A stretch of DNA of 64,000 bases from an uncultured Pseudomonadota bacterium (GTDB lineage Bacteria; Pseudomonadota; Gammaproteobacteria; Methylococcales; Methylomonadaceae), in contig CAIYSZ010000025.1 of NCBI GenBank assembly GCA_903928965.1, positions 1-64,000 on the forward strand, read 5' to 3'. This document shows positions 1 to 64,000 of the stretch, piece by piece. The notes beneath the pieces are model-generated. The model was not told where the DNA came from, did not search any database, and saw only the letters and a list, made by a program, of their open reading frames with translations. Both the position numbers and the translations under genes were made by a program. Positions within the stretch are counted from its first letter, which is position 1. Each line of letters begins with the position of its first letter.

Positions 1-195
1 AACGTGCTTCCGGCCTATCATTTGATGAATATCAATTTGGCTTTGAGTAAGCCTTATTATGGCCTTAAAGCGGCGTTGACCATGTATAACGCACTGGATC
101 AGCATTATCTGGCTCCGTCTAGCGGTGATATACCCGCTGATGCCTTAACCATGGACGGGCGCACAATACGTTTGCGTCTTGAATATGGTTTTTAA
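1..195 (+). CDS. TonB-dependent receptor, C-terminal fragment (5' end outside window)
   Basis: The frame is open from the first base and ends in TAA at 193-195, so only about the last 64 residues are visible. They match, nearly residue for residue, the C-terminus of the receptor encoded at 753-2756: both have LPAYHLMN, a LALSKP strand, MYNALDQHYL and the terminal LRLEYGF. A terminal aromatic residue is the usual end of an outer-membrane beta-barrel. The DNA is also clearly similar to 2567-2756, so this is the upstream member of a tandem duplication of receptor plus YfiR gene. The ligand cannot be inferred. The following yfiR-like gene starts inside this stop region, which implies translational coupling. 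Confidence 0.85.
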   Translation, partial: NVLPAYHLMNINLALSKPYYGLKAALTMYNALDQHYLAPSSGDIPADALTMDGRTIRLRLEYGF

Positions 196-745
196 ATGGC
201 GCTCTGGAATTTACCGTTGGCTGCTGTGCTTGCTGTTGACTTTTCAATCCCTGATGGCGGTTGGCGGGGGCGCTGCTGGAGGCGCCGGCCCGAGTTTAGA
301 ACAGTTAACGCTGGTGTATTTGTATAATTTTTTAAAATTCACCGAATGGCCGCAAGGCGATGCGTTAAACGAATTGACGCTATGCGTCAGCGAGAATGCT
401 AAATTCGGGGCGGAGTTGGGCGATTTGGCTGTCAGGACCGCGCAAAATAAAAACGTGCGGATTTTGCGTATCGCCTTGGGCGCGGATACTCGAATTTGCC
501 AGTTATTGTTTATAGATCGAGCGGAGCATGTGCTGGGCATCCGCGAATGGTTGCGCGGGACGGCCAACCGGCCAATATTGCTGGTCAGCGATTTGCCCGG
601 ATTTCTGGATATCGGCGGCATGATTATGCTGACGGAAGAAAATAATCGGCTGCAATTTGAGGTCAATCTGGATAACGTCAAGAGCACGGGTCTTAAATTG
701 AATTCTCAATTATTGAAGCTGGCTCGCGAAGTCAGGGGCAGGTAA
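185..745 (+). CDS. YfiR-family (DUF4154) periplasmic protein, copy 1
   Basis: A protein of about 186 residues with an N-terminal hydrophobic export signal (WLLCLLLTFQSLMA), followed by the hallmarks of the YfiR/DUF4154 family: YLYNFLKFTEWP near the start of the mature protein and RLQFEVNLDNVKSTGLKLNS near the end. Two cysteines, in LTLCVS and RICQLLF, are shared with the second copy and could form a disulfide. In Pseudomonas, YfiR is a periplasmic inhibitor that binds the CHASE8-type periplasmic domain of the diguanylate cyclase YfiN. ATG at 185 is preferred over TTG at 179, because the homologous gene downstream also starts at the equivalent position, overlapping the receptor stop. It is followed 7 nt later by the receptor at 753. 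The family call is firm; the partner is inferred. Confidence 0.88.
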   Translation: MVFKWRSGIYRWLLCLLLTFQSLMAVGGGAAGGAGPSLEQLTLVYLYNFLKFTEWPQGDALNELTLCVSENAKFGAELGDLAVRTAQNKNVRILRIALGADTRICQLLFIDRAEHVLGIREWLRGTANRPILLVSDLPGFLDIGGMIMLTEENNRLQFEVNLDNVKSTGLKLNSQLLKLAREVRGR

Positions 746-752
746 TTTTAAG

Positions 753-2756
753 ATGCGCGGTTTTATGCGGTTTTCAATCTTTAGTTGCGCGTTTGCGGCG
801 CTTAAACCGGCATTGGCTGACGATAATCAGCAGCTTTACGATATGCCGTTGGATGAATTGGTGAACGTGGAAATTTCGTCCGCTTCCCGTTTTAAACAAA
901 AATCCTCGGAAGCGCCGTCGGCGGTGGAGGTGTTGACTGCCAAGGATATCGCCAGTTTTGGTTGGCGCACCTTGGCGGATGCCTTGAACGCGATTCGCGG
1001 TTTATACGTGCGTAACGATAGAAATTATTCTTATCTGGGCGCGCGCGGTTTCATGCGGCCGGGAGATTACAATTCGCGGATATTGATCATGGTCGACGGG
1101 CGGCGGATGAATGACGCGGTGTATGATTCGGGGTTCATCGGCGAGGAGTTCATGCTGGACATGAACTTGATTGAACGCATTGAATATTTGCCGGGCTCCG
1201 GTTCTTCCGTGTATGGGGCGAATGCGTTGCTGGGCGTGATTAATGTGATCACCAAGCAAGGCAAGGATTTCAACGGCGGCAAATTATACGCCGAGGGCGG
1301 CAGCCAGGGCATGTTTCGGGTGCGCGGCACTTACGGCAAGCAGTTTGACAATGGTTTGGACGTGTTGCTGAACGCTTCTCAGTATTCTAGCGACGGGGCT
1401 AGTAGTTTGTATTTTCCACAATTTTCGTCGATTGATGGCGGTTTTTCGCGAGATATGGACCATGAGCAAAGCAGCCGGGTGTTTACGCAAGCCACTTTTC
1501 GAGATTTTACCTTTCACGGCGGTTTCGTGGATCGTTATAAACAAGATCCCACCGCTTCATCGGGTTCGATATTCAATGATAAGGATAATTATTATGACGA
1601 TAGGTCCGCGTATATGGATCTTGACTACAATAGCCAGGTTGCGGACAACCTGAATCTGGAATTGCGGGGGTTTCAGCATTGGTATAATTATTATGGCATC
1701 ACGCCCTATTACGCGACTGTCGGCGGACAATCGAACGTGCGGGTTTTGAATTACGATTCGGCCAATGCCCGGTGGTGGGGCGGCGAATTCAAATTGACCG
1801 GTACTCAATTTCAGTCGCATAAATGGGCCACCGGCGTCGATTTTCAGTATGATGCTCAACAGCAGCTGTTAAATTATGATGTCAATCCTTACCAAGTGTA
1901 TGCGTCCAGCACTCGGCAGGGGACGCGGCTCGGCATTTATGCGCAAGATGAATACCGGGTGCTGGAGAATTTGATTTTGAACACCGGGGCGCGCCTGGAT
2001 CAAAACCATATGATTCCCGATTGGCAGTTGAATCCGCGCATAGGCTTGATTTGGGAGGCCATGCCGGCGTTGACCGCCAAGCTGTTATATAGCTCGGCTT
2101 TTCGAGCCCCGAACGTGTTTGAACGTGATTACAACGTGTTAGGCTATGCGCCGAATCCGAACAACCGGCAGGAGTTGATTAAAAGTTATGAGGCGGTGCT
2201 GGAATGGCGGCCGGGAAACGGTGTTAGGGTGCTGAGCACGCTGTTTTTGAACAATTTGGACAAATTGTTGATTCAGGATCAAAACCCGGCTTCTCCGACC
2301 TATCTGATGTTCATCAACGCCGGCAAATATAATGCGCGCGGTTTTGAATTCAGCGCCGAAAAGCAATGGGACAGCGGCCGGATGTTTAAATTGAGCTGGA
2401 CGCACACCAATACGCAGGCCGCGGGTACCGGGCAGAACGGTTGGGCTCCGGCTTCGCCGAACAACATGGTCAAGCTGCATTACGTGGAGCCGTTGTTCGA
2501 TGACTTGTTTCGTTTGGGGGTGGAGGAAATTTTCATTGATCAGCAATTGACGCTGGCGGGAAACCTTCTCCCGGCCTATCATTTGATGAATTTAAATTTG
2601 GCTTTAAGTAAGCCTTTTCATGGCCTGAAGGCGGGATTGACCATGTACAACGCGTTGGATCAGCATTATTTGGTGGCTGCTAGCGGGGATCAATCCCTTG
2701 ATGCATTAACCATGGACGGACGTACTCTGCGTTTGCGTCTGGAATATGGATTTTAA
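753..2756 (+). CDS. TonB-dependent outer-membrane receptor
   Basis: 667 residues. A signal peptide occupies residues 1-22, with cleavage likely after KPALA. A short N-terminal segment (PLDELVNVEISSASRF) precedes the plug domain, which runs from about residue 50 to 170 and includes VEVLTAKDIASFG and RIEYLPGSGSSVYGANA, both typical of plugs. The remainder is a 22-strand-type barrel ending in LRLEYGF. It would import a bound ligand using TonB energy. The ligand is unknown: no siderophore or cobalamin signature is evident. It lies between two yfiR-like genes, with 7 nt to the upstream one and an overlap with the downstream one, so receptor and YfiR protein are probably co-expressed. ATG at 753 is used; ATG at 765 would still keep a signal peptide. 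Confidence 0.9.
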   Translation: MRGFMRFSIFSCAFAALKPALADDNQQLYDMPLDELVNVEISSASRFKQKSSEAPSAVEVLTAKDIASFGWRTLADALNAIRGLYVRNDRNYSYLGARGFMRPGDYNSRILIMVDGRRMNDAVYDSGFIGEEFMLDMNLIERIEYLPGSGSSVYGANALLGVINVITKQGKDFNGGKLYAEGGSQGMFRVRGTYGKQFDNGLDVLLNASQYSSDGASSLYFPQFSSIDGGFSRDMDHEQSSRVFTQATFRDFTFHGGFVDRYKQDPTASSGSIFNDKDNYYDDRSAYMDLDYNSQVADNLNLELRGFQHWYNYYGITPYYATVGGQSNVRVLNYDSANARWWGGEFKLTGTQFQSHKWATGVDFQYDAQQQLLNYDVNPYQVYASSTRQGTRLGIYAQDEYRVLENLILNTGARLDQNHMIPDWQLNPRIGLIWEAMPALTAKLLYSSAFRAPNVFERDYNVLGYAPNPNNRQELIKSYEAVLEWRPGNGVRVLSTLFLNNLDKLLIQDQNPASPTYLMFINAGKYNARGFEFSAEKQWDSGRMFKLSWTHTNTQAAGTGQNGWAPASPNNMVKLHYVEPLFDDLFRLGVEEIFIDQQLTLAGNLLPAYHLMNLNLALSKPFHGLKAGLTMYNALDQHYLVAASGDQSLDALTMDGRTLRLRLEYGF

Positions 2757-3348
2757 TATGCCGGCTTGGATTTCAAACCTTGCCGTCAAGCGTGGCGCGA
2801 TATTACAAGGCTGGCTGCTGGGTCTAATATTGACGATTCAATGCTGGAACGCGGCGGCGGAGCCGATTACGGCGACCAGCCTAGAGCAGCTTACCATGGT
2901 TTATTTGTACAATTTTTTGAAATTCACCGAATGGCCGAATGGTGAAACCATGAGCGAATTGACGCTATGCGTCACGGATACGGCCAAATTCGGCGCCGTG
3001 TTGGATGATCTGGCCGGACGCACGGCGCAAAACAAAAAAGTACAAATCAAGCGCATCGGAGCAGTGGACAATCCTAGCGTTTGCCAATTATTGTTTTTGT
3101 ATCATGAGGAGCCTTCGCAAAGAATCCGAGACTTATTGCGTAAGACCGAGAATCAACCGATTTTGATGGTTAGCGATTTGACGGAGTTTCTGAATAGCGG
3201 TGGCATGATTATTTTAGTGGAGCAAGATAATCGGCTGCAATTTGAGGTCAATCTGGATAAGGTCAAAAGCGCGGGTTTGAAGCTCAATTCACAGTTATTG
3301 AAATTAGCTAGAGAAATTAAGGAAAACAATAGTGTTAAATTGAAATAA
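2746..3348 (+). CDS. YfiR-family (DUF4154) periplasmic protein, copy 2
   Basis: 200 residues, paralogous to the gene at 185-745. It has a hydrophobic leader (GWLLGLILTIQCWNAAAE), the YLYNFLKFTEWP motif, cysteines in LTLCVT and SVCQLLF, and the closing NRLQFEVNLDKVKSAGL motif. The start codon overlaps the receptor stop (2754-2756); ATG at 2758 is an alternative start just after the stop. It is followed after 157 nt by a hybrid histidine kinase with a CHASE8-like sensor. That suggests the YfiR protein may regulate the kinase instead of, or in addition to, a diguanylate cyclase. The family is clear from motifs; the regulatory target is inference from gene order. Confidence 0.88.
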   Translation: MDFNMPAWISNLAVKRGAILQGWLLGLILTIQCWNAAAEPITATSLEQLTMVYLYNFLKFTEWPNGETMSELTLCVTDTAKFGAVLDDLAGRTAQNKKVQIKRIGAVDNPSVCQLLFLYHEEPSQRIRDLLRKTENQPILMVSDLTEFLNSGGMIILVEQDNRLQFEVNLDKVKSAGLKLNSQLLKLAREIKENNSVKLK

Positions 3349-3505
3349 GTAATATAGCTATTAAGAACGCATGTCTAATTTTAATAGAGTAATGTAAGTT
3401 TACGATTTTAGAGCCGGCGTCTCATGGATTTTTCGCATTGAGTTGGCCGCGATTCGAGGTAAACTTTCATCTTTTCAAGAAATCATCTCGACAAATTAGA
3501 GGCAA

Positions 3506-6223
3506 ATGAAGATATTACCTGTATCCAGCCGCAAGGTTTCCATAGCTGAGAAGCTAAGACGCATCATTCTTACTAATTTGGCATGGTCGTTGATTATCGT
3601 GTTTGCCTTGGTGGCGGGCAACGAGACCCGGAATTCCTTGCATACGGCTAAGGAACAAGTAGCGGGTTTGGCGCGGGTGACGGCCAAGGATTCCGAGGCG
3701 GCGCTGATTTTTCAGGACAGTAATAGCGCGCGGCAAACCTTGGAGTCCTTGAGCGAAATTTCCTCAATTATCGGCGCTACCCTGCTCACGCCCGACGGCC
3801 GGGAAGTTGCGGTCTATCAAGGGCGAAAGCCAATCTGGCTGCCTGCGTTTCTGCCTTGGCGCGAGTTGAGTTATCGGCAAGAAGTGACCAACGAAAAAGA
3901 GGTGGTGGGCATTTTAACCTTGCGCTATTCCTTGGGTGAAATGTGGCGCGATCTGACTTTTAATCTTGCGGCTTCGGCCATGGCCTTGTCGGCGGGCTTT
4001 TTGTTGGCGATTTATCTGGCCAACCGTTTGGCGGTAGCGGTGACTCGGCCAATAGTTGAATTGTCCACCACCGCGCGCCGGGTTTCGGAATCGGGCGATT
4101 ATCTCAGGCGGGCGCACAAACATTCAAATGACGAAGTGGGCGATTTGGTTGACTCCTTTAACGATATGTTGGAGCAAATCAATAGCCGGGACGTGGAGTT
4201 GGCGAGCCACCGCGCCAACCTGGAGAAACAAGTGGAACTGCGCACCCATGAGTTGCGCTTGGCCAAGGACGCCGCCGAGGCCGCCAACGCCGCCAAATCG
4301 CAATTTCTGGCCAATATGAGCCATGAAATCCGTACGCCAATGAATGGGGTTTTGGGGATGACGGAATTACTATTGGGCACTGATTTGACCGAGAATCAGC
4401 GCCGGTTCGTTTCGGCGGTGAATACATCGGGCGAATCCCTGTTGGCCATCATCAACGATATTTTGGATTTTTCTAAAATCGAGTCCGGTCATTTACTCTT
4501 GGAACACGTGGATTTTGATTTGCATACCTTGGTGGAGGATATCGTGGAGCTGTTCGCCAAACGGGCGCATAGCAAGGATTTGGAGATCAATAGTCATATT
4601 GCCGTGGATGCGCCGCGACAGGTTATCGGCGACCCAACCCGAGTCCGGCAAGTGTTGCTGAATTTAGTCGGCAACGCGATCAAGTTTACCCACAATGGCG
4701 AAATCGAGGTCAGGGTGAAACCGGACGGGGCCGGCGGAATCAAATTTACGGTGCGGGACACAGGAATTGGCATTGAGGAAAAGATTATGCCTTTGTTGTT
4801 TCATGCCTTTACCCAAGCCGATGGGTCTACTACGCGCCAATATGGCGGCACCGGTTTGGGTTTGACAATTTCCAAGCAATTGGTTGAATTGATGGGCGGT
4901 CATATCGATGTGGAAAGCAGTCCGGGTAAAGGGGCGGTGTTTTCTTTCAGCTTGCCATTGCCGTGTAGCGGTTCCAACGCGGCCTCGGAGGATACGCGGA
5001 CTGCCTTGGCCGGTCTGCGGCTATTGGTGGCGGAATATAATGATACGTGCCGCGAAATTTTGCTTGATTACGCTTCGTCATGGAATATGCGGGTGGATGC
5101 CGTCGCCGATCCTTACGCTGCTTTTGAGTTATTGAAACTGTCAGCCCGCGCCGGCCTCGGATATGACCGGGTAATCATTGATATGAAGAGTCCGGGCATG
5201 TCGGGGCTGGAGTTGGGTCAAACCATAAAAGCCGATCCGGAGTTGCGTAACATTCCGCTGATTTTGCTGGTTTCCACTTCGTTTAGCAGCGAAACGCAAC
5301 ATATCAAGCAAGCCGGTTTTTCCTCGTATTTGATTAAACCCATCCGCAAGCTGGAGTTGTTTAATTGTATGTTGGGCGCGCCAGCGCCTGAAATAGTCAC
5401 GGCTAAGGCCGCCGCCGCCGCCTTGCCGGTTGAGGAGGCGGCGGCCGAGGGCGACTCACCCGTGCGTATTTTATTGGCCGAGGATAACCGGGTGAATCAA
5501 GAAGTGGCGAAAACGATGTTGAAACGTTTCGGCTTTGTGGTGGACGTGGCGAATAACGGTCAGGAAGCCTTGTTGGCTCTGGAGAATAATGTATACGATC
5601 TGGTGTTGATGGATTGTATGATGCCGGTGATGGACGGTTACGCCGCGACCGCCGAAATACGCCGGCGGCAACAAGAAGGCTTGTTGCCGGGTTTTCCGAT
5701 TATTGCGCTGACAGCGAACGCGCTGGGCGGGGATCGGGAAAAATGTCTGGCCGCCGGCATGGACGATTATCAAGCCAAGCCTTTCAAAAAAGAAGCTATT
5801 TTACAAATGGTGAATAAATGGACGAAACCTTCCGCACAATCGGAGCTTACGCCCGCGCCATCGGTATGGTCCGAGGCGCGCGCGTTTAATCGGGAGGCGC
5901 TGGAGGCGATTCGCGAATTGGATCCTGACAGTAGTGATCAATTATTACATGAGTTGATAGTCTTGTATTTGGAGAATACTCAGGAGCTGTTGCAAAATTT
6001 GCGGGATGGGTTCGCCGCCGGGGATACGCATAAAATTATGAACGCCGCGCATACGTTGAAATCCAGCAGCCGGCAAGTCGGCGCCGAGGCGTTGGGGGTG
6101 TTATGCGCCACGGTGGAGCGGGACGCCAAGGAGGGCAGGTTCGATGCGTCCGGCAAGGTATTGAGCGACATAGATCAAGCTTTCGCCGGCGCGAAGCAGG
6201 TTTTGGGCGGGTATTTGGGTTAG
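3506..6223 (+). CDS. Hybrid histidine kinase with CHASE8-like sensor, two receiver domains and HPt
   Basis: 905 residues, inner membrane. Visible order: TM1 about 22-40; a periplasmic domain about 41-150 with CHASE8-like [21 protein letters not shown]2 about 152-178; HAMP about 179-230; HisKA with phospho-accepting His273 in [12 protein letters not shown]; HATPase_c with N box NAIKF and G boxes DTGIG and GGTGLGL; receiver 1 about 503-622 with Asp559 but a weakened acidic pair (VAEYND); receiver 2 about 655-775 with LLAEDN and Asp703; HPt about 815-900 with His849 in [10 protein letters not shown]. This is the BarA-like architecture for a multistep phosphorelay. No separate response regulator or DNA-binding output lies nearby, so the final phosphate acceptor is unknown. 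The ATG at 3506 has AGAGG just upstream. Confidence 0.93.
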
Positions 6224-6275
6224 GCTGGGGTAGTGAGGTTTAATTACCTTCAAGTCACTTATTCAATAACACACA

Positions 6276-6299
6276 ATTATCCAGATAAAGCTGGATAAT
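6276..6299. repeat. Small hairpin downstream of the kinase gene
   Basis: TTATCCAG (6277-6284) and CTGGATAA (6291-6298) form a perfect 8-bp stem with a 6-nt loop, 53 nt after the kinase stop. No U-tract follows, so it is not a classic intrinsic terminator. It may protect the mRNA 3' end. Confidence 0.35.
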
Positions 6300-6534
6300 C
6301 TGACAAACTCTTCCAGCCGCCGGGCGCGGAAACCTTAGGCGCTACGAATTTGATTATTCTTGATACTGATAATTCGGCGCGCTTCACCGCGTGGCGTCCA
6401 AACTAAGACAATCATCCGGTTGTCGAGTTAGTTTTTTTATCAACGTCAAAGCTTCGATCTAGATTTATTTATTGGCTACTAACTTTAGCCGGGACAATCG
6501 CGCTAGCAAGGTAAAAGGCTGTTGGCGCAAAACC

Positions 6535-6648
6535 GGCCTTGGCGGCCAGAGGCGCTTGTCGGGGGACGCCGTGAATATGTCCCTATAGGCTTGGAGCCCG
6601 CATCCCTGCGGGCTACACCCCCGCCAATCGCCTCTGGCCGCCAAGGCC
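6535..6648. repeat. Dispersed palindromic element with 20-bp perfect inverted arms
   Basis: The arm at 6535-6554 (GGCCTTGGCGGCCAGAGGCG) is exactly reverse-complemented at 6629-6648. Between them lies a smaller hairpin (AGCCCGCA...TGCGGGCT, 6594-6613). The inner segment 6564-6616, beginning GGACGCCGTGAAT, recurs in diverged form at 61256-61312, so it is a dispersed intergenic repeat. The rest of the spacer 6224-6857 shows no convincing gene. A 74-codon reading frame at 6522-6746 is mostly this palindrome and is not credible as a protein. Confidence 0.7.
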
Positions 6649-6857
6649 TTGATGGGTTGGTTAGCAATGAAGTCTGTCTCGGTTTAGATCAGAAGTTAAA
6701 TTATTGCAGTTACGTTAAATGGGTGAGTCAAGCGCCAAATGATTAAGCATTTTGGCATTCAAATTGCAAAGTGATTATGAATTTAAAAAAATTGACAATA
6801 GTTGCGTTTTCTGTTATCAAAACGGTTTGTTTTTTCCTTATTTATAAGGTATTTCTA

Positions 6858-7712
6858 ATGATTGTTTCAAAAATCCAGTTTAAAAAAATACTCATACTGA
6901 TAGTTTGCGGTTTATCCTTAACAGAAGTAAAAGCGGCAACAGTTTTTCAGCAGCAACTTAGTGCTGTTGCAGGCGCCGGCGCCTGTGGCGGTAGCGTTGG
7001 ATGCGTGACAGAGGATAATAAACCACTACAAGTAGTACCCTTTAACGGAAGTTTGAGTTCAAAGATTAGTAGTTCCTTGAGCGATGGTTCCTACGCTAAT
7101 GCCAACGCGGACATATCTTTTGGCCATGCCCATGTTTATGCGGACGCTCATCGGACATTTAATGCTTCGTTGGACTCTCTATCTGGAATTATTGTGGGTG
7201 ATGCCCAATCGCAGGGCTCTGTTGAACAGATCGACTATATTGATACTAGCAATCTTCTCAACAGCATCTATAAATTTCAGTACGATGTACATGGTTCTCA
7301 TACGTTAACAGATAATACATATCCTAATAACATCAGCGCCTATAGTTATCTTTACTACTCAATTACTGACTTGGCAACCGATACTTATCTTGATTACGGT
7401 AACTGGAGCAGCAGCGATGCTTCGCCTAATGTCAACATCATAAAAAATGTTTTGGTGCCTAATGGTGATACAATTGCCGTAAGGGTAGAGTTTGAAGCTA
7501 ATGCCTATGTCATGAGTAATAATGCAGCCTCTTACTTAACAGCAGTTTCAGATTACTCTCATACTTTGGATGTGTATATAGATCCTGTTACACCGGGAGC
7601 AAATACAACCGGAATTAGCGGGCATGATTATGCGTCACCCATTCCAGTTGCACCATCGATCTGCTTATTCGGAAGCGCTTTATTAGGATACCTAGGTTTA
7701 AAACGGCTGTGA
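6858..7712 (+). CDS. Secreted protein with PEP/VPLPA-CTERM-like sorting tail
   Basis: About 284 residues from ATG 6858. The N-terminus FKKILILIVCGLSLTEVKA is a good signal peptide. The body is rich in Ser, Asn, Asp, Ala and Tyr and low in charge, like extracellular proteins sorted by exosortase. The C-terminus has SPIPVAPSICLFGSALLGYL followed by GLKRL: a short proline-containing motif, a hydrophobic helix and basic residues, which is a variant CTERM anchor. ATG 6858 is preferred because it has AAGGT 7 nt upstream and gives a proper signal peptide; an in-frame ATG at 6771 would add a second hydrophobic stretch without a ribosome site. Codon use is more AT-rich than its neighbours. No enzymatic domain was recognised. 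Confidence 0.75.
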   Translation: MIVSKIQFKKILILIVCGLSLTEVKAATVFQQQLSAVAGAGACGGSVGCVTEDNKPLQVVPFNGSLSSKISSSLSDGSYANANADISFGHAHVYADAHRTFNASLDSLSGIIVGDAQSQGSVEQIDYIDTSNLLNSIYKFQYDVHGSHTLTDNTYPNNISAYSYLYYSITDLATDTYLDYGNWSSSDASPNVNIIKNVLVPNGDTIAVRVEFEANAYVMSNNAASYLTAVSDYSHTLDVYIDPVTPGANTTGISGHDYASPIPVAPSICLFGSALLGYLGLKRL

Positions 7713-7787
7713 TGATTTTAGAATATATCTACCAATGCCCTTGTTTTCTTTGGTAAGTGGCGCGCGGCTGGGCGCGCGGTATGTGCT

Positions 7788-8528
7788 TTAATTAAACGCC
7801 GTTTCGTCCCAGGCCTCGGGCGTGTCTTCATAGTTGAAGCGTTTGCGTTCCTCGGCGGTTTTGCCGAGAATTTTGGCCATCCAGGGCGGCGGGGCGTCGA
7901 ATACTTTTTGAAACTCCGTGAGCTTTTCCACCGCGTCTATGACTTCCGGTTCCTTGATCGGATAAATATCGGCGCGGATGACTTTGGCCGCCGCCGGTCC
8001 GCCTATGGATTGCACGAATAGAATTTGACAGTCTTTGATTAATTCGGCGCGGAATTGGTTGCGGTCTTCCGCGTCATCCGCTTCTATGGTGGAGCGGATG
8101 TCGACTAGCCGGATGTCGTTACGGCTAAGTTGGTAGACTAAAAAGCGGATGCAGGAGCCGAAGTGTCCGTTCAGCAAGTTGCCGGTATTGGAGGCGATGG
8201 CGATGCGAATCGATTCAGGCATGTCGCCTTCCCGATACGGTTGCACTTGCGGAATGCCTTCGTCGCCGCTTTCGTCTCCCCACAAATAGCGCACCGCCAG
8301 TTTGATGTTGGCTAGGCCAATGCCTATGTCTTCACCGTCTTCCTCGCCGTCATGACTGCCGATGCCTGTTTTCAGGTTGGTGACGGTTATCGATTTCAGT
8401 TTTTCGTCGTCTAGCGGCGAGCCGACTTTGCCATGCAGTACGCTAATCAACTTGGGTAAGTCGATTCCGGGTAGCACGCGGGCGGCCAGCGCGATGCGTA
8501 GCGCTATATCTCTGGGTAATTGGGACAT
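7788..8528 (-). CDS. NafY/NifX-type dinitrogenase iron-molybdenum cofactor-binding protein
   Basis: About 246 residues. The N-terminal half (LPRDIALRIALAARVLPGID...) resembles the NafY N-terminal domain. The middle (IRIAIASNTGNLLNGHFGSC) is the NifX/NifB-C FeMo-cofactor-binding fold, with the characteristic GHFGSC segment. NafY proteins bind FeMo-co or apodinitrogenase during nitrogenase maturation in the cytoplasm. ATG 8528 is chosen because it is preceded by AGAGGTGA; an upstream in-frame start at 8561 would overlap the rhodanese gene. It is the last gene of a three-gene minus-strand cluster with a rhodanese and an unknown protein. No nitrogenase structural genes are in the window. Confidence 0.85.
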   Translation of the reverse strand: MSQLPRDIALRIALAARVLPGIDLPKLISVLHGKVGSPLDDEKLKSITVTNLKTGIGSHDGEEDGEDIGIGLANIKLAVRYLWGDESGDEGIPQVQPYREGDMPESIRIAIASNTGNLLNGHFGSCIRFLVYQLSRNDIRLVDIRSTIEADDAEDRNQFRAELIKDCQILFVQSIGGPAAAKVIRADIYPIKEPEVIDAVEKLTEFQKVFDAPPPWMAKILGKTAEERKRFNYEDTPEAWDETAFN

Positions 8529-8539
8529 GGTTTCACCTC

Positions 8540-8845
8540 TTAAGTTTGCTGTTGCCGCCATTCGGCGTAGCCGCCGGCTAGGCTATAGACTTCTTGAAAG
8601 CCGAAGTCGCCGAACATTTCCGCCAGGTGTTCGCTGCTGTGTCCATGGTAGCAGTAGATCAATATCGGGCGCTGTTTGTCGGCTTTTCTGAGCAGGCTGT
8701 CGCGTAATTGATCGTGTACATGCATGGCCCCGCCGATATGACTTTCTTGATAATCCTTTAGCTTGCGGCAGTCCAGAATGACCGGGTTTTGTTCGCTGAG
8801 CAGTTGCTTGGCGGCGGCGACGGTTGCGGTTTTAAAATTTTTCAT
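8540..8845 (-). CDS. Rhodanese-domain protein (sulfurtransferase)
   Basis: About 101 residues, a single rhodanese domain. The substrate-entry motif VILDCRKLKDYQESHI is followed by the active-site loop IYCYHGHSS, whose cysteine would carry the persulfide. The C-terminal LAGGYAEWR is also typical. Single-domain rhodaneses pass sulfane sulfur to acceptors. Placed 11 nt upstream of the nafY/nifX-like gene, a role in sulfur supply for nitrogenase metallocluster assembly is a reasonable inference. ATG 8845 is used; the TTG at 8863 would add six residues. Confidence 0.85.
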   Translation of the reverse strand: MKNFKTATVAAAKQLLSEQNPVILDCRKLKDYQESHIGGAMHVHDQLRDSLLRKADKQRPILIYCYHGHSSEHLAEMFGDFGFQEVYSLAGGYAEWRQQQT

Positions 8846-8878
8846 GGCGGATTCCGGCGGCAATATTAGGCGGACGGT

Positions 8879-9457
8879 TTAAACCGGGCCGCCGCTGGCT
8901 TCTTTTTTGACTTCTATGGTTTGGGTCAGCGCTTCTTCCAAGCTGATTTCCTCGGCTTTGGATTTGTGCGTTTTGGCCGCGTCGTACATGGCGATGACTT
9001 TGTCCTCGGCGGACAGGCCTTTCAAATCGGCTTTTTCAATGTATAGCGCTTCCAGGGTTTCGTTCCAGATCATGCCTTCCTTATAAGGCAATAAATTGAA
9101 GACAATGTCCGCGTAGACGATTTTTTGCGGCTTGGCTATGTTTTCTACGTAGAAGAAGGTGACGGTTTCCGGAGTCAGCGCTTCTTTGTATTTGTCCACG
9201 AATACCGGCAGGTCTTCCAATTTGAAAAATAGGCCGTTGATGAAGAGTATTTTTTCGCTGTCGGCCAGAACGGCGGATTGGTTGATGACCAATTCGGGCG
9301 TTTTACGGTCGCGAATGTTGGTAGAGCCTTCGCGCATTGCGCCTTCGATCAGGACTAAATCGCCGCGAAAAGCCGACAAGCCAGCGGTAGTGGTCTTACC
9401 GACCAAGGTGGTGATCCACAATAATCCCTGGCTATCAAATTTCTCAAGTAACGACAT
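8879..9457 (-). CDS. Conserved hypothetical protein in a nif-accessory cluster
   Basis: 192 residues, no signal peptide or membrane segment, mildly acidic. I do not recognise a family. Visible features are an N-terminal beta-rich part (GLLWITTLVGKTTTAGLSAF), a central IVFNLLPYKEGM segment, and a Lys/Glu-rich tail. The GKTTT string is not in a convincing Walker A context. It is the first gene of the cluster that continues with a rhodanese (34 nt downstream) and a NafY/NifX-like protein, so co-transcription and a nitrogen-fixation link are inferred from context only. Confidence 0.7.
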   Translation of the reverse strand: MSLLEKFDSQGLLWITTLVGKTTTAGLSAFRGDLVLIEGAMREGSTNIRDRKTPELVINQSAVLADSEKILFINGLFFKLEDLPVFVDKYKEALTPETVTFFYVENIAKPQKIVYADIVFNLLPYKEGMIWNETLEALYIEKADLKGLSAEDKVIAMYDAAKTHKSKAEEISLEEALTQTIEVKKEASGGPV

Positions 9458-9895
9458 GGCGTGTAAACCTCGGTGTGCATGTTAATAAACGGTTTGCCAT
9501 GCATGAAGCAAAATGCTTGCCATTCTAAATAATACCTTATGTTATTCGTGGTTGATAATCGGCCAAGGGCGGATTACGGTCTGAGATGAGACTTAAAACC
9601 GGTAAAATGTAGTAGTTGCGACAATTGATCGGCACGGCGTTATGGTATTTTGTCGGTTTTGCCACAGCGGAGCGGGTAAACGTGAAAGCGGGTTGTCTCG
9701 TCTCTGGGGGGACAGATGGCTGAATGGTGGTTCCATCCAGGAGTCGCTTTCCGCTAAGCTGTTATTTTAATGTAGGTTTATAGTGCCGGTAGGATGTTGG
9801 GCCGTGGTTTGCGCGCTCGTGTACAGGTGAAATTTGTCATAATCTGTCACATTTAATTTATACTATCCGACTAAAATAATTTATAAGAGGTCAAA
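9458..9895. other. Intergenic region between divergent nif-accessory and mtdB-like operons
   Basis: 438 nt with no credible ORF. It must hold the promoters of both divergent transcripts. An AAGAGG ribosome site lies at about 9884-9889 before the mtdB-like ATG. A GC-rich stretch around 9660-9765 could fold, but I can name no known riboswitch or RNA there. Confidence 0.5.
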
Positions 9896-10804
9896 ATGGA
9901 AAAACCCTATATCTTGCATATGCTGACGACAGCCAAGAATTTGAGCCCTTTCGATGTAAACATGGCGTTGGACGCGGGCTGGATTTCGGCGGTGCCGTAT
10001 ATTAACGTAGAACCCAGCGAAGTGAGGGGTTTGGTGCAGGACGCTATTTTTTCCCGTAGCGCCAAGGGCTTGCGTCGCACCGGCATTTTTATTGGCGGCC
10101 GGGAAACCAAACAAGCCATTGACATGTTGCGATTGGCTAAAAATTCCATGGTGCCGCCGTTCGAGGTGTCTGTATTCGCCGATCCCAGCGGGGCTTTCAC
10201 TACGGCCGCCGGTATGGTGGCGGCGGTTGAAAAAGAGTTGGCCAAGACCTTTCATGTGTCCTTGAGCGGTTTGAATGTGTTGGCTTTTGGCGGCACCGGA
10301 CCGGTGGGGCAGGCTGCCAGCGTGATTGCGGCGCAAGCTGGAGCGAATGTGCGGATTATCGGCCGCCAATTGGATAAAGCCGAGCGCACCGCGCAGATGT
10401 GCAGCGAGGAATTGGGCGATGGCAAAATTAAGATTGAGGCCGGAGCCGACGCGGATAAGGCGGAGTATATTAAAACAGCGGATGTGGTGTTCGCCACCGG
10501 CGCCGCGGGTATTGAATTGTTGAGCGCGGAGTTGATCGCTCAGGCGCCGCGATTGAAAGTGGCCGCCGACGTTAATGCCGTGCCTCCAACCGGTATCGCC
10601 GGATTGGATGCGTTTGACAACGGCAATCCCTTGCCGGGCTCCATCAGCGGCGCGGTGGGCATAGGCGCGTTGGCAATCGGTAATATCAAGTATCAGGCGC
10701 AAAGCCGTCTATTGAAAATGATGCTGAAAGGCGAGAAGCCGATTTTTTTACATTACGAACATGCTTTTGCGGTAGCACGTGAATTCATTAATTCAGACAG
10801 TTAA
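9896..10804 (+). CDS. mtdB: NAD(P)-dependent methylene-tetrahydromethanopterin dehydrogenase, copy 1
   Basis: 302 residues. N-terminus ILHMLTTAKNLSPFDVNMALDAG, dinucleotide-binding loop FGGTGPVGQAAS, and the VAADVNAVPPTGIAG segment are characteristic of MtdB. The enzyme oxidises methylene-H4MPT to methenyl-H4MPT in the C1 oxidation pathway of methylotrophs and is cytoplasmic. Length fits the family (about 300). The ATG is preceded by AAGAGG at good spacing. The next gene is a paralogue that overlaps its end by 26 nt. MtdA-type enzymes are more distant; the SPFDVNM and IGGRE motifs favour MtdB for both copies. Confidence 0.88.
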   Translation: MEKPYILHMLTTAKNLSPFDVNMALDAGWISAVPYINVEPSEVRGLVQDAIFSRSAKGLRRTGIFIGGRETKQAIDMLRLAKNSMVPPFEVSVFADPSGAFTTAAGMVAAVEKELAKTFHVSLSGLNVLAFGGTGPVGQAASVIAAQAGANVRIIGRQLDKAERTAQMCSEELGDGKIKIEAGADADKAEYIKTADVVFATGAAGIELLSAELIAQAPRLKVAADVNAVPPTGIAGLDAFDNGNPLPGSISGAVGIGALAIGNIKYQAQSRLLKMMLKGEKPIFLHYEHAFAVAREFINSDS

Positions 10805-11750
10805 GCGTATTTTAAACCCGCCTGCGCCTCAGGTGGCCGAGACACGGGTCAAACCGGCAAAACGCAGTATTTTGCATATGTTTGATCCCATGCCGAACAA
10901 TAGCCCGTTTGACGTCAATATGGCTTTGGACGCCGGGTTTGATGTGTTGATGCCTTACGCTAACGTTAAATTGGATAGCGTGACGCGTTTGACGCAGGAC
11001 GCCATTTTTTCCCGTAGTTTGTCCGGCGTAAAACGGACGGCTATTTTTATCGGCGGCCGCGATATCGGTTTGGCGGTGGATATGCTGGAGGCTTGCGCGT
11101 CTGCCATGACGCCGCCGTTTCAAGTCTCGGCGCTGGCCGACCCCAGCGGGGCTTACACTACGGCGGCTGCCTTGGTGGCATGCGTGGAGAAGGGCTTGCG
11201 GCAGGGCTTTGATTTGCCTTTGGCCGGGCGCAAGGTATTGGTTTTCGGCGGCACCGGGCCGGTGGGTTTGGCCTCGGCGGTCATTGCTGCCTTGCAAGGG
11301 GCGGAAACCACGATAGTCGATCATTTATCCTTGGATAGCGCCTTGGATTTGTCCAAGCAATACCATCACCGGTTCAATGCGAATTTGCATGGCGCGGTGG
11401 CGCAGAACAATGAGCAGAAAGCCGCTTTGCTGGCCGACGCCGAGGTGGTTTTTTGCACCGCCAAAGCCGGGGTCAGGGTATTGTCTACCGCGCTATTGGC
11501 CGAAGCCAAGGCCTTGAAAGTGGTTGGCGACGTTAACGCAGTGCCGCCGTCGGGTATAGAAGGCGTTAATTTGCGCGATTTCGCGACCCCATTGCCCGAA
11601 TTAGCCAAAACGCTGGCGGTTGGCGCTTTGGCGGTGGGCGATGTGAAATACAAGACGCAGCAGGCTTTGTTGCAATCGTTGTTGACCGGGGATGCGCCCC
11701 GGTTCCTGGATTTTCGGGCAGCGTTCGATCAGGCGCGGAGTTTGGTTTAA
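10779..11750 (+). CDS. mtdB: NAD(P)-dependent methylene-tetrahydromethanopterin dehydrogenase, copy 2
   Basis: Up to 323 residues with the same landmarks as the upstream gene (SILHMFDPMPNNSPFDVNMA, IFIGGRD, VFGGTGPVGLAS, VVGDVNAVPPSGI). Sequence drift in the cofactor half suggests two paralogues with different cofactor preference or kinetics, which the sequence alone cannot decide. The start is uncertain: GTG 10779 overlaps the first gene and adds a 30-residue proline-rich leader, GTG 10833 gives a leader closer to known MtdB, and neither has a good ribosome site. Translation probably depends on coupling to copy 1. The two genes form a tandem duplicate operon; comF lies convergently just downstream. 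Confidence 0.86.
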   Translation: MNSLIQTVKRILNPPAPQVAETRVKPAKRSILHMFDPMPNNSPFDVNMALDAGFDVLMPYANVKLDSVTRLTQDAIFSRSLSGVKRTAIFIGGRDIGLAVDMLEACASAMTPPFQVSALADPSGAYTTAAALVACVEKGLRQGFDLPLAGRKVLVFGGTGPVGLASAVIAALQGAETTIVDHLSLDSALDLSKQYHHRFNANLHGAVAQNNEQKAALLADAEVVFCTAKAGVRVLSTALLAEAKALKVVGDVNAVPPSGIEGVNLRDFATPLPELAKTLAVGALAVGDVKYKTQQALLQSLLTGDAPRFLDFRAAFDQARSLV

Positions 11751-11759
11751 GCTTAAAGG

Positions 11760-12473
11760 TTATTCGGCGCGGGCGCAGGTCCATACTTGGACTTGAGTTG
11801 CGCCATGCCGCTTAAGCAGTTGCGCCAAGGCGTTTACCGTGGCGCCGGTGGTCATGACGTCGTCCAGTATGGCGATTTTTCGATAGGCCAGCGGTGAGCG
11901 CAATTGAAACGCTTGCCTTAGATTCCGCCGCCGCTCTTCGGCGCTTAAGCCGGTTTGGTGCGGGGTGTCTTGTTGCCTTGTCACTAGCCGCGGATTCAAC
12001 GGCAAATTGAGTTCCGCCGCTACTTCGCGGCCTATTTCATGCGCTTGGTTAAAGCCGCGGGCGCGGTAACGCCGTGGGTGCAATGGCGTGGGCAATAGGC
12101 ACTCAGGCATTTCCGCTTGCACGCTGATGAGATGCCGGGCCAGTAATTGGCCTAGCAGCCTGGCGTGGGGCAGGCGGCCGTGAAATTTGAGTTGGCCGAT
12201 CTGAAACGGCAGCGGGCCCCGGTACAAAAACGGCGCATGGGTGACGTCAAAAGCCGGCGCGTGAACGAGACAAGCGCCGCACACGGTTTGCGCCGCCGCG
12301 CCTAAATTTTCCCCGCATTGGCGGCAGGCCGGCCGGTTGAGCGGCAGATCGGCGTAACAGCCGGCGCAGATATCCATTCCCTCATGCCCATTCTTGCCGC
12401 ACAACAGGCAGCGCGGCGGAAATAATGCTTGCAGAATGCGGCGCGGTATTGCGCGCTGGAAACGGGTTTGCAT
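11760..12473 (-). CDS. comF: ComF-family phosphoribosyltransferase-like protein
   Basis: 237 residues. An N-terminal double zinc ribbon has cysteine pairs in PRCLLCGK, DICAGCY and PACRQCG, plus VCGACL. The C-terminal PRTase fold has RYRARGFNQAHEI and the PRPP-binding loop AILDDVMTTGATVNAL. ComF is linked to DNA uptake and processing of incoming single strands in naturally transformable bacteria. Length is normal. The gene is convergent with the mtdB-like pair, with 9 nt between the stops. Confidence 0.9.
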   Translation of the reverse strand: MQTRFQRAIPRRILQALFPPRCLLCGKNGHEGMDICAGCYADLPLNRPACRQCGENLGAAAQTVCGACLVHAPAFDVTHAPFLYRGPLPFQIGQLKFHGRLPHARLLGQLLARHLISVQAEMPECLLPTPLHPRRYRARGFNQAHEIGREVAAELNLPLNPRLVTRQQDTPHQTGLSAEERRRNLRQAFQLRSPLAYRKIAILDDVMTTGATVNALAQLLKRHGATQVQVWTCARAE

Positions 12474-13340
12474 CGGGTTTTTTTTCTTAGACGGGGTCTG
12501 TCGGTGTGTTATTCTTAGCTTGATGATAGCCGATTTTTATCCATGCGCCGCATTCGTTTCGAGCACGATGAAAATCGATTTTGTTTATAAGTTAATCAAT
12601 TAATTGAATAAGCATAGTTGCATCTTTGCTAAGAATTAGTTTACAATTGATTTGCTTGCCATTTGGGATAGACAAGCTGTTGATTGTTCGGCTTGGGCGG
12701 GGGAAATGATCTATACGGTCATCCGTTCATTCACTATGGCATGGTGTAAGGCGTTGGGATGAGGTCTTTTTAGCATGGCTTGTTCCGGCGCTTGGGATGG
12801 GCCGGTTACGTTTGGAACGCAACCGGTCGGATCAGGGTACTGATTTACGGAGAGGGGCCGGTAGCCGATGAATTTATTAGGAAGATATCGTTTCAGGCGT
12901 CGCCAATGGCGAGAATTTTGGACATGGACATTGGTAGGTTGGATTATCTGCCTGTTATATCTGAATCTTATTTATTAATTTAGCGGCGGCACGGGGTAGC
13001 GGCTATTTGCGCCGCGCGGTTTGACTTTGCGCCACTCTATTTCGGCTGTTTTGTGATGCTTGGCTTTCTAAGCGTCATGTTTTTTCTTTACGTTGGTTTC
13101 AAGCCAAAATTCTAAACTCGGCAGCCACCGCTACCGGTCTGACATGATTCTTCTTCTTGCGAAACAGATTCAACCTTTAAGTTTGTCCAATAACGCCTTC
13201 GCCTTACGATTGGCGGCATCCGCTTGTTGGCCTATACTCTGCAGCTAGGTAGCCTGAATGAAGCGAAGCGTAATCCGGCATCGAAGGCGCATAACGTTCG
13301 GATGCTGAATATTATTGATGCTGAATATTATTAAGGCAAT
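12474..13340. other. Non-coding spacer left of the genomic island
   Basis: About 870 nt without a recognisable gene. A 67-codon frame at 12780-12983 lacks a convincing start or family. At about 13249-13281 the sequence AGCCTGAATGAAGCGAAGCG continues into TAATCCGGC and resembles a widespread intergenic repeat family. A 16-nt tandem duplication (GATGCTGAATATTATT) lies at about 13302-13334. Nothing else was seen. Confidence 0.5.
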
Positions 13341-13372
13341 AAAAAAGGCCTTAAATTTTCATCTAAGGCCTT
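13341..13372 (-). terminator. Displaced intrinsic terminator of tRNA-Thr
   Basis: On the minus strand AAGGCCTTA and TAAGGCCTT form a 9-bp stem (13345-13353 with 13364-13372), followed by six U residues (AAAAAA on the plus strand). It sits 8 nt beyond the tRNA-Thr 3' fragment at 13381-13428. It is therefore most simply the chromosome's original terminator for tRNA-Thr, cut off from the gene by the island. Confidence 0.7.
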
Positions 13373-13380
13373 GTTTTAAT

Positions 13381-13428
13381 TGGAGCTGGTGACAGGATTT
13401 GAACCCACGACCGGCTGATTACAAATCA
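13381..13428 (-). repeat. Left attachment site: 3' fragment of tRNA-Thr
   Basis: 48 nt identical to 37391-37438, running from the CCA-encoding end through the T-arm to the anticodon loop. Identity stops abruptly (AAGCGC here, GCTGCT in the tRNA), so this is not a functional tRNA. It marks the left island boundary. Confidence 0.9.
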
Positions 13429-13551
13429 AGCGCTTTAATGCCTCTTATAGTCCAAATTGATTCCGATTAAAAAATTTATATCTTTTTAAACATTAAGTTA
13501 TAAAAAATATTGTCCAATAAAATCCTTTGATGTACACTACAAGCCTACCAA

Positions 13552-13576
13552 TAACGGCAACATAACGGCTACGAAA
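13552..13576 (+). repeat. Left copy of 25-bp island-end repeat (putative integrase arm site)
   Basis: The segment starting TAACGGCAACATAACGGCTA (25 nt) is identical to 37312-37336 in the same orientation. It contains two TAACGGC units. In the excised circle the two copies would flank the attachment core, as arm-type binding sites of tyrosine integrases do. The binding role is inferred. Confidence 0.7.
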
Positions 13577-13631
13577 TTTTTGCCGTGAACCCCAGGAAAT
13601 CAGGGGCCTAAAGGTGCTTCAGGAGGCTAAC

Positions 13632-14987
13632 ATGGCGTTGACGGATAAAGAAATCAAAAGCGCAATCACCACGGCCAAAAAGTCCGGTAAGGAGGTGTGG
13701 GTATCTGATGTGACCGGCAAACGTGTTGGCTGGGTTTTACAACTGCGGGCTTCTTCTAGCGGTAATGCCCGCTGGTATTTCCGTTATACAGACTGTGGCA
13801 GTAAACGCCGACTTCATTCCATGGGGACTTATCCTGAAATGGGTTTGGTGGTTGCGCGCGCCGAATCCGCAAAGTTAGCGCAAATCTATCAGGGTGACCA
13901 TAATCTGAAGGCTGTGTTGCTGGAACAGGAACAGCTTAAAGAAGATGAACGGCGAATTCGCGAGGAAGCGCGCCTTGAAGCAGAGCGTAAGCGTGAAGAT
14001 TCCTCAAAGGTCACGGTAGGCGCTTTGATGGATTTATATGTTGCCGACCTTAAACGACGGGGTAAAGACGCCTCAGCCGGTGACGCGCAATCCGTTTTCA
14101 TGCGGCATGCTGCGCATTTACGTTCACTGCCTGCCAGTGCTCTTACTCGCCAGCATGTCACCGACACATTACGCAAGGTGGTGGAATCCGGCAAAGGCCG
14201 AACGGCGGGAGTATTACGCTCCTATCTGGCGGCGGCGTTCAGACGTGCGCTGGACGCCGAGGACGATGCAAGCATCCCGACGGATTTTTTAATTTACCGC
14301 CGCGCCGGACTTGAACGTAACCCAGCCGCCGAAACCAAGGCGCTGACGCAGTTTATTAAACCTCGCGAACGATACTTGAACGACGCCGAGTTTCGTCATT
14401 TGTGGCGGAGATTAGCGGATGCCGGTATTCCAGGCATGACAATACAATCCGCTATTGCCTTGGGTGGTCAACGCATTGCTCAGTTACTCAGGGCTCAAAT
14501 TCAAGATGTCGATGACGACGGAATTCTAACCTTGCGCGATCCCAAAGGTAGACGCACGGAAGCGCGTCTGCACTATCTGCCCTTAGCAGGATTGGCCAAC
14601 GATTTGATCAGAAACGCACAACAACGCGCTAAAATTCTAAATACTAACTGGTTATTCAGTATTGACGGGAGCAAAGCTATTCATCCAGACACATTGACTC
14701 ATTTAGTCAGCGATTTATCCAAGGCCATGCTGGATGCGGGAGAAGCGAACGCACCTTTACAAATGAAAGATATTCGGCGGACAGTAGAAACCACACTTTC
14801 CAGGATGGGGGTATCCGAATCTCATCGCGCGCAACTGCAAAGTCACGGCCTGTCTGGCGTGCAAGCCCGTCACTATGACAAGCACAATTATCTGGCCGAG
14901 AAAAAATCAGCGCTTTTGAAATTGACGGCGTGGATTGAAGGTTATGAAGATGAAAAAATTGTACCGTTTGCTCGTAATGTCGCCTAA
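13632..14987 (+). CDS. int: Tyrosine-recombinase integrase of the tRNA-Thr island
   Basis: About 451 residues. An N-terminal DUF4102-like arm-binding domain (WVSDVTGKRVGWVLQLRASS) is followed by a coiled Glu/Arg-rich linker, a SAM-like core-binding domain, and the catalytic domain. Visible catalytic residues are Arg in ALGGQRIAQLL, Lys in DPKGRR, Arg in MKDIRRT, His in QSHGLSG and the nucleophile Tyr in ARHYDKH. The first His of the usual HxxR box is Lys here (KDIR). ATG 13632 is chosen over GTG 13614 because AGGAGG at 13621-13626 is ideally placed. It lies next to the left attachment site, as expected for the island's own integrase. Confidence 0.92.
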   Translation: MALTDKEIKSAITTAKKSGKEVWVSDVTGKRVGWVLQLRASSSGNARWYFRYTDCGSKRRLHSMGTYPEMGLVVARAESAKLAQIYQGDHNLKAVLLEQEQLKEDERRIREEARLEAERKREDSSKVTVGALMDLYVADLKRRGKDASAGDAQSVFMRHAAHLRSLPASALTRQHVTDTLRKVVESGKGRTAGVLRSYLAAAFRRALDAEDDASIPTDFLIYRRAGLERNPAAETKALTQFIKPRERYLNDAEFRHLWRRLADAGIPGMTIQSAIALGGQRIAQLLRAQIQDVDDDGILTLRDPKGRRTEARLHYLPLAGLANDLIRNAQQRAKILNTNWLFSIDGSKAIHPDTLTHLVSDLSKAMLDAGEANAPLQMKDIRRTVETTLSRMGVSESHRAQLQSHGLSGVQARHYDKHNYLAEKKSALLKLTAWIEGYEDEKIVPFARNVA

Positions 14988-14994
14988 AGGGGTG

Positions 14995-15078
14995 AGAATC
15001 GGTTTTTGCTACAACAAGACGTGACAGTTTTTGGGGTTGAGTTTGGTTAAAAGCTACAAAACCGACATAACCGATTCT
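14995..15078. terminator. Possible hairpin between convergent int and brxL
   Basis: AGAATCGGTT (14995-15004) is the perfect reverse complement of AACCGATTCT (15069-15078), with a 64-nt loop. The position between convergent genes suggests a boundary or termination role, but there is no clear U-tract. Confidence 0.3.
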
Positions 15079-15141
15079 GGTGGAATGGTTTTGTTTTGCT
15101 AGCCGATTGAATTCATGCTTAGACCATCTTGAAACTTTCAC

Positions 15142-17187
15142 TCAATCACTAAGCGCCTTAAGCAGAGCATCCCGCCCATCTTGATAGAACTCAATATCTA
15201 GCTTAGTCGCCATTTCATCGGACAGCTCAAACAATTGTCGGCGACATGATACCGGCAATAATAGCGCCTGGGCTCCTTTCTCGACCGCAATCTCCGCCAA
15301 GTTAACCGCGTTATGAATCGGCTCAATGGCGCCGCCCAATGTCACTTCACCCACCACAACAAGTCCACCGCGCACCGATTTCTTTAACAAAGCGCTAGCC
15401 AAAGCAATCAGCGCGGCCACTCCCGTTTTTGCGCCGGACTTGGCGGCGTCAAAACTTCTCAGTTGCACCGAGAACTCATGCGCGCGCGGCTCACGGTCAC
15501 CTACCAATTGCTGCGCGCGCGCATACAGATTTTGTTCCGCGCAACGAATGGATTCCCTAAAAGCCGCTGGCGTCGGGTTGTTGAGCACCCGCACGCCATT
15601 CCCGGGGCCTTCGTTCACCTCCAGTCGGAACAGGCCTGGGTTTTCATCCTGACCGCCTGGACTAAGTGTCCAAATTTGCCCGCACTCCAGCGGCTCGTCG
15701 CCGATACTGCCCTGACTTTGCAGTTCCGGCGTGCCGACAAATTTTTCCACGCCTTCCGCGCCCATCGTATAACTGAAGTGGGTATTTCGAAACTCCGCCG
15801 CGCCGATACGTTTTTGCTGCTCCTTAACACGTCGACGCACTTCCAAAGCCAAGCGCACGGCCCATTCCAAATCCTCGTCACTGACCGGTGTTTCGGCATC
15901 GGGATATAGGAGTTTCAGCAATGCGCTAACGGTTTTGTTAACCCCGTTCAGATCACGTCCCGAAAGCGCGCCCCCCCAATACACTCGCCCCTGTAATGTC
16001 GATATTCGGCTTTGGCCGCGCAATTGAGTAAAACACTCGGATAAAAAATCGCTAACCAAGCCAAAATGATTAGTAAACAAACCTGGATTAAGCTTGGGCA
16101 CATCCCAACCAGGCAAATAGCAATGAATCCGATCCATAAAAGCGGTATCGTCGCGCATCTCCGGCGGCAACGGCCCCAATAAATGCCCAATCCGCTGCTG
16201 ATGCTCGACATCGACATCAAAATTGCCCACCAGCACGATGGAGCCGTCCGCGCGAATGCTTTCCTTGCCTCGGGAAAACTCTCCGCTCTCCATATACCCT
16301 TTCATGATATTAACGCCATCTTTCTGGTCGAAAGACACGCCCGACACTTCATCGAAGCAAACCACATCGTATTGGCAAACTAACCCACGTTGACCGCTGG
16401 CGTTATTAACAAACATCCTCGCCACCGTCGCCTTACCGCCCGATATAAGGTGCGCGTAGGGCGAGACTTGTTGAAACAGATGCGATTTACCCGTTCCGCG
16501 CGGCCCAAGTTCCACCAGGTTGTAATTACGTTCGACAAAAGGCGCCATACGCAACAGTAACGCATCCTTGGCGCGATCGGATAAGGTCTGCGGCTCAAAA
16601 CCCACGCTCCGCAACAAAAAATCACGCCACTCACTGGATGTAAATCGATGACGCCCCATCGACAATATTTCCAATACCTCCCGCTTAGACAACTGTATAG
16701 CGCGCAATGCCTCCACGCCGAACGGCCTGCCGTTTTTTTCCTGAGCAATCGACGCATCGTAGCCCAAGGTAACCTCGGCATAAAAACCGCCGGTCAACAT
16801 GCGTTCGTTATCCTTTACCATGTCCGGGGACAAGCGCACGTCGTTCAACCGCAAACTAGGCAAACTAGCCAGATATGAATCCGTCCTGGCGTCTAAACGC
16901 GCCGTAATAATATCAATGATTTTAACCGAGCCAGATTCGCGGGCGCGCGCCTTGAACAGCTCTTCTTCCCCGGCCTTGATAGTTCGCGAGCTAAGTTGTC
17001 GCTGCACAATATCCAGTCCCTCCTGAATTTCGGCTTCATCCGTTGTCGCGCAATAACGCCCAAGCAAAAATTCAACCACATAGGTGGGCACTGGAAATTG
17101 CCGGCTGAAAGTACGGACTAAGTCCTTACGCACCACATAGCCTTCAAAGGCAGAGGCGGCTTTGCGATCCAATTCATCCAGTTGCAT
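15142..17187 (-). CDS. brxL: BREX protein BrxL (AAA+ ATPase with Lon-like C-terminal domain)
   Basis: 681 residues, the usual size for BrxL. The AAA+ core has Walker A GPRGTGKS at residues 228-235 and Walker B VVCFDEVSG. The C-terminal domain has the Lon-protease fold (GGLVVVGEVTLGGAIEPIH). At the place of the Lon serine (GPSAG) it has GAKTG (585-589), and the downstream Lon lysine position reads HNAVN, so the canonical Ser-Lys dyad appears absent. BrxL is required for phage exclusion in type I BREX and acts as a DNA-associated AAA+ machine. It is the last gene of the operon, starting 2 nt after the pglZ stop. Confidence 0.93.
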   Translation of the reverse strand: MQLDELDRKAASAFEGYVVRKDLVRTFSRQFPVPTYVVEFLLGRYCATTDEAEIQEGLDIVQRQLSSRTIKAGEEELFKARARESGSVKIIDIITARLDARTDSYLASLPSLRLNDVRLSPDMVKDNERMLTGGFYAEVTLGYDASIAQEKNGRPFGVEALRAIQLSKREVLEILSMGRHRFTSSEWRDFLLRSVGFEPQTLSDRAKDALLLRMAPFVERNYNLVELGPRGTGKSHLFQQVSPYAHLISGGKATVARMFVNNASGQRGLVCQYDVVCFDEVSGVSFDQKDGVNIMKGYMESGEFSRGKESIRADGSIVLVGNFDVDVEHQQRIGHLLGPLPPEMRDDTAFMDRIHCYLPGWDVPKLNPGLFTNHFGLVSDFLSECFTQLRGQSRISTLQGRVYWGGALSGRDLNGVNKTVSALLKLLYPDAETPVSDEDLEWAVRLALEVRRRVKEQQKRIGAAEFRNTHFSYTMGAEGVEKFVGTPELQSQGSIGDEPLECGQIWTLSPGGQDENPGLFRLEVNEGPGNGVRVLNNPTPAAFRESIRCAEQNLYARAQQLVGDREPRAHEFSVQLRSFDAAKSGAKTGVAALIALASALLKKSVRGGLVVVGEVTLGGAIEPIHNAVNLAEIAVEKGAQALLLPVSCRRQLFELSDEMATKLDIEFYQDGRDALLKALSD

Positions 17188-17189
17188 GC

Positions 17190-19520
17190 TTATTCTCCTA
17201 CCGTGGTCATTTGTTTTTGCAACACTTCATCACCCGCGTCAAGCACCACAACAACAGCGGCCACGCCCATCAATTCATCATCGGCCACCGCTAGGCTAGC
17301 CTTACTCTCTTTTAACGACTTAACGCTGGAAACAATAGACGTCGAGGCCAAGGCGGCCTTGCTGCGAATATCAACGCGCAAATCATCCGACGCGCCATCA
17401 ACAATTACAGTACAACGCAGCCCCTTCCAGGTTACGGATTGAATACTGACTAAATTGGCGGCTTCAATGGCGCCCGCGCAATCTAGTTGTATTACCGGCG
17501 CCAGACATTCTTGCAAACTAAGGCCGCCATGCGCGTATTCCATGCCAGCGATAAAACAAGACACCCCAGGCGCAAACGCCACCTGCACATCATGATGCCA
17601 ATCCCAGCCAAAAGTCAGTGGGGCAGCGTGCGCGCTATCCTTCAATATTGCGCAACGGCCCCAGCGCGTTTCCACCTGATGCTTGGCTAATTCCGATTTA
17701 GGCAAACCACCCGGCATCAACAGCCAACCATGATCGGTCACGATGCGCATGCGCCGCCAACCCGCATCAAGCAGTTCAACAACGCGCTCTAAAACCTGAT
17801 TAAGTTGGCTATCAAGATCACGCGCCAAGCGCACCCCATGTTCATGCCCATAATGGTCCAGATCCCCAACTTCCGTCCAAGCCAGACCTTGCGGATCACC
17901 CGTCTCATGTTTGTCTAGCGCTTGCACGCCATGTTCGCTTAACAGCTTGCGAAAATTGAAGCCGGATAGCGGCTTGCCGTCCGCGGCAACCCTAGGCTCG
18001 AACTCCAAATCCTCCACCGCACCCGTAATGTATTCAGTCACCGGCGAACACCAGGCTTTTCCTGACGCCGTGACAGAAGGTAAACTGGTCCAGCGCGCCG
18101 AGAGACTAGCGTTACCGAAATCGTCAAGCTTTTGCTTAAGCAGTATCGCCGCATCATAACGCAAGCCATCCACGAAAACCGTACACGTTCCAGCAGCAAC
18201 CATGTCCGACGCTATCAAGGGTAAACCACCCACGGCCTTGGCGGCCTCTTGCAATCGGCGCGCCGTCTCATCTAGCCACGGCATATACATTACACGCAAC
18301 GCCGTGCCCACTGCCTCCAAATCGGCCTTTGCCTGCACACAAGCCAACGCGCGCAACGCCGCCAAGTCAACATTCCAGCCACTAAGCTGGTAACTATTGG
18401 CCAATTCGGCAGGCGTTTGACCAATCGGCAAGCTAGCGCTACCCTTGGCCACCTCAACCAAATATTCTAGCGCGGCGGCCAATGGGGCACGCCCCATGCG
18501 TATCCACAACCAGGCACGGCGCATGCCGTGTTCCTCTTCAGCCGCCAAAATAGCCGCGCGTGCCTGAGACGCATCCATGCCAGCGGATGCCGATAAGCTA
18601 GCGCGCAAGGAGCATTCACTTTGCTCGTTAACTTGCGGATAACCCGCCAACACAGCATAATCCGGAAATAAATCCCAATGCGGCGCGGGAAGCTTGGCCA
18701 ACCAATCAAACACACTAGGAAAGCTTGCAAATGAATCCTGATACAGCTCGGCGACAGCCGCCCATTTACCATGACCTTTAGCCAAACGCTCGGTCGCCGC
18801 CAGCACGCCATCCGTCACCGGATCGAAACCGAAATCCGATTTACAGCGTTTGACAAACACCGCCCACAACACATCCCCCCATTGCTGGCGCGAGACTTCC
18901 GGTTGATTCATCCACAGCAGCACATCGCGATTGGGATTTGGGGCCAGGAAACCGAGCAGCCATTCCGAATTAATGACGCGCCCCTGCAGATCATCCAAAT
19001 TGCACTCTAATAGCAACCCCGCCCGCAAAGCCTGCGCCAATGCCTCCTGAGTCGCCTTGTCCTGAGCTACATTTAAACCCAAACCACCATTTTTCGACGC
19101 CAGAAAAGCGCTCACTGTCCAATCCTTAGCGTTGGCCTGACTCCAGAACACGCCACGATACTGTAATTCCGCCAAAGGTTGCAGGTCGCGCGGGCAGCTT
19201 TCTATGGCGCGCAATTCGGCACGACTCACGCCGGGCAAATAGATCACCGGGACGCCATCAAACTGAACCTCGGGCAGCAGGCCGGCAATCGCGCACTTAA
19301 GCCAGATGGCTGGGCCGCTGCGTTGCTCGGGAAAATAGGCGCCAAGTACGAATAAGCCGGGCATTAAAGCCGTCAAGGCAGGTACGGCGGATTGCCACTG
19401 ACCGTCCTTATCCGGCCACAAAATGGCGGCAACCGGCGCGGACGTCTGTGAATTGCCTTTTGCGCAAGCGTTCAAGGCTGCCCGCAGCGCATCAGCCAGT
19501 GATTGACGACTAATTGTCAT
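17190..19520 (-). CDS. pglZ: BREX protein PglZ (alkaline-phosphatase-fold)
   Basis: 776 residues. The PglZ domain begins around residue 445 with TVFVDGLRYDAA (Asp451, Asp456) and continues to RIVTDHGWLLMPGG (Asp596, His597), the metal-binding signatures of the alkaline-phosphatase superfamily. The N-terminal 400 residues are helical and Ala/Leu-rich. PglZ is the defining core protein of BREX and associates with the methyltransferase and BrxB. Its ATG overlaps the TGA of the upstream HNH gene (ATGA), which ties the inserted module translationally to the BREX core. It is followed immediately by brxL. Confidence 0.94.
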   Translation of the reverse strand: MTISRQSLADALRAALNACAKGNSQTSAPVAAILWPDKDGQWQSAVPALTALMPGLFVLGAYFPEQRSGPAIWLKCAIAGLLPEVQFDGVPVIYLPGVSRAELRAIESCPRDLQPLAELQYRGVFWSQANAKDWTVSAFLASKNGGLGLNVAQDKATQEALAQALRAGLLLECNLDDLQGRVINSEWLLGFLAPNPNRDVLLWMNQPEVSRQQWGDVLWAVFVKRCKSDFGFDPVTDGVLAATERLAKGHGKWAAVAELYQDSFASFPSVFDWLAKLPAPHWDLFPDYAVLAGYPQVNEQSECSLRASLSASAGMDASQARAAILAAEEEHGMRRAWLWIRMGRAPLAAALEYLVEVAKGSASLPIGQTPAELANSYQLSGWNVDLAALRALACVQAKADLEAVGTALRVMYMPWLDETARRLQEAAKAVGGLPLIASDMVAAGTCTVFVDGLRYDAAILLKQKLDDFGNASLSARWTSLPSVTASGKAWCSPVTEYITGAVEDLEFEPRVAADGKPLSGFNFRKLLSEHGVQALDKHETGDPQGLAWTEVGDLDHYGHEHGVRLARDLDSQLNQVLERVVELLDAGWRRMRIVTDHGWLLMPGGLPKSELAKHQVETRWGRCAILKDSAHAAPLTFGWDWHHDVQVAFAPGVSCFIAGMEYAHGGLSLQECLAPVIQLDCAGAIEAANLVSIQSVTWKGLRCTVIVDGASDDLRVDIRSKAALASTSIVSSVKSLKESKASLAVADDELMGVAAVVVVLDAGDEVLQKQMTTVGE

Positions 19521-20122
19521 AGCAACCCCTGGCGTTGGGCTTCATACCAGACAAACGGAGAAAGCTGCTTCAGCATCTGCACATGCTTGTGTTGCAAATA
19601 CAGATAATAATGATTCAGCCGCATCCGGTTATGCTCCGGACTGTCAAGCTTCAACCGCTCAATGGTTTTACGCGCGAGCTCGGCGGCAAGTTTATTGAGA
19701 TTTGGATTAGGCGAAATCTCGCCGCTGGCCAAGTTCAAGACGAAGGTGTCCGCCGCCAAGCCAATAGGGTCCAGCACGTCGTCGTACTTGTTTTTATTCC
19801 GATTGGGGCCTAGGCAGGACAATCGGTAATTCGACCACTCATAGGCTTGACCGGCATCCTTGGATTTAGCTACAAAATGATCGGTCGAACTGGCTCCCGT
19901 TACCCACTCAAAGTAGATGGCCAGATAGGCGCAGACGCCGCCGTAAGCCTCCCAGAGCGCTTTATTTGAATGCGTCCAATAAGCCTCAATTTTGGTTTTA
20001 CTTGGCACGGGCCCGTTCGGGGCTATCCCATACGTCGCAAGCCACTTCAGTCCTGGCTGCCTGACTTTTGCATCAAAATCCGCCGGTTCCGGCTGTGGAC
20101 TAACAGGAATCATTCCAGCCAT
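19517..20122 (-). CDS. HNH-type nuclease, Septu PtuB-like
   Basis: 201 residues. The HNH core is visible as STDHFVAKS (Asp81, His82), then EWSNYRLSC (Asn98) and GPNRNKNKYDD (Asn at about 107-111). A CAY motif upstream (GVCAYLAIYF) resembles that of PtuB-type nucleases, but the zinc-binding CxxC pattern is incomplete. Paired with an upstream AAA ATPase, the arrangement matches the PtuA-PtuB (Septu) type, in which the ATPase restrains the nuclease until phage infection. It overlaps the ATPase stop by 13 nt and the pglZ start by 4 nt. The assignment to Septu rests on architecture, not on a search. Confidence 0.7.
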   Translation of the reverse strand: MAGMIPVSPQPEPADFDAKVRQPGLKWLATYGIAPNGPVPSKTKIEAYWTHSNKALWEAYGGVCAYLAIYFEWVTGASSTDHFVAKSKDAGQAYEWSNYRLSCLGPNRNKNKYDDVLDPIGLAADTFVLNLASGEISPNPNLNKLAAELARKTIERLKLDSPEHNRMRLNHYYLYLQHKHVQMLKQLSPFVWYEAQRQGLL

Positions 20123-21396
20123 CCCTTAGTCTTGCAGACATAGCGCCAATTAAATAAAAAGTTATCGGTCGGGCTTAACGCATTAATCAACGCTGCATGC
20201 ATGGCCTTGATCGCCTTGAGGTCTGGATCAGTCCTATCCAACAACTTGGCGGCTTCTTTGACCAATGCTTCGTATTCGACGGGGCGTCCACTCGCTAAAT
20301 CAAAGGCTTCACTCATCAGCCAGCCATCAGCATCGCCACGCTTTTCAAACGGACGGCGCGTCAACATCACACGCTTGCGTTCCAAATCTAAATCCCACCA
20401 AGCATCCAAGGCAGCATCAAACAACGGCTCCGCCGAAGCCATCACCAATGGCGAATGGGTTGCCGCAATCAATTGCAACTCCGCATTATTTTGTTTTACT
20501 AAAGTCCTAGCTACAGCCAGCAATGCCGGTATGATTTTACGCTGCCATTGCGGATGCAAATGGGACTCGACTTCGTCAATCAGCAACACCAGTTGTCGGC
20601 TTGGCTCTTCGTTCAGGAATTTAGCCGCCTTGCAATGTTCTTCCCAGGCCCAAACCAATACATAAGCCAGCGCAAGAATTCTGCGAATTCCGGCCGAGGC
20701 ATGCAATACAGCTACTTCCTGTCCATAAGGCATGCGAATAGTCGGGATGTCGCGCACATCATCCAGACTAATCCGTTTGAGTGCGCCAGGAACCAGCTGT
20801 TCTTTTTCAGATGGAGAAAGCGCAGCCAAAACCTTTTTCAACATGGCGTAAGCAGCGCTATTTTCCTTTTGCCAGCCAGCCCAATCCATCACCAGACCCA
20901 AACAAAGACGCTTGCCATCGTTATCCTCCAGGCCATCCCATACTTCGGCAGGGTTAAACACATAGGCAGGCGCCCGCTCTTGCACGTCCACATCGTTTTG
21001 AGTACGCCAGTAATTGCGCGCCGGGTCCCAAACCGCAAAGCTACCGTCCGACATGGCGTAGAATACCAGCCCCGGATTGGCGGGACGACCGGGCCTGCCA
21101 GTCTACGCTTGTTCACGCGGGCGGTACTCACTAACATAGTCCTCGGTCTTCACCTTACTGGTGAATGAAAAGCCAATAGTCGCCAGACCTTCCTTGGCCG
21201 GTAAGGCGCAACGACCCGCGGTTAGACGTGGATTGACCTCGCCCGGCCAGCGCCGCGTCATGGCCCACCAAGCGATATCCAGCAAAAAACTTTTACCTAG
21301 GCCGTTATCGCCGGTTATCAGATTGAGTCGTGGCGCTAATTCAAGCTCAAGCTTAGCGGCAGGCCCGACGTTATGGATTTGCAAATGTTTTAGCAT
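20110..21396 (-). pseudogene. AAA ATPase (Septu PtuA-like) interrupted by an in-frame TAG
   Basis: One reading frame of 428 codons with a single TAG at 21105-21103 (codon 98). Codons before it encode the ATPase N-terminus with Walker A GDNGLGKS (29-36). Codons after it continue without shift (TGRPGRPANPGLVFYA, then an internal ATG at 21054), with an ABC-like signature ASAGIRR, Walker B LVLLIDEVESHLHP (about residues 268-281) and the switch His in IAATHS. Nothing else is damaged, so a point change of a tryptophan codon (TGG to TAG) between GlnAla and ThrGly is likely. The 314-residue downstream piece lacks Walker A. It is preceded by AGAGGAG before the ATG at 21396 and coupled to the HNH gene. 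Alternatives are sequencing error or amber readthrough. Confidence 0.8.
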
Positions 21397-21426
21397 CGGG
21401 AAACTCCTCTAGCGGCTTATTTAAAC

Positions 21427-23337
21427 TCATTCACTAGACTCCAGTAAACCCATCTCAAACAGGAAGCGCGATGGGGCCTTACTCCAGCCGTTGTATCTTT
21501 CGCTGTAACTCATTGTGAGCGTTTCGATGGTTCGAGTGATGGCAACAAAGCAGTTCCTGCGTTCTTCCTGCATCTCCCGGCTGTCATCCCCTGACTTCTT
21601 ACTCTGGAAAGAGGGCAGTTGGTCCTCGGACATTCCGATCAGATAGACATGCGCAAACTCCAACCCTTTCGAACTGTGAATAGTCAGGCAGCGGACTGCG
21701 TTTGAAGGAGCCTCCGGAGTTTTGTTCGCCAATGCAAGCTCTTGCAGAAATTGCCCCAAGGACAACGAGTAAGCATCAGCTTCATCACCAATCTCGCGAA
21801 TGATACTTTGCCAAACAGATCGCTCCGTTGTGTACTCAGCGTACTGTTCATCCCGACCATTTCCAATCTCATCTTCGACATGATCGAAATAAGCTAAAGC
21901 TAACCGGATAAATACTACGTACTGGCCTCGAACCAAAGCCAAGACTGCTTGTTGAAGTTCTTTGGGTACAGCCGGAGTATTCATAACCAGCGCGCCAAGC
22001 GCCTCTAATTGATCGCCATTCAACGCAGCCGAGAAACTTGCGAGATCTTCTTCATTCGAATCCTGCTCTACACAGTCTGACAGAGCCTTAGTTACGGTGG
22101 ACGCCAAGTCGTCGTCTGACCGGACCAGCGCCAATTTCAAGGCGGAAGTCACAAAGCGCATTGGGGCACTCTCAAATTGGGACTTACGGCGTTGGACATG
22201 GCTAGGAATCGACAACGCATCTAGCGCTTTTTGTACTCGTTCCAAAAGCTTGGTGGCCCGCGCCAAGACGACAATTTCTGACGGACGCACACCGCTCTCC
22301 AGCCGCGCAGCCACAAGTTCTGCTATGCCTTGCGCCTCTAACTGATCGCTCTCAAAGGCCAGAATTTCTATAGGGTTTGAGCCAGTGCCTGCTTTCATTG
22401 AGAGCAACGGCTTTTTGTCTGGTGACCGTTCGCCGTTGTGTACGATCAGTGCGTTCGCCAGGGCAACCACCTCCGGAGGGCATCGATAGTTTTCGGGCAA
22501 TTGAATAGTGGTCAGGTCGTAGTGTTTTTCCAGTTCTCTTACGCGGGTCGGACTCGCACCATTCCATTGGTAAATCACTTGGTCGTCATCGCCTACGATG
22601 AAGACGTTTGCATCTTTATCAGGAGCAAGAGCACGAAGCACATGGTACTGTGCGACATTAGTGTCTTGGAACTCGTCCACACAGATGTAGCGGTAAACCG
22701 TTCTTAACTGCTTGCTGACGCGCGGCCGGTCGCGAAGCAATTCCTCGCAGAAGTATAGAATGGACCCGTAATCTAGGCAATTCTGCTGTTTCAAAAGTTC
22801 TTTGTAACGGACGAAGAGGGTTTGAAGCTGTTGGCCAACCTCGGGGTCCTTTAACAACGAAGGAATTTTAGCGTCAGGTGTGACATTTCTCAGTAGAAAA
22901 TCAATGGCTGTCAGTGCTTTTTCCGCGGATACGAATTTTGTAAGCTCGTCAGCCTTGTCTTCCAACACTGACTTGATAATTCCGACACGCTCGGACTCTT
23001 CAAGGATTTCGAAGTCCGGACTCAGTCCAAAATGACTGCCATGTTGCCTTAGAATATCCGTCGCAAACGAATGGAAAGTCGTTAGCAGAACCCTGTCTTT
23101 TGCTTCTGGCACCAACTTCAGCAGACGTTCTCGCATTTCTGCTGCGGCCTTCCTTGTGAATGTAAGACAGAGAATTCGAAATGATTCTTCGCGACCCTCT
23201 TCGACAAGTCGTGCAACACGTGAAGTAAGGGTAGCAGTCTTACCGGAGCCTGGCCCTGCCAGAACGAGGAGAGGACCAGTGTTCCATTGGGCTGCAGCGA
23301 GCTGATTTGAGTTGAGCTTATTTAGGTAGTCCATCAT
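21427..23337 (-). CDS. gajB: UvrD/Rep-type helicase, Gabija GajB-like
   Basis: 636 residues of superfamily 1A helicase. Motif I AGPGSGKT (27-34), motif Ia LTFTRKAAAEM, motif II VDEFQDTN, motif III VGDDDQVIYQWNGA, motif IV region LPENYRCP, and motif V/VI region CLTIHSSKGLEFAHV are all present. In Gabija, the GajB helicase-like subunit works with the OLD-family nuclease GajA; bacillus GajB is shorter (about 490). Its ATG overlaps the TGA of the OLD gene by 4 nt (ATGA), strongly indicating a pair. A general UvrD repair role is less likely given this coupling and the position inside BREX. Confidence 0.8.
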   Translation of the reverse strand: MMDYLNKLNSNQLAAAQWNTGPLLVLAGPGSGKTATLTSRVARLVEEGREESFRILCLTFTRKAAAEMRERLLKLVPEAKDRVLLTTFHSFATDILRQHGSHFGLSPDFEILEESERVGIIKSVLEDKADELTKFVSAEKALTAIDFLLRNVTPDAKIPSLLKDPEVGQQLQTLFVRYKELLKQQNCLDYGSILYFCEELLRDRPRVSKQLRTVYRYICVDEFQDTNVAQYHVLRALAPDKDANVFIVGDDDQVIYQWNGASPTRVRELEKHYDLTTIQLPENYRCPPEVVALANALIVHNGERSPDKKPLLSMKAGTGSNPIEILAFESDQLEAQGIAELVAARLESGVRPSEIVVLARATKLLERVQKALDALSIPSHVQRRKSQFESAPMRFVTSALKLALVRSDDDLASTVTKALSDCVEQDSNEEDLASFSAALNGDQLEALGALVMNTPAVPKELQQAVLALVRGQYVVFIRLALAYFDHVEDEIGNGRDEQYAEYTTERSVWQSIIREIGDEADAYSLSLGQFLQELALANKTPEAPSNAVRCLTIHSSKGLEFAHVYLIGMSEDQLPSFQSKKSGDDSREMQEERRNCFVAITRTIETLTMSYSERYNGWSKAPSRFLFEMGLLESSE

Positions 23338-25061
23338 TGCCTCCTGGCGAGGGCTACAGCCTTAATGACAGCGCCCTTTAATGCTTTTGGGACAGAGCCT
23401 ACTCCACGTTGACGCATTGCCTCAACAACAGCATATGCGGCAGTAGGCTTGTCCGGAATACACTTGATGAGTTGTTCGGCGTATGCAGGGTCGCCTGGAG
23501 CAACTTTCAGTTTGGCCAGCTTCTTAGCTGGAACTGCTATGGCCTCATATACGTCGAGAAATCCGTTTGCAGCTAGGTAGGGTTCGATTGATGCAGCGTT
23601 GGTCAGGACCGATATGTGCCGCCAACGGCGCTTTGGAGAATCAGGGACTCGGTCTTCAGCCTTATTGACGTCGCTAGCACCTTGGTCATCGGCATCAGTT
23701 AGACAATGCCAAGAAATTCCCAGGGCGTTGGCTGCATCCAGAAAGTAGTCGATGTCGCCCAATCGGTACTCGAGGCATCGAACACCAGCTTGCTCAAGGT
23801 CAAGGCCAAGCACCTCCGCCACGCCAGCGAACAGAATAGCTTCGGTCTCCCCCTCACCCAGCAGCCAACAACGGGCGAAAAAAAGCTCGCCGCGCGTCCG
23901 GCGGACCAGGAAGTCAAATTTTCTTTGATCGCGGGGATTCAACGCGCCAGCGGCAATGGCACCCACCTTGACTTGCCCGCGGGATTTGTAGATTCTTCGT
24001 ATTGCGGTCAGGTCGACCTCTGAAAGTAGGTCGCCCGAGTGCGTGGCAATCAGCTTCTGGCCGTCTATGTCCCGAATAGTCTTCCAAAGTGCCCTGACGG
24101 CATTTGGATGCAAGTGTGCCTCTGGCTCTTCCAGTGCAACAATGGGCTTGGATTCATTTACACCTTGCTTCCTTGCCAGCTCAGATTTAAGGAAGGCATC
24201 GAACAGCATTAGTACCGTTAAACTTTGGGTGCCTTCTCCATGTCGTCCAATGGGCAATCGTGCTCCAGTAGCTGAAGCGATGCTGACCTGGGTTCGATTC
24301 AACATGTCGAATACCCTCGCCGGGATAGCATCGACGTTGACGACATCCTGCCCACCAAGCGCTACCAACTCTTGTATCTTTGCCAAGTGTTCTCGAACGC
24401 CCTTGAATGTGCCATGCGCTTCGATAATTTGGGCGTTTATGTCCTCAAGCTGCGCTTCGATGCTCGCCTTGGTTGCTTCATCAATCTGAGAGTTTTTGAC
24501 GAATGGCGACCAGAACTGGGACGTGCGGGAAAACTCTTTGCCAGCATCACGCAATGCAGATAGGTAGAAAAGAGGGCGCAATTGCTGAAGGTTTGCCAGC
24601 CGGCCCCGGTTCTTCGCTGGCAACGGACTACCGACAGCATCGAGAAACTCAAACGAGGTATCTATGTCTTGCGTTACCCTCGAGTACTCAGCGCTAACCC
24701 GTAATTGAACCCGATTCCGGTCATCTGGTGGAACTAGGGCTATCACGCCACCGTCGCCTCCAAGCCGTTGTTCCACTTCCTCTGGCCATTCACCTGCGGT
24801 CTTTTCCTCAAATGTCAACGTGATAACAATAGGAGGTGCGGTGCTAGGGTCCGCAGCAGGATTTGAGAAATGCAAATCAAATTCCTCAAACGGAGAAACA
24901 CGGCCTGAAGAACGTAACAAAGATAGGCATGCACGCAATGCATGCAGCACGGTGGTTTTACCGCAGTTGTTTTCACCAACCAGTACTATTGTAGGCGCTA
25001 GTTCTAGCTCAAGTGATTTGATGCCTCGGTAGTTTTCTATTTTTAGGTTGGTCAATAGCAT
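23334..25061 (-). CDS. gajA: OLD-family ATP-dependent nuclease with TOPRIM domain, Gabija GajA-like
   Basis: 575 residues, close to the 578 of known GajA. The N-terminal ATPase has Walker A GENNCGKT (29-36) and Walker B region VALEEPEAHLHP (308-319), with IATHSGD after it. The C-terminal TOPRIM has GEGETEA (402-408) and LTDADDQG (454-461, the DxD pair), the metal-binding residues of OLD nucleases. GajA nicks DNA when nucleotide pools fall during infection. ATG 25061 shares one base with the pglX TGA (TGATG), so it is co-translated with BREX genes. Pairing with a UvrD-like helicase supports Gabija over a stand-alone OLD exonuclease. Confidence 0.82.
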   Translation of the reverse strand: MLLTNLKIENYRGIKSLELELAPTIVLVGENNCGKTTVLHALRACLSLLRSSGRVSPFEEFDLHFSNPAADPSTAPPIVITLTFEEKTAGEWPEEVEQRLGGDGGVIALVPPDDRNRVQLRVSAEYSRVTQDIDTSFEFLDAVGSPLPAKNRGRLANLQQLRPLFYLSALRDAGKEFSRTSQFWSPFVKNSQIDEATKASIEAQLEDINAQIIEAHGTFKGVREHLAKIQELVALGGQDVVNVDAIPARVFDMLNRTQVSIASATGARLPIGRHGEGTQSLTVLMLFDAFLKSELARKQGVNESKPIVALEEPEAHLHPNAVRALWKTIRDIDGQKLIATHSGDLLSEVDLTAIRRIYKSRGQVKVGAIAAGALNPRDQRKFDFLVRRTRGELFFARCWLLGEGETEAILFAGVAEVLGLDLEQAGVRCLEYRLGDIDYFLDAANALGISWHCLTDADDQGASDVNKAEDRVPDSPKRRWRHISVLTNAASIEPYLAANGFLDVYEAIAVPAKKLAKLKVAPGDPAYAEQLIKCIPDKPTAAYAVVEAMRQRGVGSVPKALKGAVIKAVALARRQ

Positions 25062-28000
25062 CAAGTTTCCCCTTTAGCCGCGCGTTTCTCGGCCACCGTC
25101 AAATGATAATCATTAATCCGCTCACCGTGAAACTCCTGAAACCACGGCGCGCTAGCCACATCCTTGCCTCTATCCTTGTCCCAACTAATATTGAGCTTGG
25201 GCTTTTTGTTATGCCGCAACACCTCGGCGGTCATGAATGGGCGGATGTTCAACCGCACCCCGTCATTCAAATCCGGGTTCCAACCTATGGGCTGGTCGGC
25301 CAGCGGCTTCCAGCGCACAAAAATATCATACGGCGGCTCGCCTTCCAGGATCAGTTGCAGGCGGCGCTTCAAGTCTTGGGCGGCAGCCAAGCGGGTTTGC
25401 GCGCCGTCCACCCCGTCGCGCGCGCCAGCCTCTTGTTGCCGTATCCAGTCGCCCAAATAAGTGTGAATCAACCGCTCCAAATTCCTGGCGTCCAGCTTAT
25501 GGTAGTTCACCAGCGCGGCGAAGCCATCCTTCAACCCATCCCAGACATGCCAAATAAACGGCCGGTGGTGAAAACGCTTGGCGTGCTGCTCAAAAAACTT
25601 GTCGCGCAGCCACACCTCCAACCCCTTGCCGGCGCAGCCGGCGTCCGCCAGCAGCTTGTCCAATACCGAGGGCTTCCAGCTACCGGGCCGCACCGTTTCC
25701 CAGGCGGCGATCAACAGCTTGAGCAAGCGCTCATGCGCCGCCGGCTCGCCGCGCACCGAGGGCAGGCAGACAATGCCGTCGTCGTCGGTGTGCTCGGCCA
25801 GCTTCTCGCACTGAGCTATCCAGGCGCGCGCTTCATCGGCTAGCTCCATGTCCAGGTCGGTCTCGGCTGGCCAGTGGTAGCCGATTAACCGCGCCACCGC
25901 CACTTGCAGCGGGTCGGTGGCCGGTTGCGGGTGGCCGTGGAATAGCCATTGGGTGGGGTCGTCGGAATAGGGCTTGGGTAGGCCGTTGGGGAAGATCTCC
26001 GAGGCCAAATACCTCCAGTGAGCCAAGTCCACAGTAACCTCGACGAAGCTTTGGTCAGTAATCTTCAGTTGTTGATTAAATGAGCGCACATCATCATGAA
26101 AACTCGATGACGACATGTAAACCCAAAGCGCAGATGTGTCTGTTGAATTCGACGGGATGACGACACTGATGTTATTGTCGAACAAAGTTCCCTGGTACAG
26201 ACTGACCGGTAGCTTCCCGGTTGACGTTATCGCAATGCCGTGACGCCCCCATGCGTCGCCTCCCCTGAGCCATGAACCAACCTGGTTCTCGCCCAGGCGT
26301 TCCTCTAAGTAAGACAAGAATTCTCCTTCTCCACGTTGCCAATAAAAGACCTGAGACATGCCAGAAAACATCTGCGAACTGATAACAGTGCTTTGCTGAA
26401 ACACCCATGTTTCTTTGGACAGGGTGACTTCCCAGAATGTTTTACCGAACCGGTTGTAGTCACCGGAGCAGATTCCCAGATGGCTTGTCGCGTGGAGGTT
26501 AAGCAAAGTTCCCTTAACTCCCTCGGCCAAAATGACGCGTGCATCAGGATTACCCAGTTGTCCGTGTTGACTTACCATAAACATAACTTCCAGGCGAAGG
26601 CATTCAGCCTTTTCTTGCGTGCTCAAGGACGCGCTGGCATCCACACCAATCATCTGAAAGCCTTCGACTGCTCGTTCGCGGGTCTGGGTAAGCAGGATTG
26701 CTTGCACCACCTCGCCGCTGATGGTTTCAAACGCCCCAGGCCCTAACCGCGCTAGCAAATTCCATTGCACGCTCTTAAGCAAAGACTCGCGCTGCTTTTT
26801 ATAACTAGTCAGAAACAACCAATTCTGCGGCATCACAATTTGCACCACCCCGGCGCCGTGGTCGCGGCTCAGCTCCAAACAGCGCTCCAGAAACACATTG
26901 GCCAAGTCGTTCTTGGCTTGCGGGTAATGCGCCACGCAGTAATCTTTGAGCAGGTCGTTTTGCTTGCCGCGCGCCAAATAGGGCACATTGGTCACTACCA
27001 AGTGATAGCGGTCACCTAACAGCCGGGCCGCATCCAGTAAGCCCTTGGCGGTAAGCGCCAAGTCCCAGCCATCATCCTGCGATTCGCCAGCCTGTCCCGG
27101 CAAGGTAGCCGGACGCTCGGTCGCCAGCGCGCGCTCCAGCAATTCACGCAAGGCGTCAACGCTAGAGGTAGCCAAATCGTTGCGCAATACGCGCGCCGGG
27201 TCCAGTAAACTGCCCAGCAGCGGCGCTTGGGCAAAGCCTGCGTGCAGCAACTTTAATTCCTGCCGCGCTATGTCGGCGTCGGGCCAGTCGTTTGGAACCA
27301 AGGCCATCCAATTCTCGGGCTTGGCCGCCACCTTTAGGCCGCAACAGGCAATGCGCGGCGCGGGCATCTCGGCGCGCACGCCTAATGGCTGGCCGTTTTC
27401 GTCCGGGAAGCGCCAGGCCGCCAGCGCCAGCGCGAAAACAGCGATTTCCACGCAACGCGGGTCTAGCTCCAGCCCGTGCAGATTGTCCGCCAGCACCGCG
27501 TCCACCGCCTGCTTGGCGCTTAAACCTTCCTCCGCCATGCGCATCGGAACCAGCATCAAAAACGCCGCCACCAAAAAGTGGCCCGAACCGCAGCAAGGGT
27601 CTAGCAATTTGAATTCATCCAACTGGTTTGGCCAGCCTTCGAATTTACCGGCGGCGGGCGCGCCGTCGTCCAGCGTGCGCAAATAGGTTAGTGGAAATGG
27701 GCAGGTCTTGCCGGGGTGGCGCGTCACCCACCAAGCGCCCAGCGAGTTGTGCAGTAAAAAATCCACCATGTAGGGCTCGGTAAACAACTGCGTCACGGCG
27801 GGCAATTCGTCGGCGCCGATCTTCACTTCCGCGGCGTTCACCTCGTCCTTGCGTTTGGCTTGCCAGAACTGATACACCCAGCCCAGGCTATCGCTAGCCT
27901 GGAACACCTCCGGCGGCAATGCCGCCAGCAGCCGCTCCAGCGCGCGTTGCTGCTCGGGGGCGAAAACCAGCTCAAATACCGGGCTTTGCGGCTTGAACAC

Positions 28001-28456
28001 CTGCGGCAGCATGCGCGCCGCCAGCTTGCCGGCCAGTTCCCACTGGGTCTTGGCGCCTAAATTCAGCGCCGGGTCGGCTTCTTGGATTAGCGTGTCACAT
28101 TCCTCCAGCGACACTGCAACGCCCGGCTCCCATAGCAGCAAGCCGTTCTCGGCCAGAAAGCGGGCGAACAGCATGCGGTGCCAATGTTCGTAAGCCGTTT
28201 CCCAGACCAGCCGCCGCACCTCCTGAGTGTCGTCTCTGGCCTTAACATCGCCCAAGGCGCGGCCGTGCGCGCGCAAGCGGCGGCGCAAGGCCTTGAGTTC
28301 ATCCGTCAAATAAACGGGAGCCTTGGCTTCCGCCACGCCAATTTGGCTCAGCGCGGCCCGCGCCGCTTGCTCGGCGATTTCTCGAGCGGCTTTTACGGTG
28401 TTTTCCAATTGGCTGCGCAGCGGTTTTGCCAGTGGTTGGTTATGGTTGCTGTTCAT
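25061..28456 (-). CDS. pglX: BREX adenine-specific DNA methyltransferase PglX
   Basis: 1131 residues. The SAM-binding motif I reads LLDPCCGSGHF (284-294). The catalytic motif IV reads NVPY (490-493) in LVVTNVPYLARGK, in place of the commoner NPPY/F. The long C-terminal part would carry target recognition. PglX methylates one strand of a short BREX recognition site to mark self DNA. It sits 87 nt after brxC, and its stop overlaps the start of the OLD nuclease gene, so the inserted modules begin immediately after it. The identification is strong from length, motif I and the brxABC context. Confidence 0.93.
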   Translation of the reverse strand: MNSNHNQPLAKPLRSQLENTVKAAREIAEQAARAALSQIGVAEAKAPVYLTDELKALRRRLRAHGRALGDVKARDDTQEVRRLVWETAYEHWHRMLFARFLAENGLLLWEPGVAVSLEECDTLIQEADPALNLGAKTQWELAGKLAARMLPQVFKPQSPVFELVFAPEQQRALERLLAALPPEVFQASDSLGWVYQFWQAKRKDEVNAAEVKIGADELPAVTQLFTEPYMVDFLLHNSLGAWWVTRHPGKTCPFPLTYLRTLDDGAPAAGKFEGWPNQLDEFKLLDPCCGSGHFLVAAFLMLVPMRMAEEGLSAKQAVDAVLADNLHGLELDPRCVEIAVFALALAAWRFPDENGQPLGVRAEMPAPRIACCGLKVAAKPENWMALVPNDWPDADIARQELKLLHAGFAQAPLLGSLLDPARVLRNDLATSSVDALRELLERALATERPATLPGQAGESQDDGWDLALTAKGLLDAARLLGDRYHLVVTNVPYLARGKQNDLLKDYCVAHYPQAKNDLANVFLERCLELSRDHGAGVVQIVMPQNWLFLTSYKKQRESLLKSVQWNLLARLGPGAFETISGEVVQAILLTQTRERAVEGFQMIGVDASASLSTQEKAECLRLEVMFMVSQHGQLGNPDARVILAEGVKGTLLNLHATSHLGICSGDYNRFGKTFWEVTLSKETWVFQQSTVISSQMFSGMSQVFYWQRGEGEFLSYLEERLGENQVGSWLRGGDAWGRHGIAITSTGKLPVSLYQGTLFDNNISVVIPSNSTDTSALWVYMSSSSFHDDVRSFNQQLKITDQSFVEVTVDLAHWRYLASEIFPNGLPKPYSDDPTQWLFHGHPQPATDPLQVAVARLIGYHWPAETDLDMELADEARAWIAQCEKLAEHTDDDGIVCLPSVRGEPAAHERLLKLLIAAWETVRPGSWKPSVLDKLLADAGCAGKGLEVWLRDKFFEQHAKRFHHRPFIWHVWDGLKDGFAALVNYHKLDARNLERLIHTYLGDWIRQQEAGARDGVDGAQTRLAAAQDLKRRLQLILEGEPPYDIFVRWKPLADQPIGWNPDLNDGVRLNIRPFMTAEVLRHNKKPKLNISWDKDRGKDVASAPWFQEFHGERINDYHLTVAEKRAAKGET

Positions 28457-28543
28457 TGATTGTTCCGTTTAAAATCCAAGCCGACCTGTCTCGCCCGCTT
28501 GATACGTTAGCGCAGGTTTTGGGCTTAATGTCAGCGCCGTTGA

Positions 28544-31500
28544 TCATAACGCCACCGGCCCATGTTTAAGCTTGGCTTGCAGCAAGGTTTCAACCTCCAA
28601 CAACCAAGCTTTGAGTTCCGCTTCATCGTTTAGGGTGCGTTTGGGTAGCGCCACATGGATGATGTTGGGTTTCAGTAACTGGATAGCCGCGTGTCTGGCC
28701 GCCTCAAAGCGGTTAGGCAGGGCTTGGGTTCTGGACAGCCAATGCTCCAGATCGCAGTCGTCTAGCGCGTCCTGCAATTGCTCGGGGCTGCCGACTTGCG
28801 GCGCGCCGGGCGCGGAAAGGTTGTGCGTGGCGTAAAGATCGGCGCGTTGCGCTTCGCTCAACTGGTTCCAATCGGCGTCTGCGTCTAGTTGGGCTTGTTG
28901 CTGTGCAAAGGTTTGCTGAAAGACCGCTAGTTTGGCGTTTAGCGCTTGACGCAGCAAGTCTGCGGTTTTGTCCAGCACCGGCCGCACCAGGTCTGGATCG
29001 GCCAACAGGCAGCGCCGCGCCTCAATGGCCTCCACTTCGGCCTTAAGCGCGGCGTAAGGGGCCAAGGCTTTAGCGTGTTTCAGCAACTCGGTCAGTTGAT
29101 TCCACTCGGGCAGGCGTTTGGCTATGTCGGCGGCGGTTTTACTCCAGGTTTTGGACAGAGCCATCAACTCGTCGTAGCGGTTGAACAGTTCCAACAACTG
29201 CGCATTGCCGGTTTGCGCCTCAATAGCTTCTAAGGCTGTTAGCTTCGGCGCCTCCGGCGCCGGGGCAGGGCCGCCAGCGTTGAAGGCTTGCTCGCGCAAT
29301 TTGGCTAGTAGTATGGGCGTCTTGGACAATTCCTCCCGAGGTTGACAAGGCACGCCGACGGCGCTGAACAATCCGCGTATCTTAAGGAACTGTAGCGGCG
29401 TGATGTTCACGCTTTCACGCTGAAATTGGGTTTGGGTGAGCTTGGCGCGATCCAGACTCCTGGCGTCGACGGTTTTGGATGCGCCATCGGTCGCCTTGAT
29501 ATGGCCCGCGGCCAATAGGGCGTATAACGCGCCGTCAATGGCGTCTCGCGGCCAGCCAAACGGCGGCGCCTCGAAATTATCACGAATTTCGGCGCCCTTT
29601 TTGCCGGGGCCAATGTAGGCCAGTAACTTTTGGCAGACTGGATGCTTGTCTGCCTCCTGGCCATGCCCCACGGCCTTCATGGCATCCAGATTGCCCTTGC
29701 GCGCCTCGTCCAGCACCTTGCTCCAATGCTCGTGGTCGGCCGCGTCGAACTGGCTGTACAAACGAATGACGGATGATCTGGCCGCGCGGTTGATGCGGTC
29801 GGCAAGGTCATCGCCATCGAGTGCTTCCTGACCTCCGGCCTGGAATACCCGCACGCCGACGCAGAGTTGATCCAACAGTTCGCTTAACGCCTTTTCGGCG
29901 TTGCGTTGTCGGCTTTCCATTGAGCGCTGGGCGTCGCGTCCTTCCTCGGTACTGGGAGCGCCTTTTTTTTGTAGCGTGGCGCGCGCGGCTTCAAACGCCA
30001 CGATGGCGTTGCTTAGCTCGGTTTTATGCTGCGCGGGCATAAAGACAAACAGCGTGGGATTATCGGCGGGCTTGGCTTTAGCCTCGGCGATAACGGACTT
30101 TTCCTCGGTTTGCCAACCATCTTGAATCCACACATAAAGATGCTTATCGTGATCCTTGGGAAGGTAGTCGTCATGGGTAGGCGTCAGACGCCGCTCGACA
30201 TTGTCCTTGCCTTGTACAACCCGCACCTTCTTCAACACCTCGCCGAAACGAGACTTCAGCAAGTCGGCGCGTTTCTGCTCCACGCGCTGGGGCGCGGCGT
30301 TGAGTTCGGCTTCTTGCGCCCTGAATTCATCGTACCAAGCGCTGGACTCGCGCGTCTGTAGGCGATATTCCGCGCCGTTGCCGCCAGCGAGGGACATTAT
30401 TAGACGGTCTTTGTTTTGCAACTCATCCAGCAAACCGGGCAATTTTTTACGCAGTTCGGCGGAGCCAGCGGACAAATCGGTAACCAATAGGTCGGCCAGC
30501 GCATCCTCGGTGGCTTTCAGACCAATATCCATGGCGGCGTCGGCAGGCAATTTATTAATCAGGTAAATCAGTTTGAGCAGTTTGGCCTTGAGTTGGGCGC
30601 TGTCATCGCCAGCGGCAAAGCGTTGCACGTTCTCAAATACTTCCTTGGGGAGTTGCGCGGTCGAGACTAGGTTCGCCGCAATCTGATCATAAAGAAAATC
30701 GCCGGAAACGACGTGTCCCAACGGCGTTTCCGCCGTGGCCAACACTGCTTCATGCACCACGCGCAACTGGCTGCGAAGCTGGGACACGGTGCCGGTGGTG
30801 TCTATGGTTCTGAGCACGCGTTCCCAGAAACGGCGACGCACCGGCAGTAGTGGATAGTCCGAGCTTAGCACGGCTTCGTCGTCGGTGACGTGTTCGAGCT
30901 TGGTGCCGCGCAGATGGCGCGAAATTTCGCCCAGATTGTTACGCCAGATTTGCTCTATCGCCAATTGGGCCGATGGTTTCTTGGCCAGGATGATTTGCCG
31001 CGTGACATTCTCCACATCCCAGTCACCCAGCATCACTTGCACCGGAAACCGGCCCAGCAGGCGTTGCAAATTGGGCATGCCGGACAGCGCGGATTGACCA
31101 GTGCCGACAAACAACAGCTTGCCGTTAAAATGATTGCTCAGCGTCTCGGTGACTTCCTGAACTTGGAAGGCTTTCTCGGCGTCGTTGCCAATGTACTGCT
31201 GCACTTCGTCCAAAACAATCAGCGTCAACGGAAACTTGCCTTCCTCGGCAAGCGCCGCCGCGATGGCCGTGGTCATCTGTTCGCTGCTGATGTCGGTAAC
31301 CTGCGGAAATTGCTCTTTCAGCAATTTGCGAGCGTCGGTTTCATCGTGCGCCAGATTGGGTCTAATGGTCAATAAGGCTTTAGCCAGATGACTAGACACA
31401 TACATATGCGGCAGCTCTTGCGCCAATGAGCGGTTGGCGGATTTTAACTCGGCTTCGACACCGGACAGGATGTTCTCGCGTTTCATCCACATGACGAATT

Positions 31501-32005
31501 GCGCCTGATTGTATTGCTCCGGCAAACCTTTGGATTTGAATACTATACCTAGCAAAGCCAAACGCACCTTGTCGCCAGCCCCGGCGCCCAGTTTGCCAGC
31601 CGCAGCATGCAAGGCGCCGTAACGCCTGCCTTGAGTACTGAGCTCCTTCAGATGCTCAAACACGCTGGTAGGCAGTTTGGCCAGACCGCGCGCGGTGGCG
31701 CCGTCGGCGAACGGGTAGTCTGTCCACAGTGTGCGCAACATTTTGGCCAAGTGCGACTTTCCGCTACCGTAAAATCCGGATATCCAAACGCCCGGTTGCA
31801 CGGCACCGGCGTCAAGATTCATGAGAAACTTATCCAGAATGGTTTCCAAACCCTTTTCGTATTGGCCGTCGCAAACAAAAGTCTCCAATTCGTGACGCAA
31901 TATAGCCTGGGCCGCGGCGGAGTGGTCTTCGGATACTTCGGCGACTCCGTTATTGACCAAACGGTTTTCCTTGGGCGGTTTGATGTAAATATCCTTGTTC
32001 AGCAT
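28544..32005 (-). CDS. brxC: BREX ATPase BrxC (PglY-like)
   Basis: 1153 residues. Walker A GFYGSGKS at 77-84 in VWISGFYGSGKSHLAKML and Walker B LIVLDEVQQY at 262-271 identify the large BREX P-loop ATPase. The rest is helical with few recognisable motifs. BrxC is essential for BREX defence and interacts with other Brx proteins. It starts 33 nt after brxB and precedes pglX, the canonical type I order. Confidence 0.94.
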   Translation of the reverse strand: MLNKDIYIKPPKENRLVNNGVAEVSEDHSAAAQAILRHELETFVCDGQYEKGLETILDKFLMNLDAGAVQPGVWISGFYGSGKSHLAKMLRTLWTDYPFADGATARGLAKLPTSVFEHLKELSTQGRRYGALHAAAGKLGAGAGDKVRLALLGIVFKSKGLPEQYNQAQFVMWMKRENILSGVEAELKSANRSLAQELPHMYVSSHLAKALLTIRPNLAHDETDARKLLKEQFPQVTDISSEQMTTAIAAALAEEGKFPLTLIVLDEVQQYIGNDAEKAFQVQEVTETLSNHFNGKLLFVGTGQSALSGMPNLQRLLGRFPVQVMLGDWDVENVTRQIILAKKPSAQLAIEQIWRNNLGEISRHLRGTKLEHVTDDEAVLSSDYPLLPVRRRFWERVLRTIDTTGTVSQLRSQLRVVHEAVLATAETPLGHVVSGDFLYDQIAANLVSTAQLPKEVFENVQRFAAGDDSAQLKAKLLKLIYLINKLPADAAMDIGLKATEDALADLLVTDLSAGSAELRKKLPGLLDELQNKDRLIMSLAGGNGAEYRLQTRESSAWYDEFRAQEAELNAAPQRVEQKRADLLKSRFGEVLKKVRVVQGKDNVERRLTPTHDDYLPKDHDKHLYVWIQDGWQTEEKSVIAEAKAKPADNPTLFVFMPAQHKTELSNAIVAFEAARATLQKKGAPSTEEGRDAQRSMESRQRNAEKALSELLDQLCVGVRVFQAGGQEALDGDDLADRINRAARSSVIRLYSQFDAADHEHWSKVLDEARKGNLDAMKAVGHGQEADKHPVCQKLLAYIGPGKKGAEIRDNFEAPPFGWPRDAIDGALYALLAAGHIKATDGASKTVDARSLDRAKLTQTQFQRESVNITPLQFLKIRGLFSAVGVPCQPREELSKTPILLAKLREQAFNAGGPAPAPEAPKLTALEAIEAQTGNAQLLELFNRYDELMALSKTWSKTAADIAKRLPEWNQLTELLKHAKALAPYAALKAEVEAIEARRCLLADPDLVRPVLDKTADLLRQALNAKLAVFQQTFAQQQAQLDADADWNQLSEAQRADLYATHNLSAPGAPQVGSPEQLQDALDDCDLEHWLSRTQALPNRFEAARHAAIQLLKPNIIHVALPKRTLNDEAELKAWLLEVETLLQAKLKHGPVAL

Positions 32006-32038
32006 AGTCGTTATTGCCTGTTTCTTGTGTGCGTGGGT

Positions 32039-32602
32039 TTAGTCCTGGGCCAGCAGCGGCACGGCGAGATAATTCCAGCCGTCGCGCGCATCCAGCAGAC
32101 GGTAGGTGTGATTTTCCGGGTAATGTTCGCCAGGGAAAAACACTAGCAAACGGCCTGGCACGGCTTCCTTGACGCCTTCCACTACTGACGACACGCGCGC
32201 CAGTCCAAACAGCGCGCCAACGCCCAGCAAGGCCACCACGGTGTCTGGCCCGGCGTCGGCGGCGATTCTGGCTTTCAATCGAGTGTTGAGATCCGCGACG
32301 AATTCGGTCAATTCGCCCGTCTGATAACCCGCTAAATCCTCGGGTGACTCAAAGTAGGCCGCGCGATACTCTTGCGCCGCCATCCACTCTGGAAAAGCAT
32401 TGGTCACATCCAGCAGCAGCCATTGCTTGCCTGCCTGCTGTGTAACTAATGCAAACTCTTCGACGTTGGCGCGTAGGCGCAATTCGTCGGTTTTGTCGTA
32501 AACCGCGAAGATAACCCGCTGGATGGCGGCAAGCCCGGCTTGCCAAGGGACGGTAAGGTGTCGCCGATAGGCGGCTGCTAATTTGTTAACCTTTGATGAC
32601 AT
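32039..32602 (-). CDS. brxB: BREX protein BrxB (DUF1788)
   Basis: 187 residues, standard for BrxB. Recognisable parts include ALLGVGALFGLARVSSVVE and RLLVFFPGEHYPENHTYRLL, the latter characteristic of DUF1788. Its start overlaps the brxA stop by 17 nt. BrxB bridges other BREX components, including PglZ; it has no enzymatic motif. Confidence 0.92.
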   Translation of the reverse strand: MSSKVNKLAAAYRRHLTVPWQAGLAAIQRVIFAVYDKTDELRLRANVEEFALVTQQAGKQWLLLDVTNAFPEWMAAQEYRAAYFESPEDLAGYQTGELTEFVADLNTRLKARIAADAGPDTVVALLGVGALFGLARVSSVVEGVKEAVPGRLLVFFPGEHYPENHTYRLLDARDGWNYLAVPLLAQD

Positions 32603-33470
32603 GCGAGACCTGTTGACGAATAAGCTCTTCTTCGGATGTTAAATAGCCAGGGAAACGCAATTCCTTAACGCCACCGGCGTTCATAAACACCAATAGCCCG
32701 CGATGCGCCGCCGCGCTGGCAAGAGATTCTAGTTCGTCCAACGCGAGGCATAAAACATTCAGCCACTCCGAAGAGAACAGTCTTTGTCCGGTGCGACCTT
32801 CCAGAAAACCCAGAAATAATAGCATGGCGATAGACTCGGGATGTGGCGGCGGCAATGCGCGAATCTTGCGCCCGCGCCCTTGCAACAGGCCGGCGGCCGT
32901 CCAGGTCCCCGCGACATTCTGCGCGAAGGATTTTAACGAGGCAGAACTAAAACGCTCCGAGCAAGAAGCGCCGAGGAAGTTTTCAATCAGATTTCGCGGC
33001 ACCGCTACGCCTACTGGTTGCTCTAAAACAAACGCCTGAGTGCCGCGTAGCAAGGGATCTCGGGCTAGCGCGACCGCCAACGCCAACATGGGTTGCGCCG
33101 CTTCATTAAACAACCAAAGGTGACGTAGCGCGCGAAAAATAGGGTTGCCTGGATCAAGCGCATAAAGGGTCGCCATATGTCGAAAGGCCAACTCGCGCGA
33201 TTTACGTGTAGGCTTGCCGAGCACATTGTTATCGACTATTGCGGCGGAATAATCGGCGCGGGATGCTTGCGGACGGGTATTGGCCAGCAGCAATCGCAGA
33301 TCGTCCAACATCATGGTTCGCGCCGCATGCGGCCCGTTGATGCCGAAACGAAAACCTAGTTGGATGAGAAATGCTTGGCGTACTTCGATCACGCAATACT
33401 TACTCTTGATTTTTGGAAGGCCGCTACCCTCACGCAGCTCTTTACTTGATGAGGAATATTTATACCGCAT
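32586..33470 (-). CDS. brxA: BREX protein BrxA (DUF1819)
   Basis: About 294 residues from ATG 33470 (MRYKYSSSSKEL). The frame is open to ATG 33590, but that extension is hydrophobic and unlike BrxA. Landmarks such as RELAFRHMATLYALDPGNPIF and the C-terminal EEELIRQQVSHVIKG agree with DUF1819, a DNA-binding winged-helix-type protein. It is the first gene of the defence operon and is divergent from the gene at 33534, leaving 63 nt for both promoters. There is no clear ribosome site before the chosen ATG. Confidence 0.85.
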   Translation of the reverse strand: MRYKYSSSSKELREGSGLPKIKSKYCVIEVRQAFLIQLGFRFGINGPHAARTMMLDDLRLLLANTRPQASRADYSAAIVDNNVLGKPTRKSRELAFRHMATLYALDPGNPIFRALRHLWLFNEAAQPMLALAVALARDPLLRGTQAFVLEQPVGVAVPRNLIENFLGASCSERFSSASLKSFAQNVAGTWTAAGLLQGRGRKIRALPPPHPESIAMLLFLGFLEGRTGQRLFSSEWLNVLCLALDELESLASAAAHRGLLVFMNAGGVKELRFPGYLTSEEELIRQQVSHVIKG

Positions 33471-33533
33471 TATAATATAGATAGAAATTTTAGATGTTAG
33501 TCTGCTCTGATCAATTGCGAATGACAAATCTCT

Positions 33534-34304
33534 ATGGAACAGCCTCCTGCATACCAGAAAAATTACAGCAGCTACCCAAAAGCCATTCATCTACTAACAC
33601 AAAAGCTGTCCGCCACCCCGGAAGAGCTGGCGCTGTGGATCTGGCTGGGTCCAGAACGAGAGCTTGGCGGGATCGCCGCCTATACCCATGCTAACGAACT
33701 TGAACCACCGCCGAGATTTTATTTTATTCTTGAGGAGTATGGCTACCCATTCGATTACGTCAAGCCCTTGGCGGGTTGTTGGTTTTTGGAGCAAGACGTG
33801 GTCAATTTTCAACCCGCGGATCGGTATCTAACCGGCAAGCAGTTGCGTGAACGTTGGAAAGATAGATTGGACGAATTTGACGCCTTCATTGAAGCCAAAA
33901 TTTTGGCATCCCAGTTGACGGATTTACACCCGATTTTGGGCGGGGTGTATGGTGTTAGTGTGCCCGATGGCGAACCGCCAACATTGGATGTTGCATTGTT
34001 TGGGCTGTCCGAGATTGAAACGGTTGAACTGAATGAGTTGAATTTTGATACCCACCTTAAGCAACCCAATCATCCGCAACTCGGCACGTCTGAATGGCGC
34101 AAACAAAATGCCAGTAAGGCAGCAAGCGCTCTCCATGATAAGCCGGGAGGCAGCCGCGACAAACAACAACAGATACGCGACATTTGGGCAAAAGGTAGAT
34201 ATTCAACCCGAGATATTTGCGCTGAGCAAGAATGCGCCGCGTTGAATATGTCTTTTTCCGCTGCCCGCAAAGCGCTCTCTATCCGCAAACTGGGTGCGGT
34301 TTGA
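33534..34304 (+). CDS. Integrative-element protein of unknown function
   Basis: 256 residues, soluble and acidic in the N-terminal two-thirds. The C-terminal 70 residues are basic (SEWRKQNASKAASALHDKPG, then RDICAEQECAALNMSFSAAR), resembling a small helix-turn-helix-like DNA-binding tail. I recognise the type from integrative elements in methanotrophs and relatives but know no function. It is divergent from brxA and overlaps the next gene by 11 nt. A regulatory or replication-accessory role would be guesswork. Confidence 0.7.
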   Translation: MEQPPAYQKNYSSYPKAIHLLTQKLSATPEELALWIWLGPERELGGIAAYTHANELEPPPRFYFILEEYGYPFDYVKPLAGCWFLEQDVVNFQPADRYLTGKQLRERWKDRLDEFDAFIEAKILASQLTDLHPILGGVYGVSVPDGEPPTLDVALFGLSEIETVELNELNFDTHLKQPNHPQLGTSEWRKQNASKAASALHDKPGGSRDKQQQIRDIWAKGRYSTRDICAEQECAALNMSFSAARKALSIRKLGAV

Positions 34305-35673
34305 CGCAAGAGTAGGCGATTGGGTGAGGATTGATCCGCCTCCACGCCATGTAAGTGTATTGTTTTCCGCTTCCAGTTACCAGCATTTACCGGTACTGAA
34401 TACTTTAACTAGACAACCGTTCTTGCGCCCAGATGGCAGTCTGACGGTTGCTGCTGGTTACGACGCGGTTACCTACATGTACGGGATTTTCAATCCCAGG
34501 GAGTTTAGCATTATCGAACGCCCCAGCCGTGAACACGCCTTGGCGGCGCTGGATGTATTGAAGGAACTGTTAACCGAATTCAGTTTCGCCGGCCCGGATG
34601 ATTTGGCCGCGGCCTTGTGCGCCTTATTGACTGCGACGATCCGGCCTAGTCTGAATCTAGCGCCAATGTTCCATGTCCGCGCGCACATGGTAGGTTCGGG
34701 CAAGACCTACCTATGCGAATTAATTACCGCCTTCGCTACCCCATTACGCAGTAACCCGGCGGCCTTTCCTGATAATGACGAGGAATGCCGTAAGTTACTG
34801 CTAGCGGAATTGCTACGCTCTCCGGCGGTGATTGAGTTTGATAATTTAACCACCGACCTGCTGGCCTATAAAAGCCTGTGCAGCGCCATTACATCGGAAT
34901 TTAAAACCGACCGCATATTGGGTGTTTCCAAGACCGCCACCGTGAATACCCGCGCGCTGTTTTTATCCAGCGGTAACAATGTCGGCCCGGTGGAGGATAT
35001 GACGCGGCGTTGCATTACCATCCATCTTTCCCCGCAATGCGAAATACCGGCGGCGCGGACATTCCAGCGGCCTAATTTAGTCCATGAAGTATACGCGGAA
35101 CGCGCCAAGTATGTATCGGCGGCGCTGACCATTATTTTGGCCTGGCTAACGGCGGGTAAACCCAAAACCGATTGCCCCAATCTAGCCAGCTTTGGTCAAT
35201 GGACGGACTGGTGCCGGCAGCCCCTATTGTGGCTGGGCTGCGCCGACCCCGCCACTTCGGTATTTAAGGCCATTGCCGAAGATCCTAACCGGGAAACCTT
35301 GGCCCGGCTGCTGCATGTGTGGTTTACGCTGTTCGGCAAAACCCCGGTAATGGTGCGCCGCGCATGTCTGGAAGCCAGCCTGCCTGGGGAGGAAAACGAC
35401 GAGTTAAATGAGATTCTGCGCGACATCGCCGAGGAAAAAGGCGATATCAACCGCCGCCGCTTGGGCAATTGGCTTAGACGCCATGCCGGGCGCATCGTGG
35501 ACGGCATGCGTTTTATCAAGGCCGAAGTCAAGCTTTCGGCTGAGGCTTGGCAAATTAATGTGTGCGAATCGGTTACATCGGTTAAATCGGTTTCCTTGGC
35601 ATCTAATGAAAAATCTGTCGGTCATTGTGAATCGTATCGTAACGCTTACGCGGCGGCTAGCCGGGGCGAATAG
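34294..35673 (+). CDS. Primase/helicase-like P-loop ATPase of an integrative element, probably N-terminally truncated
   Basis: 459 residues from GTG 34294. Walker A is in AHMVGSGKTYLCELI, Walker B in PAVIEFDNLTTDL, and FLSSGNNVGPVEDMTRRCI resembles sensor and arginine-finger regions of phage/plasmid replication ATPases. Related element proteins, as I recall them, have an extra N-terminal part of roughly 150-200 residues before the FDARVGDWVRIDPP segment. Here that segment is the very start and overlaps the upstream gene by 11 nt. A deletion fusing two genes is the simplest reading. The C-terminal 60 residues are low-complexity Ser/Val/Lys. Confidence 0.65.
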   Translation: MRFDARVGDWVRIDPPPRHVSVLFSASSYQHLPVLNTLTRQPFLRPDGSLTVAAGYDAVTYMYGIFNPREFSIIERPSREHALAALDVLKELLTEFSFAGPDDLAAALCALLTATIRPSLNLAPMFHVRAHMVGSGKTYLCELITAFATPLRSNPAAFPDNDEECRKLLLAELLRSPAVIEFDNLTTDLLAYKSLCSAITSEFKTDRILGVSKTATVNTRALFLSSGNNVGPVEDMTRRCITIHLSPQCEIPAARTFQRPNLVHEVYAERAKYVSAALTIILAWLTAGKPKTDCPNLASFGQWTDWCRQPLLWLGCADPATSVFKAIAEDPNRETLARLLHVWFTLFGKTPVMVRRACLEASLPGEENDELNEILRDIAEEKGDINRRRLGNWLRRHAGRIVDGMRFIKAEVKLSAEAWQINVCESVTSVKSVSLASNEKSVGHCESYRNAYAAASRGE

Positions 35674-35685
35674 TGGAGACGCAAC

Positions 35686-36495
35686 ATGCAAAAACAGAAT
35701 GATGAATCCTTATTGCAACCTGAAGCCGCCGCCGATGTGCAGCCCGCGTATGCTCATGCTTATGGAGCAGTGCGCTTCAACGCCTTGACGCACGGCATTT
35801 TGTCCAAGCATGTGGTATTGCCGCACGAGGACAAAACCGAGTTCTCGGAACTGCTCACAGCCTTGCGGGCCGAACACCAACCAGCGGGCATGACCGAGCA
35901 ACACCTGGTCGAGGAACTGGCGGCGATACTTTGGCGCAAGCGCCGGGTATTGCTGGCCGAGGGCGCTGCGATTAACCGCAACCTGCTGCATATCGTGCAA
36001 CAGGCCAATAACCCGGTGGCGCCCGCCGCCGTGCCGCTGGATACCGCTCTAAAAGCCAGTAATTTATGGGTAACCGACATTATTACAGACACGCCTGAAG
36101 AAAACCAATCCCGGCTCAAGGAAGCCGAGATTGACCTGGCCGGCATTGAGAAAGCGGCGGCCATACTGCGCAAGGGCGGCAAAACCGCCTACCAACGCGC
36201 CCGCAACGCACTGATACCGGATAGCCGGGATTTGTGGGATGACTGCGTGGATGAGGAGGAATATCCGGCCACGGTGGAAGGGCTGAGCGATTTTATCAAC
36301 GACAGACTCGGCCCGATATGCCGGCAAATGGAAAAAGAAGCCCGCTACTACGCGGAAATCAAGGCGCAAACCCTGGGTGAAGGACTAAAACCCCAGCAAT
36401 TGGAAAAGCTAAACCGCTATGAAATCCACCTGGATCGTAAATTTGAACGCACCTTGGCGATGTTATTGAAGCTAAAACAGTTGAGAAACACATGA
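35686..36495 (+). CDS. Integrative-element hypothetical protein
   Basis: 269 residues, helical and highly charged. The segment AVRFNALTHGILSKHVVLPH followed by DKTEFSELL and EELAAILWRKRRVLLAEGA recurs in proteins of integrated elements, but I know no function. It starts 12 nt after the preceding ATPase gene, so the two are probably co-transcribed. No signal peptide, membrane segment or catalytic motif is visible. Confidence 0.7.
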   Translation: MQKQNDESLLQPEAAADVQPAYAHAYGAVRFNALTHGILSKHVVLPHEDKTEFSELLTALRAEHQPAGMTEQHLVEELAAILWRKRRVLLAEGAAINRNLLHIVQQANNPVAPAAVPLDTALKASNLWVTDIITDTPEENQSRLKEAEIDLAGIEKAAAILRKGGKTAYQRARNALIPDSRDLWDDCVDEEEYPATVEGLSDFINDRLGPICRQMEKEARYYAEIKAQTLGEGLKPQQLEKLNRYEIHLDRKFERTLAMLLKLKQLRNT

Positions 36496-36553
36496 GAACC
36501 AACAAGTACAAACACACTCAAGCAATTGATTATAAATAATTTGTTCAAAAATA

Positions 36554-36596
36554 TTTTTGCCGAGTTGATTAAAATAACAAACGATTTCGGCAAAAA
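36554..36596. repeat. Perfect 10-bp inverted repeat upstream of the zinc-ribbon gene
   Basis: TTTTTGCCGA (36554-36563) pairs with TCGGCAAAAA (36587-36596) around a 23-nt AT-rich loop. It ends 20 nt before the ATG of the next gene, so it could terminate the upstream operon or control the downstream gene. Confidence 0.45.
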
Positions 36597-36616
36597 GTGA
36601 AAACAGGAAAAACAAC

Positions 36617-37261
36617 ATGGGCGGCTTAGGCAGCGGTAGAAAATATCAACACGGCAAAAACACCACAGCCGGCCAGCGCTCGCTGGATGTGCGCTGGCTG
36701 CATCGGGAAGGCATGCTAGACAAATATTGTCCGCAAAGCATCATCTGGAGCCGTGCCGGCAAAACCGTGGACTCTATCCAGATCATTGCGCACCCGGACA
36801 ACATCATCCTAAAATACCAATACCGGCAACATGAACATGAAGCATGGAGGCATACCGAATACCCGGTGATGCTGGAATGGACGGCTTGCCGGTATGGCGG
36901 CCAACGGCCATGGTTTTTGTGTCCTGCCCAAGCTTGCGGACGGCGGGTGGCGATTCTGTATATCGGTAATGGCGGACTATTTACTTGCCGGCATTGCCGC
37001 CAGCTTGTCTATGTCAGCCAGAGGGAATCAGACCTCGACCGGATAATCCGCAAGGCCGATAAAATCCGCGATAGGCTAGAATGGCAACCTGGAATCATTA
37101 ACCCGCCCGGCGGCAAGCCCAAGGGCATGCATTGGCGCACTTATGAAAAACTGATGGCCGCGCATAATCACTGCGCGCTGCAAGCCTTGCGCGGGTTGGA
37201 TAGTCATAATGACAAGATCAAACGCAGGGTGGAAAAGTTGGAGGATCAATGGGGGCTTTAA
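36617..37261 (+). CDS. Zinc-ribbon protein of an integrative element
   Basis: 214 residues. N-terminal MGGLGSGRK, then a four-cysteine zinc ribbon (FLCPAQACGRR ... LFTCRHCRQL). The C-terminal third is basic and helical. Proteins with this GGxGSGR start and zinc ribbon recur in phage-like and integrative elements, function unknown to me; nucleic-acid binding is plausible. It is the last gene before the right attachment site, preceded by a ribosome site (ACAGGA) and a hairpin. Confidence 0.7.
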   Translation: MGGLGSGRKYQHGKNTTAGQRSLDVRWLHREGMLDKYCPQSIIWSRAGKTVDSIQIIAHPDNIILKYQYRQHEHEAWRHTEYPVMLEWTACRYGGQRPWFLCPAQACGRRVAILYIGNGGLFTCRHCRQLVYVSQRESDLDRIIRKADKIRDRLEWQPGIINPPGGKPKGMHWRTYEKLMAAHNHCALQALRGLDSHNDKIKRRVEKLEDQWGL

Positions 37262-37311
37262 ATCTGTTTCGCAAAAATATAGGTTTTTGACTTGAAGCCC
37301 TAGCAAAGCAG

Positions 37312-37336
37312 TAACGGCAACATAACGGCTACGAAA
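37312..37336 (+). repeat. Right copy of 25-bp island-end repeat
   Basis: Identical and parallel to 13552-13576. It ends 54 nt before the right attachment core. Together the copies would form the two arms of the circular attP. Confidence 0.7.
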
Positions 37337-37351
37337 CGAGGTATACCAGAA

Positions 37352-37382
37352 AAGCAAAAGGCTTGCATTTATGCAAGCCTTT
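37352..37382 (-). terminator. Island-supplied terminator of tRNA-Thr
   Basis: On the minus strand AAAGGCTTGCAT and ATGCAAGCCTTT form a perfect 12-bp stem with a 2-nt loop (37357-37382), followed by TTTGCTTTT. It begins 8 nt beyond the tRNA 3' end, the same spacing as the displaced terminator at 13341-13372 but with different sequence. The island therefore brought its own terminator. Confidence 0.75.
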
Positions 37383-37390
37383 GATAATTA

Positions 37391-37466
37391 TGGAGCTGGT
37401 GACAGGATTTGAACCCACGACCGGCTGATTACAAATCAGCTGCTCTACCAACTGAGCTACACCAGC
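37391..37466 (-). tRNA. tRNA-Thr (anticodon TGT), island insertion site
   Basis: 76 nt on the minus strand including encoded CCA. The acceptor stem GCTGGTG pairs with CACCAGC. D-arm AGCTCAGTTGGTAGAGC, anticodon stem CTGAT with loop TTTGTAA (anticodon TGT), and T-arm GTTCGAATC are all intact. The 3' 48 nt (37391-37438) are the attachment core shared with 13381-13428. Confidence 0.95.
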
Positions 37467-37476
37467 AATCCTATCA

Positions 37477-37482
37477 ATTATA
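37477..37482 (-). promoter_or_regulatory. Probable -10 box of tRNA-Thr
   Basis: A perfect TATAAT on the minus strand lies 10 nt upstream of the tRNA 5' end, immediately preceded by TG. The -35 region is not a good consensus match. Confidence 0.55.
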
Positions 37483-37545
37483 CAGACCTCATGCTACAAA
37501 CGCCAGTAGTTTGTGCGCGCCGGTTTATTTTGCGGTAACCGAGGC

Positions 37546-39792
37546 TTATAACTTCATCCAGCGCAAGCGGTTGGCGTTGCTGACCACGGTGACGGATGAC
37601 ATGGCCATGGCCGCGCCGGCGAGCATGGGGTTGAGCAGGACGCCGAACAGGGGGTAGAGCAGGCCGGCGGCGACCGGAATGCCGATGACGTTGTAGATGA
37701 ACGCGCCGAGCAGGTTTTGCTTGATGTTTTGCACGGTGAGTTGCGATAGGCGCATGGCTTCTTGCAGTTTTAGCAGCGAGCCTTGCAGCAGCACAATGTC
37801 CGCGCTTTCTATGGCCACGTCCGCGCCCGCGCCGATAGCGATGCCGACATTGGCTTGGGCTAGCGCCGGGGCGTCGTTGATGCCGTCGCCGACCATGCCG
37901 ACGATTTCGCCTTGTTGTTGCAGTTCCTTGATGACTTCCGCCTTGCCTTGCGGGGAGATTTGCGCCCTGACTTCACTAATGCCGGCTTCGGCGGCTATGG
38001 CTTTAGCGGTTACCGCATGGTCGCCGGTGACCATCAAGATTCTGACGCCGAGTTGACGCAGGTTTTGGATGGCTAGCGCGGAATCGGGTTTGATGGCGTC
38101 GGCCACGGCGATGACGCCGAGTACGCCCGGTTCGACGGCGGCCAGTAGCACGGGGGTTTGTCCGCGCGCCGCCAAGTCGGTGATGAGGGTTTGTTGCGCT
38201 TCGGTGGCTATGCCTTGCGCCGTGATTAGGGTTTCGTTGCCGAACCAGTATTGCACGCCGTCTATGACGCCGGTGACGCCTTGGCCGGCGATGGCTTGAA
38301 AACGCCGCGCCTTGGCCAGTTCCAGGTTTTGTTCCTGGGCGGCGGTCAGTATCGCCGCCGCCAGCGGGTGTTCTGAGCCGGCTTCCAGGCTGGCGGCTAG
38401 GCGCAGGATATGTTGATGGTCGCCGCTGAAGGCTTGAATGTCCGCCACGCCGGGCTTGCCGACTGTGACGGTGCCGGTTTTGTCCAGCACGATGCAGGTA
38501 AGTTTGCCGGCGCTTTGCAGGGCTTCGCCTTTGCGGATCAGAATGCCGGTTTGCGCGGCGCGGCCGACCGCGACCATGACCGAGATCGGCGTGGCCAGCC
38601 CTAGGGCGCATGGGCAGGCGATGACCAACACCGTCATGGAAGTGACAAAGGCGTATCCCAATGCCGGTTCGGGGCCGAACGCCCACCATACTAAAAAGGT
38701 GAAGGCTGATAAGGCTACCACCGCCGGTACAAACACGGCCGAGATTTTGTCCGCCAGGCGGGCGATGGCCGGTTTGGCGTTTTGCGCTTGGCGCACGCTG
38801 TGTATGATTTGCGCCAGCGCGGTGTCGCGGCCGATGCGGGTGGCGGTGAATAGAAAAGTGCCTTGTTTATTCAGGGTGCCGGCGGCGACGCTGTCACCCG
38901 CGTTTTTTTCCACTGGCATGGCTTCGCCGGTGAGCATGGCTTCGTCTATGCTGGAGTGGCCTTCGGTCAGCACCCCGTCCACCGGGATTTTTTCGCCGGG
39001 GCGGACGCGCACGGTTTCGCCGAGGCCGACGGTTTCAATGGCAACGTCTTGTTCTATGCCGTCGCGCACTACGCGCGCGGTTTTTGGTTGTAAACCGATC
39101 AGCGCGCGGATGGCGGCCGAGGTTTTGCCGCGGGCGCGGGTTTCCAGGGCGTTGCCGAGGTTGATGAAAGCCAGGATTACCGCCGAGGCTTCAAAATAGG
39201 CGTGCGCGGAGAGCGAGGGCAATTGCCGGTGGAAGTCGATGACGATAGTGGAGTAAAACCATGCCGAACCGGTGCCGAGTGCGATCAGGGTGTCCATGTT
39301 GGCTTGTCCGGCGCGGAACAATTTCCAGGCTCCGGCGTAAAAATGTCCGCCGGAGTAGTATAAGACGGCTAGGGTTAGCAGCGAAACTTTGCTCCAAAAG
39401 CTCGCGCCGTCGGCGGAGGCCATTTCGGGGAACCAGCCCAAGTGTCCGCCCAGCATCAGCGGCAGGCCCAGGGCGGCGGCTACCGCGGCTTTTTGCATCA
39501 AATCGCGGTAACGCGCTTCTTCCTGGGCTTGTTCCAAACTTGGGTCTTCCAGGCCTTCCATCACGGCGGCGTCATAGCCGGCGGATTTAAGGGCTTGTTT
39601 CATTAATTCCGGGTCGGCGTCGCCGATGACGGTGGCCGAATGGTCGGCGAAATTGACGCTGACGCTTTGCACTTGCGGAACGCCGGTCAGGGCGGTTTCA
39701 ACCGCCGCGATACAGCCGGCGCACCGCATGCCGAGGACGGATAAACGGATTTCGGCCGGACTTGCGGCTGGGGTTTCGGTCATGGCGCTCAT
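37546..39792 (-). CDS. copA: Copper-translocating P1B-type ATPase
   Basis: About 748 residues. One N-terminal HMA domain with GMRCAGC is followed by membrane helices, the actuator TGEAMPVEK, the intramembrane CPC in [13 protein letters not shown], the phosphorylation site DKTGTVTVG, the SEHPLA motif in the N-domain and [13 protein letters not shown] near the end. CPC with a single GMxCxxC HMA fits Cu+ export. ATG 39792 is chosen; the frame opens at TTG 39804. It lies directly downstream of a copZ-like chaperone gene, so the two form a copper operon, important in a methanotroph with copper-dependent methane oxidation. Confidence 0.92.
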
Positions 39793-39804
39793 CGGCTGCG
39801 ACAA

Positions 39805-40014
39805 TTATTCAACGGTAAAACCGGCTTCGGTAATGGCGTCTTCCAAGTCTTCCACGCCCAATTTTGCCGGATCGTAGTTTACGGTCACGGTTTTTTGTTG
39901 CTGCGAGGCGTTCACGTCCAACACGCCGTCCAAAGCTTTTAATTTGTTGCTGACATTGTTTTCGCAGCCGCCGCATTTCATGCCGCTAACCGTTAGGGTA
40001 ATCAGTTCTGACAT
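39805..40014 (-). CDS. copZ: CopZ-like copper chaperone (HMA domain)
   Basis: 69 residues, a single heavy-metal-associated domain with the metal-binding GMKCGGC loop near the N-terminus. It would deliver Cu+ to the ATPase encoded immediately downstream. GGAGAA precedes the ATG. Length and domain agree with CopZ/Atx1 proteins. Confidence 0.9.
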   Translation of the reverse strand: MSELITLTVSGMKCGGCENNVSNKLKALDGVLDVNASQQQKTVTVNYDPAKLGVEDLEDAITEAGFTVE

Positions 40015-40056
40015 AGGTTTATTTCTCCATTAATAAATTGAGGTTGCGGAACCGGT

Positions 40057-40851
40057 TCATTCAAAATGGAACTCGACTTCGTAACCGGTATATTTGCGGA
40101 TATTGATGACGCCGCCGTCCAGCAGCCAGTATTGGCCTTTAACGCCGTGTAAAATTCCGCTTACAGTCTCGGTTTTTTCCAAATCGTAAGATTTTAATTT
40201 ATCCGGATAGTTCAGCACCGGATAAACGATTTCCAGCGGCTCCGCCTCGGCCGGGATTAAGCTTTGCTCGCCGTGCTCGGCGCGAATCCGCGCCAGTTCC
40301 GCGGCGCATTCGCCCAGCAGCGAGTCGCGCAAGGCCGGCAGGTCGAGCGCCGGCGGCGCTTGTTTCAGCATTTGCCGCCAATTGGTTTTATCGCTCACGC
40401 GCTTGGCCAGGGCCACCTCCGCCAATCCGGAAATATAGCGGCTGGCGGCGCGCAGTATCGGCAGGGCTTGCGCCGCGCCTTGATCCATCCAGCGGGTAGG
40501 TATTTGCGAATCGCGGGTGATGCCGACTTTCAAGCCGGAGGAGTTGGCCAGATAAACGGTATGCGGCTGGTTGCAGAATTTGTCGCCCCATTCCGGCTCG
40601 CGGCAAGTGCCGGCGGCGTAGTGGCAGAGTTCCGGCTGCGTGATGCAGCGGTCGCATTGCGCCAGTTTGATGAAGCAAGGGTAGCAATAACCTTGATTGT
40701 AGCTTTTTTTGGTTTTGCCGCCGCAGTGCACGCAAAAGATGCGCCCTGTGTACCGCAAGCGTAACGCGCGGCCCAGCAAGGGATTTAGCGGCGCTTCCTG
40801 CTCGCCGACGCGCAATGCGTATGTCACCGGATTGCGCCATTCCGTTATCAT
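40057..40851 (-). CDS. DUF2797 family protein
   Basis: About 264 residues. Four zinc-site-like cysteine groups occur in FCVHCGGK, GYCYPCF, QCDRC and CHYAAGTC, followed by VYLANSSGLKVGITRDSQIPTRW, partly reminiscent of a GIY-YIG-like segment. DUF2797 proteins have no established function. ATG 40851 (MITEWRNP) is taken; GTG 40872 would add seven residues. It is upstream of copZ and divergent from the phosphofructokinase gene. Confidence 0.82.
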   Translation of the reverse strand: MITEWRNPVTYALRVGEQEAPLNPLLGRALRLRYTGRIFCVHCGGKTKKSYNQGYCYPCFIKLAQCDRCITQPELCHYAAGTCREPEWGDKFCNQPHTVYLANSSGLKVGITRDSQIPTRWMDQGAAQALPILRAASRYISGLAEVALAKRVSDKTNWRQMLKQAPPALDLPALRDSLLGECAAELARIRAEHGEQSLIPAEAEPLEIVYPVLNYPDKLKSYDLEKTETVSGILHGVKGQYWLLDGGVINIRKYTGYEVEFHFE

Positions 40852-41109
40852 TTTTTCCAGACAGCCTATCACTTGTTAACCCTGGGTTTAATGCCATGCT
40901 TGCTATAATGACAGTTTTTAGGGTTAATACGCAAGCGAAACGGCGTGTTGGGTCATAAATGCTAGCATTTTAGCCGCCGATTAAGCGGCGGCTGGGTTTC
41001 GTTGATTGGCTTATGTTAGAATACTCGGGTTAGCCTTCGGCGCGCCAAGCGTGCGTTGAAAAGGTTTTACCGGATATCATTTTCCTTAACTCCTTAGTTT
41101 GATATACCT

Positions 41110-42339
41110 ATGAGCAAACCCAATAAAGTCGCTATCTTAACGGCGGGCGGTCTGGCCCCTTGTTTGAATTCCGCCATCGGCAGCCTGATTGAACGGTATA
41201 CCGAAATCGATCCGAGCATTGAAATCATTTGCTACCACAGCGGTTACAAGGGCCTGTTGCTAGGCGATTATTACACGGTTACGCCTGAAGTGCGCCGTAA
41301 CGCCGCCCTGTTGCAAAACTTTGGCGGTTCGGTGATCGGCAATAGCCGGGTAAAATTGACCAACGTCAAGGATTGCGTGAAACGCGGCTTGGTTAAGGAA
41401 GGTGAAGACCCGCAAAAAGTGGCCGCCGACCAGTTGGTCAAGGACGGCGTGGATATTCTGCACACCATAGGCGGTGACGACACCAACACCGCCGCCGCCG
41501 AGTTAGCCAAATTCCTGGCTAATAATAACTACGGCTTGAGCGTGATCGGCTTACCGAAAACCGTGGATAACGACGTGTTTCCGATCAAGCAATCCCTGGG
41601 CGCTTGGACTGCCGCGGAGCAGGGCGCGCGTTATTTCCGCAACGTGGTGGCCGAAAACAATGCCAACCCGCGCATGCTGATCGTGCACGAGGTAATGGGC
41701 CGTAACTGCGGCTGGTTGACCGCCGCCACCGCGCAAGCCTACTGCAAATTGCTGGATGCCGCTGAGTGGCTGCCTGAGTTGGGCTTGAGCCGCGAATCAT
41801 ATGAAGTGCACGCCGTGTTCGTGCCTGAAATGGCGATTGATTTGCATGCCGAGGCCGAGCGTTTGCGCGCGGTGATGGATACAGTGGATTGCGTGAATAT
41901 ATTCATTTCCGAGGGCGCCGGCGTTGAGGCTATTGTCGAGGAATTGCAAGCCAAGGGCCAGGAAGTGCCGCGCGACGCGTTCGGTCACATTAAACTGGAC
42001 GCGGTGAATCCGGGCAAATGGTTCGGCGAGCAATTCGCGGATTCCATAGGCGCGGAAAAAACCCTGGTGCAAAAATCCGGTTATTTCGCGCGCGCCGCCG
42101 CCGCCAACGTGGACGACATGCGTTTGATTAAATCCTGCGCCGATTTGGCGGTGGAATGCGCATTCCGCCGCGAGTCCGGGGTTATCGGCCACGACGAGGA
42201 CCAAAACAACATCTTGCGCGCCATTGAGTTCCCGCGCATCAAGGGCGGCAAGCCTTTCGACATTGATACGCCCTGGTTCGAGGAATTGTTGAAAGACATC
42301 GGCCAGCCTAAAGGCCATAAGGTTGAAGTCGGGCATTAA
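41110..42339 (+). CDS. pfp: Pyrophosphate-dependent 6-phosphofructokinase
   Basis: 409 residues. The phosphoryl-donor loop reads TIGGDDTNTAA with Asp124 where ATP-dependent enzymes have Gly, and Lys150 is present in LPKTVDNDVF; both are hallmarks of PPi-dependent enzymes. It interconverts fructose 6-phosphate and fructose 1,6-bisphosphate reversibly. In type I methanotrophs this enzyme replaces ATP-PFK in the ribulose-monophosphate/glycolysis route. It is apparently monocistronic, with a weak ribosome site. Confidence 0.93.
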   Translation: MSKPNKVAILTAGGLAPCLNSAIGSLIERYTEIDPSIEIICYHSGYKGLLLGDYYTVTPEVRRNAALLQNFGGSVIGNSRVKLTNVKDCVKRGLVKEGEDPQKVAADQLVKDGVDILHTIGGDDTNTAAAELAKFLANNNYGLSVIGLPKTVDNDVFPIKQSLGAWTAAEQGARYFRNVVAENNANPRMLIVHEVMGRNCGWLTAATAQAYCKLLDAAEWLPELGLSRESYEVHAVFVPEMAIDLHAEAERLRAVMDTVDCVNIFISEGAGVEAIVEELQAKGQEVPRDAFGHIKLDAVNPGKWFGEQFADSIGAEKTLVQKSGYFARAAAANVDDMRLIKSCADLAVECAFRRESGVIGHDEDQNNILRAIEFPRIKGGKPFDIDTPWFEELLKDIGQPKGHKVEVGH

Positions 42340-42612
42340 GCGCCGGTTCTGACTGGGCTTGAAATCCGCCCCCGGCGCATTGAAGTCTGGGGCGGTTTTT
42401 ATGCGCTATATCAATCGCGGCAAGAGTATTTGCGCGTGCAAAAAGATACCGTGGGGCGGTTGCAGGAAAAATTGATTGAGACGCAGGAAGCGCTTGGGCA
42501 AACGGCGCAAGCGCTTGGAAAAACAAAGCAAGAACTAGGGCAAACCGCGCGGAAGCTGGGTGGAGTCGAAGCTGAAAATGCACGCCTGAAGGCCTTGCCG
42601 GCGCAAAAGTAA
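42340..42612 (+). pseudogene. Degenerate coding remnant with coiled-coil tail
   Basis: The frame of the phosphofructokinase stays open after its TAA for 90 codons to TAA at 42610-42612. It has no ATG; GTG 42436 or TTG 42430 could only give about 60 residues. The translation has RRIEVWGGFYALYQSRQEYL and then a coiled-coil heptad tail (ETQEALGQTAQALGKTKQEL). This resembles the tail of larger proteins such as Uma2-family members, so it may be a decayed gene end. A real short protein cannot be excluded. Confidence 0.35.
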
Positions 42613-42621
42613 CTAGCGGGT

Positions 42622-43383
42622 TCAATTTGTATCCATAGGGCCTTGAACGATCCGCAGATAACGTTCCAAGGCGGCTTGCTCCAGGCTGGCTACCAGTTCA
42701 ATAAACCGACTATAATCGCCGCGGGTATGCGCGGTATCCAGGGCCTCGTAATAGACCAAACGATTTTCGACCGGAATGATCACCGGTAAATAACCTTGCC
42801 GGATCAGTTCAAAGTTCATCAATAAGCGCGAGGTGCGGCCGTTGCCATCGACAAACGGATGGATACCGACGAAATCGACGTGCAAGCGGGCGGCGCATTC
42901 CACCGGATGCATCAATGAAGTCCTCTTCTGATACCAGTCCATCAACCCCGCCATTGCTTCCGGCACCTTGATGTAATCCGGCGGCAGATGCTCGGCGCCG
43001 GCGATCACCACGTTTTCCTGCCGGTATTGGCCGGCATTGCGGTTGTCGATGTTTTTCAGCACCAGATGATGAATGGATTTGATTTGCCACTCGCTCAAGG
43101 CTTCCTGGTTTTGCACGATGGCTTCGACATAATCAATGGCTTCCTTGTGATTGATGACCTCGAAATGCTCGCGCAACGGCTTGCCGCCTATGGTGATGCC
43201 TTCCAGTACCACTTTGGTTTCTTTCAGGGTTAAGGTATTACCCTCAATGGCATTGGAATGGTAAGTCCATTCCAGCACTTGCTGTTCGTGTAGAGTACGA
43301 ACAGTGTGTTCCGGCAACGGCCGCAAACAGTCCAGTTGGGACCTGAGACGATCAATTTCGGCGAAACGAGCGATAGCGTTCAT
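42622..43383 (-). CDS. Fic-domain protein (putative AMP-transferase, class II)
   Basis: 253 residues. The Fic core is HPFVDGNGR at 175-183 followed by TSRLLMN, with the catalytic His175. The N-terminal inhibitory helix motif S-x-x-x-E-G is present as SNAIEGN (43-49), so Glu47 could block ATP, as in class II Fic proteins with intramolecular inhibition. Substrate is unknown. Its ATG overlaps by 4 nt the stop of a 54-codon upstream ORF. Confidence 0.9.
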   Translation of the reverse strand: MNAIARFAEIDRLRSQLDCLRPLPEHTVRTLHEQQVLEWTYHSNAIEGNTLTLKETKVVLEGITIGGKPLREHFEVINHKEAIDYVEAIVQNQEALSEWQIKSIHHLVLKNIDNRNAGQYRQENVVIAGAEHLPPDYIKVPEAMAGLMDWYQKRTSLMHPVECAARLHVDFVGIHPFVDGNGRTSRLLMNFELIRQGYLPVIIPVENRLVYYEALDTAHTRGDYSRFIELVASLEQAALERYLRIVQGPMDTN

Positions 43384-43544
43384 AATTCATCGACCTTCAC
43401 GCGGTGTTTGCCGGTGAGCGGTTGTTGCATCCAGACTTTTTTCACCTGCTTCAAGCAAGCGAGTTTTTGTTGCAGGGTTTCAATTTTGGGGTTGGCTAAG
43501 GGATGCCCAGCGCGAAAAGTGGCAATTTGTTTTAGGAGCTTCAT
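43380..43544 (-). CDS. Small basic protein coupled to fic
   Basis: 54 codons from ATG 43544. It begins MKLLKQIATF, is Lys/Gln-rich and ends KVDEL; the middle (ETLQQKLACLKQVKKVW) is amphipathic and helical. The TGA overlaps the fic ATG (ATGA), an arrangement typical of co-translated partners. There is no strong ribosome site. It is not an obvious FicA antitoxin, and the inhibition motif is already within Fic, so a partner role is speculative. Confidence 0.5.
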   Translation of the reverse strand: MKLLKQIATFRAGHPLANPKIETLQQKLACLKQVKKVWMQQPLTGKHRVKVDEL

Positions 43545-43598
43545 ATCATGCTTACAATCTTGAATGCTTTGATGCCTATCTTAGACAAAAATATTGCA

Positions 43599-44510
43599 TC
43601 ATACCTGTTGATGCAAAAATACATTCTCGCCGCCTGCGCGCGCCGCGCGCTGTTGTTCTAGTTCCATTTGCTCGGCCGCCGCCATTTCGGGGGTTTCCAG
43701 GGTGAGCGGGCCTAGGCGGCCGGCGCGTAATTCGGTTAAAAATAATTTGGCGGCGCGGGGCAAATCCGGTTCGCCGCCGGCGCGCAGGCAGCCGCGGCGG
43801 GCGGCGATTTCAGTCAGGGCGGCTCCGGCGTCGGCGGGCGGGTTTGTTAAGCGGTAACGCTGTTGCAATAAGGGCCGATAAGCCAGTAGTAAATAATCCA
43901 GCGCGAACAGAGCGATGTCGTCGTATTCGAACGCAGTGTCTCTAATAGCCCCGGTTACCGCTAGGCGGTAGCCGCTGTTGCGGTTTTCCAGGTTCGGCCA
44001 CAGTATGCCCGGCGTGTCCGACAAGATGATGTCGTCGCCGAGGTTGATTTTTTGTTGCATCTTGGTTACCGCCGGTTCGTCGCCGGTTTTGGCAATGGCG
44101 CGCCCGGCTAGGATGTTGATCAGTGTGGACTTGCCGACATTCGGTATGCCCATGATCATGCAGCGGATGACGCGGCCGGAGGCTTGCCGCCGCGCCGCCA
44201 TGGCGGCGCACATGGGCTGGATGCGGCGGATTTTATCCGGTTGCCGGGTGCTGACCGCTAGGGTTTTCACGCCTTGTTCGCGTTCCATACTGGCTTGCCA
44301 GCGGTGGGTAAGTTCCGGGTCGGCCAAATCGCTTTTCGCCAGTACCCGGATGGTCGGTTTGTCCTGACGCAGCCTGGCCAGCATCGGATTTTGGCTGCTG
44401 AACGGAATCCGCGCGTCCAGCACCTCAATCAATACGTCAATATCGGGCAGGGCGGCTTTGATTTCCTTGCCGGCTTTGTGCATATGTCCAGGGAACCATT
44501 GAATTCGCAT
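43599..44510 (-). CDS. ylqF: YlqF/RbgA-type ribosome biogenesis GTPase
   Basis: 303 residues, circularly permuted GTPase: the G4-like LAKSDLAD precedes G1 GIPNVGKSTL and G3 DTPGILWP. The N-terminus IQWFPGHMHKAGKEI is the family signature. These GTPases act in late large-subunit assembly. Monocistronic appearance; divergent from nothing nearby. Confidence 0.92.
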   Translation of the reverse strand: MRIQWFPGHMHKAGKEIKAALPDIDVLIEVLDARIPFSSQNPMLARLRQDKPTIRVLAKSDLADPELTHRWQASMEREQGVKTLAVSTRQPDKIRRIQPMCAAMAARRQASGRVIRCMIMGIPNVGKSTLINILAGRAIAKTGDEPAVTKMQQKINLGDDIILSDTPGILWPNLENRNSGYRLAVTGAIRDTAFEYDDIALFALDYLLLAYRPLLQQRYRLTNPPADAGAALTEIAARRGCLRAGGEPDLPRAAKLFLTELRAGRLGPLTLETPEMAAAEQMELEQQRAARAGGENVFLHQQV

Positions 44511-44621
44511 GCTTAATCCTTACCCAACGTTGTATAAAAATAAATAATGGTCAGGTAATGGTTCACATCCGCCTTTGAATAATGGGAAATGGGGGGGATT
44601 TATTTGATGAATCTCCCCTAG

Positions 44622-44667
44622 CCCCTCTTTTTTTAAAAAGAGGGGAGCTGGGCGCTTACCGCCCAGC
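44622..44667. terminator. Paired hairpins downstream of the TPR lipoprotein gene
   Basis: CCCCTCTTTTT (44622-44632) pairs with AAAAAGAGGGG (44635-44645), and GCTGGGCG (44647-44654) pairs with CGCCCAGC (44660-44667). They lie 40-90 nt beyond the end of the minus-strand gene at 44709 and could end its transcript. The first has the look of a dispersed intergenic repeat. Confidence 0.5.
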
Positions 44668-44708
44668 CTTACGGGAACGGCGGTCGATGGAGAGCTGATG
44701 CTCTAAGT

Positions 44709-47099
44709 CTAGCCGCCTAAGGTTTTTAAGGTTTGCTTGGCTTCTTCAAGGCCGACGAAATTGCTTTTCGCCTCTACCGCTTTTTGCAAATGCATCAGCG
44801 CTTGGCCAGTGTCGTTCTGCTTGTAAAAGACCATGCCTAAATGATAATTACCGACGCCGGAATTGGGATCCAATTCCAAAACGCGTTGCAATAATTCCTT
44901 GGCCTTTGCATAATCACCGCGTTTATAGGCAATCCAACCCACGGTGTCGACCAAGCTGGGGTTATTGAATTTCAACAACGGTTCGGCGATTTTGGCCGCC
45001 CGTTCCAGATTTTCCGGGGTTGCGGCAAAATCGGACAAATAACTGGCCAAGTTGTTGACCGCCATCACTGACTGCGGATGTTGCTTGTACGATTCTTCGT
45101 ACAGCGCTAACACCTTGTCGTGCTCGCCTTCCGATTGGTATAGGCTGGCCAGATCGGCCACCAGTTCCAAAGCGCCTTTGGATTTTTCCAGGCCGTTTTT
45201 CAAGACATTGATGGCTTCTGGTTTGTTTTTTTGCGCCAATTCAATCATGGCCAGACTGCGGTAAGGGGCAAACCATTCAGGTTTTAATTCCTCAACTTTA
45301 TGGAATGCGGTTTTGGCGTCGGAGAATTTTTGCTCGTTGATGTATACGCCGCCCATCAAGTTATAGGCAATGATATTGTCCGGGCGCTGTTTAATGACTT
45401 GCTGCAATTTGGCCAAGGCCTTGGCGGGTTGCTTGGCGGCCATGAGGGTTTTGATCAGTTCATTCAGCGGTTCTATGGCATCGGGTTTGTGATCGTAGGC
45501 TTTTTGAAACGCTTCCGCGGCCAAATCCAGTTTGTTTTCCGCCTGATAACCTAAACCGGACATATAGAAACCGGTCGGGTCGTCCGGAAAGTTTAGCTGC
45601 ACTTGCTTGGCCGCTTCTTGCGCTTTCTCCCATTGTTTTTCTGAAACCTGGAATTTGAACATCGCCTCCAAGCCTTTTAGGCTCTTAGGATTTATTTTCA
45701 AAAGGGTTTCGAGTTGTTGCTTGACCAAGTCCTTTTGTCCGGCTTTTAATTGCATACCCGCCAGTTCCAGGCGCGCGGTTTCGTCTTTTGGGGCCGCCGC
45801 CACCGCTTTTTCAAGATTTTCGCGCGCCAAAGGCTCTTCGTTGTTGCGTAAGTGCGCGTTTGCCAACATTTTCAGCACATCTGCGTTATTTGGCTGGTCT
45901 ACCAACACGGATCTAAAATCGGCAATGGCTTCCGGAATTTTATTCTCCGCTAGATTGTATTTCCCGCGCAGGGTCAAGGCATCGCTGTCGCGCGGATTAG
46001 CTTCCAGAACTTGGGCGATCAGTTCCTTGGCTTCGTTTGGGCGTTTGGTGAGAGAATAGAGGGTGGCCAGTTTGTCGCGGGCGTTGATACCGCTCGGCCC
46101 AATTTTGTCCATTTCTATGATTTTCTTGAGGGTGGCTTCCCCGGCCGCGGTATCCTTTTTGGCCATTTGCACGTTGAATAGTTTGAAGCGTAGTTCGTAG
46201 GCTTCCGGTTTTTTTTCTATCATCGGCATCAGTTCGGCTATGGCGATATCCGGGCTGCGTTTTTCCATTAAGAAATCAACCAATAGGGTTTTGGCGTCTT
46301 CGTTGTCCGGATTTTTTTGCACGGCGTCGCGCAGGGTGGCTTCCGCCCGATCCAATTGATTTTGTCCGGCTTGAAACATGGCCAGGTTTTTGTATTGCTG
46401 TAATTCCTTCGGCTGCAAGTTGATAATGTCGCTCATGGCTTTTTCAATTTGCTCCGGTTGATTCGTACGCCGGTAGAGGCTAATCAACATGGTGCGCAGC
46501 GGCAAGTTATCCGGATTTTTTTCGATCGCGCTATTTATAATTTCAAAAGCCTTATCCATATTATTGTTTTTGACGTTGATTGACGCAAGCATCATCAAAG
46601 CCGGCACTTCGTTGGGGCTGATTTTTAAAGCGGACTCCACGGAGGCAAAAGCTTCTTGAATTTTGTTTTCAGCGGTTTGTATGCCGGCTTTCAACACGAG
46701 CGCTTCAAGATTAGTGGGTTCCAAGGCTAAAGCCTCGTCCGCCATTTTGTTGGCTTCCTCAAAGTTATGGTTTAACAGCAACAATTGACCAACCCGTACC
46801 CGCGCCATGACATGGGTTTGGTCTTGCGCCACTACCGTGGTGTATTCACGAAAAGCCGGTTCGATTTTGCCTTGTTTGCTCAGCACTTCGCCTATCCAGT
46901 AATGGGTATCCCAATCCTTGGGGTCCATCTGTATCACGTTTTTGAAGGCTATGCCGGCTTTTTCAACTTTACCCGCTTGCAAGTATTGCTTTCCCTCTTC
47001 CTTATATTTCGCCTTGCGCTCTTCGGGGCTGCCGCACGCCGCTAAAGCGGCCGCCAAGATCGCAATGCTTAAACTTTTCAAAATCACTTTATGTTTCAT
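44709..47099 (-). CDS. TPR-repeat lipoprotein, PrsT-like
   Basis: About 796 residues. Signal peptide with lipobox LAAC (ILAAALAACGS), so the mature protein is lipid-anchored. The rest is an array of about twenty tetratricopeptide repeats (for example YLQAGKVEKAGIAFKNVIQ, YKRGDYAKAKELLQRVLEL). Length and composition resemble PrsT, the TPR protein of PEP-CTERM/exosortase and exopolysaccharide loci. Two CTERM-like proteins are in this window, which fits. ATG 47099 is preferred over TTG 47111. The role, envelope protein-complex assembly, is inferred. Confidence 0.82.
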   Translation of the reverse strand: MKHKVILKSLSIAILAAALAACGSPEERKAKYKEEGKQYLQAGKVEKAGIAFKNVIQMDPKDWDTHYWIGEVLSKQGKIEPAFREYTTVVAQDQTHVMARVRVGQLLLLNHNFEEANKMADEALALEPTNLEALVLKAGIQTAENKIQEAFASVESALKISPNEVPALMMLASINVKNNNMDKAFEIINSAIEKNPDNLPLRTMLISLYRRTNQPEQIEKAMSDIINLQPKELQQYKNLAMFQAGQNQLDRAEATLRDAVQKNPDNEDAKTLLVDFLMEKRSPDIAIAELMPMIEKKPEAYELRFKLFNVQMAKKDTAAGEATLKKIIEMDKIGPSGINARDKLATLYSLTKRPNEAKELIAQVLEANPRDSDALTLRGKYNLAENKIPEAIADFRSVLVDQPNNADVLKMLANAHLRNNEEPLARENLEKAVAAAPKDETARLELAGMQLKAGQKDLVKQQLETLLKINPKSLKGLEAMFKFQVSEKQWEKAQEAAKQVQLNFPDDPTGFYMSGLGYQAENKLDLAAEAFQKAYDHKPDAIEPLNELIKTLMAAKQPAKALAKLQQVIKQRPDNIIAYNLMGGVYINEQKFSDAKTAFHKVEELKPEWFAPYRSLAMIELAQKNKPEAINVLKNGLEKSKGALELVADLASLYQSEGEHDKVLALYEESYKQHPQSVMAVNNLASYLSDFAATPENLERAAKIAEPLLKFNNPSLVDTVGWIAYKRGDYAKAKELLQRVLELDPNSGVGNYHLGMVFYKQNDTGQALMHLQKAVEAKSNFVGLEEAKQTLKTLGG

Positions 47100-47236
47100 T
47101 ACCGTATCCAATACCGCAAAAGTTAGATTTGTTAAATTTTAACTGGTTATAGTTAAATAGTTTTATTTTAAAAGATTTATTTCCATTTTAGCCATGCCGG
47201 GATAAAAAAACGCGCCGTACATAGCTGATTCGCACC

Positions 47237-48547
47237 TCACACTAAACGGCCCCAGGCGTCATGCTCGTCGGTCTCTTCGATTAGCGCGCGCGCCCAATCG
47301 CCGGGCCTCAAATGGGTGGCTCCGTCGAGAAAAACCAGCCCGTCTATGTCCGGCGCGTCGCCGGGGCCGCGCGCTACCGCGCCTTCCGCCGCCGTTTCGT
47401 CCACCAGCACCGTTTCCACTTTGCCTATCCGCCGCTGCATGCGCTGGGCGCTAATGGCTTCCTGTTCATGCATGAAGCGCGCCAGACGCTCTTGTTTTAC
47501 CGCTTCCGGCGCCGGGTCCGGCAAGGCGTTGGCGGCCGCGCCGGCTACCGGGGAATAGGCGAAACAGCCAACCCTGTCCAGTTGCGCCTCACGCAGAAAG
47601 CTTAATAATTCCTCAAACTCTTGTTCGGTTTCGCCGGGGAACCCGACAATAAAGGTGCTGCGCAGGGTTAAATCCGGGCATTGTTTCCGCCAGGCCTGAA
47701 TGCGGTTTAATACATCCTCGGCGGCGGCCGGCCGTTTCATTAATTTTAATATACGCGCGCTGGCGTGCTGAAACGGTATATCCAGATAGGGCAATATTTT
47801 GCCCTCGGCCATCAATGGAATGACCTGATCCACGTGCGGATAAGGATAAACGTAGTGCAGCCGCACCCATAAGCCAAGTTCGCCCAAGGCTTGCGCCAAA
47901 TCAGCGAAGCGGGTGCGCCGGGTTTGGTCGCGCCAAACGGCGTTTTGGTAGTGCATATCCACCCCGTAGGCGCTGGTGTCTTGCGATACGACCAGTAGCT
48001 CCTTGACTCCGGCTTGCGCCAAACGTTCGGCCTCGGCCATGACCTCAGGCAGCGGACGGCTGACCAGATCGCCGCGCAGGGCCGGGATGATGCAAAACGT
48101 GCATCGGTGGTTGCAGCCTTCGGATATTTTTAAATAAGCATAGTGACCAGGCGTGAGTTTGACGCCTTGCGGCGGAATCAAATCCAAAAACGGACGGTGC
48201 GGCGGCGGCAAGTGTCGGTGCAGCGCCTGCATGACGGCCTCGGCATCATGCGGACCGGTGACGGCCAGCACCTGAGGGTGTTGTTCCAGTATGGTTTCGC
48301 GCCGCGCGCCGAGGCAGCCGGTGACGATAACCTTGCCGTTTTCCGCCAAGGCTTCGCCGATGCTCTCCAGCGACTCGGCCACCGCCGCATCGATAAAGCC
48401 GCAGGTGTTGACGATGACCAGATCGGCGTCTTGGTAATTGCCGGCTACTAGGTAACCTTCGCTTTTCACGCGGGTTAATATTTGTTCGCTGTCGACCAAG
48501 GCCTTGGGACAACCGAGACTAATGAATCCGACCTTGGGATTTTGCAT
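47237..48547 (-). CDS. rimO: Ribosomal protein S12 methylthiotransferase RimO
   Basis: 436 residues. The N-terminal cluster cysteines are Cys13 (SLGCPK), Cys49 (NTCGF) and Cys78 (TGCLGAR). The radical-SAM CxxxCxxC is at 145-152 (CNHRCTFC), and a C-terminal TRAM-like domain is present. It methylthiolates Asp88 of S12. Length matches RimO and the SLGCPK start separates it from MiaB. Confidence 0.95.
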
Positions 48548-48571
48548 AGTATTTTCGATGACTCACATTAT

Positions 48572-48904
48572 TTATAAACACGTTGGCGGCTTGGGCAAGC
48601 CGGCCCATTTGCAGGCGTATTTCAACGGACCTTGCGGAAAAAGTTGATGTAAATAGGCGCTATTGCCTTTTTCAGCGCCAAGTTCTCGGCGCACCGCGCC
48701 GACGAACATGCGCATGTTGGGCAGGTGCTGAAATCGTTGGTAGTATGCGCGTATAAAGCGGATGATTTCCCAATGCGCCGGCGTCAATAAGGTGTTGTCC
48801 GCCGCCGCCAAGGTTTCCGCCACGGCTTCGCTCCATTGCGCGGCGTCGCGCAAAAATCCGTCGCCGGTGCGGGCCAAGGTTTCGCCGCCTACCATTAATT
48901 CCAT
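48572..48904 (-). CDS. tusE: TusE/DsrC-family sulfur relay protein
   Basis: 110 residues. The C-terminal arm PLKYACKWAGLPKPPTCL carries both conserved cysteines, including the penultimate one that accepts sulfur. The helical part LTPAHWEIIRFIRAYYQRF is typical. TusE receives sulfur from TusBCD and passes it to MnmA for tRNA 2-thiolation. Its start overlaps the tusB-like gene by 10 nt. It could be DsrC, but no other dsr genes are here. Confidence 0.9.
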   Translation of the reverse strand: MELMVGGETLARTGDGFLRDAAQWSEAVAETLAAADNTLLTPAHWEIIRFIRAYYQRFQHLPNMRMFVGAVRRELGAEKGNSAYLHQLFPQGPLKYACKWAGLPKPPTCL

Positions 48905-49188
48905 GCCGCGTTTCCGGCATGCCGCTCGGTTAGCGTTACCATGCCTGGATAGTCAATAACTTGCACCTTAGCCGCCAGCTGCTCCGCCGTAACGCCATTG
49001 ACTGTCAGCCACTCTTGGAGTACGTAAACTTGCACTTGCTTCGCGATGAGCGCGTTGACGCCCGCCGCTTCAGCCCGCGCGGCCAGCGCCGCCCATAACG
49101 CGGCGCGCTGCAATAGCACCGCGTCGCCGGCCATGATGCGTTGCGGCAATAGTTCAAGGGCGGCGGGTTGCGAAACCAAGTGCAGCAT
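48895..49188 (-). CDS. tusB: TusB/DsrH-like sulfur relay protein
   Basis: 97 residues from ATG 49188 (MLHLVSQPAALELL). The DsrH/TusB features are an AVLLQRAALWAAL helix near the N-terminus and VQVIDYPGMVTLTERH near the C-terminus. TusB is a small subunit of the TusBCD complex. The longer open frame to 49422 is antisense-like noise over the transporter gene. It starts one base before the upstream gene's stop ends (TAATG) and overlaps tusE by 10 nt. tusC and tusD are not adjacent. Confidence 0.82.
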   Translation of the reverse strand: MLHLVSQPAALELLPQRIMAGDAVLLQRAALWAALAARAEAAGVNALIAKQVQVYVLQEWLTVNGVTAEQLAAKVQVIDYPGMVTLTERHAGNAAWN

Positions 49189-49514
49189 TATTCCACATGG
49201 GTTATTTTCAACCCGACAATACCGATGACGATCAACATGATTGCGGCCAATCGAAACCAATCGGCTGATTCCTTGAATAAAAATATGCCGATCACAGCCA
49301 CGCCGACCGCGCCCATGCCGGTCCAGACCGCGTAAGCAGTGCCGAGCGGCAAGGTTTTGATGGACAGCATCAGTAAGTAAAAGCTGCCGGCGCCGAAAAC
49401 GCAGGTCGCGACGCTCGGCCACAATTTGCTGAAGCCCTCGTTGTATTTAAGGCTGACCGCGAACACGATTTCGGAGCATCCGGCCGCGAATAGCAACCAC
49501 CAACCTAAGCTCAT
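49188..49514 (-). CDS. SMR-family transporter, SugE/Gdx-like
   Basis: 108 residues, four membrane helices. The essential Glu is in AAGCSEIVFAV, and the GTAYAVWTGMGAVG signature is that of SMR proteins, closest to the guanidinium exporter Gdx (SugE) subgroup. It would exchange protons for small cations at the inner membrane. It is the first gene of a compact cluster with tusB and tusE, an unusual partnership. No guanidine riboswitch was recognised upstream. Confidence 0.87.
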   Translation of the reverse strand: MSLGWWLLFAAGCSEIVFAVSLKYNEGFSKLWPSVATCVFGAGSFYLLMLSIKTLPLGTAYAVWTGMGAVGVAVIGIFLFKESADWFRLAAIMLIVIGIVGLKITHVE

Positions 49515-50299
49515 GCATTATCCCGATAAAAGTAAACGCGCATTTTACTATAGTCAGCTGCGTTTCCTTAAAAAATGCGTTATCCCACACTGATTTTAAC
49601 CTATCTTGGGTGTTAGTCTCGCCTAAGCTTGGCTAGGCCGAGAGAACAGACCGTTAATGCAAAAGTCTTGGGTTGGCGGCATGCTGGATACGCACTGTCG
49701 TTTTGAATGCGATGTTACATTTTCGCTAATGGGGCACGGCTAGGCGGCATCTAATTAAACTGTGTTATTTAACGTACTTTTTTAAAAAAATAGGTCATAT
49801 CACGCATTTTTTGTTTTGCGGGTTGGAGTAATGGTCGTCAGGTTTTTGTCTCCCACTTGTTTCTCTGCGCGGTATAAAAAAATAAGCAATTGATAAGTTG
49901 ATTCATTATTTGGTTTTTTGATGTAAACCGCATAATGGCGAAGTATCAATTTTTTAAGCTGGTATGAATAATGCTGTCTATTTCTTTCGGGTCTTCTGAT
50001 TTTGACTCTCTAAGGATTTGATTTTTAGGCGTGGCGACTCTATTAGAGCGTCAAGGCGCGCGGTTTTTTTATAAGGTTCGCCTGGATGAATGGCTGTGAG
50101 GATTTTGTGAATACTTTGACGGTAAGCTAACTTGATAGACGGCTAGCCGAACAAGTAAAATTGCCGGTTGAGTCGTGGATGCGCGGGAGCAGCCATGGCC
50201 GGTTAAGCCGCGGTTCGGCGGACCGGTTTACAATTTAAAAAAACTATTTGATTGAACGCTAGTTGATTGCTCTCTAGTCGATTGAACCTTGGAATTTTG
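49515..50299. other. Long intergenic region upstream of the DUF4266-DUF3570 operon
   Basis: 785 nt, AT-rich in its middle, no credible gene. It contains one copy (49752-49773) of a 22-nt sequence that recurs inverted at 55806-55827, followed by a T6A7-rich palindromic stretch. Promoters for the flanking divergent genes must lie here, but I cannot place them with confidence. Confidence 0.45.
49752..49773 (+). repeat. 22-nt repeat, left copy (inverted relative to right copy)
   Basis: TAATTAAACTGTGTTATTTA plus AC is the exact reverse complement of 55806-55827. The two copies flank the DUF4266, outer-membrane fusion and NHL genes. Confidence 0.6.
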
Positions 50300-50506
50300 A
50301 TGATTATTATAAGAATAATTCCGCTGTTACTGCTGACGGCTTGCGAGACGGTGCAACCGTGGGAAAGAGGAAATCTGGCCAAGGCGGTCATGGCGGCGGA
50401 TCCGTCGCCCATGCATAGCTCGTCATTGCAGCACAATTACTCCAGCCGTGAGGCGGCCGGTCAGGCCAGCGGCGGCGCTACCGGGGGCGGTTGTGGTTGC
50501 AACTGA
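50300..50506 (+). CDS. DUF4266 lipoprotein
   Basis: 68 residues. Lipobox LLTAC after a short hydrophobic leader (MIIIRIIPLLLLTAC), then VQPWERGNLAKAVMA, the DUF4266 signature, and a Gly/Cys tail GGGCGCN. DUF4266 genes commonly precede DUF3570 genes, and a DUF3570-type protein follows here after 110 nt. A metal-binding role for the cysteine tail is possible but unproven. ATG 50300 is preferred over TTG 50267 because it gives a proper lipoprotein signal. Confidence 0.82.
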   Translation: MIIIRIIPLLLLTACETVQPWERGNLAKAVMAADPSPMHSSSLQHNYSSREAAGQASGGATGGGCGCN

Positions 50507-50616
50507 GCGTTTGTGCGGATTTCGATTGGCTGCCCAGGCGGCAGCCGGGGGCGGGGTTGCCGCCGTACATGAATATTGTTCGCCGGTAAGCGGCAAATTG
50601 GCTGACGGAGCCGGTT

Positions 50617-53600
50617 ATGCGCGATGCTAAGATCAATCAGACGCTGGCGCGCAAGCCGGCGCTCAACGCCTTGGCGGCGGCCTGCCGCGCGGTGTTGCAG
50701 GTTTGGCCCGCCGGGTTTGCCGCTACAACCGCGCCGCGGACGGTAGTCAAAAAGTCTGGCGCTCCCGGCAGCCGTTTATTGCAAGCTTTTTGCGTTTCCG
50801 CGCTGGCGCTAAACGGGGCCGCCGCGCGCGGAGACGGCAACTTGGGTCAGCAAACCATGGGCAGCGGCTATGTTACCGGTCAGTCGTTGCCAAACTCCGA
50901 TAGCATTACGCCGGAGGTGATGGAAAACGAAGACCTGGGTTTGTACGGTCCGGACCAGGATGAAGAGGAAGTCGGCTACCAATATAGTCATTATCAGGAG
51001 GGAAAGCGGGATTTATGGACTCAAAACGCTGATGGCGTCACCGGCGCCAACGGCATTAACCACCAAAGCGGTCCTTTTAAGGCCGCGAATAATTTTAATC
51101 CCATAACCGTGGATACCGAGCATGCGTTCGCCCGTATGCGTTTAAGCGATAGAATTCATTTCGGTTTTAATTATAATCAAGACGTGTGGGGCGGCGCTAC
51201 CCCGTGGATGGATTCTCCCGCCGGCCGTTTTATGACCATTGGAACGGTGAATAGCAGTTATCCTTCCGCGAACCGGGCCGCGGCTTCCTATGATATTTTC
51301 AATACCTCGAACCAGTTTTTTGACGCTAACGGCAAGCCGGTGTACTTAAAGGATAGCAATGCCTTGACCGGGCAATTCAGCACCGCGCCAAATCGGATTC
51401 AGCATGTGATGGGTTACGCCTCGCCGGAGGTGCGCAACCAAATCGACTTTAAACTGGGGTATGACTGGAATAACGCGGCGCTGGATGTCGGCGGCGGGCA
51501 ATCCATAGAACACGATTACGCCTCGCGCTACGGCAATCTGGCGGCGCGGATGGATTTTAATCAGAAACGCACTACGCTGAACATGGGCTTGAGCTATACC
51601 AATAGCGCCACGCACGCCACCTTAAATAACACCAACGCCATCTTCCCGAATGAGGCGTACGATCCGGAGGTCAAGGTGACTCCGTTTGTGGTGGCCTTGG
51701 GTAATCCTACCAGCACCATGATGGAAAACGCCATGGTCACTGGCAACCGGGAAGACGGCGCGTTCTCATTGGCCTTAAGTCAGGTATTGACCAAGAATTC
51801 AGTAGCCAGCGGCGGATTTAATTTTACCCGCTCCACCGGTTTTTTGGGTAATCCGTATAAAGAGGTTTTGGCTTATTTTTTAGACGCCAATTGGCGCACC
51901 GATGGTACGGTGGGTTTGCTTCCGTCTAATGCGTATCCCGGCTTGAAATATTCTCCGAATCAAGCGGAGCAGCTATTGGAGAAACGGCCCAATCAGCGCA
52001 ATCAATTCACTTGGGACGCCAGCTATCGGCATTTTGTGGAGCCGTTGAACGGGGCCGCCAAGCTGAGTTATAGCTTTTTTCACGACGATTGGGGCATAAA
52101 CGCGCATACCTTTGATTTTGAATGGCGGCAAAGCCTGTTCGACGCCTGGCTGCTGACGCCTAGCGTGCGCTATTATTCGCAGTCGCAGGCCAATTTTTAT
52201 ACGCCTTATTTGCTGATCGACACTCCCGACGGCGGCGCTAATTTATCCAATAAGCAATTATACGGTAATTATTCCACCGACCAGCGGCTGGCGGCGTATG
52301 GCTCGATCAGCGCCGGCGTCAGTTTGTCGCGGCAAGTGGCTCGCGGTTTGGAGTTGGAAATGGGCTACCAGTATTACCTGCATAAGGCGGCGTTGTACAT
52401 GGGGGGGGATAACTCGGCTAATGATTTCATGGATTTCAGATATTACACCGTCAACGCCGGCATTCGCGCCAATTTGGCGCAATTGGCCGGTTCCCGCCGC
52501 ACTTATCAAGGCAGCGGGATAGAGGACTGGTTTAGTGTTTTGTTCGAGGATGATCCGAAAGCCGACAACCCGCACGCCCGTCACCGCCATATGGCCGGCC
52601 ACGGCCACAACCATGCCAAGGCGCCGGCCGGGGTCATGTTCGCGCATACGCTGGACAAGGCCGGCGATTACATGTTTGGTTACCGGCTGATGCACTCCCA
52701 GTGGCAAGGGGCTTATTTGCAGGGCAACCAACCGGTAAGCGACGCGGTGATTACCTCGCCGGCGGGCAATACCGCTTGCGCCCAGGCCAATCAGTCAACT
52801 TTTGGACATAATCCGACCTCGCAATGTTATATGTACACCACCAGAATGCTGATGGACATGCATATGCTGGATTTGATGTACGCGCCTACCGATTGGCTGA
52901 CCTTGATGTTGATGCCGCAATTCATGTCCATGTCGATGAATATGAACATGCCGGTGTACATGAATCCGCAAGATATGGGCGGCATGTTCCCCAACGGCAA
53001 TATGCGGAGTTATATGTATAGCGGCGGTTTTGGCGATACTTCCGCCTATGCCATGCTCAACTTATGGGGCGACGGCAACCACAAATTAATCTTGACGCAC
53101 GGTATTAGCGCGCCAACCGGCGGCATCAATATTCGCGGTCAGTTCATGCGCACCCAATATTACCCGTACGATATGCAATTGGGCAGCGGCACTTGGGATT
53201 ACAAGCCTAGCCTCACCTATACCGGTCAATGGGATGACGTGTTTTGGGGGGGGCAGGTCAATGGCATACATCGGCTGCAAAGTCAAAATTCCTCCGGCTA
53301 CCGGCTGGGCGACGTATTTCAGGCCACGGCCTGGGGCGGTTATCAGTTTAATGATTGGTTTAGCGGTACGGTGCGCGGTTTGTATACCGGGCAGGGCAAA
53401 ATTGTCGGCATTGATCAAAATATATTGCAGACTAATTCCTATTTGCCGCAAATGCCAATGCCTGACGCTTATTCCAATAATTACGGCGGGACTACCGCCG
53501 ATTTAGGCATAGGTTTTACCCTCAGCATTCCGCGCGGCCGTTTGGCCGGCAATATGATATCGGCGGAATGGCTGCAACCCATGTACACCAATTACCAAGG

Positions 53601-53655
53601 TTATCAGGTCGAGCGTTACGGTACGCTGGCGGTTAATTGGATGTATATGTTTTAG
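50617..53655 (+). CDS. Apparent fusion of DUF3570 barrel with a second Met/His-rich outer-membrane protein
   Basis: 1012 residues. After an unusually long leader (about 70 residues, hydrophobic part FCVSALALNGAAA), residues about 80-640 look like a DUF3570 barrel (EEVGYQYSHYQEGKRDLW; alternating aromatic strands). A His-rich linker lies at 649-668 (HARHRHMAGHGHNHAK). Residues about 670-1012 form a second barrel-like module (GDYMFGYRLMHSQW, MLDLMYAPTDWLTLMLMPQF) with dense methionines at about 742-805, ending in WMYMF. His- and Met-rich segments suggest copper binding at the cell surface. The second module resembles proteins usually encoded alone, so a fusion is inferred. The true start is uncertain. 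Confidence 0.72.
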   Translation: MRDAKINQTLARKPALNALAAACRAVLQVWPAGFAATTAPRTVVKKSGAPGSRLLQAFCVSALALNGAAARGDGNLGQQTMGSGYVTGQSLPNSDSITPEVMENEDLGLYGPDQDEEEVGYQYSHYQEGKRDLWTQNADGVTGANGINHQSGPFKAANNFNPITVDTEHAFARMRLSDRIHFGFNYNQDVWGGATPWMDSPAGRFMTIGTVNSSYPSANRAAASYDIFNTSNQFFDANGKPVYLKDSNALTGQFSTAPNRIQHVMGYASPEVRNQIDFKLGYDWNNAALDVGGGQSIEHDYASRYGNLAARMDFNQKRTTLNMGLSYTNSATHATLNNTNAIFPNEAYDPEVKVTPFVVALGNPTSTMMENAMVTGNREDGAFSLALSQVLTKNSVASGGFNFTRSTGFLGNPYKEVLAYFLDANWRTDGTVGLLPSNAYPGLKYSPNQAEQLLEKRPNQRNQFTWDASYRHFVEPLNGAAKLSYSFFHDDWGINAHTFDFEWRQSLFDAWLLTPSVRYYSQSQANFYTPYLLIDTPDGGANLSNKQLYGNYSTDQRLAAYGSISAGVSLSRQVARGLELEMGYQYYLHKAALYMGGDNSANDFMDFRYYTVNAGIRANLAQLAGSRRTYQGSGIEDWFSVLFEDDPKADNPHARHRHMAGHGHNHAKAPAGVMFAHTLDKAGDYMFGYRLMHSQWQGAYLQGNQPVSDAVITSPAGNTACAQANQSTFGHNPTSQCYMYTTRMLMDMHMLDLMYAPTDWLTLMLMPQFMSMSMNMNMPVYMNPQDMGGMFPNGNMRSYMYSGGFGDTSAYAMLNLWGDGNHKLILTHGISAPTGGINIRGQFMRTQYYPYDMQLGSGTWDYKPSLTYTGQWDDVFWGGQVNGIHRLQSQNSSGYRLGDVFQATAWGGYQFNDWFSGTVRGLYTGQGKIVGIDQNILQTNSYLPQMPMPDAYSNNYGGTTADLGIGFTLSIPRGRLAGNMISAEWLQPMYTNYQGYQVERYGTLAVNWMYMF

Positions 53656-53681
53656 TTGAGTTTTTTAAGTAGAGAACAGAT

Positions 53682-55580
53682 ATGTCGGCCCCTAGCGTAA
53701 CCAGCGTCACTTACGACGATTCCAGCGGTACATTGACCATTAAAGGGCAGCATTTGCCCAGTCAATACAGTTTAAACGCCAACGACTTTACCCTAATCGG
53801 GAACGGCGGCCGCGCGGACGCGTTCGTGCTGGGCGCGCATTTGAACCGGGCAAGCGACAGACTGGATCAAAATAGCTCGGTCAACTCCGCCGGCACGGTT
53901 TTTACCTTAAAGTTTACCGGAACCGCGGCGCCCTATTTTACGGACTTAACGCAATTATTGGACAAAAACGGCGCGCAAGCCCAGGATGGTACGAACTATC
54001 AATTGGAACTGGCCGCCGGCTGGATTAGCGGCGCGACTACCACCCAGAACCTGCCGATCACCGTGGTGAACGCTCCTGATCCGGTCATTACCGGAGTCAA
54101 TTACGACGCCGCGGACGGGGTATTGATCGTGAATAGCTCCGGCATCATGAATTCAAACGGCTCCGCCGATCCCAGTTTGTTGTCGCTGAGCAATTTTTCG
54201 CTGGACGGGATTACCTTGGACAATGCCAGCGGCGGGGATTTTAATCAATTATTAAACCCATCGAACCTAGGGTATGCCGGTATTTTTTCGATTACCTTGA
54301 GTTCCGATGAGCAAAGCGCGGTTAACGCGGCCTTGGCCAGCAATAACGATCTCATTTTCAACGTATCGTCCGGTTGGTATTTAGGCTCCGGCTCGGCTTA
54401 TAGCCTTAACGCAACCGAAGTGAATAATATTGTCCCGGAAAATCAGGCCTTGTCCTGGGGACCCAAGCAGCAGTTGGACCAGCCGGTACAATTGGCGGTC
54501 AGCGGCTCTACGCTTTATATAGCCGATGCGCTGAATAAATCGGTGGATGCCGTTCCTACCGCCGGAGGCGAGGCGAGCGCGGCGGTGACCAGCGGGATAG
54601 GCAGTCCGTTTGGCGTGGCGGCGGACGCCGCCGGGAATCTGTACCTAGCCGATTACGTGGGCGGCAGGATTCTGGAGTATATGCAAGGCACCGGACAATT
54701 AGTCACTTTGCAGTCCAAAGGATTGAGCGGTCCTAGCGCCTTGGCGGTGGACGGCGCTGGTAATATCTATGTGGCGGACAGTTGGCATGGCCGCATTGAA
54801 AAAATCGCCGCCGGGAGTCATCATATCAGCACGCTGGTTTCCGGCTTGAAATTTCCAAACGGAATTGCCGTTGATGCCCAGGGAGATGTTTTTTACAGTA
54901 ATACCAACGCCGGCAAGGTCATGGAACTGGTCGCGGGCCACAGGTCGCCGATTAAGCTGGCTAGCGGCCTCGAAAATCCGCGCGGCTTGGCGGTGGACAG
55001 CCAAGGCAATGTCTATGTGGCCAATACCGCCGCCAATGATGTCGTGGAAATCGCCGCCAATACGCATCATAGCTTCGTGCTGCCTGCTTTGAACGTTCAG
55101 TTGGGCAGTACCATGAGCGCTTATAATATCAATTTGTCGGAGCCTGCCGGCATCGCCGTCGACGCCAATGGAAACCTGTATGTCAGCGAGGATTTGTCAT
55201 CCCTGACCGCCGCCGGCTCAACTTATAATGACATCAAGGAATTGACTCATCAATTCTATGTGTTTAATGCAGCGCCCGGCGGGTCTGTCGCCCCGCAATT
55301 GATCGATAATTTATGGGAAAACACACAGCAGATCCAGTTGACTAAAACGGATTTCACCGCCTTGGCCGCGCTGACGGAAGTGGGGGCCGCCAATTTCAGC
55401 AACAGCGCGAAGCCTACCGGAATAAGTGATTATTTGTTTTACGACGCCAAGAACGGCGGCTTGTATTACGATTCGCGCGGCAGCGCCGATGTTAATCTGG
55501 GTAGCGCCGTGGAACTTGCCATTGTAGGTTCTTCCGTGCATCCTAGCCAGTTAAGCGTCGGAGATTTTACCTTGATTTAA
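53682..55580 (+). CDS. NHL beta-propeller protein with N-terminal beta-sandwich repeats, no classical signal
   Basis: 632 residues. Two N-terminal repeats (VTYDDSSGTLTIKGQHLPS..., VNYDAADGVLIVNSSG...) precede about six NHL repeats from residue 270 to 510, e.g. PFGVAADAAGNLYLADYVGG and PSALAVDGAGNIYVADSWHG. The C-terminus returns to the repeat motif and stops at LSVGDFTLI, as if cut short. There is no Sec signal; the composition (Gly/Asn/Asp-rich, few Cys) suits a secreted protein, possibly type I, but no C-terminal RTX signal is visible. It starts 26 nt after the outer-membrane fusion gene, so it may be its exported partner. Confidence 0.7.
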   Translation: MSAPSVTSVTYDDSSGTLTIKGQHLPSQYSLNANDFTLIGNGGRADAFVLGAHLNRASDRLDQNSSVNSAGTVFTLKFTGTAAPYFTDLTQLLDKNGAQAQDGTNYQLELAAGWISGATTTQNLPITVVNAPDPVITGVNYDAADGVLIVNSSGIMNSNGSADPSLLSLSNFSLDGITLDNASGGDFNQLLNPSNLGYAGIFSITLSSDEQSAVNAALASNNDLIFNVSSGWYLGSGSAYSLNATEVNNIVPENQALSWGPKQQLDQPVQLAVSGSTLYIADALNKSVDAVPTAGGEASAAVTSGIGSPFGVAADAAGNLYLADYVGGRILEYMQGTGQLVTLQSKGLSGPSALAVDGAGNIYVADSWHGRIEKIAAGSHHISTLVSGLKFPNGIAVDAQGDVFYSNTNAGKVMELVAGHRSPIKLASGLENPRGLAVDSQGNVYVANTAANDVVEIAANTHHSFVLPALNVQLGSTMSAYNINLSEPAGIAVDANGNLYVSEDLSSLTAAGSTYNDIKELTHQFYVFNAAPGGSVAPQLIDNLWENTQQIQLTKTDFTALAALTEVGAANFSNSAKPTGISDYLFYDAKNGGLYYDSRGSADVNLGSAVELAIVGSSVHPSQLSVGDFTLI

Positions 55581-56062
55581 TACGCTTTTGCCGCTTTTTG
55601 GAGCTGGGATGCTCCTAAAAAAGCTTTCGCAAAAATAGCGACTCGCTGCTCGGTTTAGGTTTTTCAAGGGTATTCCATTTATAGCGGCTCGATAATTGTT
55701 GGTGTCATTTTTTCTAGCCTATGCTGTTAACGCTTGACAGAGAGGCGTTGGCAGCGACAGCCGGGGGGGGGCTTAACAGGTCAAGTGAGTTGTTTTAAAA
55801 AATAGGTTAAATAACACAGTTTAATTAAACGGCCTCTCTAGTCCTTTACCCAATGTGCGTTTTTTAGGCGTTTAATTTTTTCTGCTAATAGGTATGATAT
55901 TTATAACTATCAATTAGATATGGCAAGTTATCTATCCATTGTCATGACTAATCGTCCCATCGCACTCAATCAGCATGAAAATTGCATATCTATTGAGATG
56001 CACTGTAACTTGTACTCCGCTCCGCGCGGAGTTTCGGAATCGAGTAATCCTTGAGGAATTTT
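55581..56062. other. Intergenic region upstream of the CTERM-like protein gene
   Basis: About 480 nt without a convincing gene. It holds the right copy of the 22-nt inverted repeat (55806-55827), extended into the palindrome GTTTAATTAAAC, and AT-rich sequence up to a TTGAGGAAT ribosome site before 56063. Confidence 0.45.
55806..55827 (-). repeat. 22-nt repeat, right copy
   Basis: Exact reverse complement of 49752-49773. It overlaps the 12-bp palindrome GTTTAATTAAAC and lies about 235 nt upstream of the next gene. Confidence 0.6.
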
Positions 56063-57229
56063 ATGGTCTTTAAATACATTCATTCACGCCGCTTGGCGCC
56101 GGGGGCCGCGGTCCTTGGCGGCTTATTGGCGGCCGGCGTAGCGCAGGCGCAAGCCGTGACAAGCGCCGACGGTTATACCATTAACCATGAGCTTTCCATA
56201 GTCGGCGGCAACGGCCAGGACTCAGACCTGCCCGGTTATGATTCCGGCGCGCCTTTCATTCTGTCGCCGGTCGTTATTAATGATAACGGCGTTTTGGCGG
56301 GCCAACAACAGCCTCAAACAGGAACATACTCCGGCGAAACCATTGGTTTTGTCGGAACCACGTCTATTACTTATTCAAGCAACGTCAGCATAACCGGCAT
56401 CAACTCCAGCGGCGATATAGTGGGGGTCAGCAACGGCTCGGCTTTTTATGCGACGCCTTCCGACTACACTTCGGCGGCCCCAACGCAAACGCTAGCGGAC
56501 CCGAATAGCTATGGCGGCAGCCTACACAATACCGCGCCGGTCGGCATTAGCGACACCGGTATTGTGGTTGGAAATAATGATGGTCAAGACGGTGCTAATC
56601 ACGCTTTCAGCTACTTGTTTGAATACAGCGTGGCCGGCAACAGCTTTACCGATGTGGCCTATCCCAGCAGCGGGGACTTTGCCGGCAATTCAGGTTTTCA
56701 GGCCACGGCCATCAGCGGCAACGGCGAATTCATCGCCGGCGATTTCACGAATGCGGCCAATATCGGCGAGGGTTTTGTGTACAACACCAGCACCGGAGTC
56801 TGGAGCGATTTTAGCGATGCCAACGCGGTGAGCGGTATTAACGTCACCGGAGTCAATAATTCAGGTGAAGTAGCGGGTTGGTACTCGGACAATAATTTAA
56901 ACGCCAATAACGGCTATGACGTGGGCTTTGTGTATAACGCGGTAAGCGGCGCGTTCGTGGCGGACGAAATTCAGGACCCGGCCAATTTTTCCCCCGCCAA
57001 TATTAATGCTCAAGGCGTACCCGGTAGCGGCACGATGGTAACCGGGATTAACGACAGTGGGGAGTTGGCGGGGGTAATCAGCGGTTATCAATTCGCGTTT
57101 ACCGCGGAGCCAAGCAGTTTCGCCTTGCCGCTGCCGGGTTCGGCGTGGTTGATGGGCGGAGCGCTGGCCGGGCTTGGCGCATTGCCGCGGCGTAAACCCA
57201 CGCCGGTTTATCTGCCTCGGTTGGATTGA
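56063..57229 (+). CDS. Secreted HAF-like repeat protein with VPLPA-CTERM-like anchor
   Basis: About 388 residues. Signal peptide ending GVAQAQA. The body has at least five short repeats of the type INDNGVLAG, INSSGDIVG, ISDTGIVVG, VNNSGEVAG and INDSGELAG, like extracellular HAF repeats. The C-terminus is LPLPGSAWLMGGALAGLGAL followed by PRRK: a motif, helix and basic tail expected for exosortase-processed VPLPA-CTERM proteins. ATG 56063 has GAGGAAT upstream. It would be released or anchored at the surface; no enzymatic role is seen. Confidence 0.78.
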   Translation: MVFKYIHSRRLAPGAAVLGGLLAAGVAQAQAVTSADGYTINHELSIVGGNGQDSDLPGYDSGAPFILSPVVINDNGVLAGQQQPQTGTYSGETIGFVGTTSITYSSNVSITGINSSGDIVGVSNGSAFYATPSDYTSAAPTQTLADPNSYGGSLHNTAPVGISDTGIVVGNNDGQDGANHAFSYLFEYSVAGNSFTDVAYPSSGDFAGNSGFQATAISGNGEFIAGDFTNAANIGEGFVYNTSTGVWSDFSDANAVSGINVTGVNNSGEVAGWYSDNNLNANNGYDVGFVYNAVSGAFVADEIQDPANFSPANINAQGVPGSGTMVTGINDSGELAGVISGYQFAFTAEPSSFALPLPGSAWLMGGALAGLGALPRRKPTPVYLPRLD

Positions 57230-57408
57230 GGTTCAGGCTAGGATTTCGGCGATTAATTCGGCCCGGCGCGGGACGCGCGGGCTAACAACGCGCCGCGTGC
57301 GGCGCGGCAAGCTTGTCGGCGGATCGGATGCATCCGCTAGGATCATGTAAACGCCTTGGATGGCGCTACGCATGCTTTAATTTTAATGACTAATGATTGA
57401 GGATTATT

Positions 57409-58143
57409 ATGAAAAAAAATCAGATTGCACAAGCCCTGGCGGCTTCCATAATGACGATTGGCGGCGCTAGCTCCGTTTCCGCGCATGATTTATTGGGCGG
57501 TAAATTGGCCAAGGCAAGCGCTACCACCGGTCAAACCGTGGACGTTTTTACCACCACCTGTTTTGCCTGGGGCAAACAAGTGCCCTTTAACGGCAATACC
57601 AGCGTAACTTACGGTCCGCGACCCACTTCAGAGGCAAGCGGTCCCGCCAGCGGTTTCCGCTTTGCGGTCAGTTTGACCAGCATAGCTTCCAACCCAGGCG
57701 CCGGCGGAGTGCAAGCCATAGTCGGCGAGACCTCCACTACCGACGTAAACAATTGCACCGTCAGCACTTTCGACAATAACTGCTTGCCGGCCTCCCCTGC
57801 TCCTAAAAGCGCTTTTGCTTACGACATCACCTCCGGCAGCTCCTGGAATCCGGCCACCGGTTCCGCCGGCTTCGCCAACAACGGCGCCTCATTGGGCAAT
57901 TTCGGCACCTCCGTTTACTTGCCTATCAACAAACCAAGCGGTTTTGAAGACGCCGAATTGTCCATCGTGATTACCCAATACGGCGGCAACACCGCCAGCG
58001 TCGGCTATGACTTTATTGGTCACTGCCAAAACGCGTCCACCGGCGCAACCAGCAGCATTCATACCGGCCAAGGCGACTGGTTTAGCCAAAGCGGCAACCA
58101 AGTTGCGCCGAATCAGGATTATGCTCAAACCATTGATCAATAA
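57409..58143 (+). CDS. Exported protein of unknown function
   Basis: About 244 residues. Signal peptide MKKNQIAQALAASIMTIGGA ending around VSAHD. The mature part is Ser/Gly/Thr-rich with four cysteines (TTTCFAWG, NNCTVS, NNCLPAS, GHCQNAS), probably disulfide-bonded, and no recognised domain. The mature N-terminus begins with His, HDLLGGKLAKA. GAGGAT precedes the ATG. It lies between a CTERM-like protein and an FKBP isomerase, all on the plus strand. Confidence 0.75.
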   Translation: MKKNQIAQALAASIMTIGGASSVSAHDLLGGKLAKASATTGQTVDVFTTTCFAWGKQVPFNGNTSVTYGPRPTSEASGPASGFRFAVSLTSIASNPGAGGVQAIVGETSTTDVNNCTVSTFDNNCLPASPAPKSAFAYDITSGSSWNPATGSAGFANNGASLGNFGTSVYLPINKPSGFEDAELSIVITQYGGNTASVGYDFIGHCQNASTGATSSIHTGQGDWFSQSGNQVAPNQDYAQTIDQ

Positions 58144-58317
58144 TCAATTGGTTTAACAGGTTCCCGGCGCGGGATTGGTCTGTTTTACATGCGGCTGGTT
58201 GGGCCTTAGGCCTTGCCGGCCGCATTTATTAGGGTTTCTATTTCATGGCCGGGGCTACGCGCGGCCGCGCCGCAAAACGCTAAAATTATTTTAGGTGTTA
58301 ATTTGGCTTATTTAATC

Positions 58318-59067
58318 ATGACGCCAATATCCAATTTTTTTCTGTTCGGCATCTTAACGGCGCTGCCGTTTTATGTGAGCGCCGACCGCCCGAAACTCGC
58401 GACGGATATTGATAAATACAGTTATCAACTCGGCGCGGAGTATATGCAGTCTCTCAAAGAAGACGATATGCCGTTGGATTTTCAGCGTTTTTTGCAGGGG
58501 ATGCGTGATGTGCAAGCAGGACGCAGCTTAGAGTTGAACGATAACCAGGCGCGTCAGGCGCGGGATTATTTTATTGCCAAGCGCAGCCTGTCGCATCAGC
58601 GAAAAATGGAGGAAGCCTTGGTTCAAGGCCGCGAATTCATGCTGAATAATAAATTTCAACCCGGCGTCACCGAGCTGAGCAGCGGTTTACAATACAAAGT
58701 GCTGCGTCAAGGCAATGGAGTCACGCCTAAAAGCGGGGATGGAATTAGTATTCGCTTTAGAGTATTGGACACGGCTAATCATCAGCTGGCTGCTTCACCG
58801 GAGGACGGAACGCCGCGGAAAATGCTGCTGGACCAGCTGCTGCCGGGCTGGAAGCAGGCTTTAAGCATGATGAAGGAAGGCGATAAGTGGCTGTTGGCGC
58901 TGCCGCCGGACTTGGTCTATGGCGCGAAAGGCAGTCGCGAGGGTCATGTGAAACCCAACCAGACCTTGCAAACCGAATTGGAGCTGGTTGGCATTATTCC
59001 GGCGCAAGAGGCGTTGCAGGAGCTGGATAAACCCACGGTAACCAAGAATACCGTCCCATCCCGTTGA
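58318..59067 (+). CDS. FKBP-type peptidyl-prolyl cis-trans isomerase, FkpA/Mip-like
   Basis: About 249 residues. Signal peptide MTPISNFFLFGILTALPFYV with cleavage near VSA-DRP. An N-terminal dimerisation domain (YSYQLGAEYMQSLKEDDM) precedes the FKBP domain (SGDGISIRFRVLDT, LLPGWKQALSMMKEGDKW, LVYGAKGS). It should fold periplasmic proteins. Several FKBP pocket positions deviate (IRFRV for the usual VNYTG). ATG 58318 is preferred over 58213 because it yields the signal peptide. Confidence 0.85.
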   Translation: MTPISNFFLFGILTALPFYVSADRPKLATDIDKYSYQLGAEYMQSLKEDDMPLDFQRFLQGMRDVQAGRSLELNDNQARQARDYFIAKRSLSHQRKMEEALVQGREFMLNNKFQPGVTELSSGLQYKVLRQGNGVTPKSGDGISIRFRVLDTANHQLAASPEDGTPRKMLLDQLLPGWKQALSMMKEGDKWLLALPPDLVYGAKGSREGHVKPNQTLQTELELVGIIPAQEALQELDKPTVTKNTVPSR

Positions 59068-59120
59068 AGTTTGCCTGGCCGTCCATGGCGCTGGTTACCG
59101 ATTTACAAGGCCGCATGCAA

Positions 59121-59230
59121 CCTTAGGGAACCTCTGATTCATTCGTGATTTCAAATTTAGAAGTCAATTAAATCAACGTGTTGTGCATCTATTTTTCTTG
59201 AAAAGCCGCATTAATCAGAGGCGCCTTAGG
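59121..59230. repeat. MITE-like element with imperfect terminal inverted repeats
   Basis: CCTTAGGGAACCTCTGATT at 59121-59139 is matched by AATCAGAGGCGCCTTAGG at 59213-59230, whose reverse complement reads CCTAAGGCGCCTCTGATT. The 110-bp unit is non-coding and sits between convergent genes. The arms resemble terminal repeats of a small transposon derivative. Confidence 0.55.
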
Positions 59231-59261
59231 ACTATACACGTAGAGACTTATTGTTAACCGC

Positions 59262-61112
59262 TTAATCGGGAACCTGAATATCCGCCGGTTCCTGGCCGGT
59301 TAAGCTACGCTGGTGTATGGCCTCGTAGGCCGCTTCCAAATGGGCGGTGAATAGGCGGACGTCGAATAGCGGCGCGTCGGTCAGCTTGCGCCGCAATTTG
59401 GCCTTTAAATCGGCCAATTGTTGCGGTTGCGTGGCCAATTCCATGGCTTTTAGTTCGTATTCCGCTTCATTTTGCGCCACCAGTTCCGGTAAATCCAGAG
59501 ACAGCAGCAAACTGGCGGCTACTCTGCCGGCAAAAGCCGCGCCTAGACGGGTCAACACCGGCAAGCCGACCCACAGGGCGTCCCCGGCCGTGGCGTGGGC
59601 ATTATAGGGGTTGGTGTCCAAAAAGAGATCGGCTAGTTGTTGCCGGGCCAGGTGTTCGGCCAGCTCCGGCGCGCGTTCGGCGAAAATGATGCGGTTGCCG
59701 CCGATGCCTTGTTCAGCGGCGGCCAGCAATAGATTTTGCCGGGCCGTGTTGCCGGCGGGTAACCAGAGCACGCTGTTCTCCACCGCTTTTAGGATACGCA
59801 TCCAACTTCTAAATACCGCCGGATTGAATTTATAGCAATTGTTGAAGCAACAAAATACCATGGCATGTTCAGGCAAGCCGTATTGAGCGCGGCTAACCGG
59901 GGGGAAATCGGCGGGACGGCGGCTGTTGACTTGATAACAACCCGGCAGGTAGACTACTTTCTCGCCGTAGTGAATTTTGTCGGCTTCCGGAATGACGGTG
60001 CGGTCGGCGATGATGTAGTCCATGTAATCCGCGCCGCTGGCGCCGGGATAGCCGAGGTAATTGATTTGCACCGGCGCGGCGCGCAAGGCGAAGATGCCGG
60101 TACGGTTATGCGCGGTATGGCCGTTTAAATCGACCGCGATATCTATTTTGAGGTCCCTTGCCAGTTGCGCCGCCTGCTGGTTGCTAAGACCGCGCAGGTC
60201 CAGCAATGTGTCGAATAGACTGTTGATGTGCAGGGCAATGGGGTCTTGCTCGGTTTCCGGGCCGTAAACGAAGCCGTAAATCTCGAATCGGCCGCGGTCA
60301 TGGGTTTCGATCAGATCACGGATCAATAAACCTACCGGATGGTTGCGGAAGTCGGAGGAAAAATAGCCGACCCTAATTTTGGCGTGCGCCGGGTAGGGGA
60401 TAAGCGGCGGCGGAAGACTCGAATCAAGGCGATGATCCGCCACCCAGTTCTCGGCTACCTTGCGTTGCCGGGCCGGATCGTCTATCACCGTCAGCGCGGT
60501 GAATGGGGCATTTTTCACGCCTTGGTCGATTTTGTGCGTCAATTCTTTAAATTCTTGCTCTATGTTGGTCCAGTCGCACAGCAAAAGCTTGGCGCGCAGC
60601 CTGAATCCGAACAGGTATTCGTAATCCGGTCGCAGTTCGTAAGCGCGCTGGTAACTCGCCAAGGCTGCTTCATGCATGCCCAGTTCATTGAATGCAAAGC
60701 CCAGGCTGTGATAGACATCCACGTTATCCGGCCGCAGCCGCAGGGAAATTTGGTAGCTGCTTACCGCTTCTTCGTATTGGCAGATTTTTTGCAGTGCGTT
60801 GCCGAGGTTGTAATAAGCGTCCGCGTGGCTGGCATTGATGGTTCCGGCTTGGTTTAGCGTGGCGATAGCCTGGCCGATCAATTCGACCGCTTCTTCATGG
60901 TTGCCGTTTTGATCGGCCAATACGCCCGACAAGTGCAGAGCGTCGAAATTATCCGGCTGAATGTTCAACACTTGTTTATAAAAGGCCTTGGCTTGAATAA
61001 AACGGCCGGCTTGATGAAAGCCGAAGGCTTGATGCAGCAGCGGGGCGACGCGGGCGGCGGTTAGGGCGTCATGGCTAGGGTTAAGCGAGTTGTTTTCCGT
61101 GGTTTGCGACAT
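59262..61112 (-). CDS. TPR-containing O-GlcNAc-transferase-like glycosyltransferase (SPINDLY type), copy 1
   Basis: 616 residues. About five TPR units fill the N-terminal 190 residues, followed by the glycosyltransferase family 41 catalytic region: KIRVGYFSSDFRNHPVG, DIAVDLNGHTAHNR, INYLGYPGASGADYMDYIIA and FCCFNNCYKFNP. These proteins transfer a sugar to Ser/Thr of target proteins, or to surface structures. It pairs with a paralogue upstream at 61344-63482, separated by a 231-nt spacer containing a dispersed repeat. Confidence 0.88.
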   Translation of the reverse strand: MSQTTENNSLNPSHDALTAARVAPLLHQAFGFHQAGRFIQAKAFYKQVLNIQPDNFDALHLSGVLADQNGNHEEAVELIGQAIATLNQAGTINASHADAYYNLGNALQKICQYEEAVSSYQISLRLRPDNVDVYHSLGFAFNELGMHEAALASYQRAYELRPDYEYLFGFRLRAKLLLCDWTNIEQEFKELTHKIDQGVKNAPFTALTVIDDPARQRKVAENWVADHRLDSSLPPPLIPYPAHAKIRVGYFSSDFRNHPVGLLIRDLIETHDRGRFEIYGFVYGPETEQDPIALHINSLFDTLLDLRGLSNQQAAQLARDLKIDIAVDLNGHTAHNRTGIFALRAAPVQINYLGYPGASGADYMDYIIADRTVIPEADKIHYGEKVVYLPGCYQVNSRRPADFPPVSRAQYGLPEHAMVFCCFNNCYKFNPAVFRSWMRILKAVENSVLWLPAGNTARQNLLLAAAEQGIGGNRIIFAERAPELAEHLARQQLADLFLDTNPYNAHATAGDALWVGLPVLTRLGAAFAGRVAASLLLSLDLPELVAQNEAEYELKAMELATQPQQLADLKAKLRRKLTDAPLFDVRLFTAHLEAAYEAIHQRSLTGQEPADIQVPD

Positions 61113-61255
61113 AATAGTTAAAGGTTAGGGGGTTTGTTAATACCGGCGCGCGAGGCGGGTGTTCATTAACAGCCTAGGTTAAGTTGTTAACCATAAGTCT
61201 TTAGGTATACGTTATGGGTAGCATAAGGCCTTATGAACTCAAGGCATTTGTCTAA

Positions 61256-61312
61256 GGACGCCGTGAATGTCTCTTTGCAGACTGGACGCCAGCATCCTAA
61301 GCCGGCGACGCC
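61256..61312 (+). repeat. Second copy of the dispersed GGACGCCGTGAAT element
   Basis: GGACGCCGTGAAT followed by a diverged but alignable stretch (GCCAGCATCC) matches 6564-6616 in the same orientation. It lies between the two glycosyltransferase genes and lacks the long outer arms of the first copy. Confidence 0.55.
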
Positions 61313-61343
61313 TTTCTCAAAGACTCTCCGTTTACAAGACCTG

Positions 61344-63482
61344 CTACATGTCATTAACATACTCTTTTAGGTTAGCGGCTTGATAAGCGTTGATGATAAT
61401 GTCTTCCGGGGCAAGATTTTGCCGCTGTCGTTGCAGCATGATAAGGTAAGCCTGCTCAATGGCGTGTGTTGTGCATTCCGTATCGAACAGCGGCGAGCTA
61501 AGCCGGCTGGCCGCCAAACGTTGTTTGACGGCGGCCAGCCGCGGGCGATTTTCCGCCAGATTGATGGCTAGCGCTTGGTATTCGTCCGGAGTGTTGGTTA
61601 CCAGTTCCGGCAGGCCGGCGGCGTGCAGCACGCTGGCGGCCACCCGGCCGGCGAAGCCGCGCCCGGCTTGGGTCAGCACCGGCAAGCCTGCCCACAGGGC
61701 ATCGCAGGCGCTGGCGTGGGCGTTGTAGGGCAGGGTATCCAGAAATAGGTCCGCCAACCGGTGCCGGGCCAGGTGAGCGGTCATGTCCGGCAGGCGTTTA
61801 GCGAATATCAGCCGCGCCGGAGCCACGCCGAATGCCGCGGCGGCGTTTTGCAGATTGGCGGCGGCGTCCGGGTTGTGCTCGCTCAGCCAGAGCACGGACG
61901 AGGGGACTTGCCGCAGGATGTTCATCCAGGATGCGAAACTGGCCGGGCTGATTTTATAGCTATTGTTAAAACAGCAGTACACCATGGCGGCGTCCGGCAG
62001 ACCGAAATCTTGCCGCCGTATTGAGTCGCCGTCTATGGGCCGGGTGTTGTCGGTTATCATAAAACTGTGCGGCAAGTAGACGATGCGTTCGTCGAAAAAT
62101 TCGCGGTTTGCGGCGTTGACGACGGTGGCGTCGGCGATCAGATAATCCATAAAGGGCGCGCCTAGAGTGCCGGCGTAGCCGAGGTAGCTGACTTGTATCG
62201 GCGCGGCGCGTCGGGCAAACACCCCCAACCGGGCGTCGGCGGTATGCCCGCCGAGGGTGACGGCGATATCTATATGCATATCGCGGCATATTTGGGCCAG
62301 TTCGGTGTCGGAAATGGCGCTGGCGTCGATGAAAACGTCAAACGCATTCTTAAGACGCAGGGTGATGGCGTCTTGCTCCAGGCCAAGGTAAACGCCCGTA
62401 ATTTCATAGTTATTTTTGTCGTGATGTTCAAACAGGCCGGCGCTGAGCAGCGCCACCGGATGGGTGCGGAAATCCGCCGAGAAATAGGCGACGCGAATTT
62501 TGCCGTCACGCGCGCGGCGCGGCGGCGGCAAGTCTTTGAGCCGCGGATAGTGCGCCTCGGTCCAAAGGCGCGCGGTTTGCCGTTGTAAATACGGGTCGTC
62601 GCACAGGGTGAGCATGGCCAGCGGCGAACAGACTTTTTCTTTTTGAGCCGCCCGTTGCGCCATCGCCGCGGTTTGCGCGTCAATGTCGCGCCAATCGCAG
62701 ATTTGCAATTGGGCGCGCAATTGATAACCGGGCAGGAATTCAATTTCAGGCTGTAGCGCCAACGCGGCGCGGTAACTTTCCGCCGCCGCGCGGTATTGTT
62801 TGAGAAAAGTCTGGGCAAAAGCCATGCCGTTATGCGCCTTGGCGGAGCCGGGGTTTAGAGCGGCGGATAGTTGGTAGGCCTGGAGCGCTTCCGGGTAACG
62901 CCGCAGTTGCATCAAGCTGTTGGCTTGGTTGTAATGCAAATCGGCGTGCGCCGGGTCGACGCCGAGCGCGGTTTGGAAGCAATCAAGCGCTTCGTGGTGG
63001 CGATGCTGTTCTTGCAGGATGACGCCCAGGTTGATATGAGCCGCTAGTAGGCCGGGGTCGTGGGCGATGGCTTGCTTGAAACTTTGCAGCGCGGCTTCGG
63101 TTTGACCTAGTTGGCGGAGCACGCAGCCGCTTTCAAAATGCGCCGCGGCTAGGTCCGGTTTTATGGCCAGCGCCTGCCGCAGATTGTCTAGCGCTTCCGG
63201 GTATCGCCGCAGGTGTTGCAGAGCGATGGCCAGATTCAGGCGGGCGTATGGCTGATTGGGTTCGCGGGCCAAGGACGCGGCCAGCCATTGCTCCGCTTGG
63301 CGGAAGTCTTGCATGTTAAGGCGGACGTTGCCGAGTTCCAGCAGCAGGCGCGGGTCGCCGGGATATTGGGCGAGCAGTGAGCCGAAAATAGCGGCGGCTT
63401 GCGGCCAGCGTCCGGCTTGCACCAGTTCACGGGCGGTTTGAAAATCTTGCGCCGGATTTTGAACGCTGACTTGCGGGCTCAT
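61344..63482 (-). CDS. TPR-containing O-GlcNAc-transferase-like glycosyltransferase (SPINDLY type), copy 2
   Basis: 712 residues, longer than copy 1 because of more TPR units (about seven, residues 10-260). The catalytic part has KIRVAYFSADFRTHPVA, DIAVTLGGHTADAR, VSYLGYAGTLGAPFMDYLIA and YCCFNNSYKISP. LGGHT replaces LNGHT of the paralogue at the putative catalytic loop. Its ATG overlaps the stop of the HEAT-repeat gene by 4 nt (ATGA), so both are one operon. Substrates are unknown; the nearby CTERM-type surface proteins are candidates only by proximity. Confidence 0.88.
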   Translation of the reverse strand: MSPQVSVQNPAQDFQTARELVQAGRWPQAAAIFGSLLAQYPGDPRLLLELGNVRLNMQDFRQAEQWLAASLAREPNQPYARLNLAIALQHLRRYPEALDNLRQALAIKPDLAAAHFESGCVLRQLGQTEAALQSFKQAIAHDPGLLAAHINLGVILQEQHRHHEALDCFQTALGVDPAHADLHYNQANSLMQLRRYPEALQAYQLSAALNPGSAKAHNGMAFAQTFLKQYRAAAESYRAALALQPEIEFLPGYQLRAQLQICDWRDIDAQTAAMAQRAAQKEKVCSPLAMLTLCDDPYLQRQTARLWTEAHYPRLKDLPPPRRARDGKIRVAYFSADFRTHPVALLSAGLFEHHDKNNYEITGVYLGLEQDAITLRLKNAFDVFIDASAISDTELAQICRDMHIDIAVTLGGHTADARLGVFARRAAPIQVSYLGYAGTLGAPFMDYLIADATVVNAANREFFDERIVYLPHSFMITDNTRPIDGDSIRRQDFGLPDAAMVYCCFNNSYKISPASFASWMNILRQVPSSVLWLSEHNPDAAANLQNAAAAFGVAPARLIFAKRLPDMTAHLARHRLADLFLDTLPYNAHASACDALWAGLPVLTQAGRGFAGRVAASVLHAAGLPELVTNTPDEYQALAINLAENRPRLAAVKQRLAASRLSSPLFDTECTTHAIEQAYLIMLQRQRQNLAPEDIIINAYQAANLKEYVNDM

Positions 63483-64000
63483 GGCGTGTTGTCAAGGCTG
63501 GACGCGGCAGGCGGATTGAGACGGCTAATGCTAAGTTGGGCGTAGTCTCGCACTTGAGAATCCGCATCGTTCAGCGCGGATTGCAAAACTTCGGGAAAGT
63601 TGTCTGCGGCTAGCACCGTGGCCAGCCGTACCGCGCTGTCAGGGTCGTTCAGCATTTGCCGCAGATAAGGCTCGGCGTCGGCGTGGTCTAGCTGGGATAG
63701 AACGGCGATGGATTTGCCGCGCACATCAGGGTCGCGGTCATGCAAGGCCTCTTTTAGCAGTTGATTGACTTGTTTAGGATCGTTCAGTTCGCGGCCTATC
63801 ATTGCCGACATGGCCGCCAGTTTGTCCGCCGCTTGGCCGTGCGCTAAATTGTGCAGCATTTTTTCTTGCATGGCGTCTTCGATGCGCTGGTTTTCTAGGG
63901 TGTTTTCTGTATCTTCCGCGCTCATTTCGGGTTCTATGCTGGTGAATTTGCCGGGTGGTTCACCGCTGGAGATTAGCCATAGTTCGGCCGGTTTGCCGCC
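63479..64000 (-). CDS. HEAT-repeat protein (5' end may lie outside window)
   Basis: At least 148 residues from ATG 63925. Two to three HEAT repeats are visible (DRDPDVRGKSIAVLSQL, DPDSAVRLATVLAA, DADSQVRDYAQLSISRL). The frame stays open upstream to the window edge and encodes plausible protein (PAELWLISSGEPPGKF), so the gene is probably longer and truncated by the window. It is translationally coupled to the downstream glycosyltransferase by an ATGA overlap. A scaffold role is likely; nothing more can be said. Confidence 0.75.
   Translation of the reverse strand, partial: GGKPAELWLISSGEPPGKFTSIEPEMSAEDTENTLENQRIEDAMQEKMLHNLAHGQAADKLAAMSAMIGRELNDPKQVNQLLKEALHDRDPDVRGKSIAVLSQLDHADAEPYLRQMLNDPDSAVRLATVLAADNFPEVLQSALNDADSQVRDYAQLSISRLNPPAASSLDNTP

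What the first reader, a model, noticed from the sequence alone, without database searches (positions are those of the whole stretch)
15142..33470. One operon nests Gabija-like and Septu-like modules inside a type I BREX system
Seen: brxA-brxB-brxC-pglX on the right and pglZ-brxL on the left are separated by an OLD-TOPRIM nuclease, a UvrD-like helicase, an AAA ATPase and an HNH nuclease. From pglX to brxL, junctions are overlaps of 1-13 nt, a 2-nt gap or a spacer of about 30 nt. Known: OLD plus UvrD is the Gabija pair; AAA ATPase plus HNH is the Septu pair; BREX loci tolerate insertions between core genes. Inference: three anti-phage systems are co-expressed from one promoter and may act in layers (epigenetic exclusion plus nuclease backup), perhaps sharing PglX marking or nucleotide sensing. 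The ATGA junctions into pglZ suggest long-term integration of the inserts, not a recent hop.
Basis: partly seen in the sequence, partly recalled or inferred. Interest (0 to 1): 0.85.

Follow-up and report, generated by a model that had tools for sequence, protein, structure and literature searches.

The report
BREX operon with swappable defence inserts
A bacterium carries a mobile anti-phage island in which two extra defence gene pairs sit inside a BREX operon; such inserts are a known and common arrangement, and here one of the two pairs has a broken key gene.

Summary
The gene order is real: brxA-brxB-brxC-pglX, a GajA/GajB-like pair, a PtuA/PtuB-like pair, pglZ-brxL, all on the minus strand. 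One point was missed: the PtuA-like ATPase gene is cut by an in-frame TAG after codon 97, where 10 of 10 aligned relatives have tryptophan. As assembled, the Septu-like pair is probably dead; the Gabija-like pair keeps its motifs. The operon lies on a ~24 kb element bounded by a 48-nt repeat of the tRNA-Thr 3' end, with an integrase gene.

Genes between pglX and pglZ are already published: ~7,000 of ~9,000 genomes (Went et al. 2024), and OLD-ATPase/nuclease modules in BREX are catalogued (Rakesh & Krishnan 2026). This is a new member of a known kind.

Added here: inserts >300 nt at 65/70 pglX-pglZ and 34/76 brxC-pglX junctions but 0/187 other core junctions. Of 17 locus pairs with >=90% identical backbones, 2 carry the same cargo and 6 share any. 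PtuAB rejects the backbone tree; GajB does not. ATGA seams occur with many unrelated cargos, so they do not show long residence.

The parts
13381..13428 (.). left direct repeat: 48-nt exact copy of the 3' part of tRNA-Thr (attachment-site-like)
13614..14987 (+). integrase-like gene (Arm-DNA-bind_3 over cut-off; Phage_int_M below cut-off)
15142..17187 (-). brxL (BrxL_N, BrxL ATPase, Lon C-terminal domain)
17190..19520 (-). pglZ
   Evidence: 962 bits; Pfam PglZ below cut-off
19517..20122 (-). ptuB-like HNH protein, intact reading frame; DHF and N..K positions kept
20110..21396 (-). ptuA-like OLD/ABC ATPase gene, interrupted by an in-frame TAG at 21103-21105
21427..23337 (-). gajB-like UvrD-family helicase
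23334..25064 (-). gajA-like OLD-family ATPase with TOPRIM domain
25061..28456 (-). pglX (brxX) N6-adenine methyltransferase
28544..32005 (-). brxC
32039..32602 (-). brxB
   Evidence: Pfam BrxB below cut-off
32586..33470 (-). brxA (start taken at ATG 33470; the open frame reaches 33590)
33534..37261 (+). four divergent ORFs of the element without a Pfam or PADLOC match
37391..37466 (-). tRNA-Thr (TGT), integration target; its 48 nt 37391-37438 are the right direct repeat

Best explanation
This is a type I BREX operon carried by an integrative element in tRNA-Thr. The space between pglX and pglZ is a cargo slot where unrelated defence modules are exchanged, most likely by homologous recombination in the flanking BREX genes. 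Here the slot holds a Gabija-like pair and a Septu-like pair. BREX methylates its own sites through PglX and blocks unmethylated phage DNA with the other BREX proteins. The Gabija-like pair is an independent second layer: a GajA-like TOPRIM nuclease with a UvrD-like helicase, by analogy with Gabija. The Septu-like pair would have been a third layer (ATPase-controlled HNH nuclease), but the stop codon in ptuA separates Walker A from Walker B, so it is probably inactive. Shown: genes, motifs, stop codon in the assembly, repeats, slot statistics, tree conflict for PtuAB. Inferred: one transcript, activity, independence of the layers, loss of Septu function, the recombination mechanism.
For: Families. 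Stop codon; TAG ends 5 of 20 hand-picked window ORFs outside the operon and 0 of the 10 operon genes. In E. coli Septu, mutants of Walker A, Walker B or the HNH motif lose immunity (PMC13096335, passages). Slot: inserts >300 nt at 65/70 pglX-pglZ and 34/76 brxC-pglX junctions, 0/62 brxA-brxB, 0/63 brxB-brxC, 0/62 pglZ-brxL; 150 of 155 insert ORFs >=200 aa on the sense strand. Turnover: of 17 pairs with >=90% backbone identity 2 have the same cargo, 6 share any; L042/L059 are 92.7% identical in DNA up to about the end of pglX and 92.4% again from ~220-260 nt into pglZ, with unrelated cargo between. PtuAB rejects the backbone tree. Element. Independent layering has a precedent in BrxU plus BREX.
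Against: No transcript or phage data. The stop could be an assembly or sequencing error: it is the only lesion and both halves stay open. GajB data fit the backbone tree (AU p about 0.5), and GajA rejects it with L030 as the only row placed differently, so exchange is shown for PtuAB only. In the PtuAB test some backbone rows were partial: brxC missing in L085, brxL missing in L108 and short in L091, brxC half in L048. The change counts on the backbone tree had no shuffled control, and the sample is one genome per species. The empty site was not found: 11 of 35 relatives with the left-flank gene were examined and none had a tRNA within ~1.5 kb. The promoter scan found no more sites than chance (10 against a mean of 11.4).
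Confidence: 0.75

Rival explanations
1. All three systems are functional: the TAG is a sequencing or assembly error, or is read through, and the operon gives three working layers.
For: Only one lesion in ptuA; both halves open; about 70% identity to L091 and L077; ptuB intact.
Against: TAG ends 5 of 20 checked window ORFs, so it is an ordinary stop here. No read data or second strain were available. The genome's second BREX has its own Septu-type pair with open frames, which could relax selection on this one.
Confidence: 0.25
2. The inserts are guards wired to BREX: they fire when a phage protein inhibits PglX/BREX, as proposed for PARIS and Ocr, and their place beside pglX serves that wiring.
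For: Inserts are confined to the pglX-pglZ and brxC-pglX junctions; PARIS in Salmonella BREX and the backup-effector proposal of PMC12839542.
Against: BrxU protects without PglX; deleting ariA/ariB did not weaken Salmonella BREX and PARIS was not triggered by Ocr there; ATPase/DUF4435 deletions do not change StySA methylation. Cargo families are diverse and turn over.
Confidence: 0.15
3. The inserts entered once and have been inherited with this BREX backbone.
For: GajB does not reject the backbone tree; gajAB sits next to pglX in 6 of 6 loci, the window included.
Against: PtuAB rejects the backbone tree (AU p about 1e-60); ptuAB in 10 of 63 taxa needs 10 changes on the backbone tree, gajAB in 6 needs 4 (no shuffled control); 4-nt-overlap seams occur with 9-10 different cargo clusters.
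Confidence: 0.1

Closest known systems
Genes between pglX and pglZ in BREX (Went et al. 2024, PMC11341690)
   Same: Same position; of ~9,000 genomes with co-localised pglZ and pglX ~7,000 have genes between; ~5,000 of these hold no known system, and in the other ~2,000 15.98% hold BrxU and 2.21% PARIS homologues (section 6 read).
   Different: The section read does not name Gabija or Septu; supplementary Fig. 1 was not available to me.
Auxiliary and backup effectors in BREX (Rakesh & Krishnan 2026, PMC12839542)
   Same: OLD-ABC with TOPRIM (Gabija/PARIS) and OLD-ABC with HNH dyads encoded inside BREX loci (section 35 part 1 read).
   Different: Passages found by term searches gave no statement on this double stack, the exclusivity of the slot, or cargo exchange; the whole text was not read.
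pEFER BREX with BrxU (Picton et al. 2021, PMC8565348)
   Same: An extra nuclease in a BREX island, giving a second independent layer (passages).
   Different: GmrSD-type enzyme; no Gabija- or Septu-like pair seen in the passages.
StySA / Salmonella BREX with an ATPase + DUF4435 pair (PMC9009780; PARIS in PMC11341690)
   Same: A two-gene ATPase-plus-effector cassette between pglX and pglZ (passages; section 6).
   Different: Different families; one module.
Gallionella sp. STB_49 locus L091
   Same: pglX-gajA-gajB-ptuA-ptuB-...-pglZ in the same order.
   Different: ptuA intact; an extra GmrSD-like gene before pglZ; [quoted passage not shown]

Membership tests
type I BREX | brxA, brxB, brxC, pglX, pglZ, brxL in one locus | tested here: met
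   PADLOC matches for all six, nearly full length for five and for brxA from profile position 151 of 421
type I BREX | PglX methyltransferase motifs | tested here: met
   DPCCGSGHF and NVPY; NVPY is the norm here, 80 of 82 sequences
type I BREX | site-specific N6mA and phage exclusion | not testable with these tools
   needs methylome and phage assays
Gabija | GajA: OLD-type ATPase plus TOPRIM domain | tested here: met
   AAA_15 and OLD-like_TOPRIM over cut-off; PADLOC GajA 909 bits; GajA chains are the best PDB sequence matches, 47 bits
Gabija | GajA catalytic motifs kept (motif names recalled) | tested here: met
   Walker A GENN(C/S)GKTT, EEPEAHLHP, GEGETE and D457/D459: invariant in 6 of 6 except the C/S position
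Gabija | adjacent GajB UvrD-family helicase | tested here: met
   PADLOC GajB 934 bits; but by sequence it is nearer UvrD/PcrA than the solved 493-499-aa GajB
Gabija | nucleotide-controlled DNA nicking and phage defence | not testable with these tools
   biochemistry needed
Septu | PtuA ATPase next to PtuB HNH | tested here: met
   PADLOC PtuA 432 bits for the 3' ORF alone, PtuB 222 bits
Septu | intact PtuA with Walker A and B in one chain | tested here: not met
   in-frame TAG after codon 97 separates them in the assembly
Septu | HNH residues in PtuB | tested here: met
   DH, YEWxN and N..K positions present in 13 of 13 aligned sequences, the window and two non-BREX plasmid homologues (L109, L110) included; the usual zinc cysteines are partly missing (motif recalled)
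tRNA-integrated genomic island | integrase plus direct repeat of a tRNA 3' end at both borders | tested here: met
   48-nt exact repeat, integrase gene starting 185 nt inside it
tRNA-integrated genomic island | empty site in relatives | tested here: inconclusive
   0 of 11 relatives examined (of 35 with the left-flank gene) had a tRNA near it

The most novel reading that the evidence does not exclude
Type I BREX acts as a chassis with two fixed bays (brxC-pglX and pglX-pglZ). Defence modules are swapped through these bays as translationally coupled cassettes much faster than the BREX backbone diverges. The bays flank the specificity factor PglX because cargo output must be balanced against PglX and PglZ, so that BREX and cargo form one regulated unit.
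Probability: 0.25. Interest if true: 0.65.

Novelty: new member of a known kind. Interest (0 to 1): 0.4.

Why it matters
It gives a concrete, testable case of layered defence in one operon and shows that the layering is modular: the same slot takes unrelated effectors, nearly always on the sense strand and often with overlapping seams. The strict choice of junction (0 of 187 elsewhere in this set) and the turnover between close backbones make it possible to ask why BREX tolerates or needs cargo beside PglX. The broken ptuA warns against counting 'three systems' from gene names alone.

Tried and rejected
Chance adjacency or unrelated families: rejected.

Plasmid or viral carriers of this GajA or PtuB: no match in plasmids at E<=1e-60 for GajA; in viral contigs none of the six exact peptide patterns of GajA or of PtuB was found, which reaches close relatives only; no near-identical plasmid DNA. 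PtuA had 5 hits in the plasmid collection; the best (63.5%) lies in another BREX (L108). H2 and H4 (44.7% and 47.3%) have no annotated BREX within 8 kb (that annotation is incomplete); H3 and H5 were not opened.

The >=64% ones were found through pglX. Suggestive only; I do not claim it.

Readthrough or an unusual code: TAG ends 5 of 20 checked ORFs; a suppressor tRNA was not searched for.

Internal promoters and terminators: 10 and 23 sites against shuffle means of 11.4 and 26.1, so not informative.

Empty site: not found. Copies of the tRNA-Thr 3' end also occur in several relatives, not followed up.

Limits: only the 80 best of 426 pglX relatives were kept, chosen by closeness to this pglX. 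Of these, 70 hold both pglX and pglZ. For the backbone tree 72 were considered (the 70, L108 and the window) and 63 had brxC and pglZ frames over 500 aa; L085, which holds ptuAB, fell out. Cargo families are single-linkage clusters of mechanical ORFs, named from one scanned representative each; some clusters have no named family, and neighbouring clusters may be parts of one system, so '33 of 70 with two or more' counts clusters grouped by me, not proven systems. For the PtuA codon, L100 was a weak, different ATPase and was dropped; L098's tryptophan was read from the alignment. Junction distances are between match edges; cargo starts are the first start codon of the frame.
Full report
What is there. 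The minus strand of 15142-33470 holds brxA-brxB-brxC-pglX-gajA-gajB-ptuA-ptuB-pglZ-brxL. PADLOC best matches are BrxC 1598 bits, PglX 1620, BrxL 997, PglZ 962, GajB 934, GajA 909, PtuA 432 (3' ORF only), BrxA 412, BrxB 246, PtuB 222. Sequence searches of solved structures give GajA as the best match for the OLD-TOPRIM protein, retron and Septu PtuA-type ATPases for the intact L091 PtuA, UvrD/PcrA first and GajB further down for the helicase, and only weak matches (E 0.05 and above) for PtuB.

The broken gene. The PtuA-like gene spans 20110-21396 but has an in-frame TAG at 21103-21105. The 97-residue 5' part carries Walker A; the rest carries Walker B. In the ten aligned relatives found with the pglX loci the residue at this place is tryptophan in 10 of 10, and all ten frames are open, nine of 425-433 aa and one (L094) of 552 aa. 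TAG ends 5 of 20 hand-picked window ORFs outside the operon and none of the ten operon genes. In E. coli Septu both Walker motifs of PtuA and the HNH of PtuB are needed (PMC13096335, passages), so the pair is probably inactive, unless the stop is an assembly error, which I cannot exclude. A stop in ptuA might also reduce translation of the coupled ptuB, pglZ and brxL (inference).

A second copy of the theme. The same genome has another type I BREX on contig 7: a brxC end, a HEC-02-like pair, pglX, a PtuA/PtuB pair of a different clade, pglZ and brxL; its brxA and brxB were not identified. Its PtuA frame is open (445 aa). So this genome has two BREX loci, each with a Septu-type pair between pglX and pglZ, and one of the two pairs is broken.

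The element. A 48-nt exact repeat links 13381-13428 with 37391-37438, the 3' part of tRNA-Thr; a 25-nt repeat links 13552-13576 with 37312-37336. An integrase-like gene lies at 13614-14987. The operon therefore travels, or travelled, on a ~24 kb element.

The slot. I took 80 relatives of pglX with up to 10 kb flanks. At the edges of tblastn matches, inserts over 300 nt occur at 65 of 70 pglX-pglZ junctions and 34 of 76 brxC-pglX junctions, but at 0 of 62 brxA-brxB, 0 of 63 brxB-brxC and 0 of 62 pglZ-brxL junctions. Insert ORFs of at least 200 aa are on the sense strand in 150 of 155 cases. The first insert overlaps pglX by exactly 4 nt in 31 of 64 slots (24 ATGA, 6 GTGA, 1 TTGA; 9 cargo clusters), and the last insert overlaps pglZ by exactly 4 nt in 24 of 64 (20 ATGA, 3 GTGA, 1 TTGA; 10 cargo clusters). 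By cluster, 26 of 70 slots hold GmrSD-like genes, 11 Ppl-like, 9 this Septu clade, 7 another Septu clade, 7 at least one gene of a trio that includes an Hsp70-like protein, 6 HEC-01-like, 5 the Gabija-like pair, and others; 33 of 70 hold two or more recurrent modules as I grouped them. Stacking is thus ordinary. In these 70 slots the Gabija-like pair plus this Septu clade occur together once, in L091; L030 has the Gabija-like pair plus the other Septu clade.

Exchange. Of 17 locus pairs whose brxC+pglZ are at least 90% identical, 2 have the same cargo and 6 share any cargo cluster; pairs are not independent of each other. DNA comparison of such pairs shows sharp edges: L042 and L059 are 92.7% identical up to about the end of pglX and 92.4% again from about 220-260 nt into pglZ, with unrelated cargo between; L057 differs from L064 by one extra cargo gene between pglX and a shared GmrSD-like gene. 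In 7 of the 8 pairs compared (all but L042/L059) a stretch of about 0.5-1.3 kb in the middle of pglX does not align, consistent with exchange of target-recognition regions. For 11 loci with this PtuAB, the window included, the PtuAB data reject the brxC+pglZ+brxL tree (AU p about 1e-60), and the backbone data reject the PtuAB tree (p 3e-5); the pglX data reject both. The window's PtuAB groups with L091/L077 (support 93) while its backbone groups with L085/L048 (support 100). Some of these backbone rows were partial. On a 63-taxon backbone tree ptuAB (10 taxa) needs 10 changes and gajAB (6 taxa) 4; I ran no shuffled control. Against a general claim: GajB fits the backbone tree, and GajA differs from it only in the placement of L030.

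What is already known. Went et al. 2024 report that ~7,000 of ~9,000 genomes with co-localised pglX and pglZ have genes between them (PMC11341690 section 6). Rakesh & Krishnan 2026 describe OLD-ABC/TOPRIM, Gabija and OLD-ABC/HNH modules in BREX loci as auxiliary or backup effectors (PMC12839542 section 35 part 1). Picton et al. 2021 showed that BrxU and BREX protect independently (PMC8565348, passages). My paper searches and the passages I read found no description of this exact stack or of the junction exclusivity; the library lacks many journals, and I saw no supplements, so that is weak evidence of absence.

Verdict. It is a new member of a known kind, with useful numbers on how the slot behaves.

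Noticed in passing
G000 contig 7, L117 and L150: A second type I BREX in the same genome with a HEC-02-like pair between brxC and pglX and a Septu-type pair with open frames between pglX and pglZ.
   Followed up: partly
L029 and L050 (and other close pairs): Backbones and Gabija-like cargo closely similar, but a stretch in the middle of pglX does not align, as if the target-recognition part had been exchanged.
   Followed up: partly
window 33534-37261: Four plus-strand ORFs of the element with no Pfam or PADLOC match; the second has a GSGKT-like loop, read by eye.
   Followed up: no
window 37391-37466 and relatives: Copies of the tRNA-Thr 3' end (about 45-48 nt) in several relatives, some within a few kb of the intact gene, suggesting an integration hotspot.
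   Followed up: no
L023, L024, L043, L047, L051, L052, L059: A recurrent module with an Hsp70-like protein in the pglX-pglZ slot (all three genes in six of these loci, one in L047), without a PADLOC match for the three representatives scanned.
   Followed up: partly
window 19517-20122 and relatives: PtuB of this clade lacks part of the usual zinc cysteines but keeps the HNH positions (usual motif recalled).
   Followed up: partly
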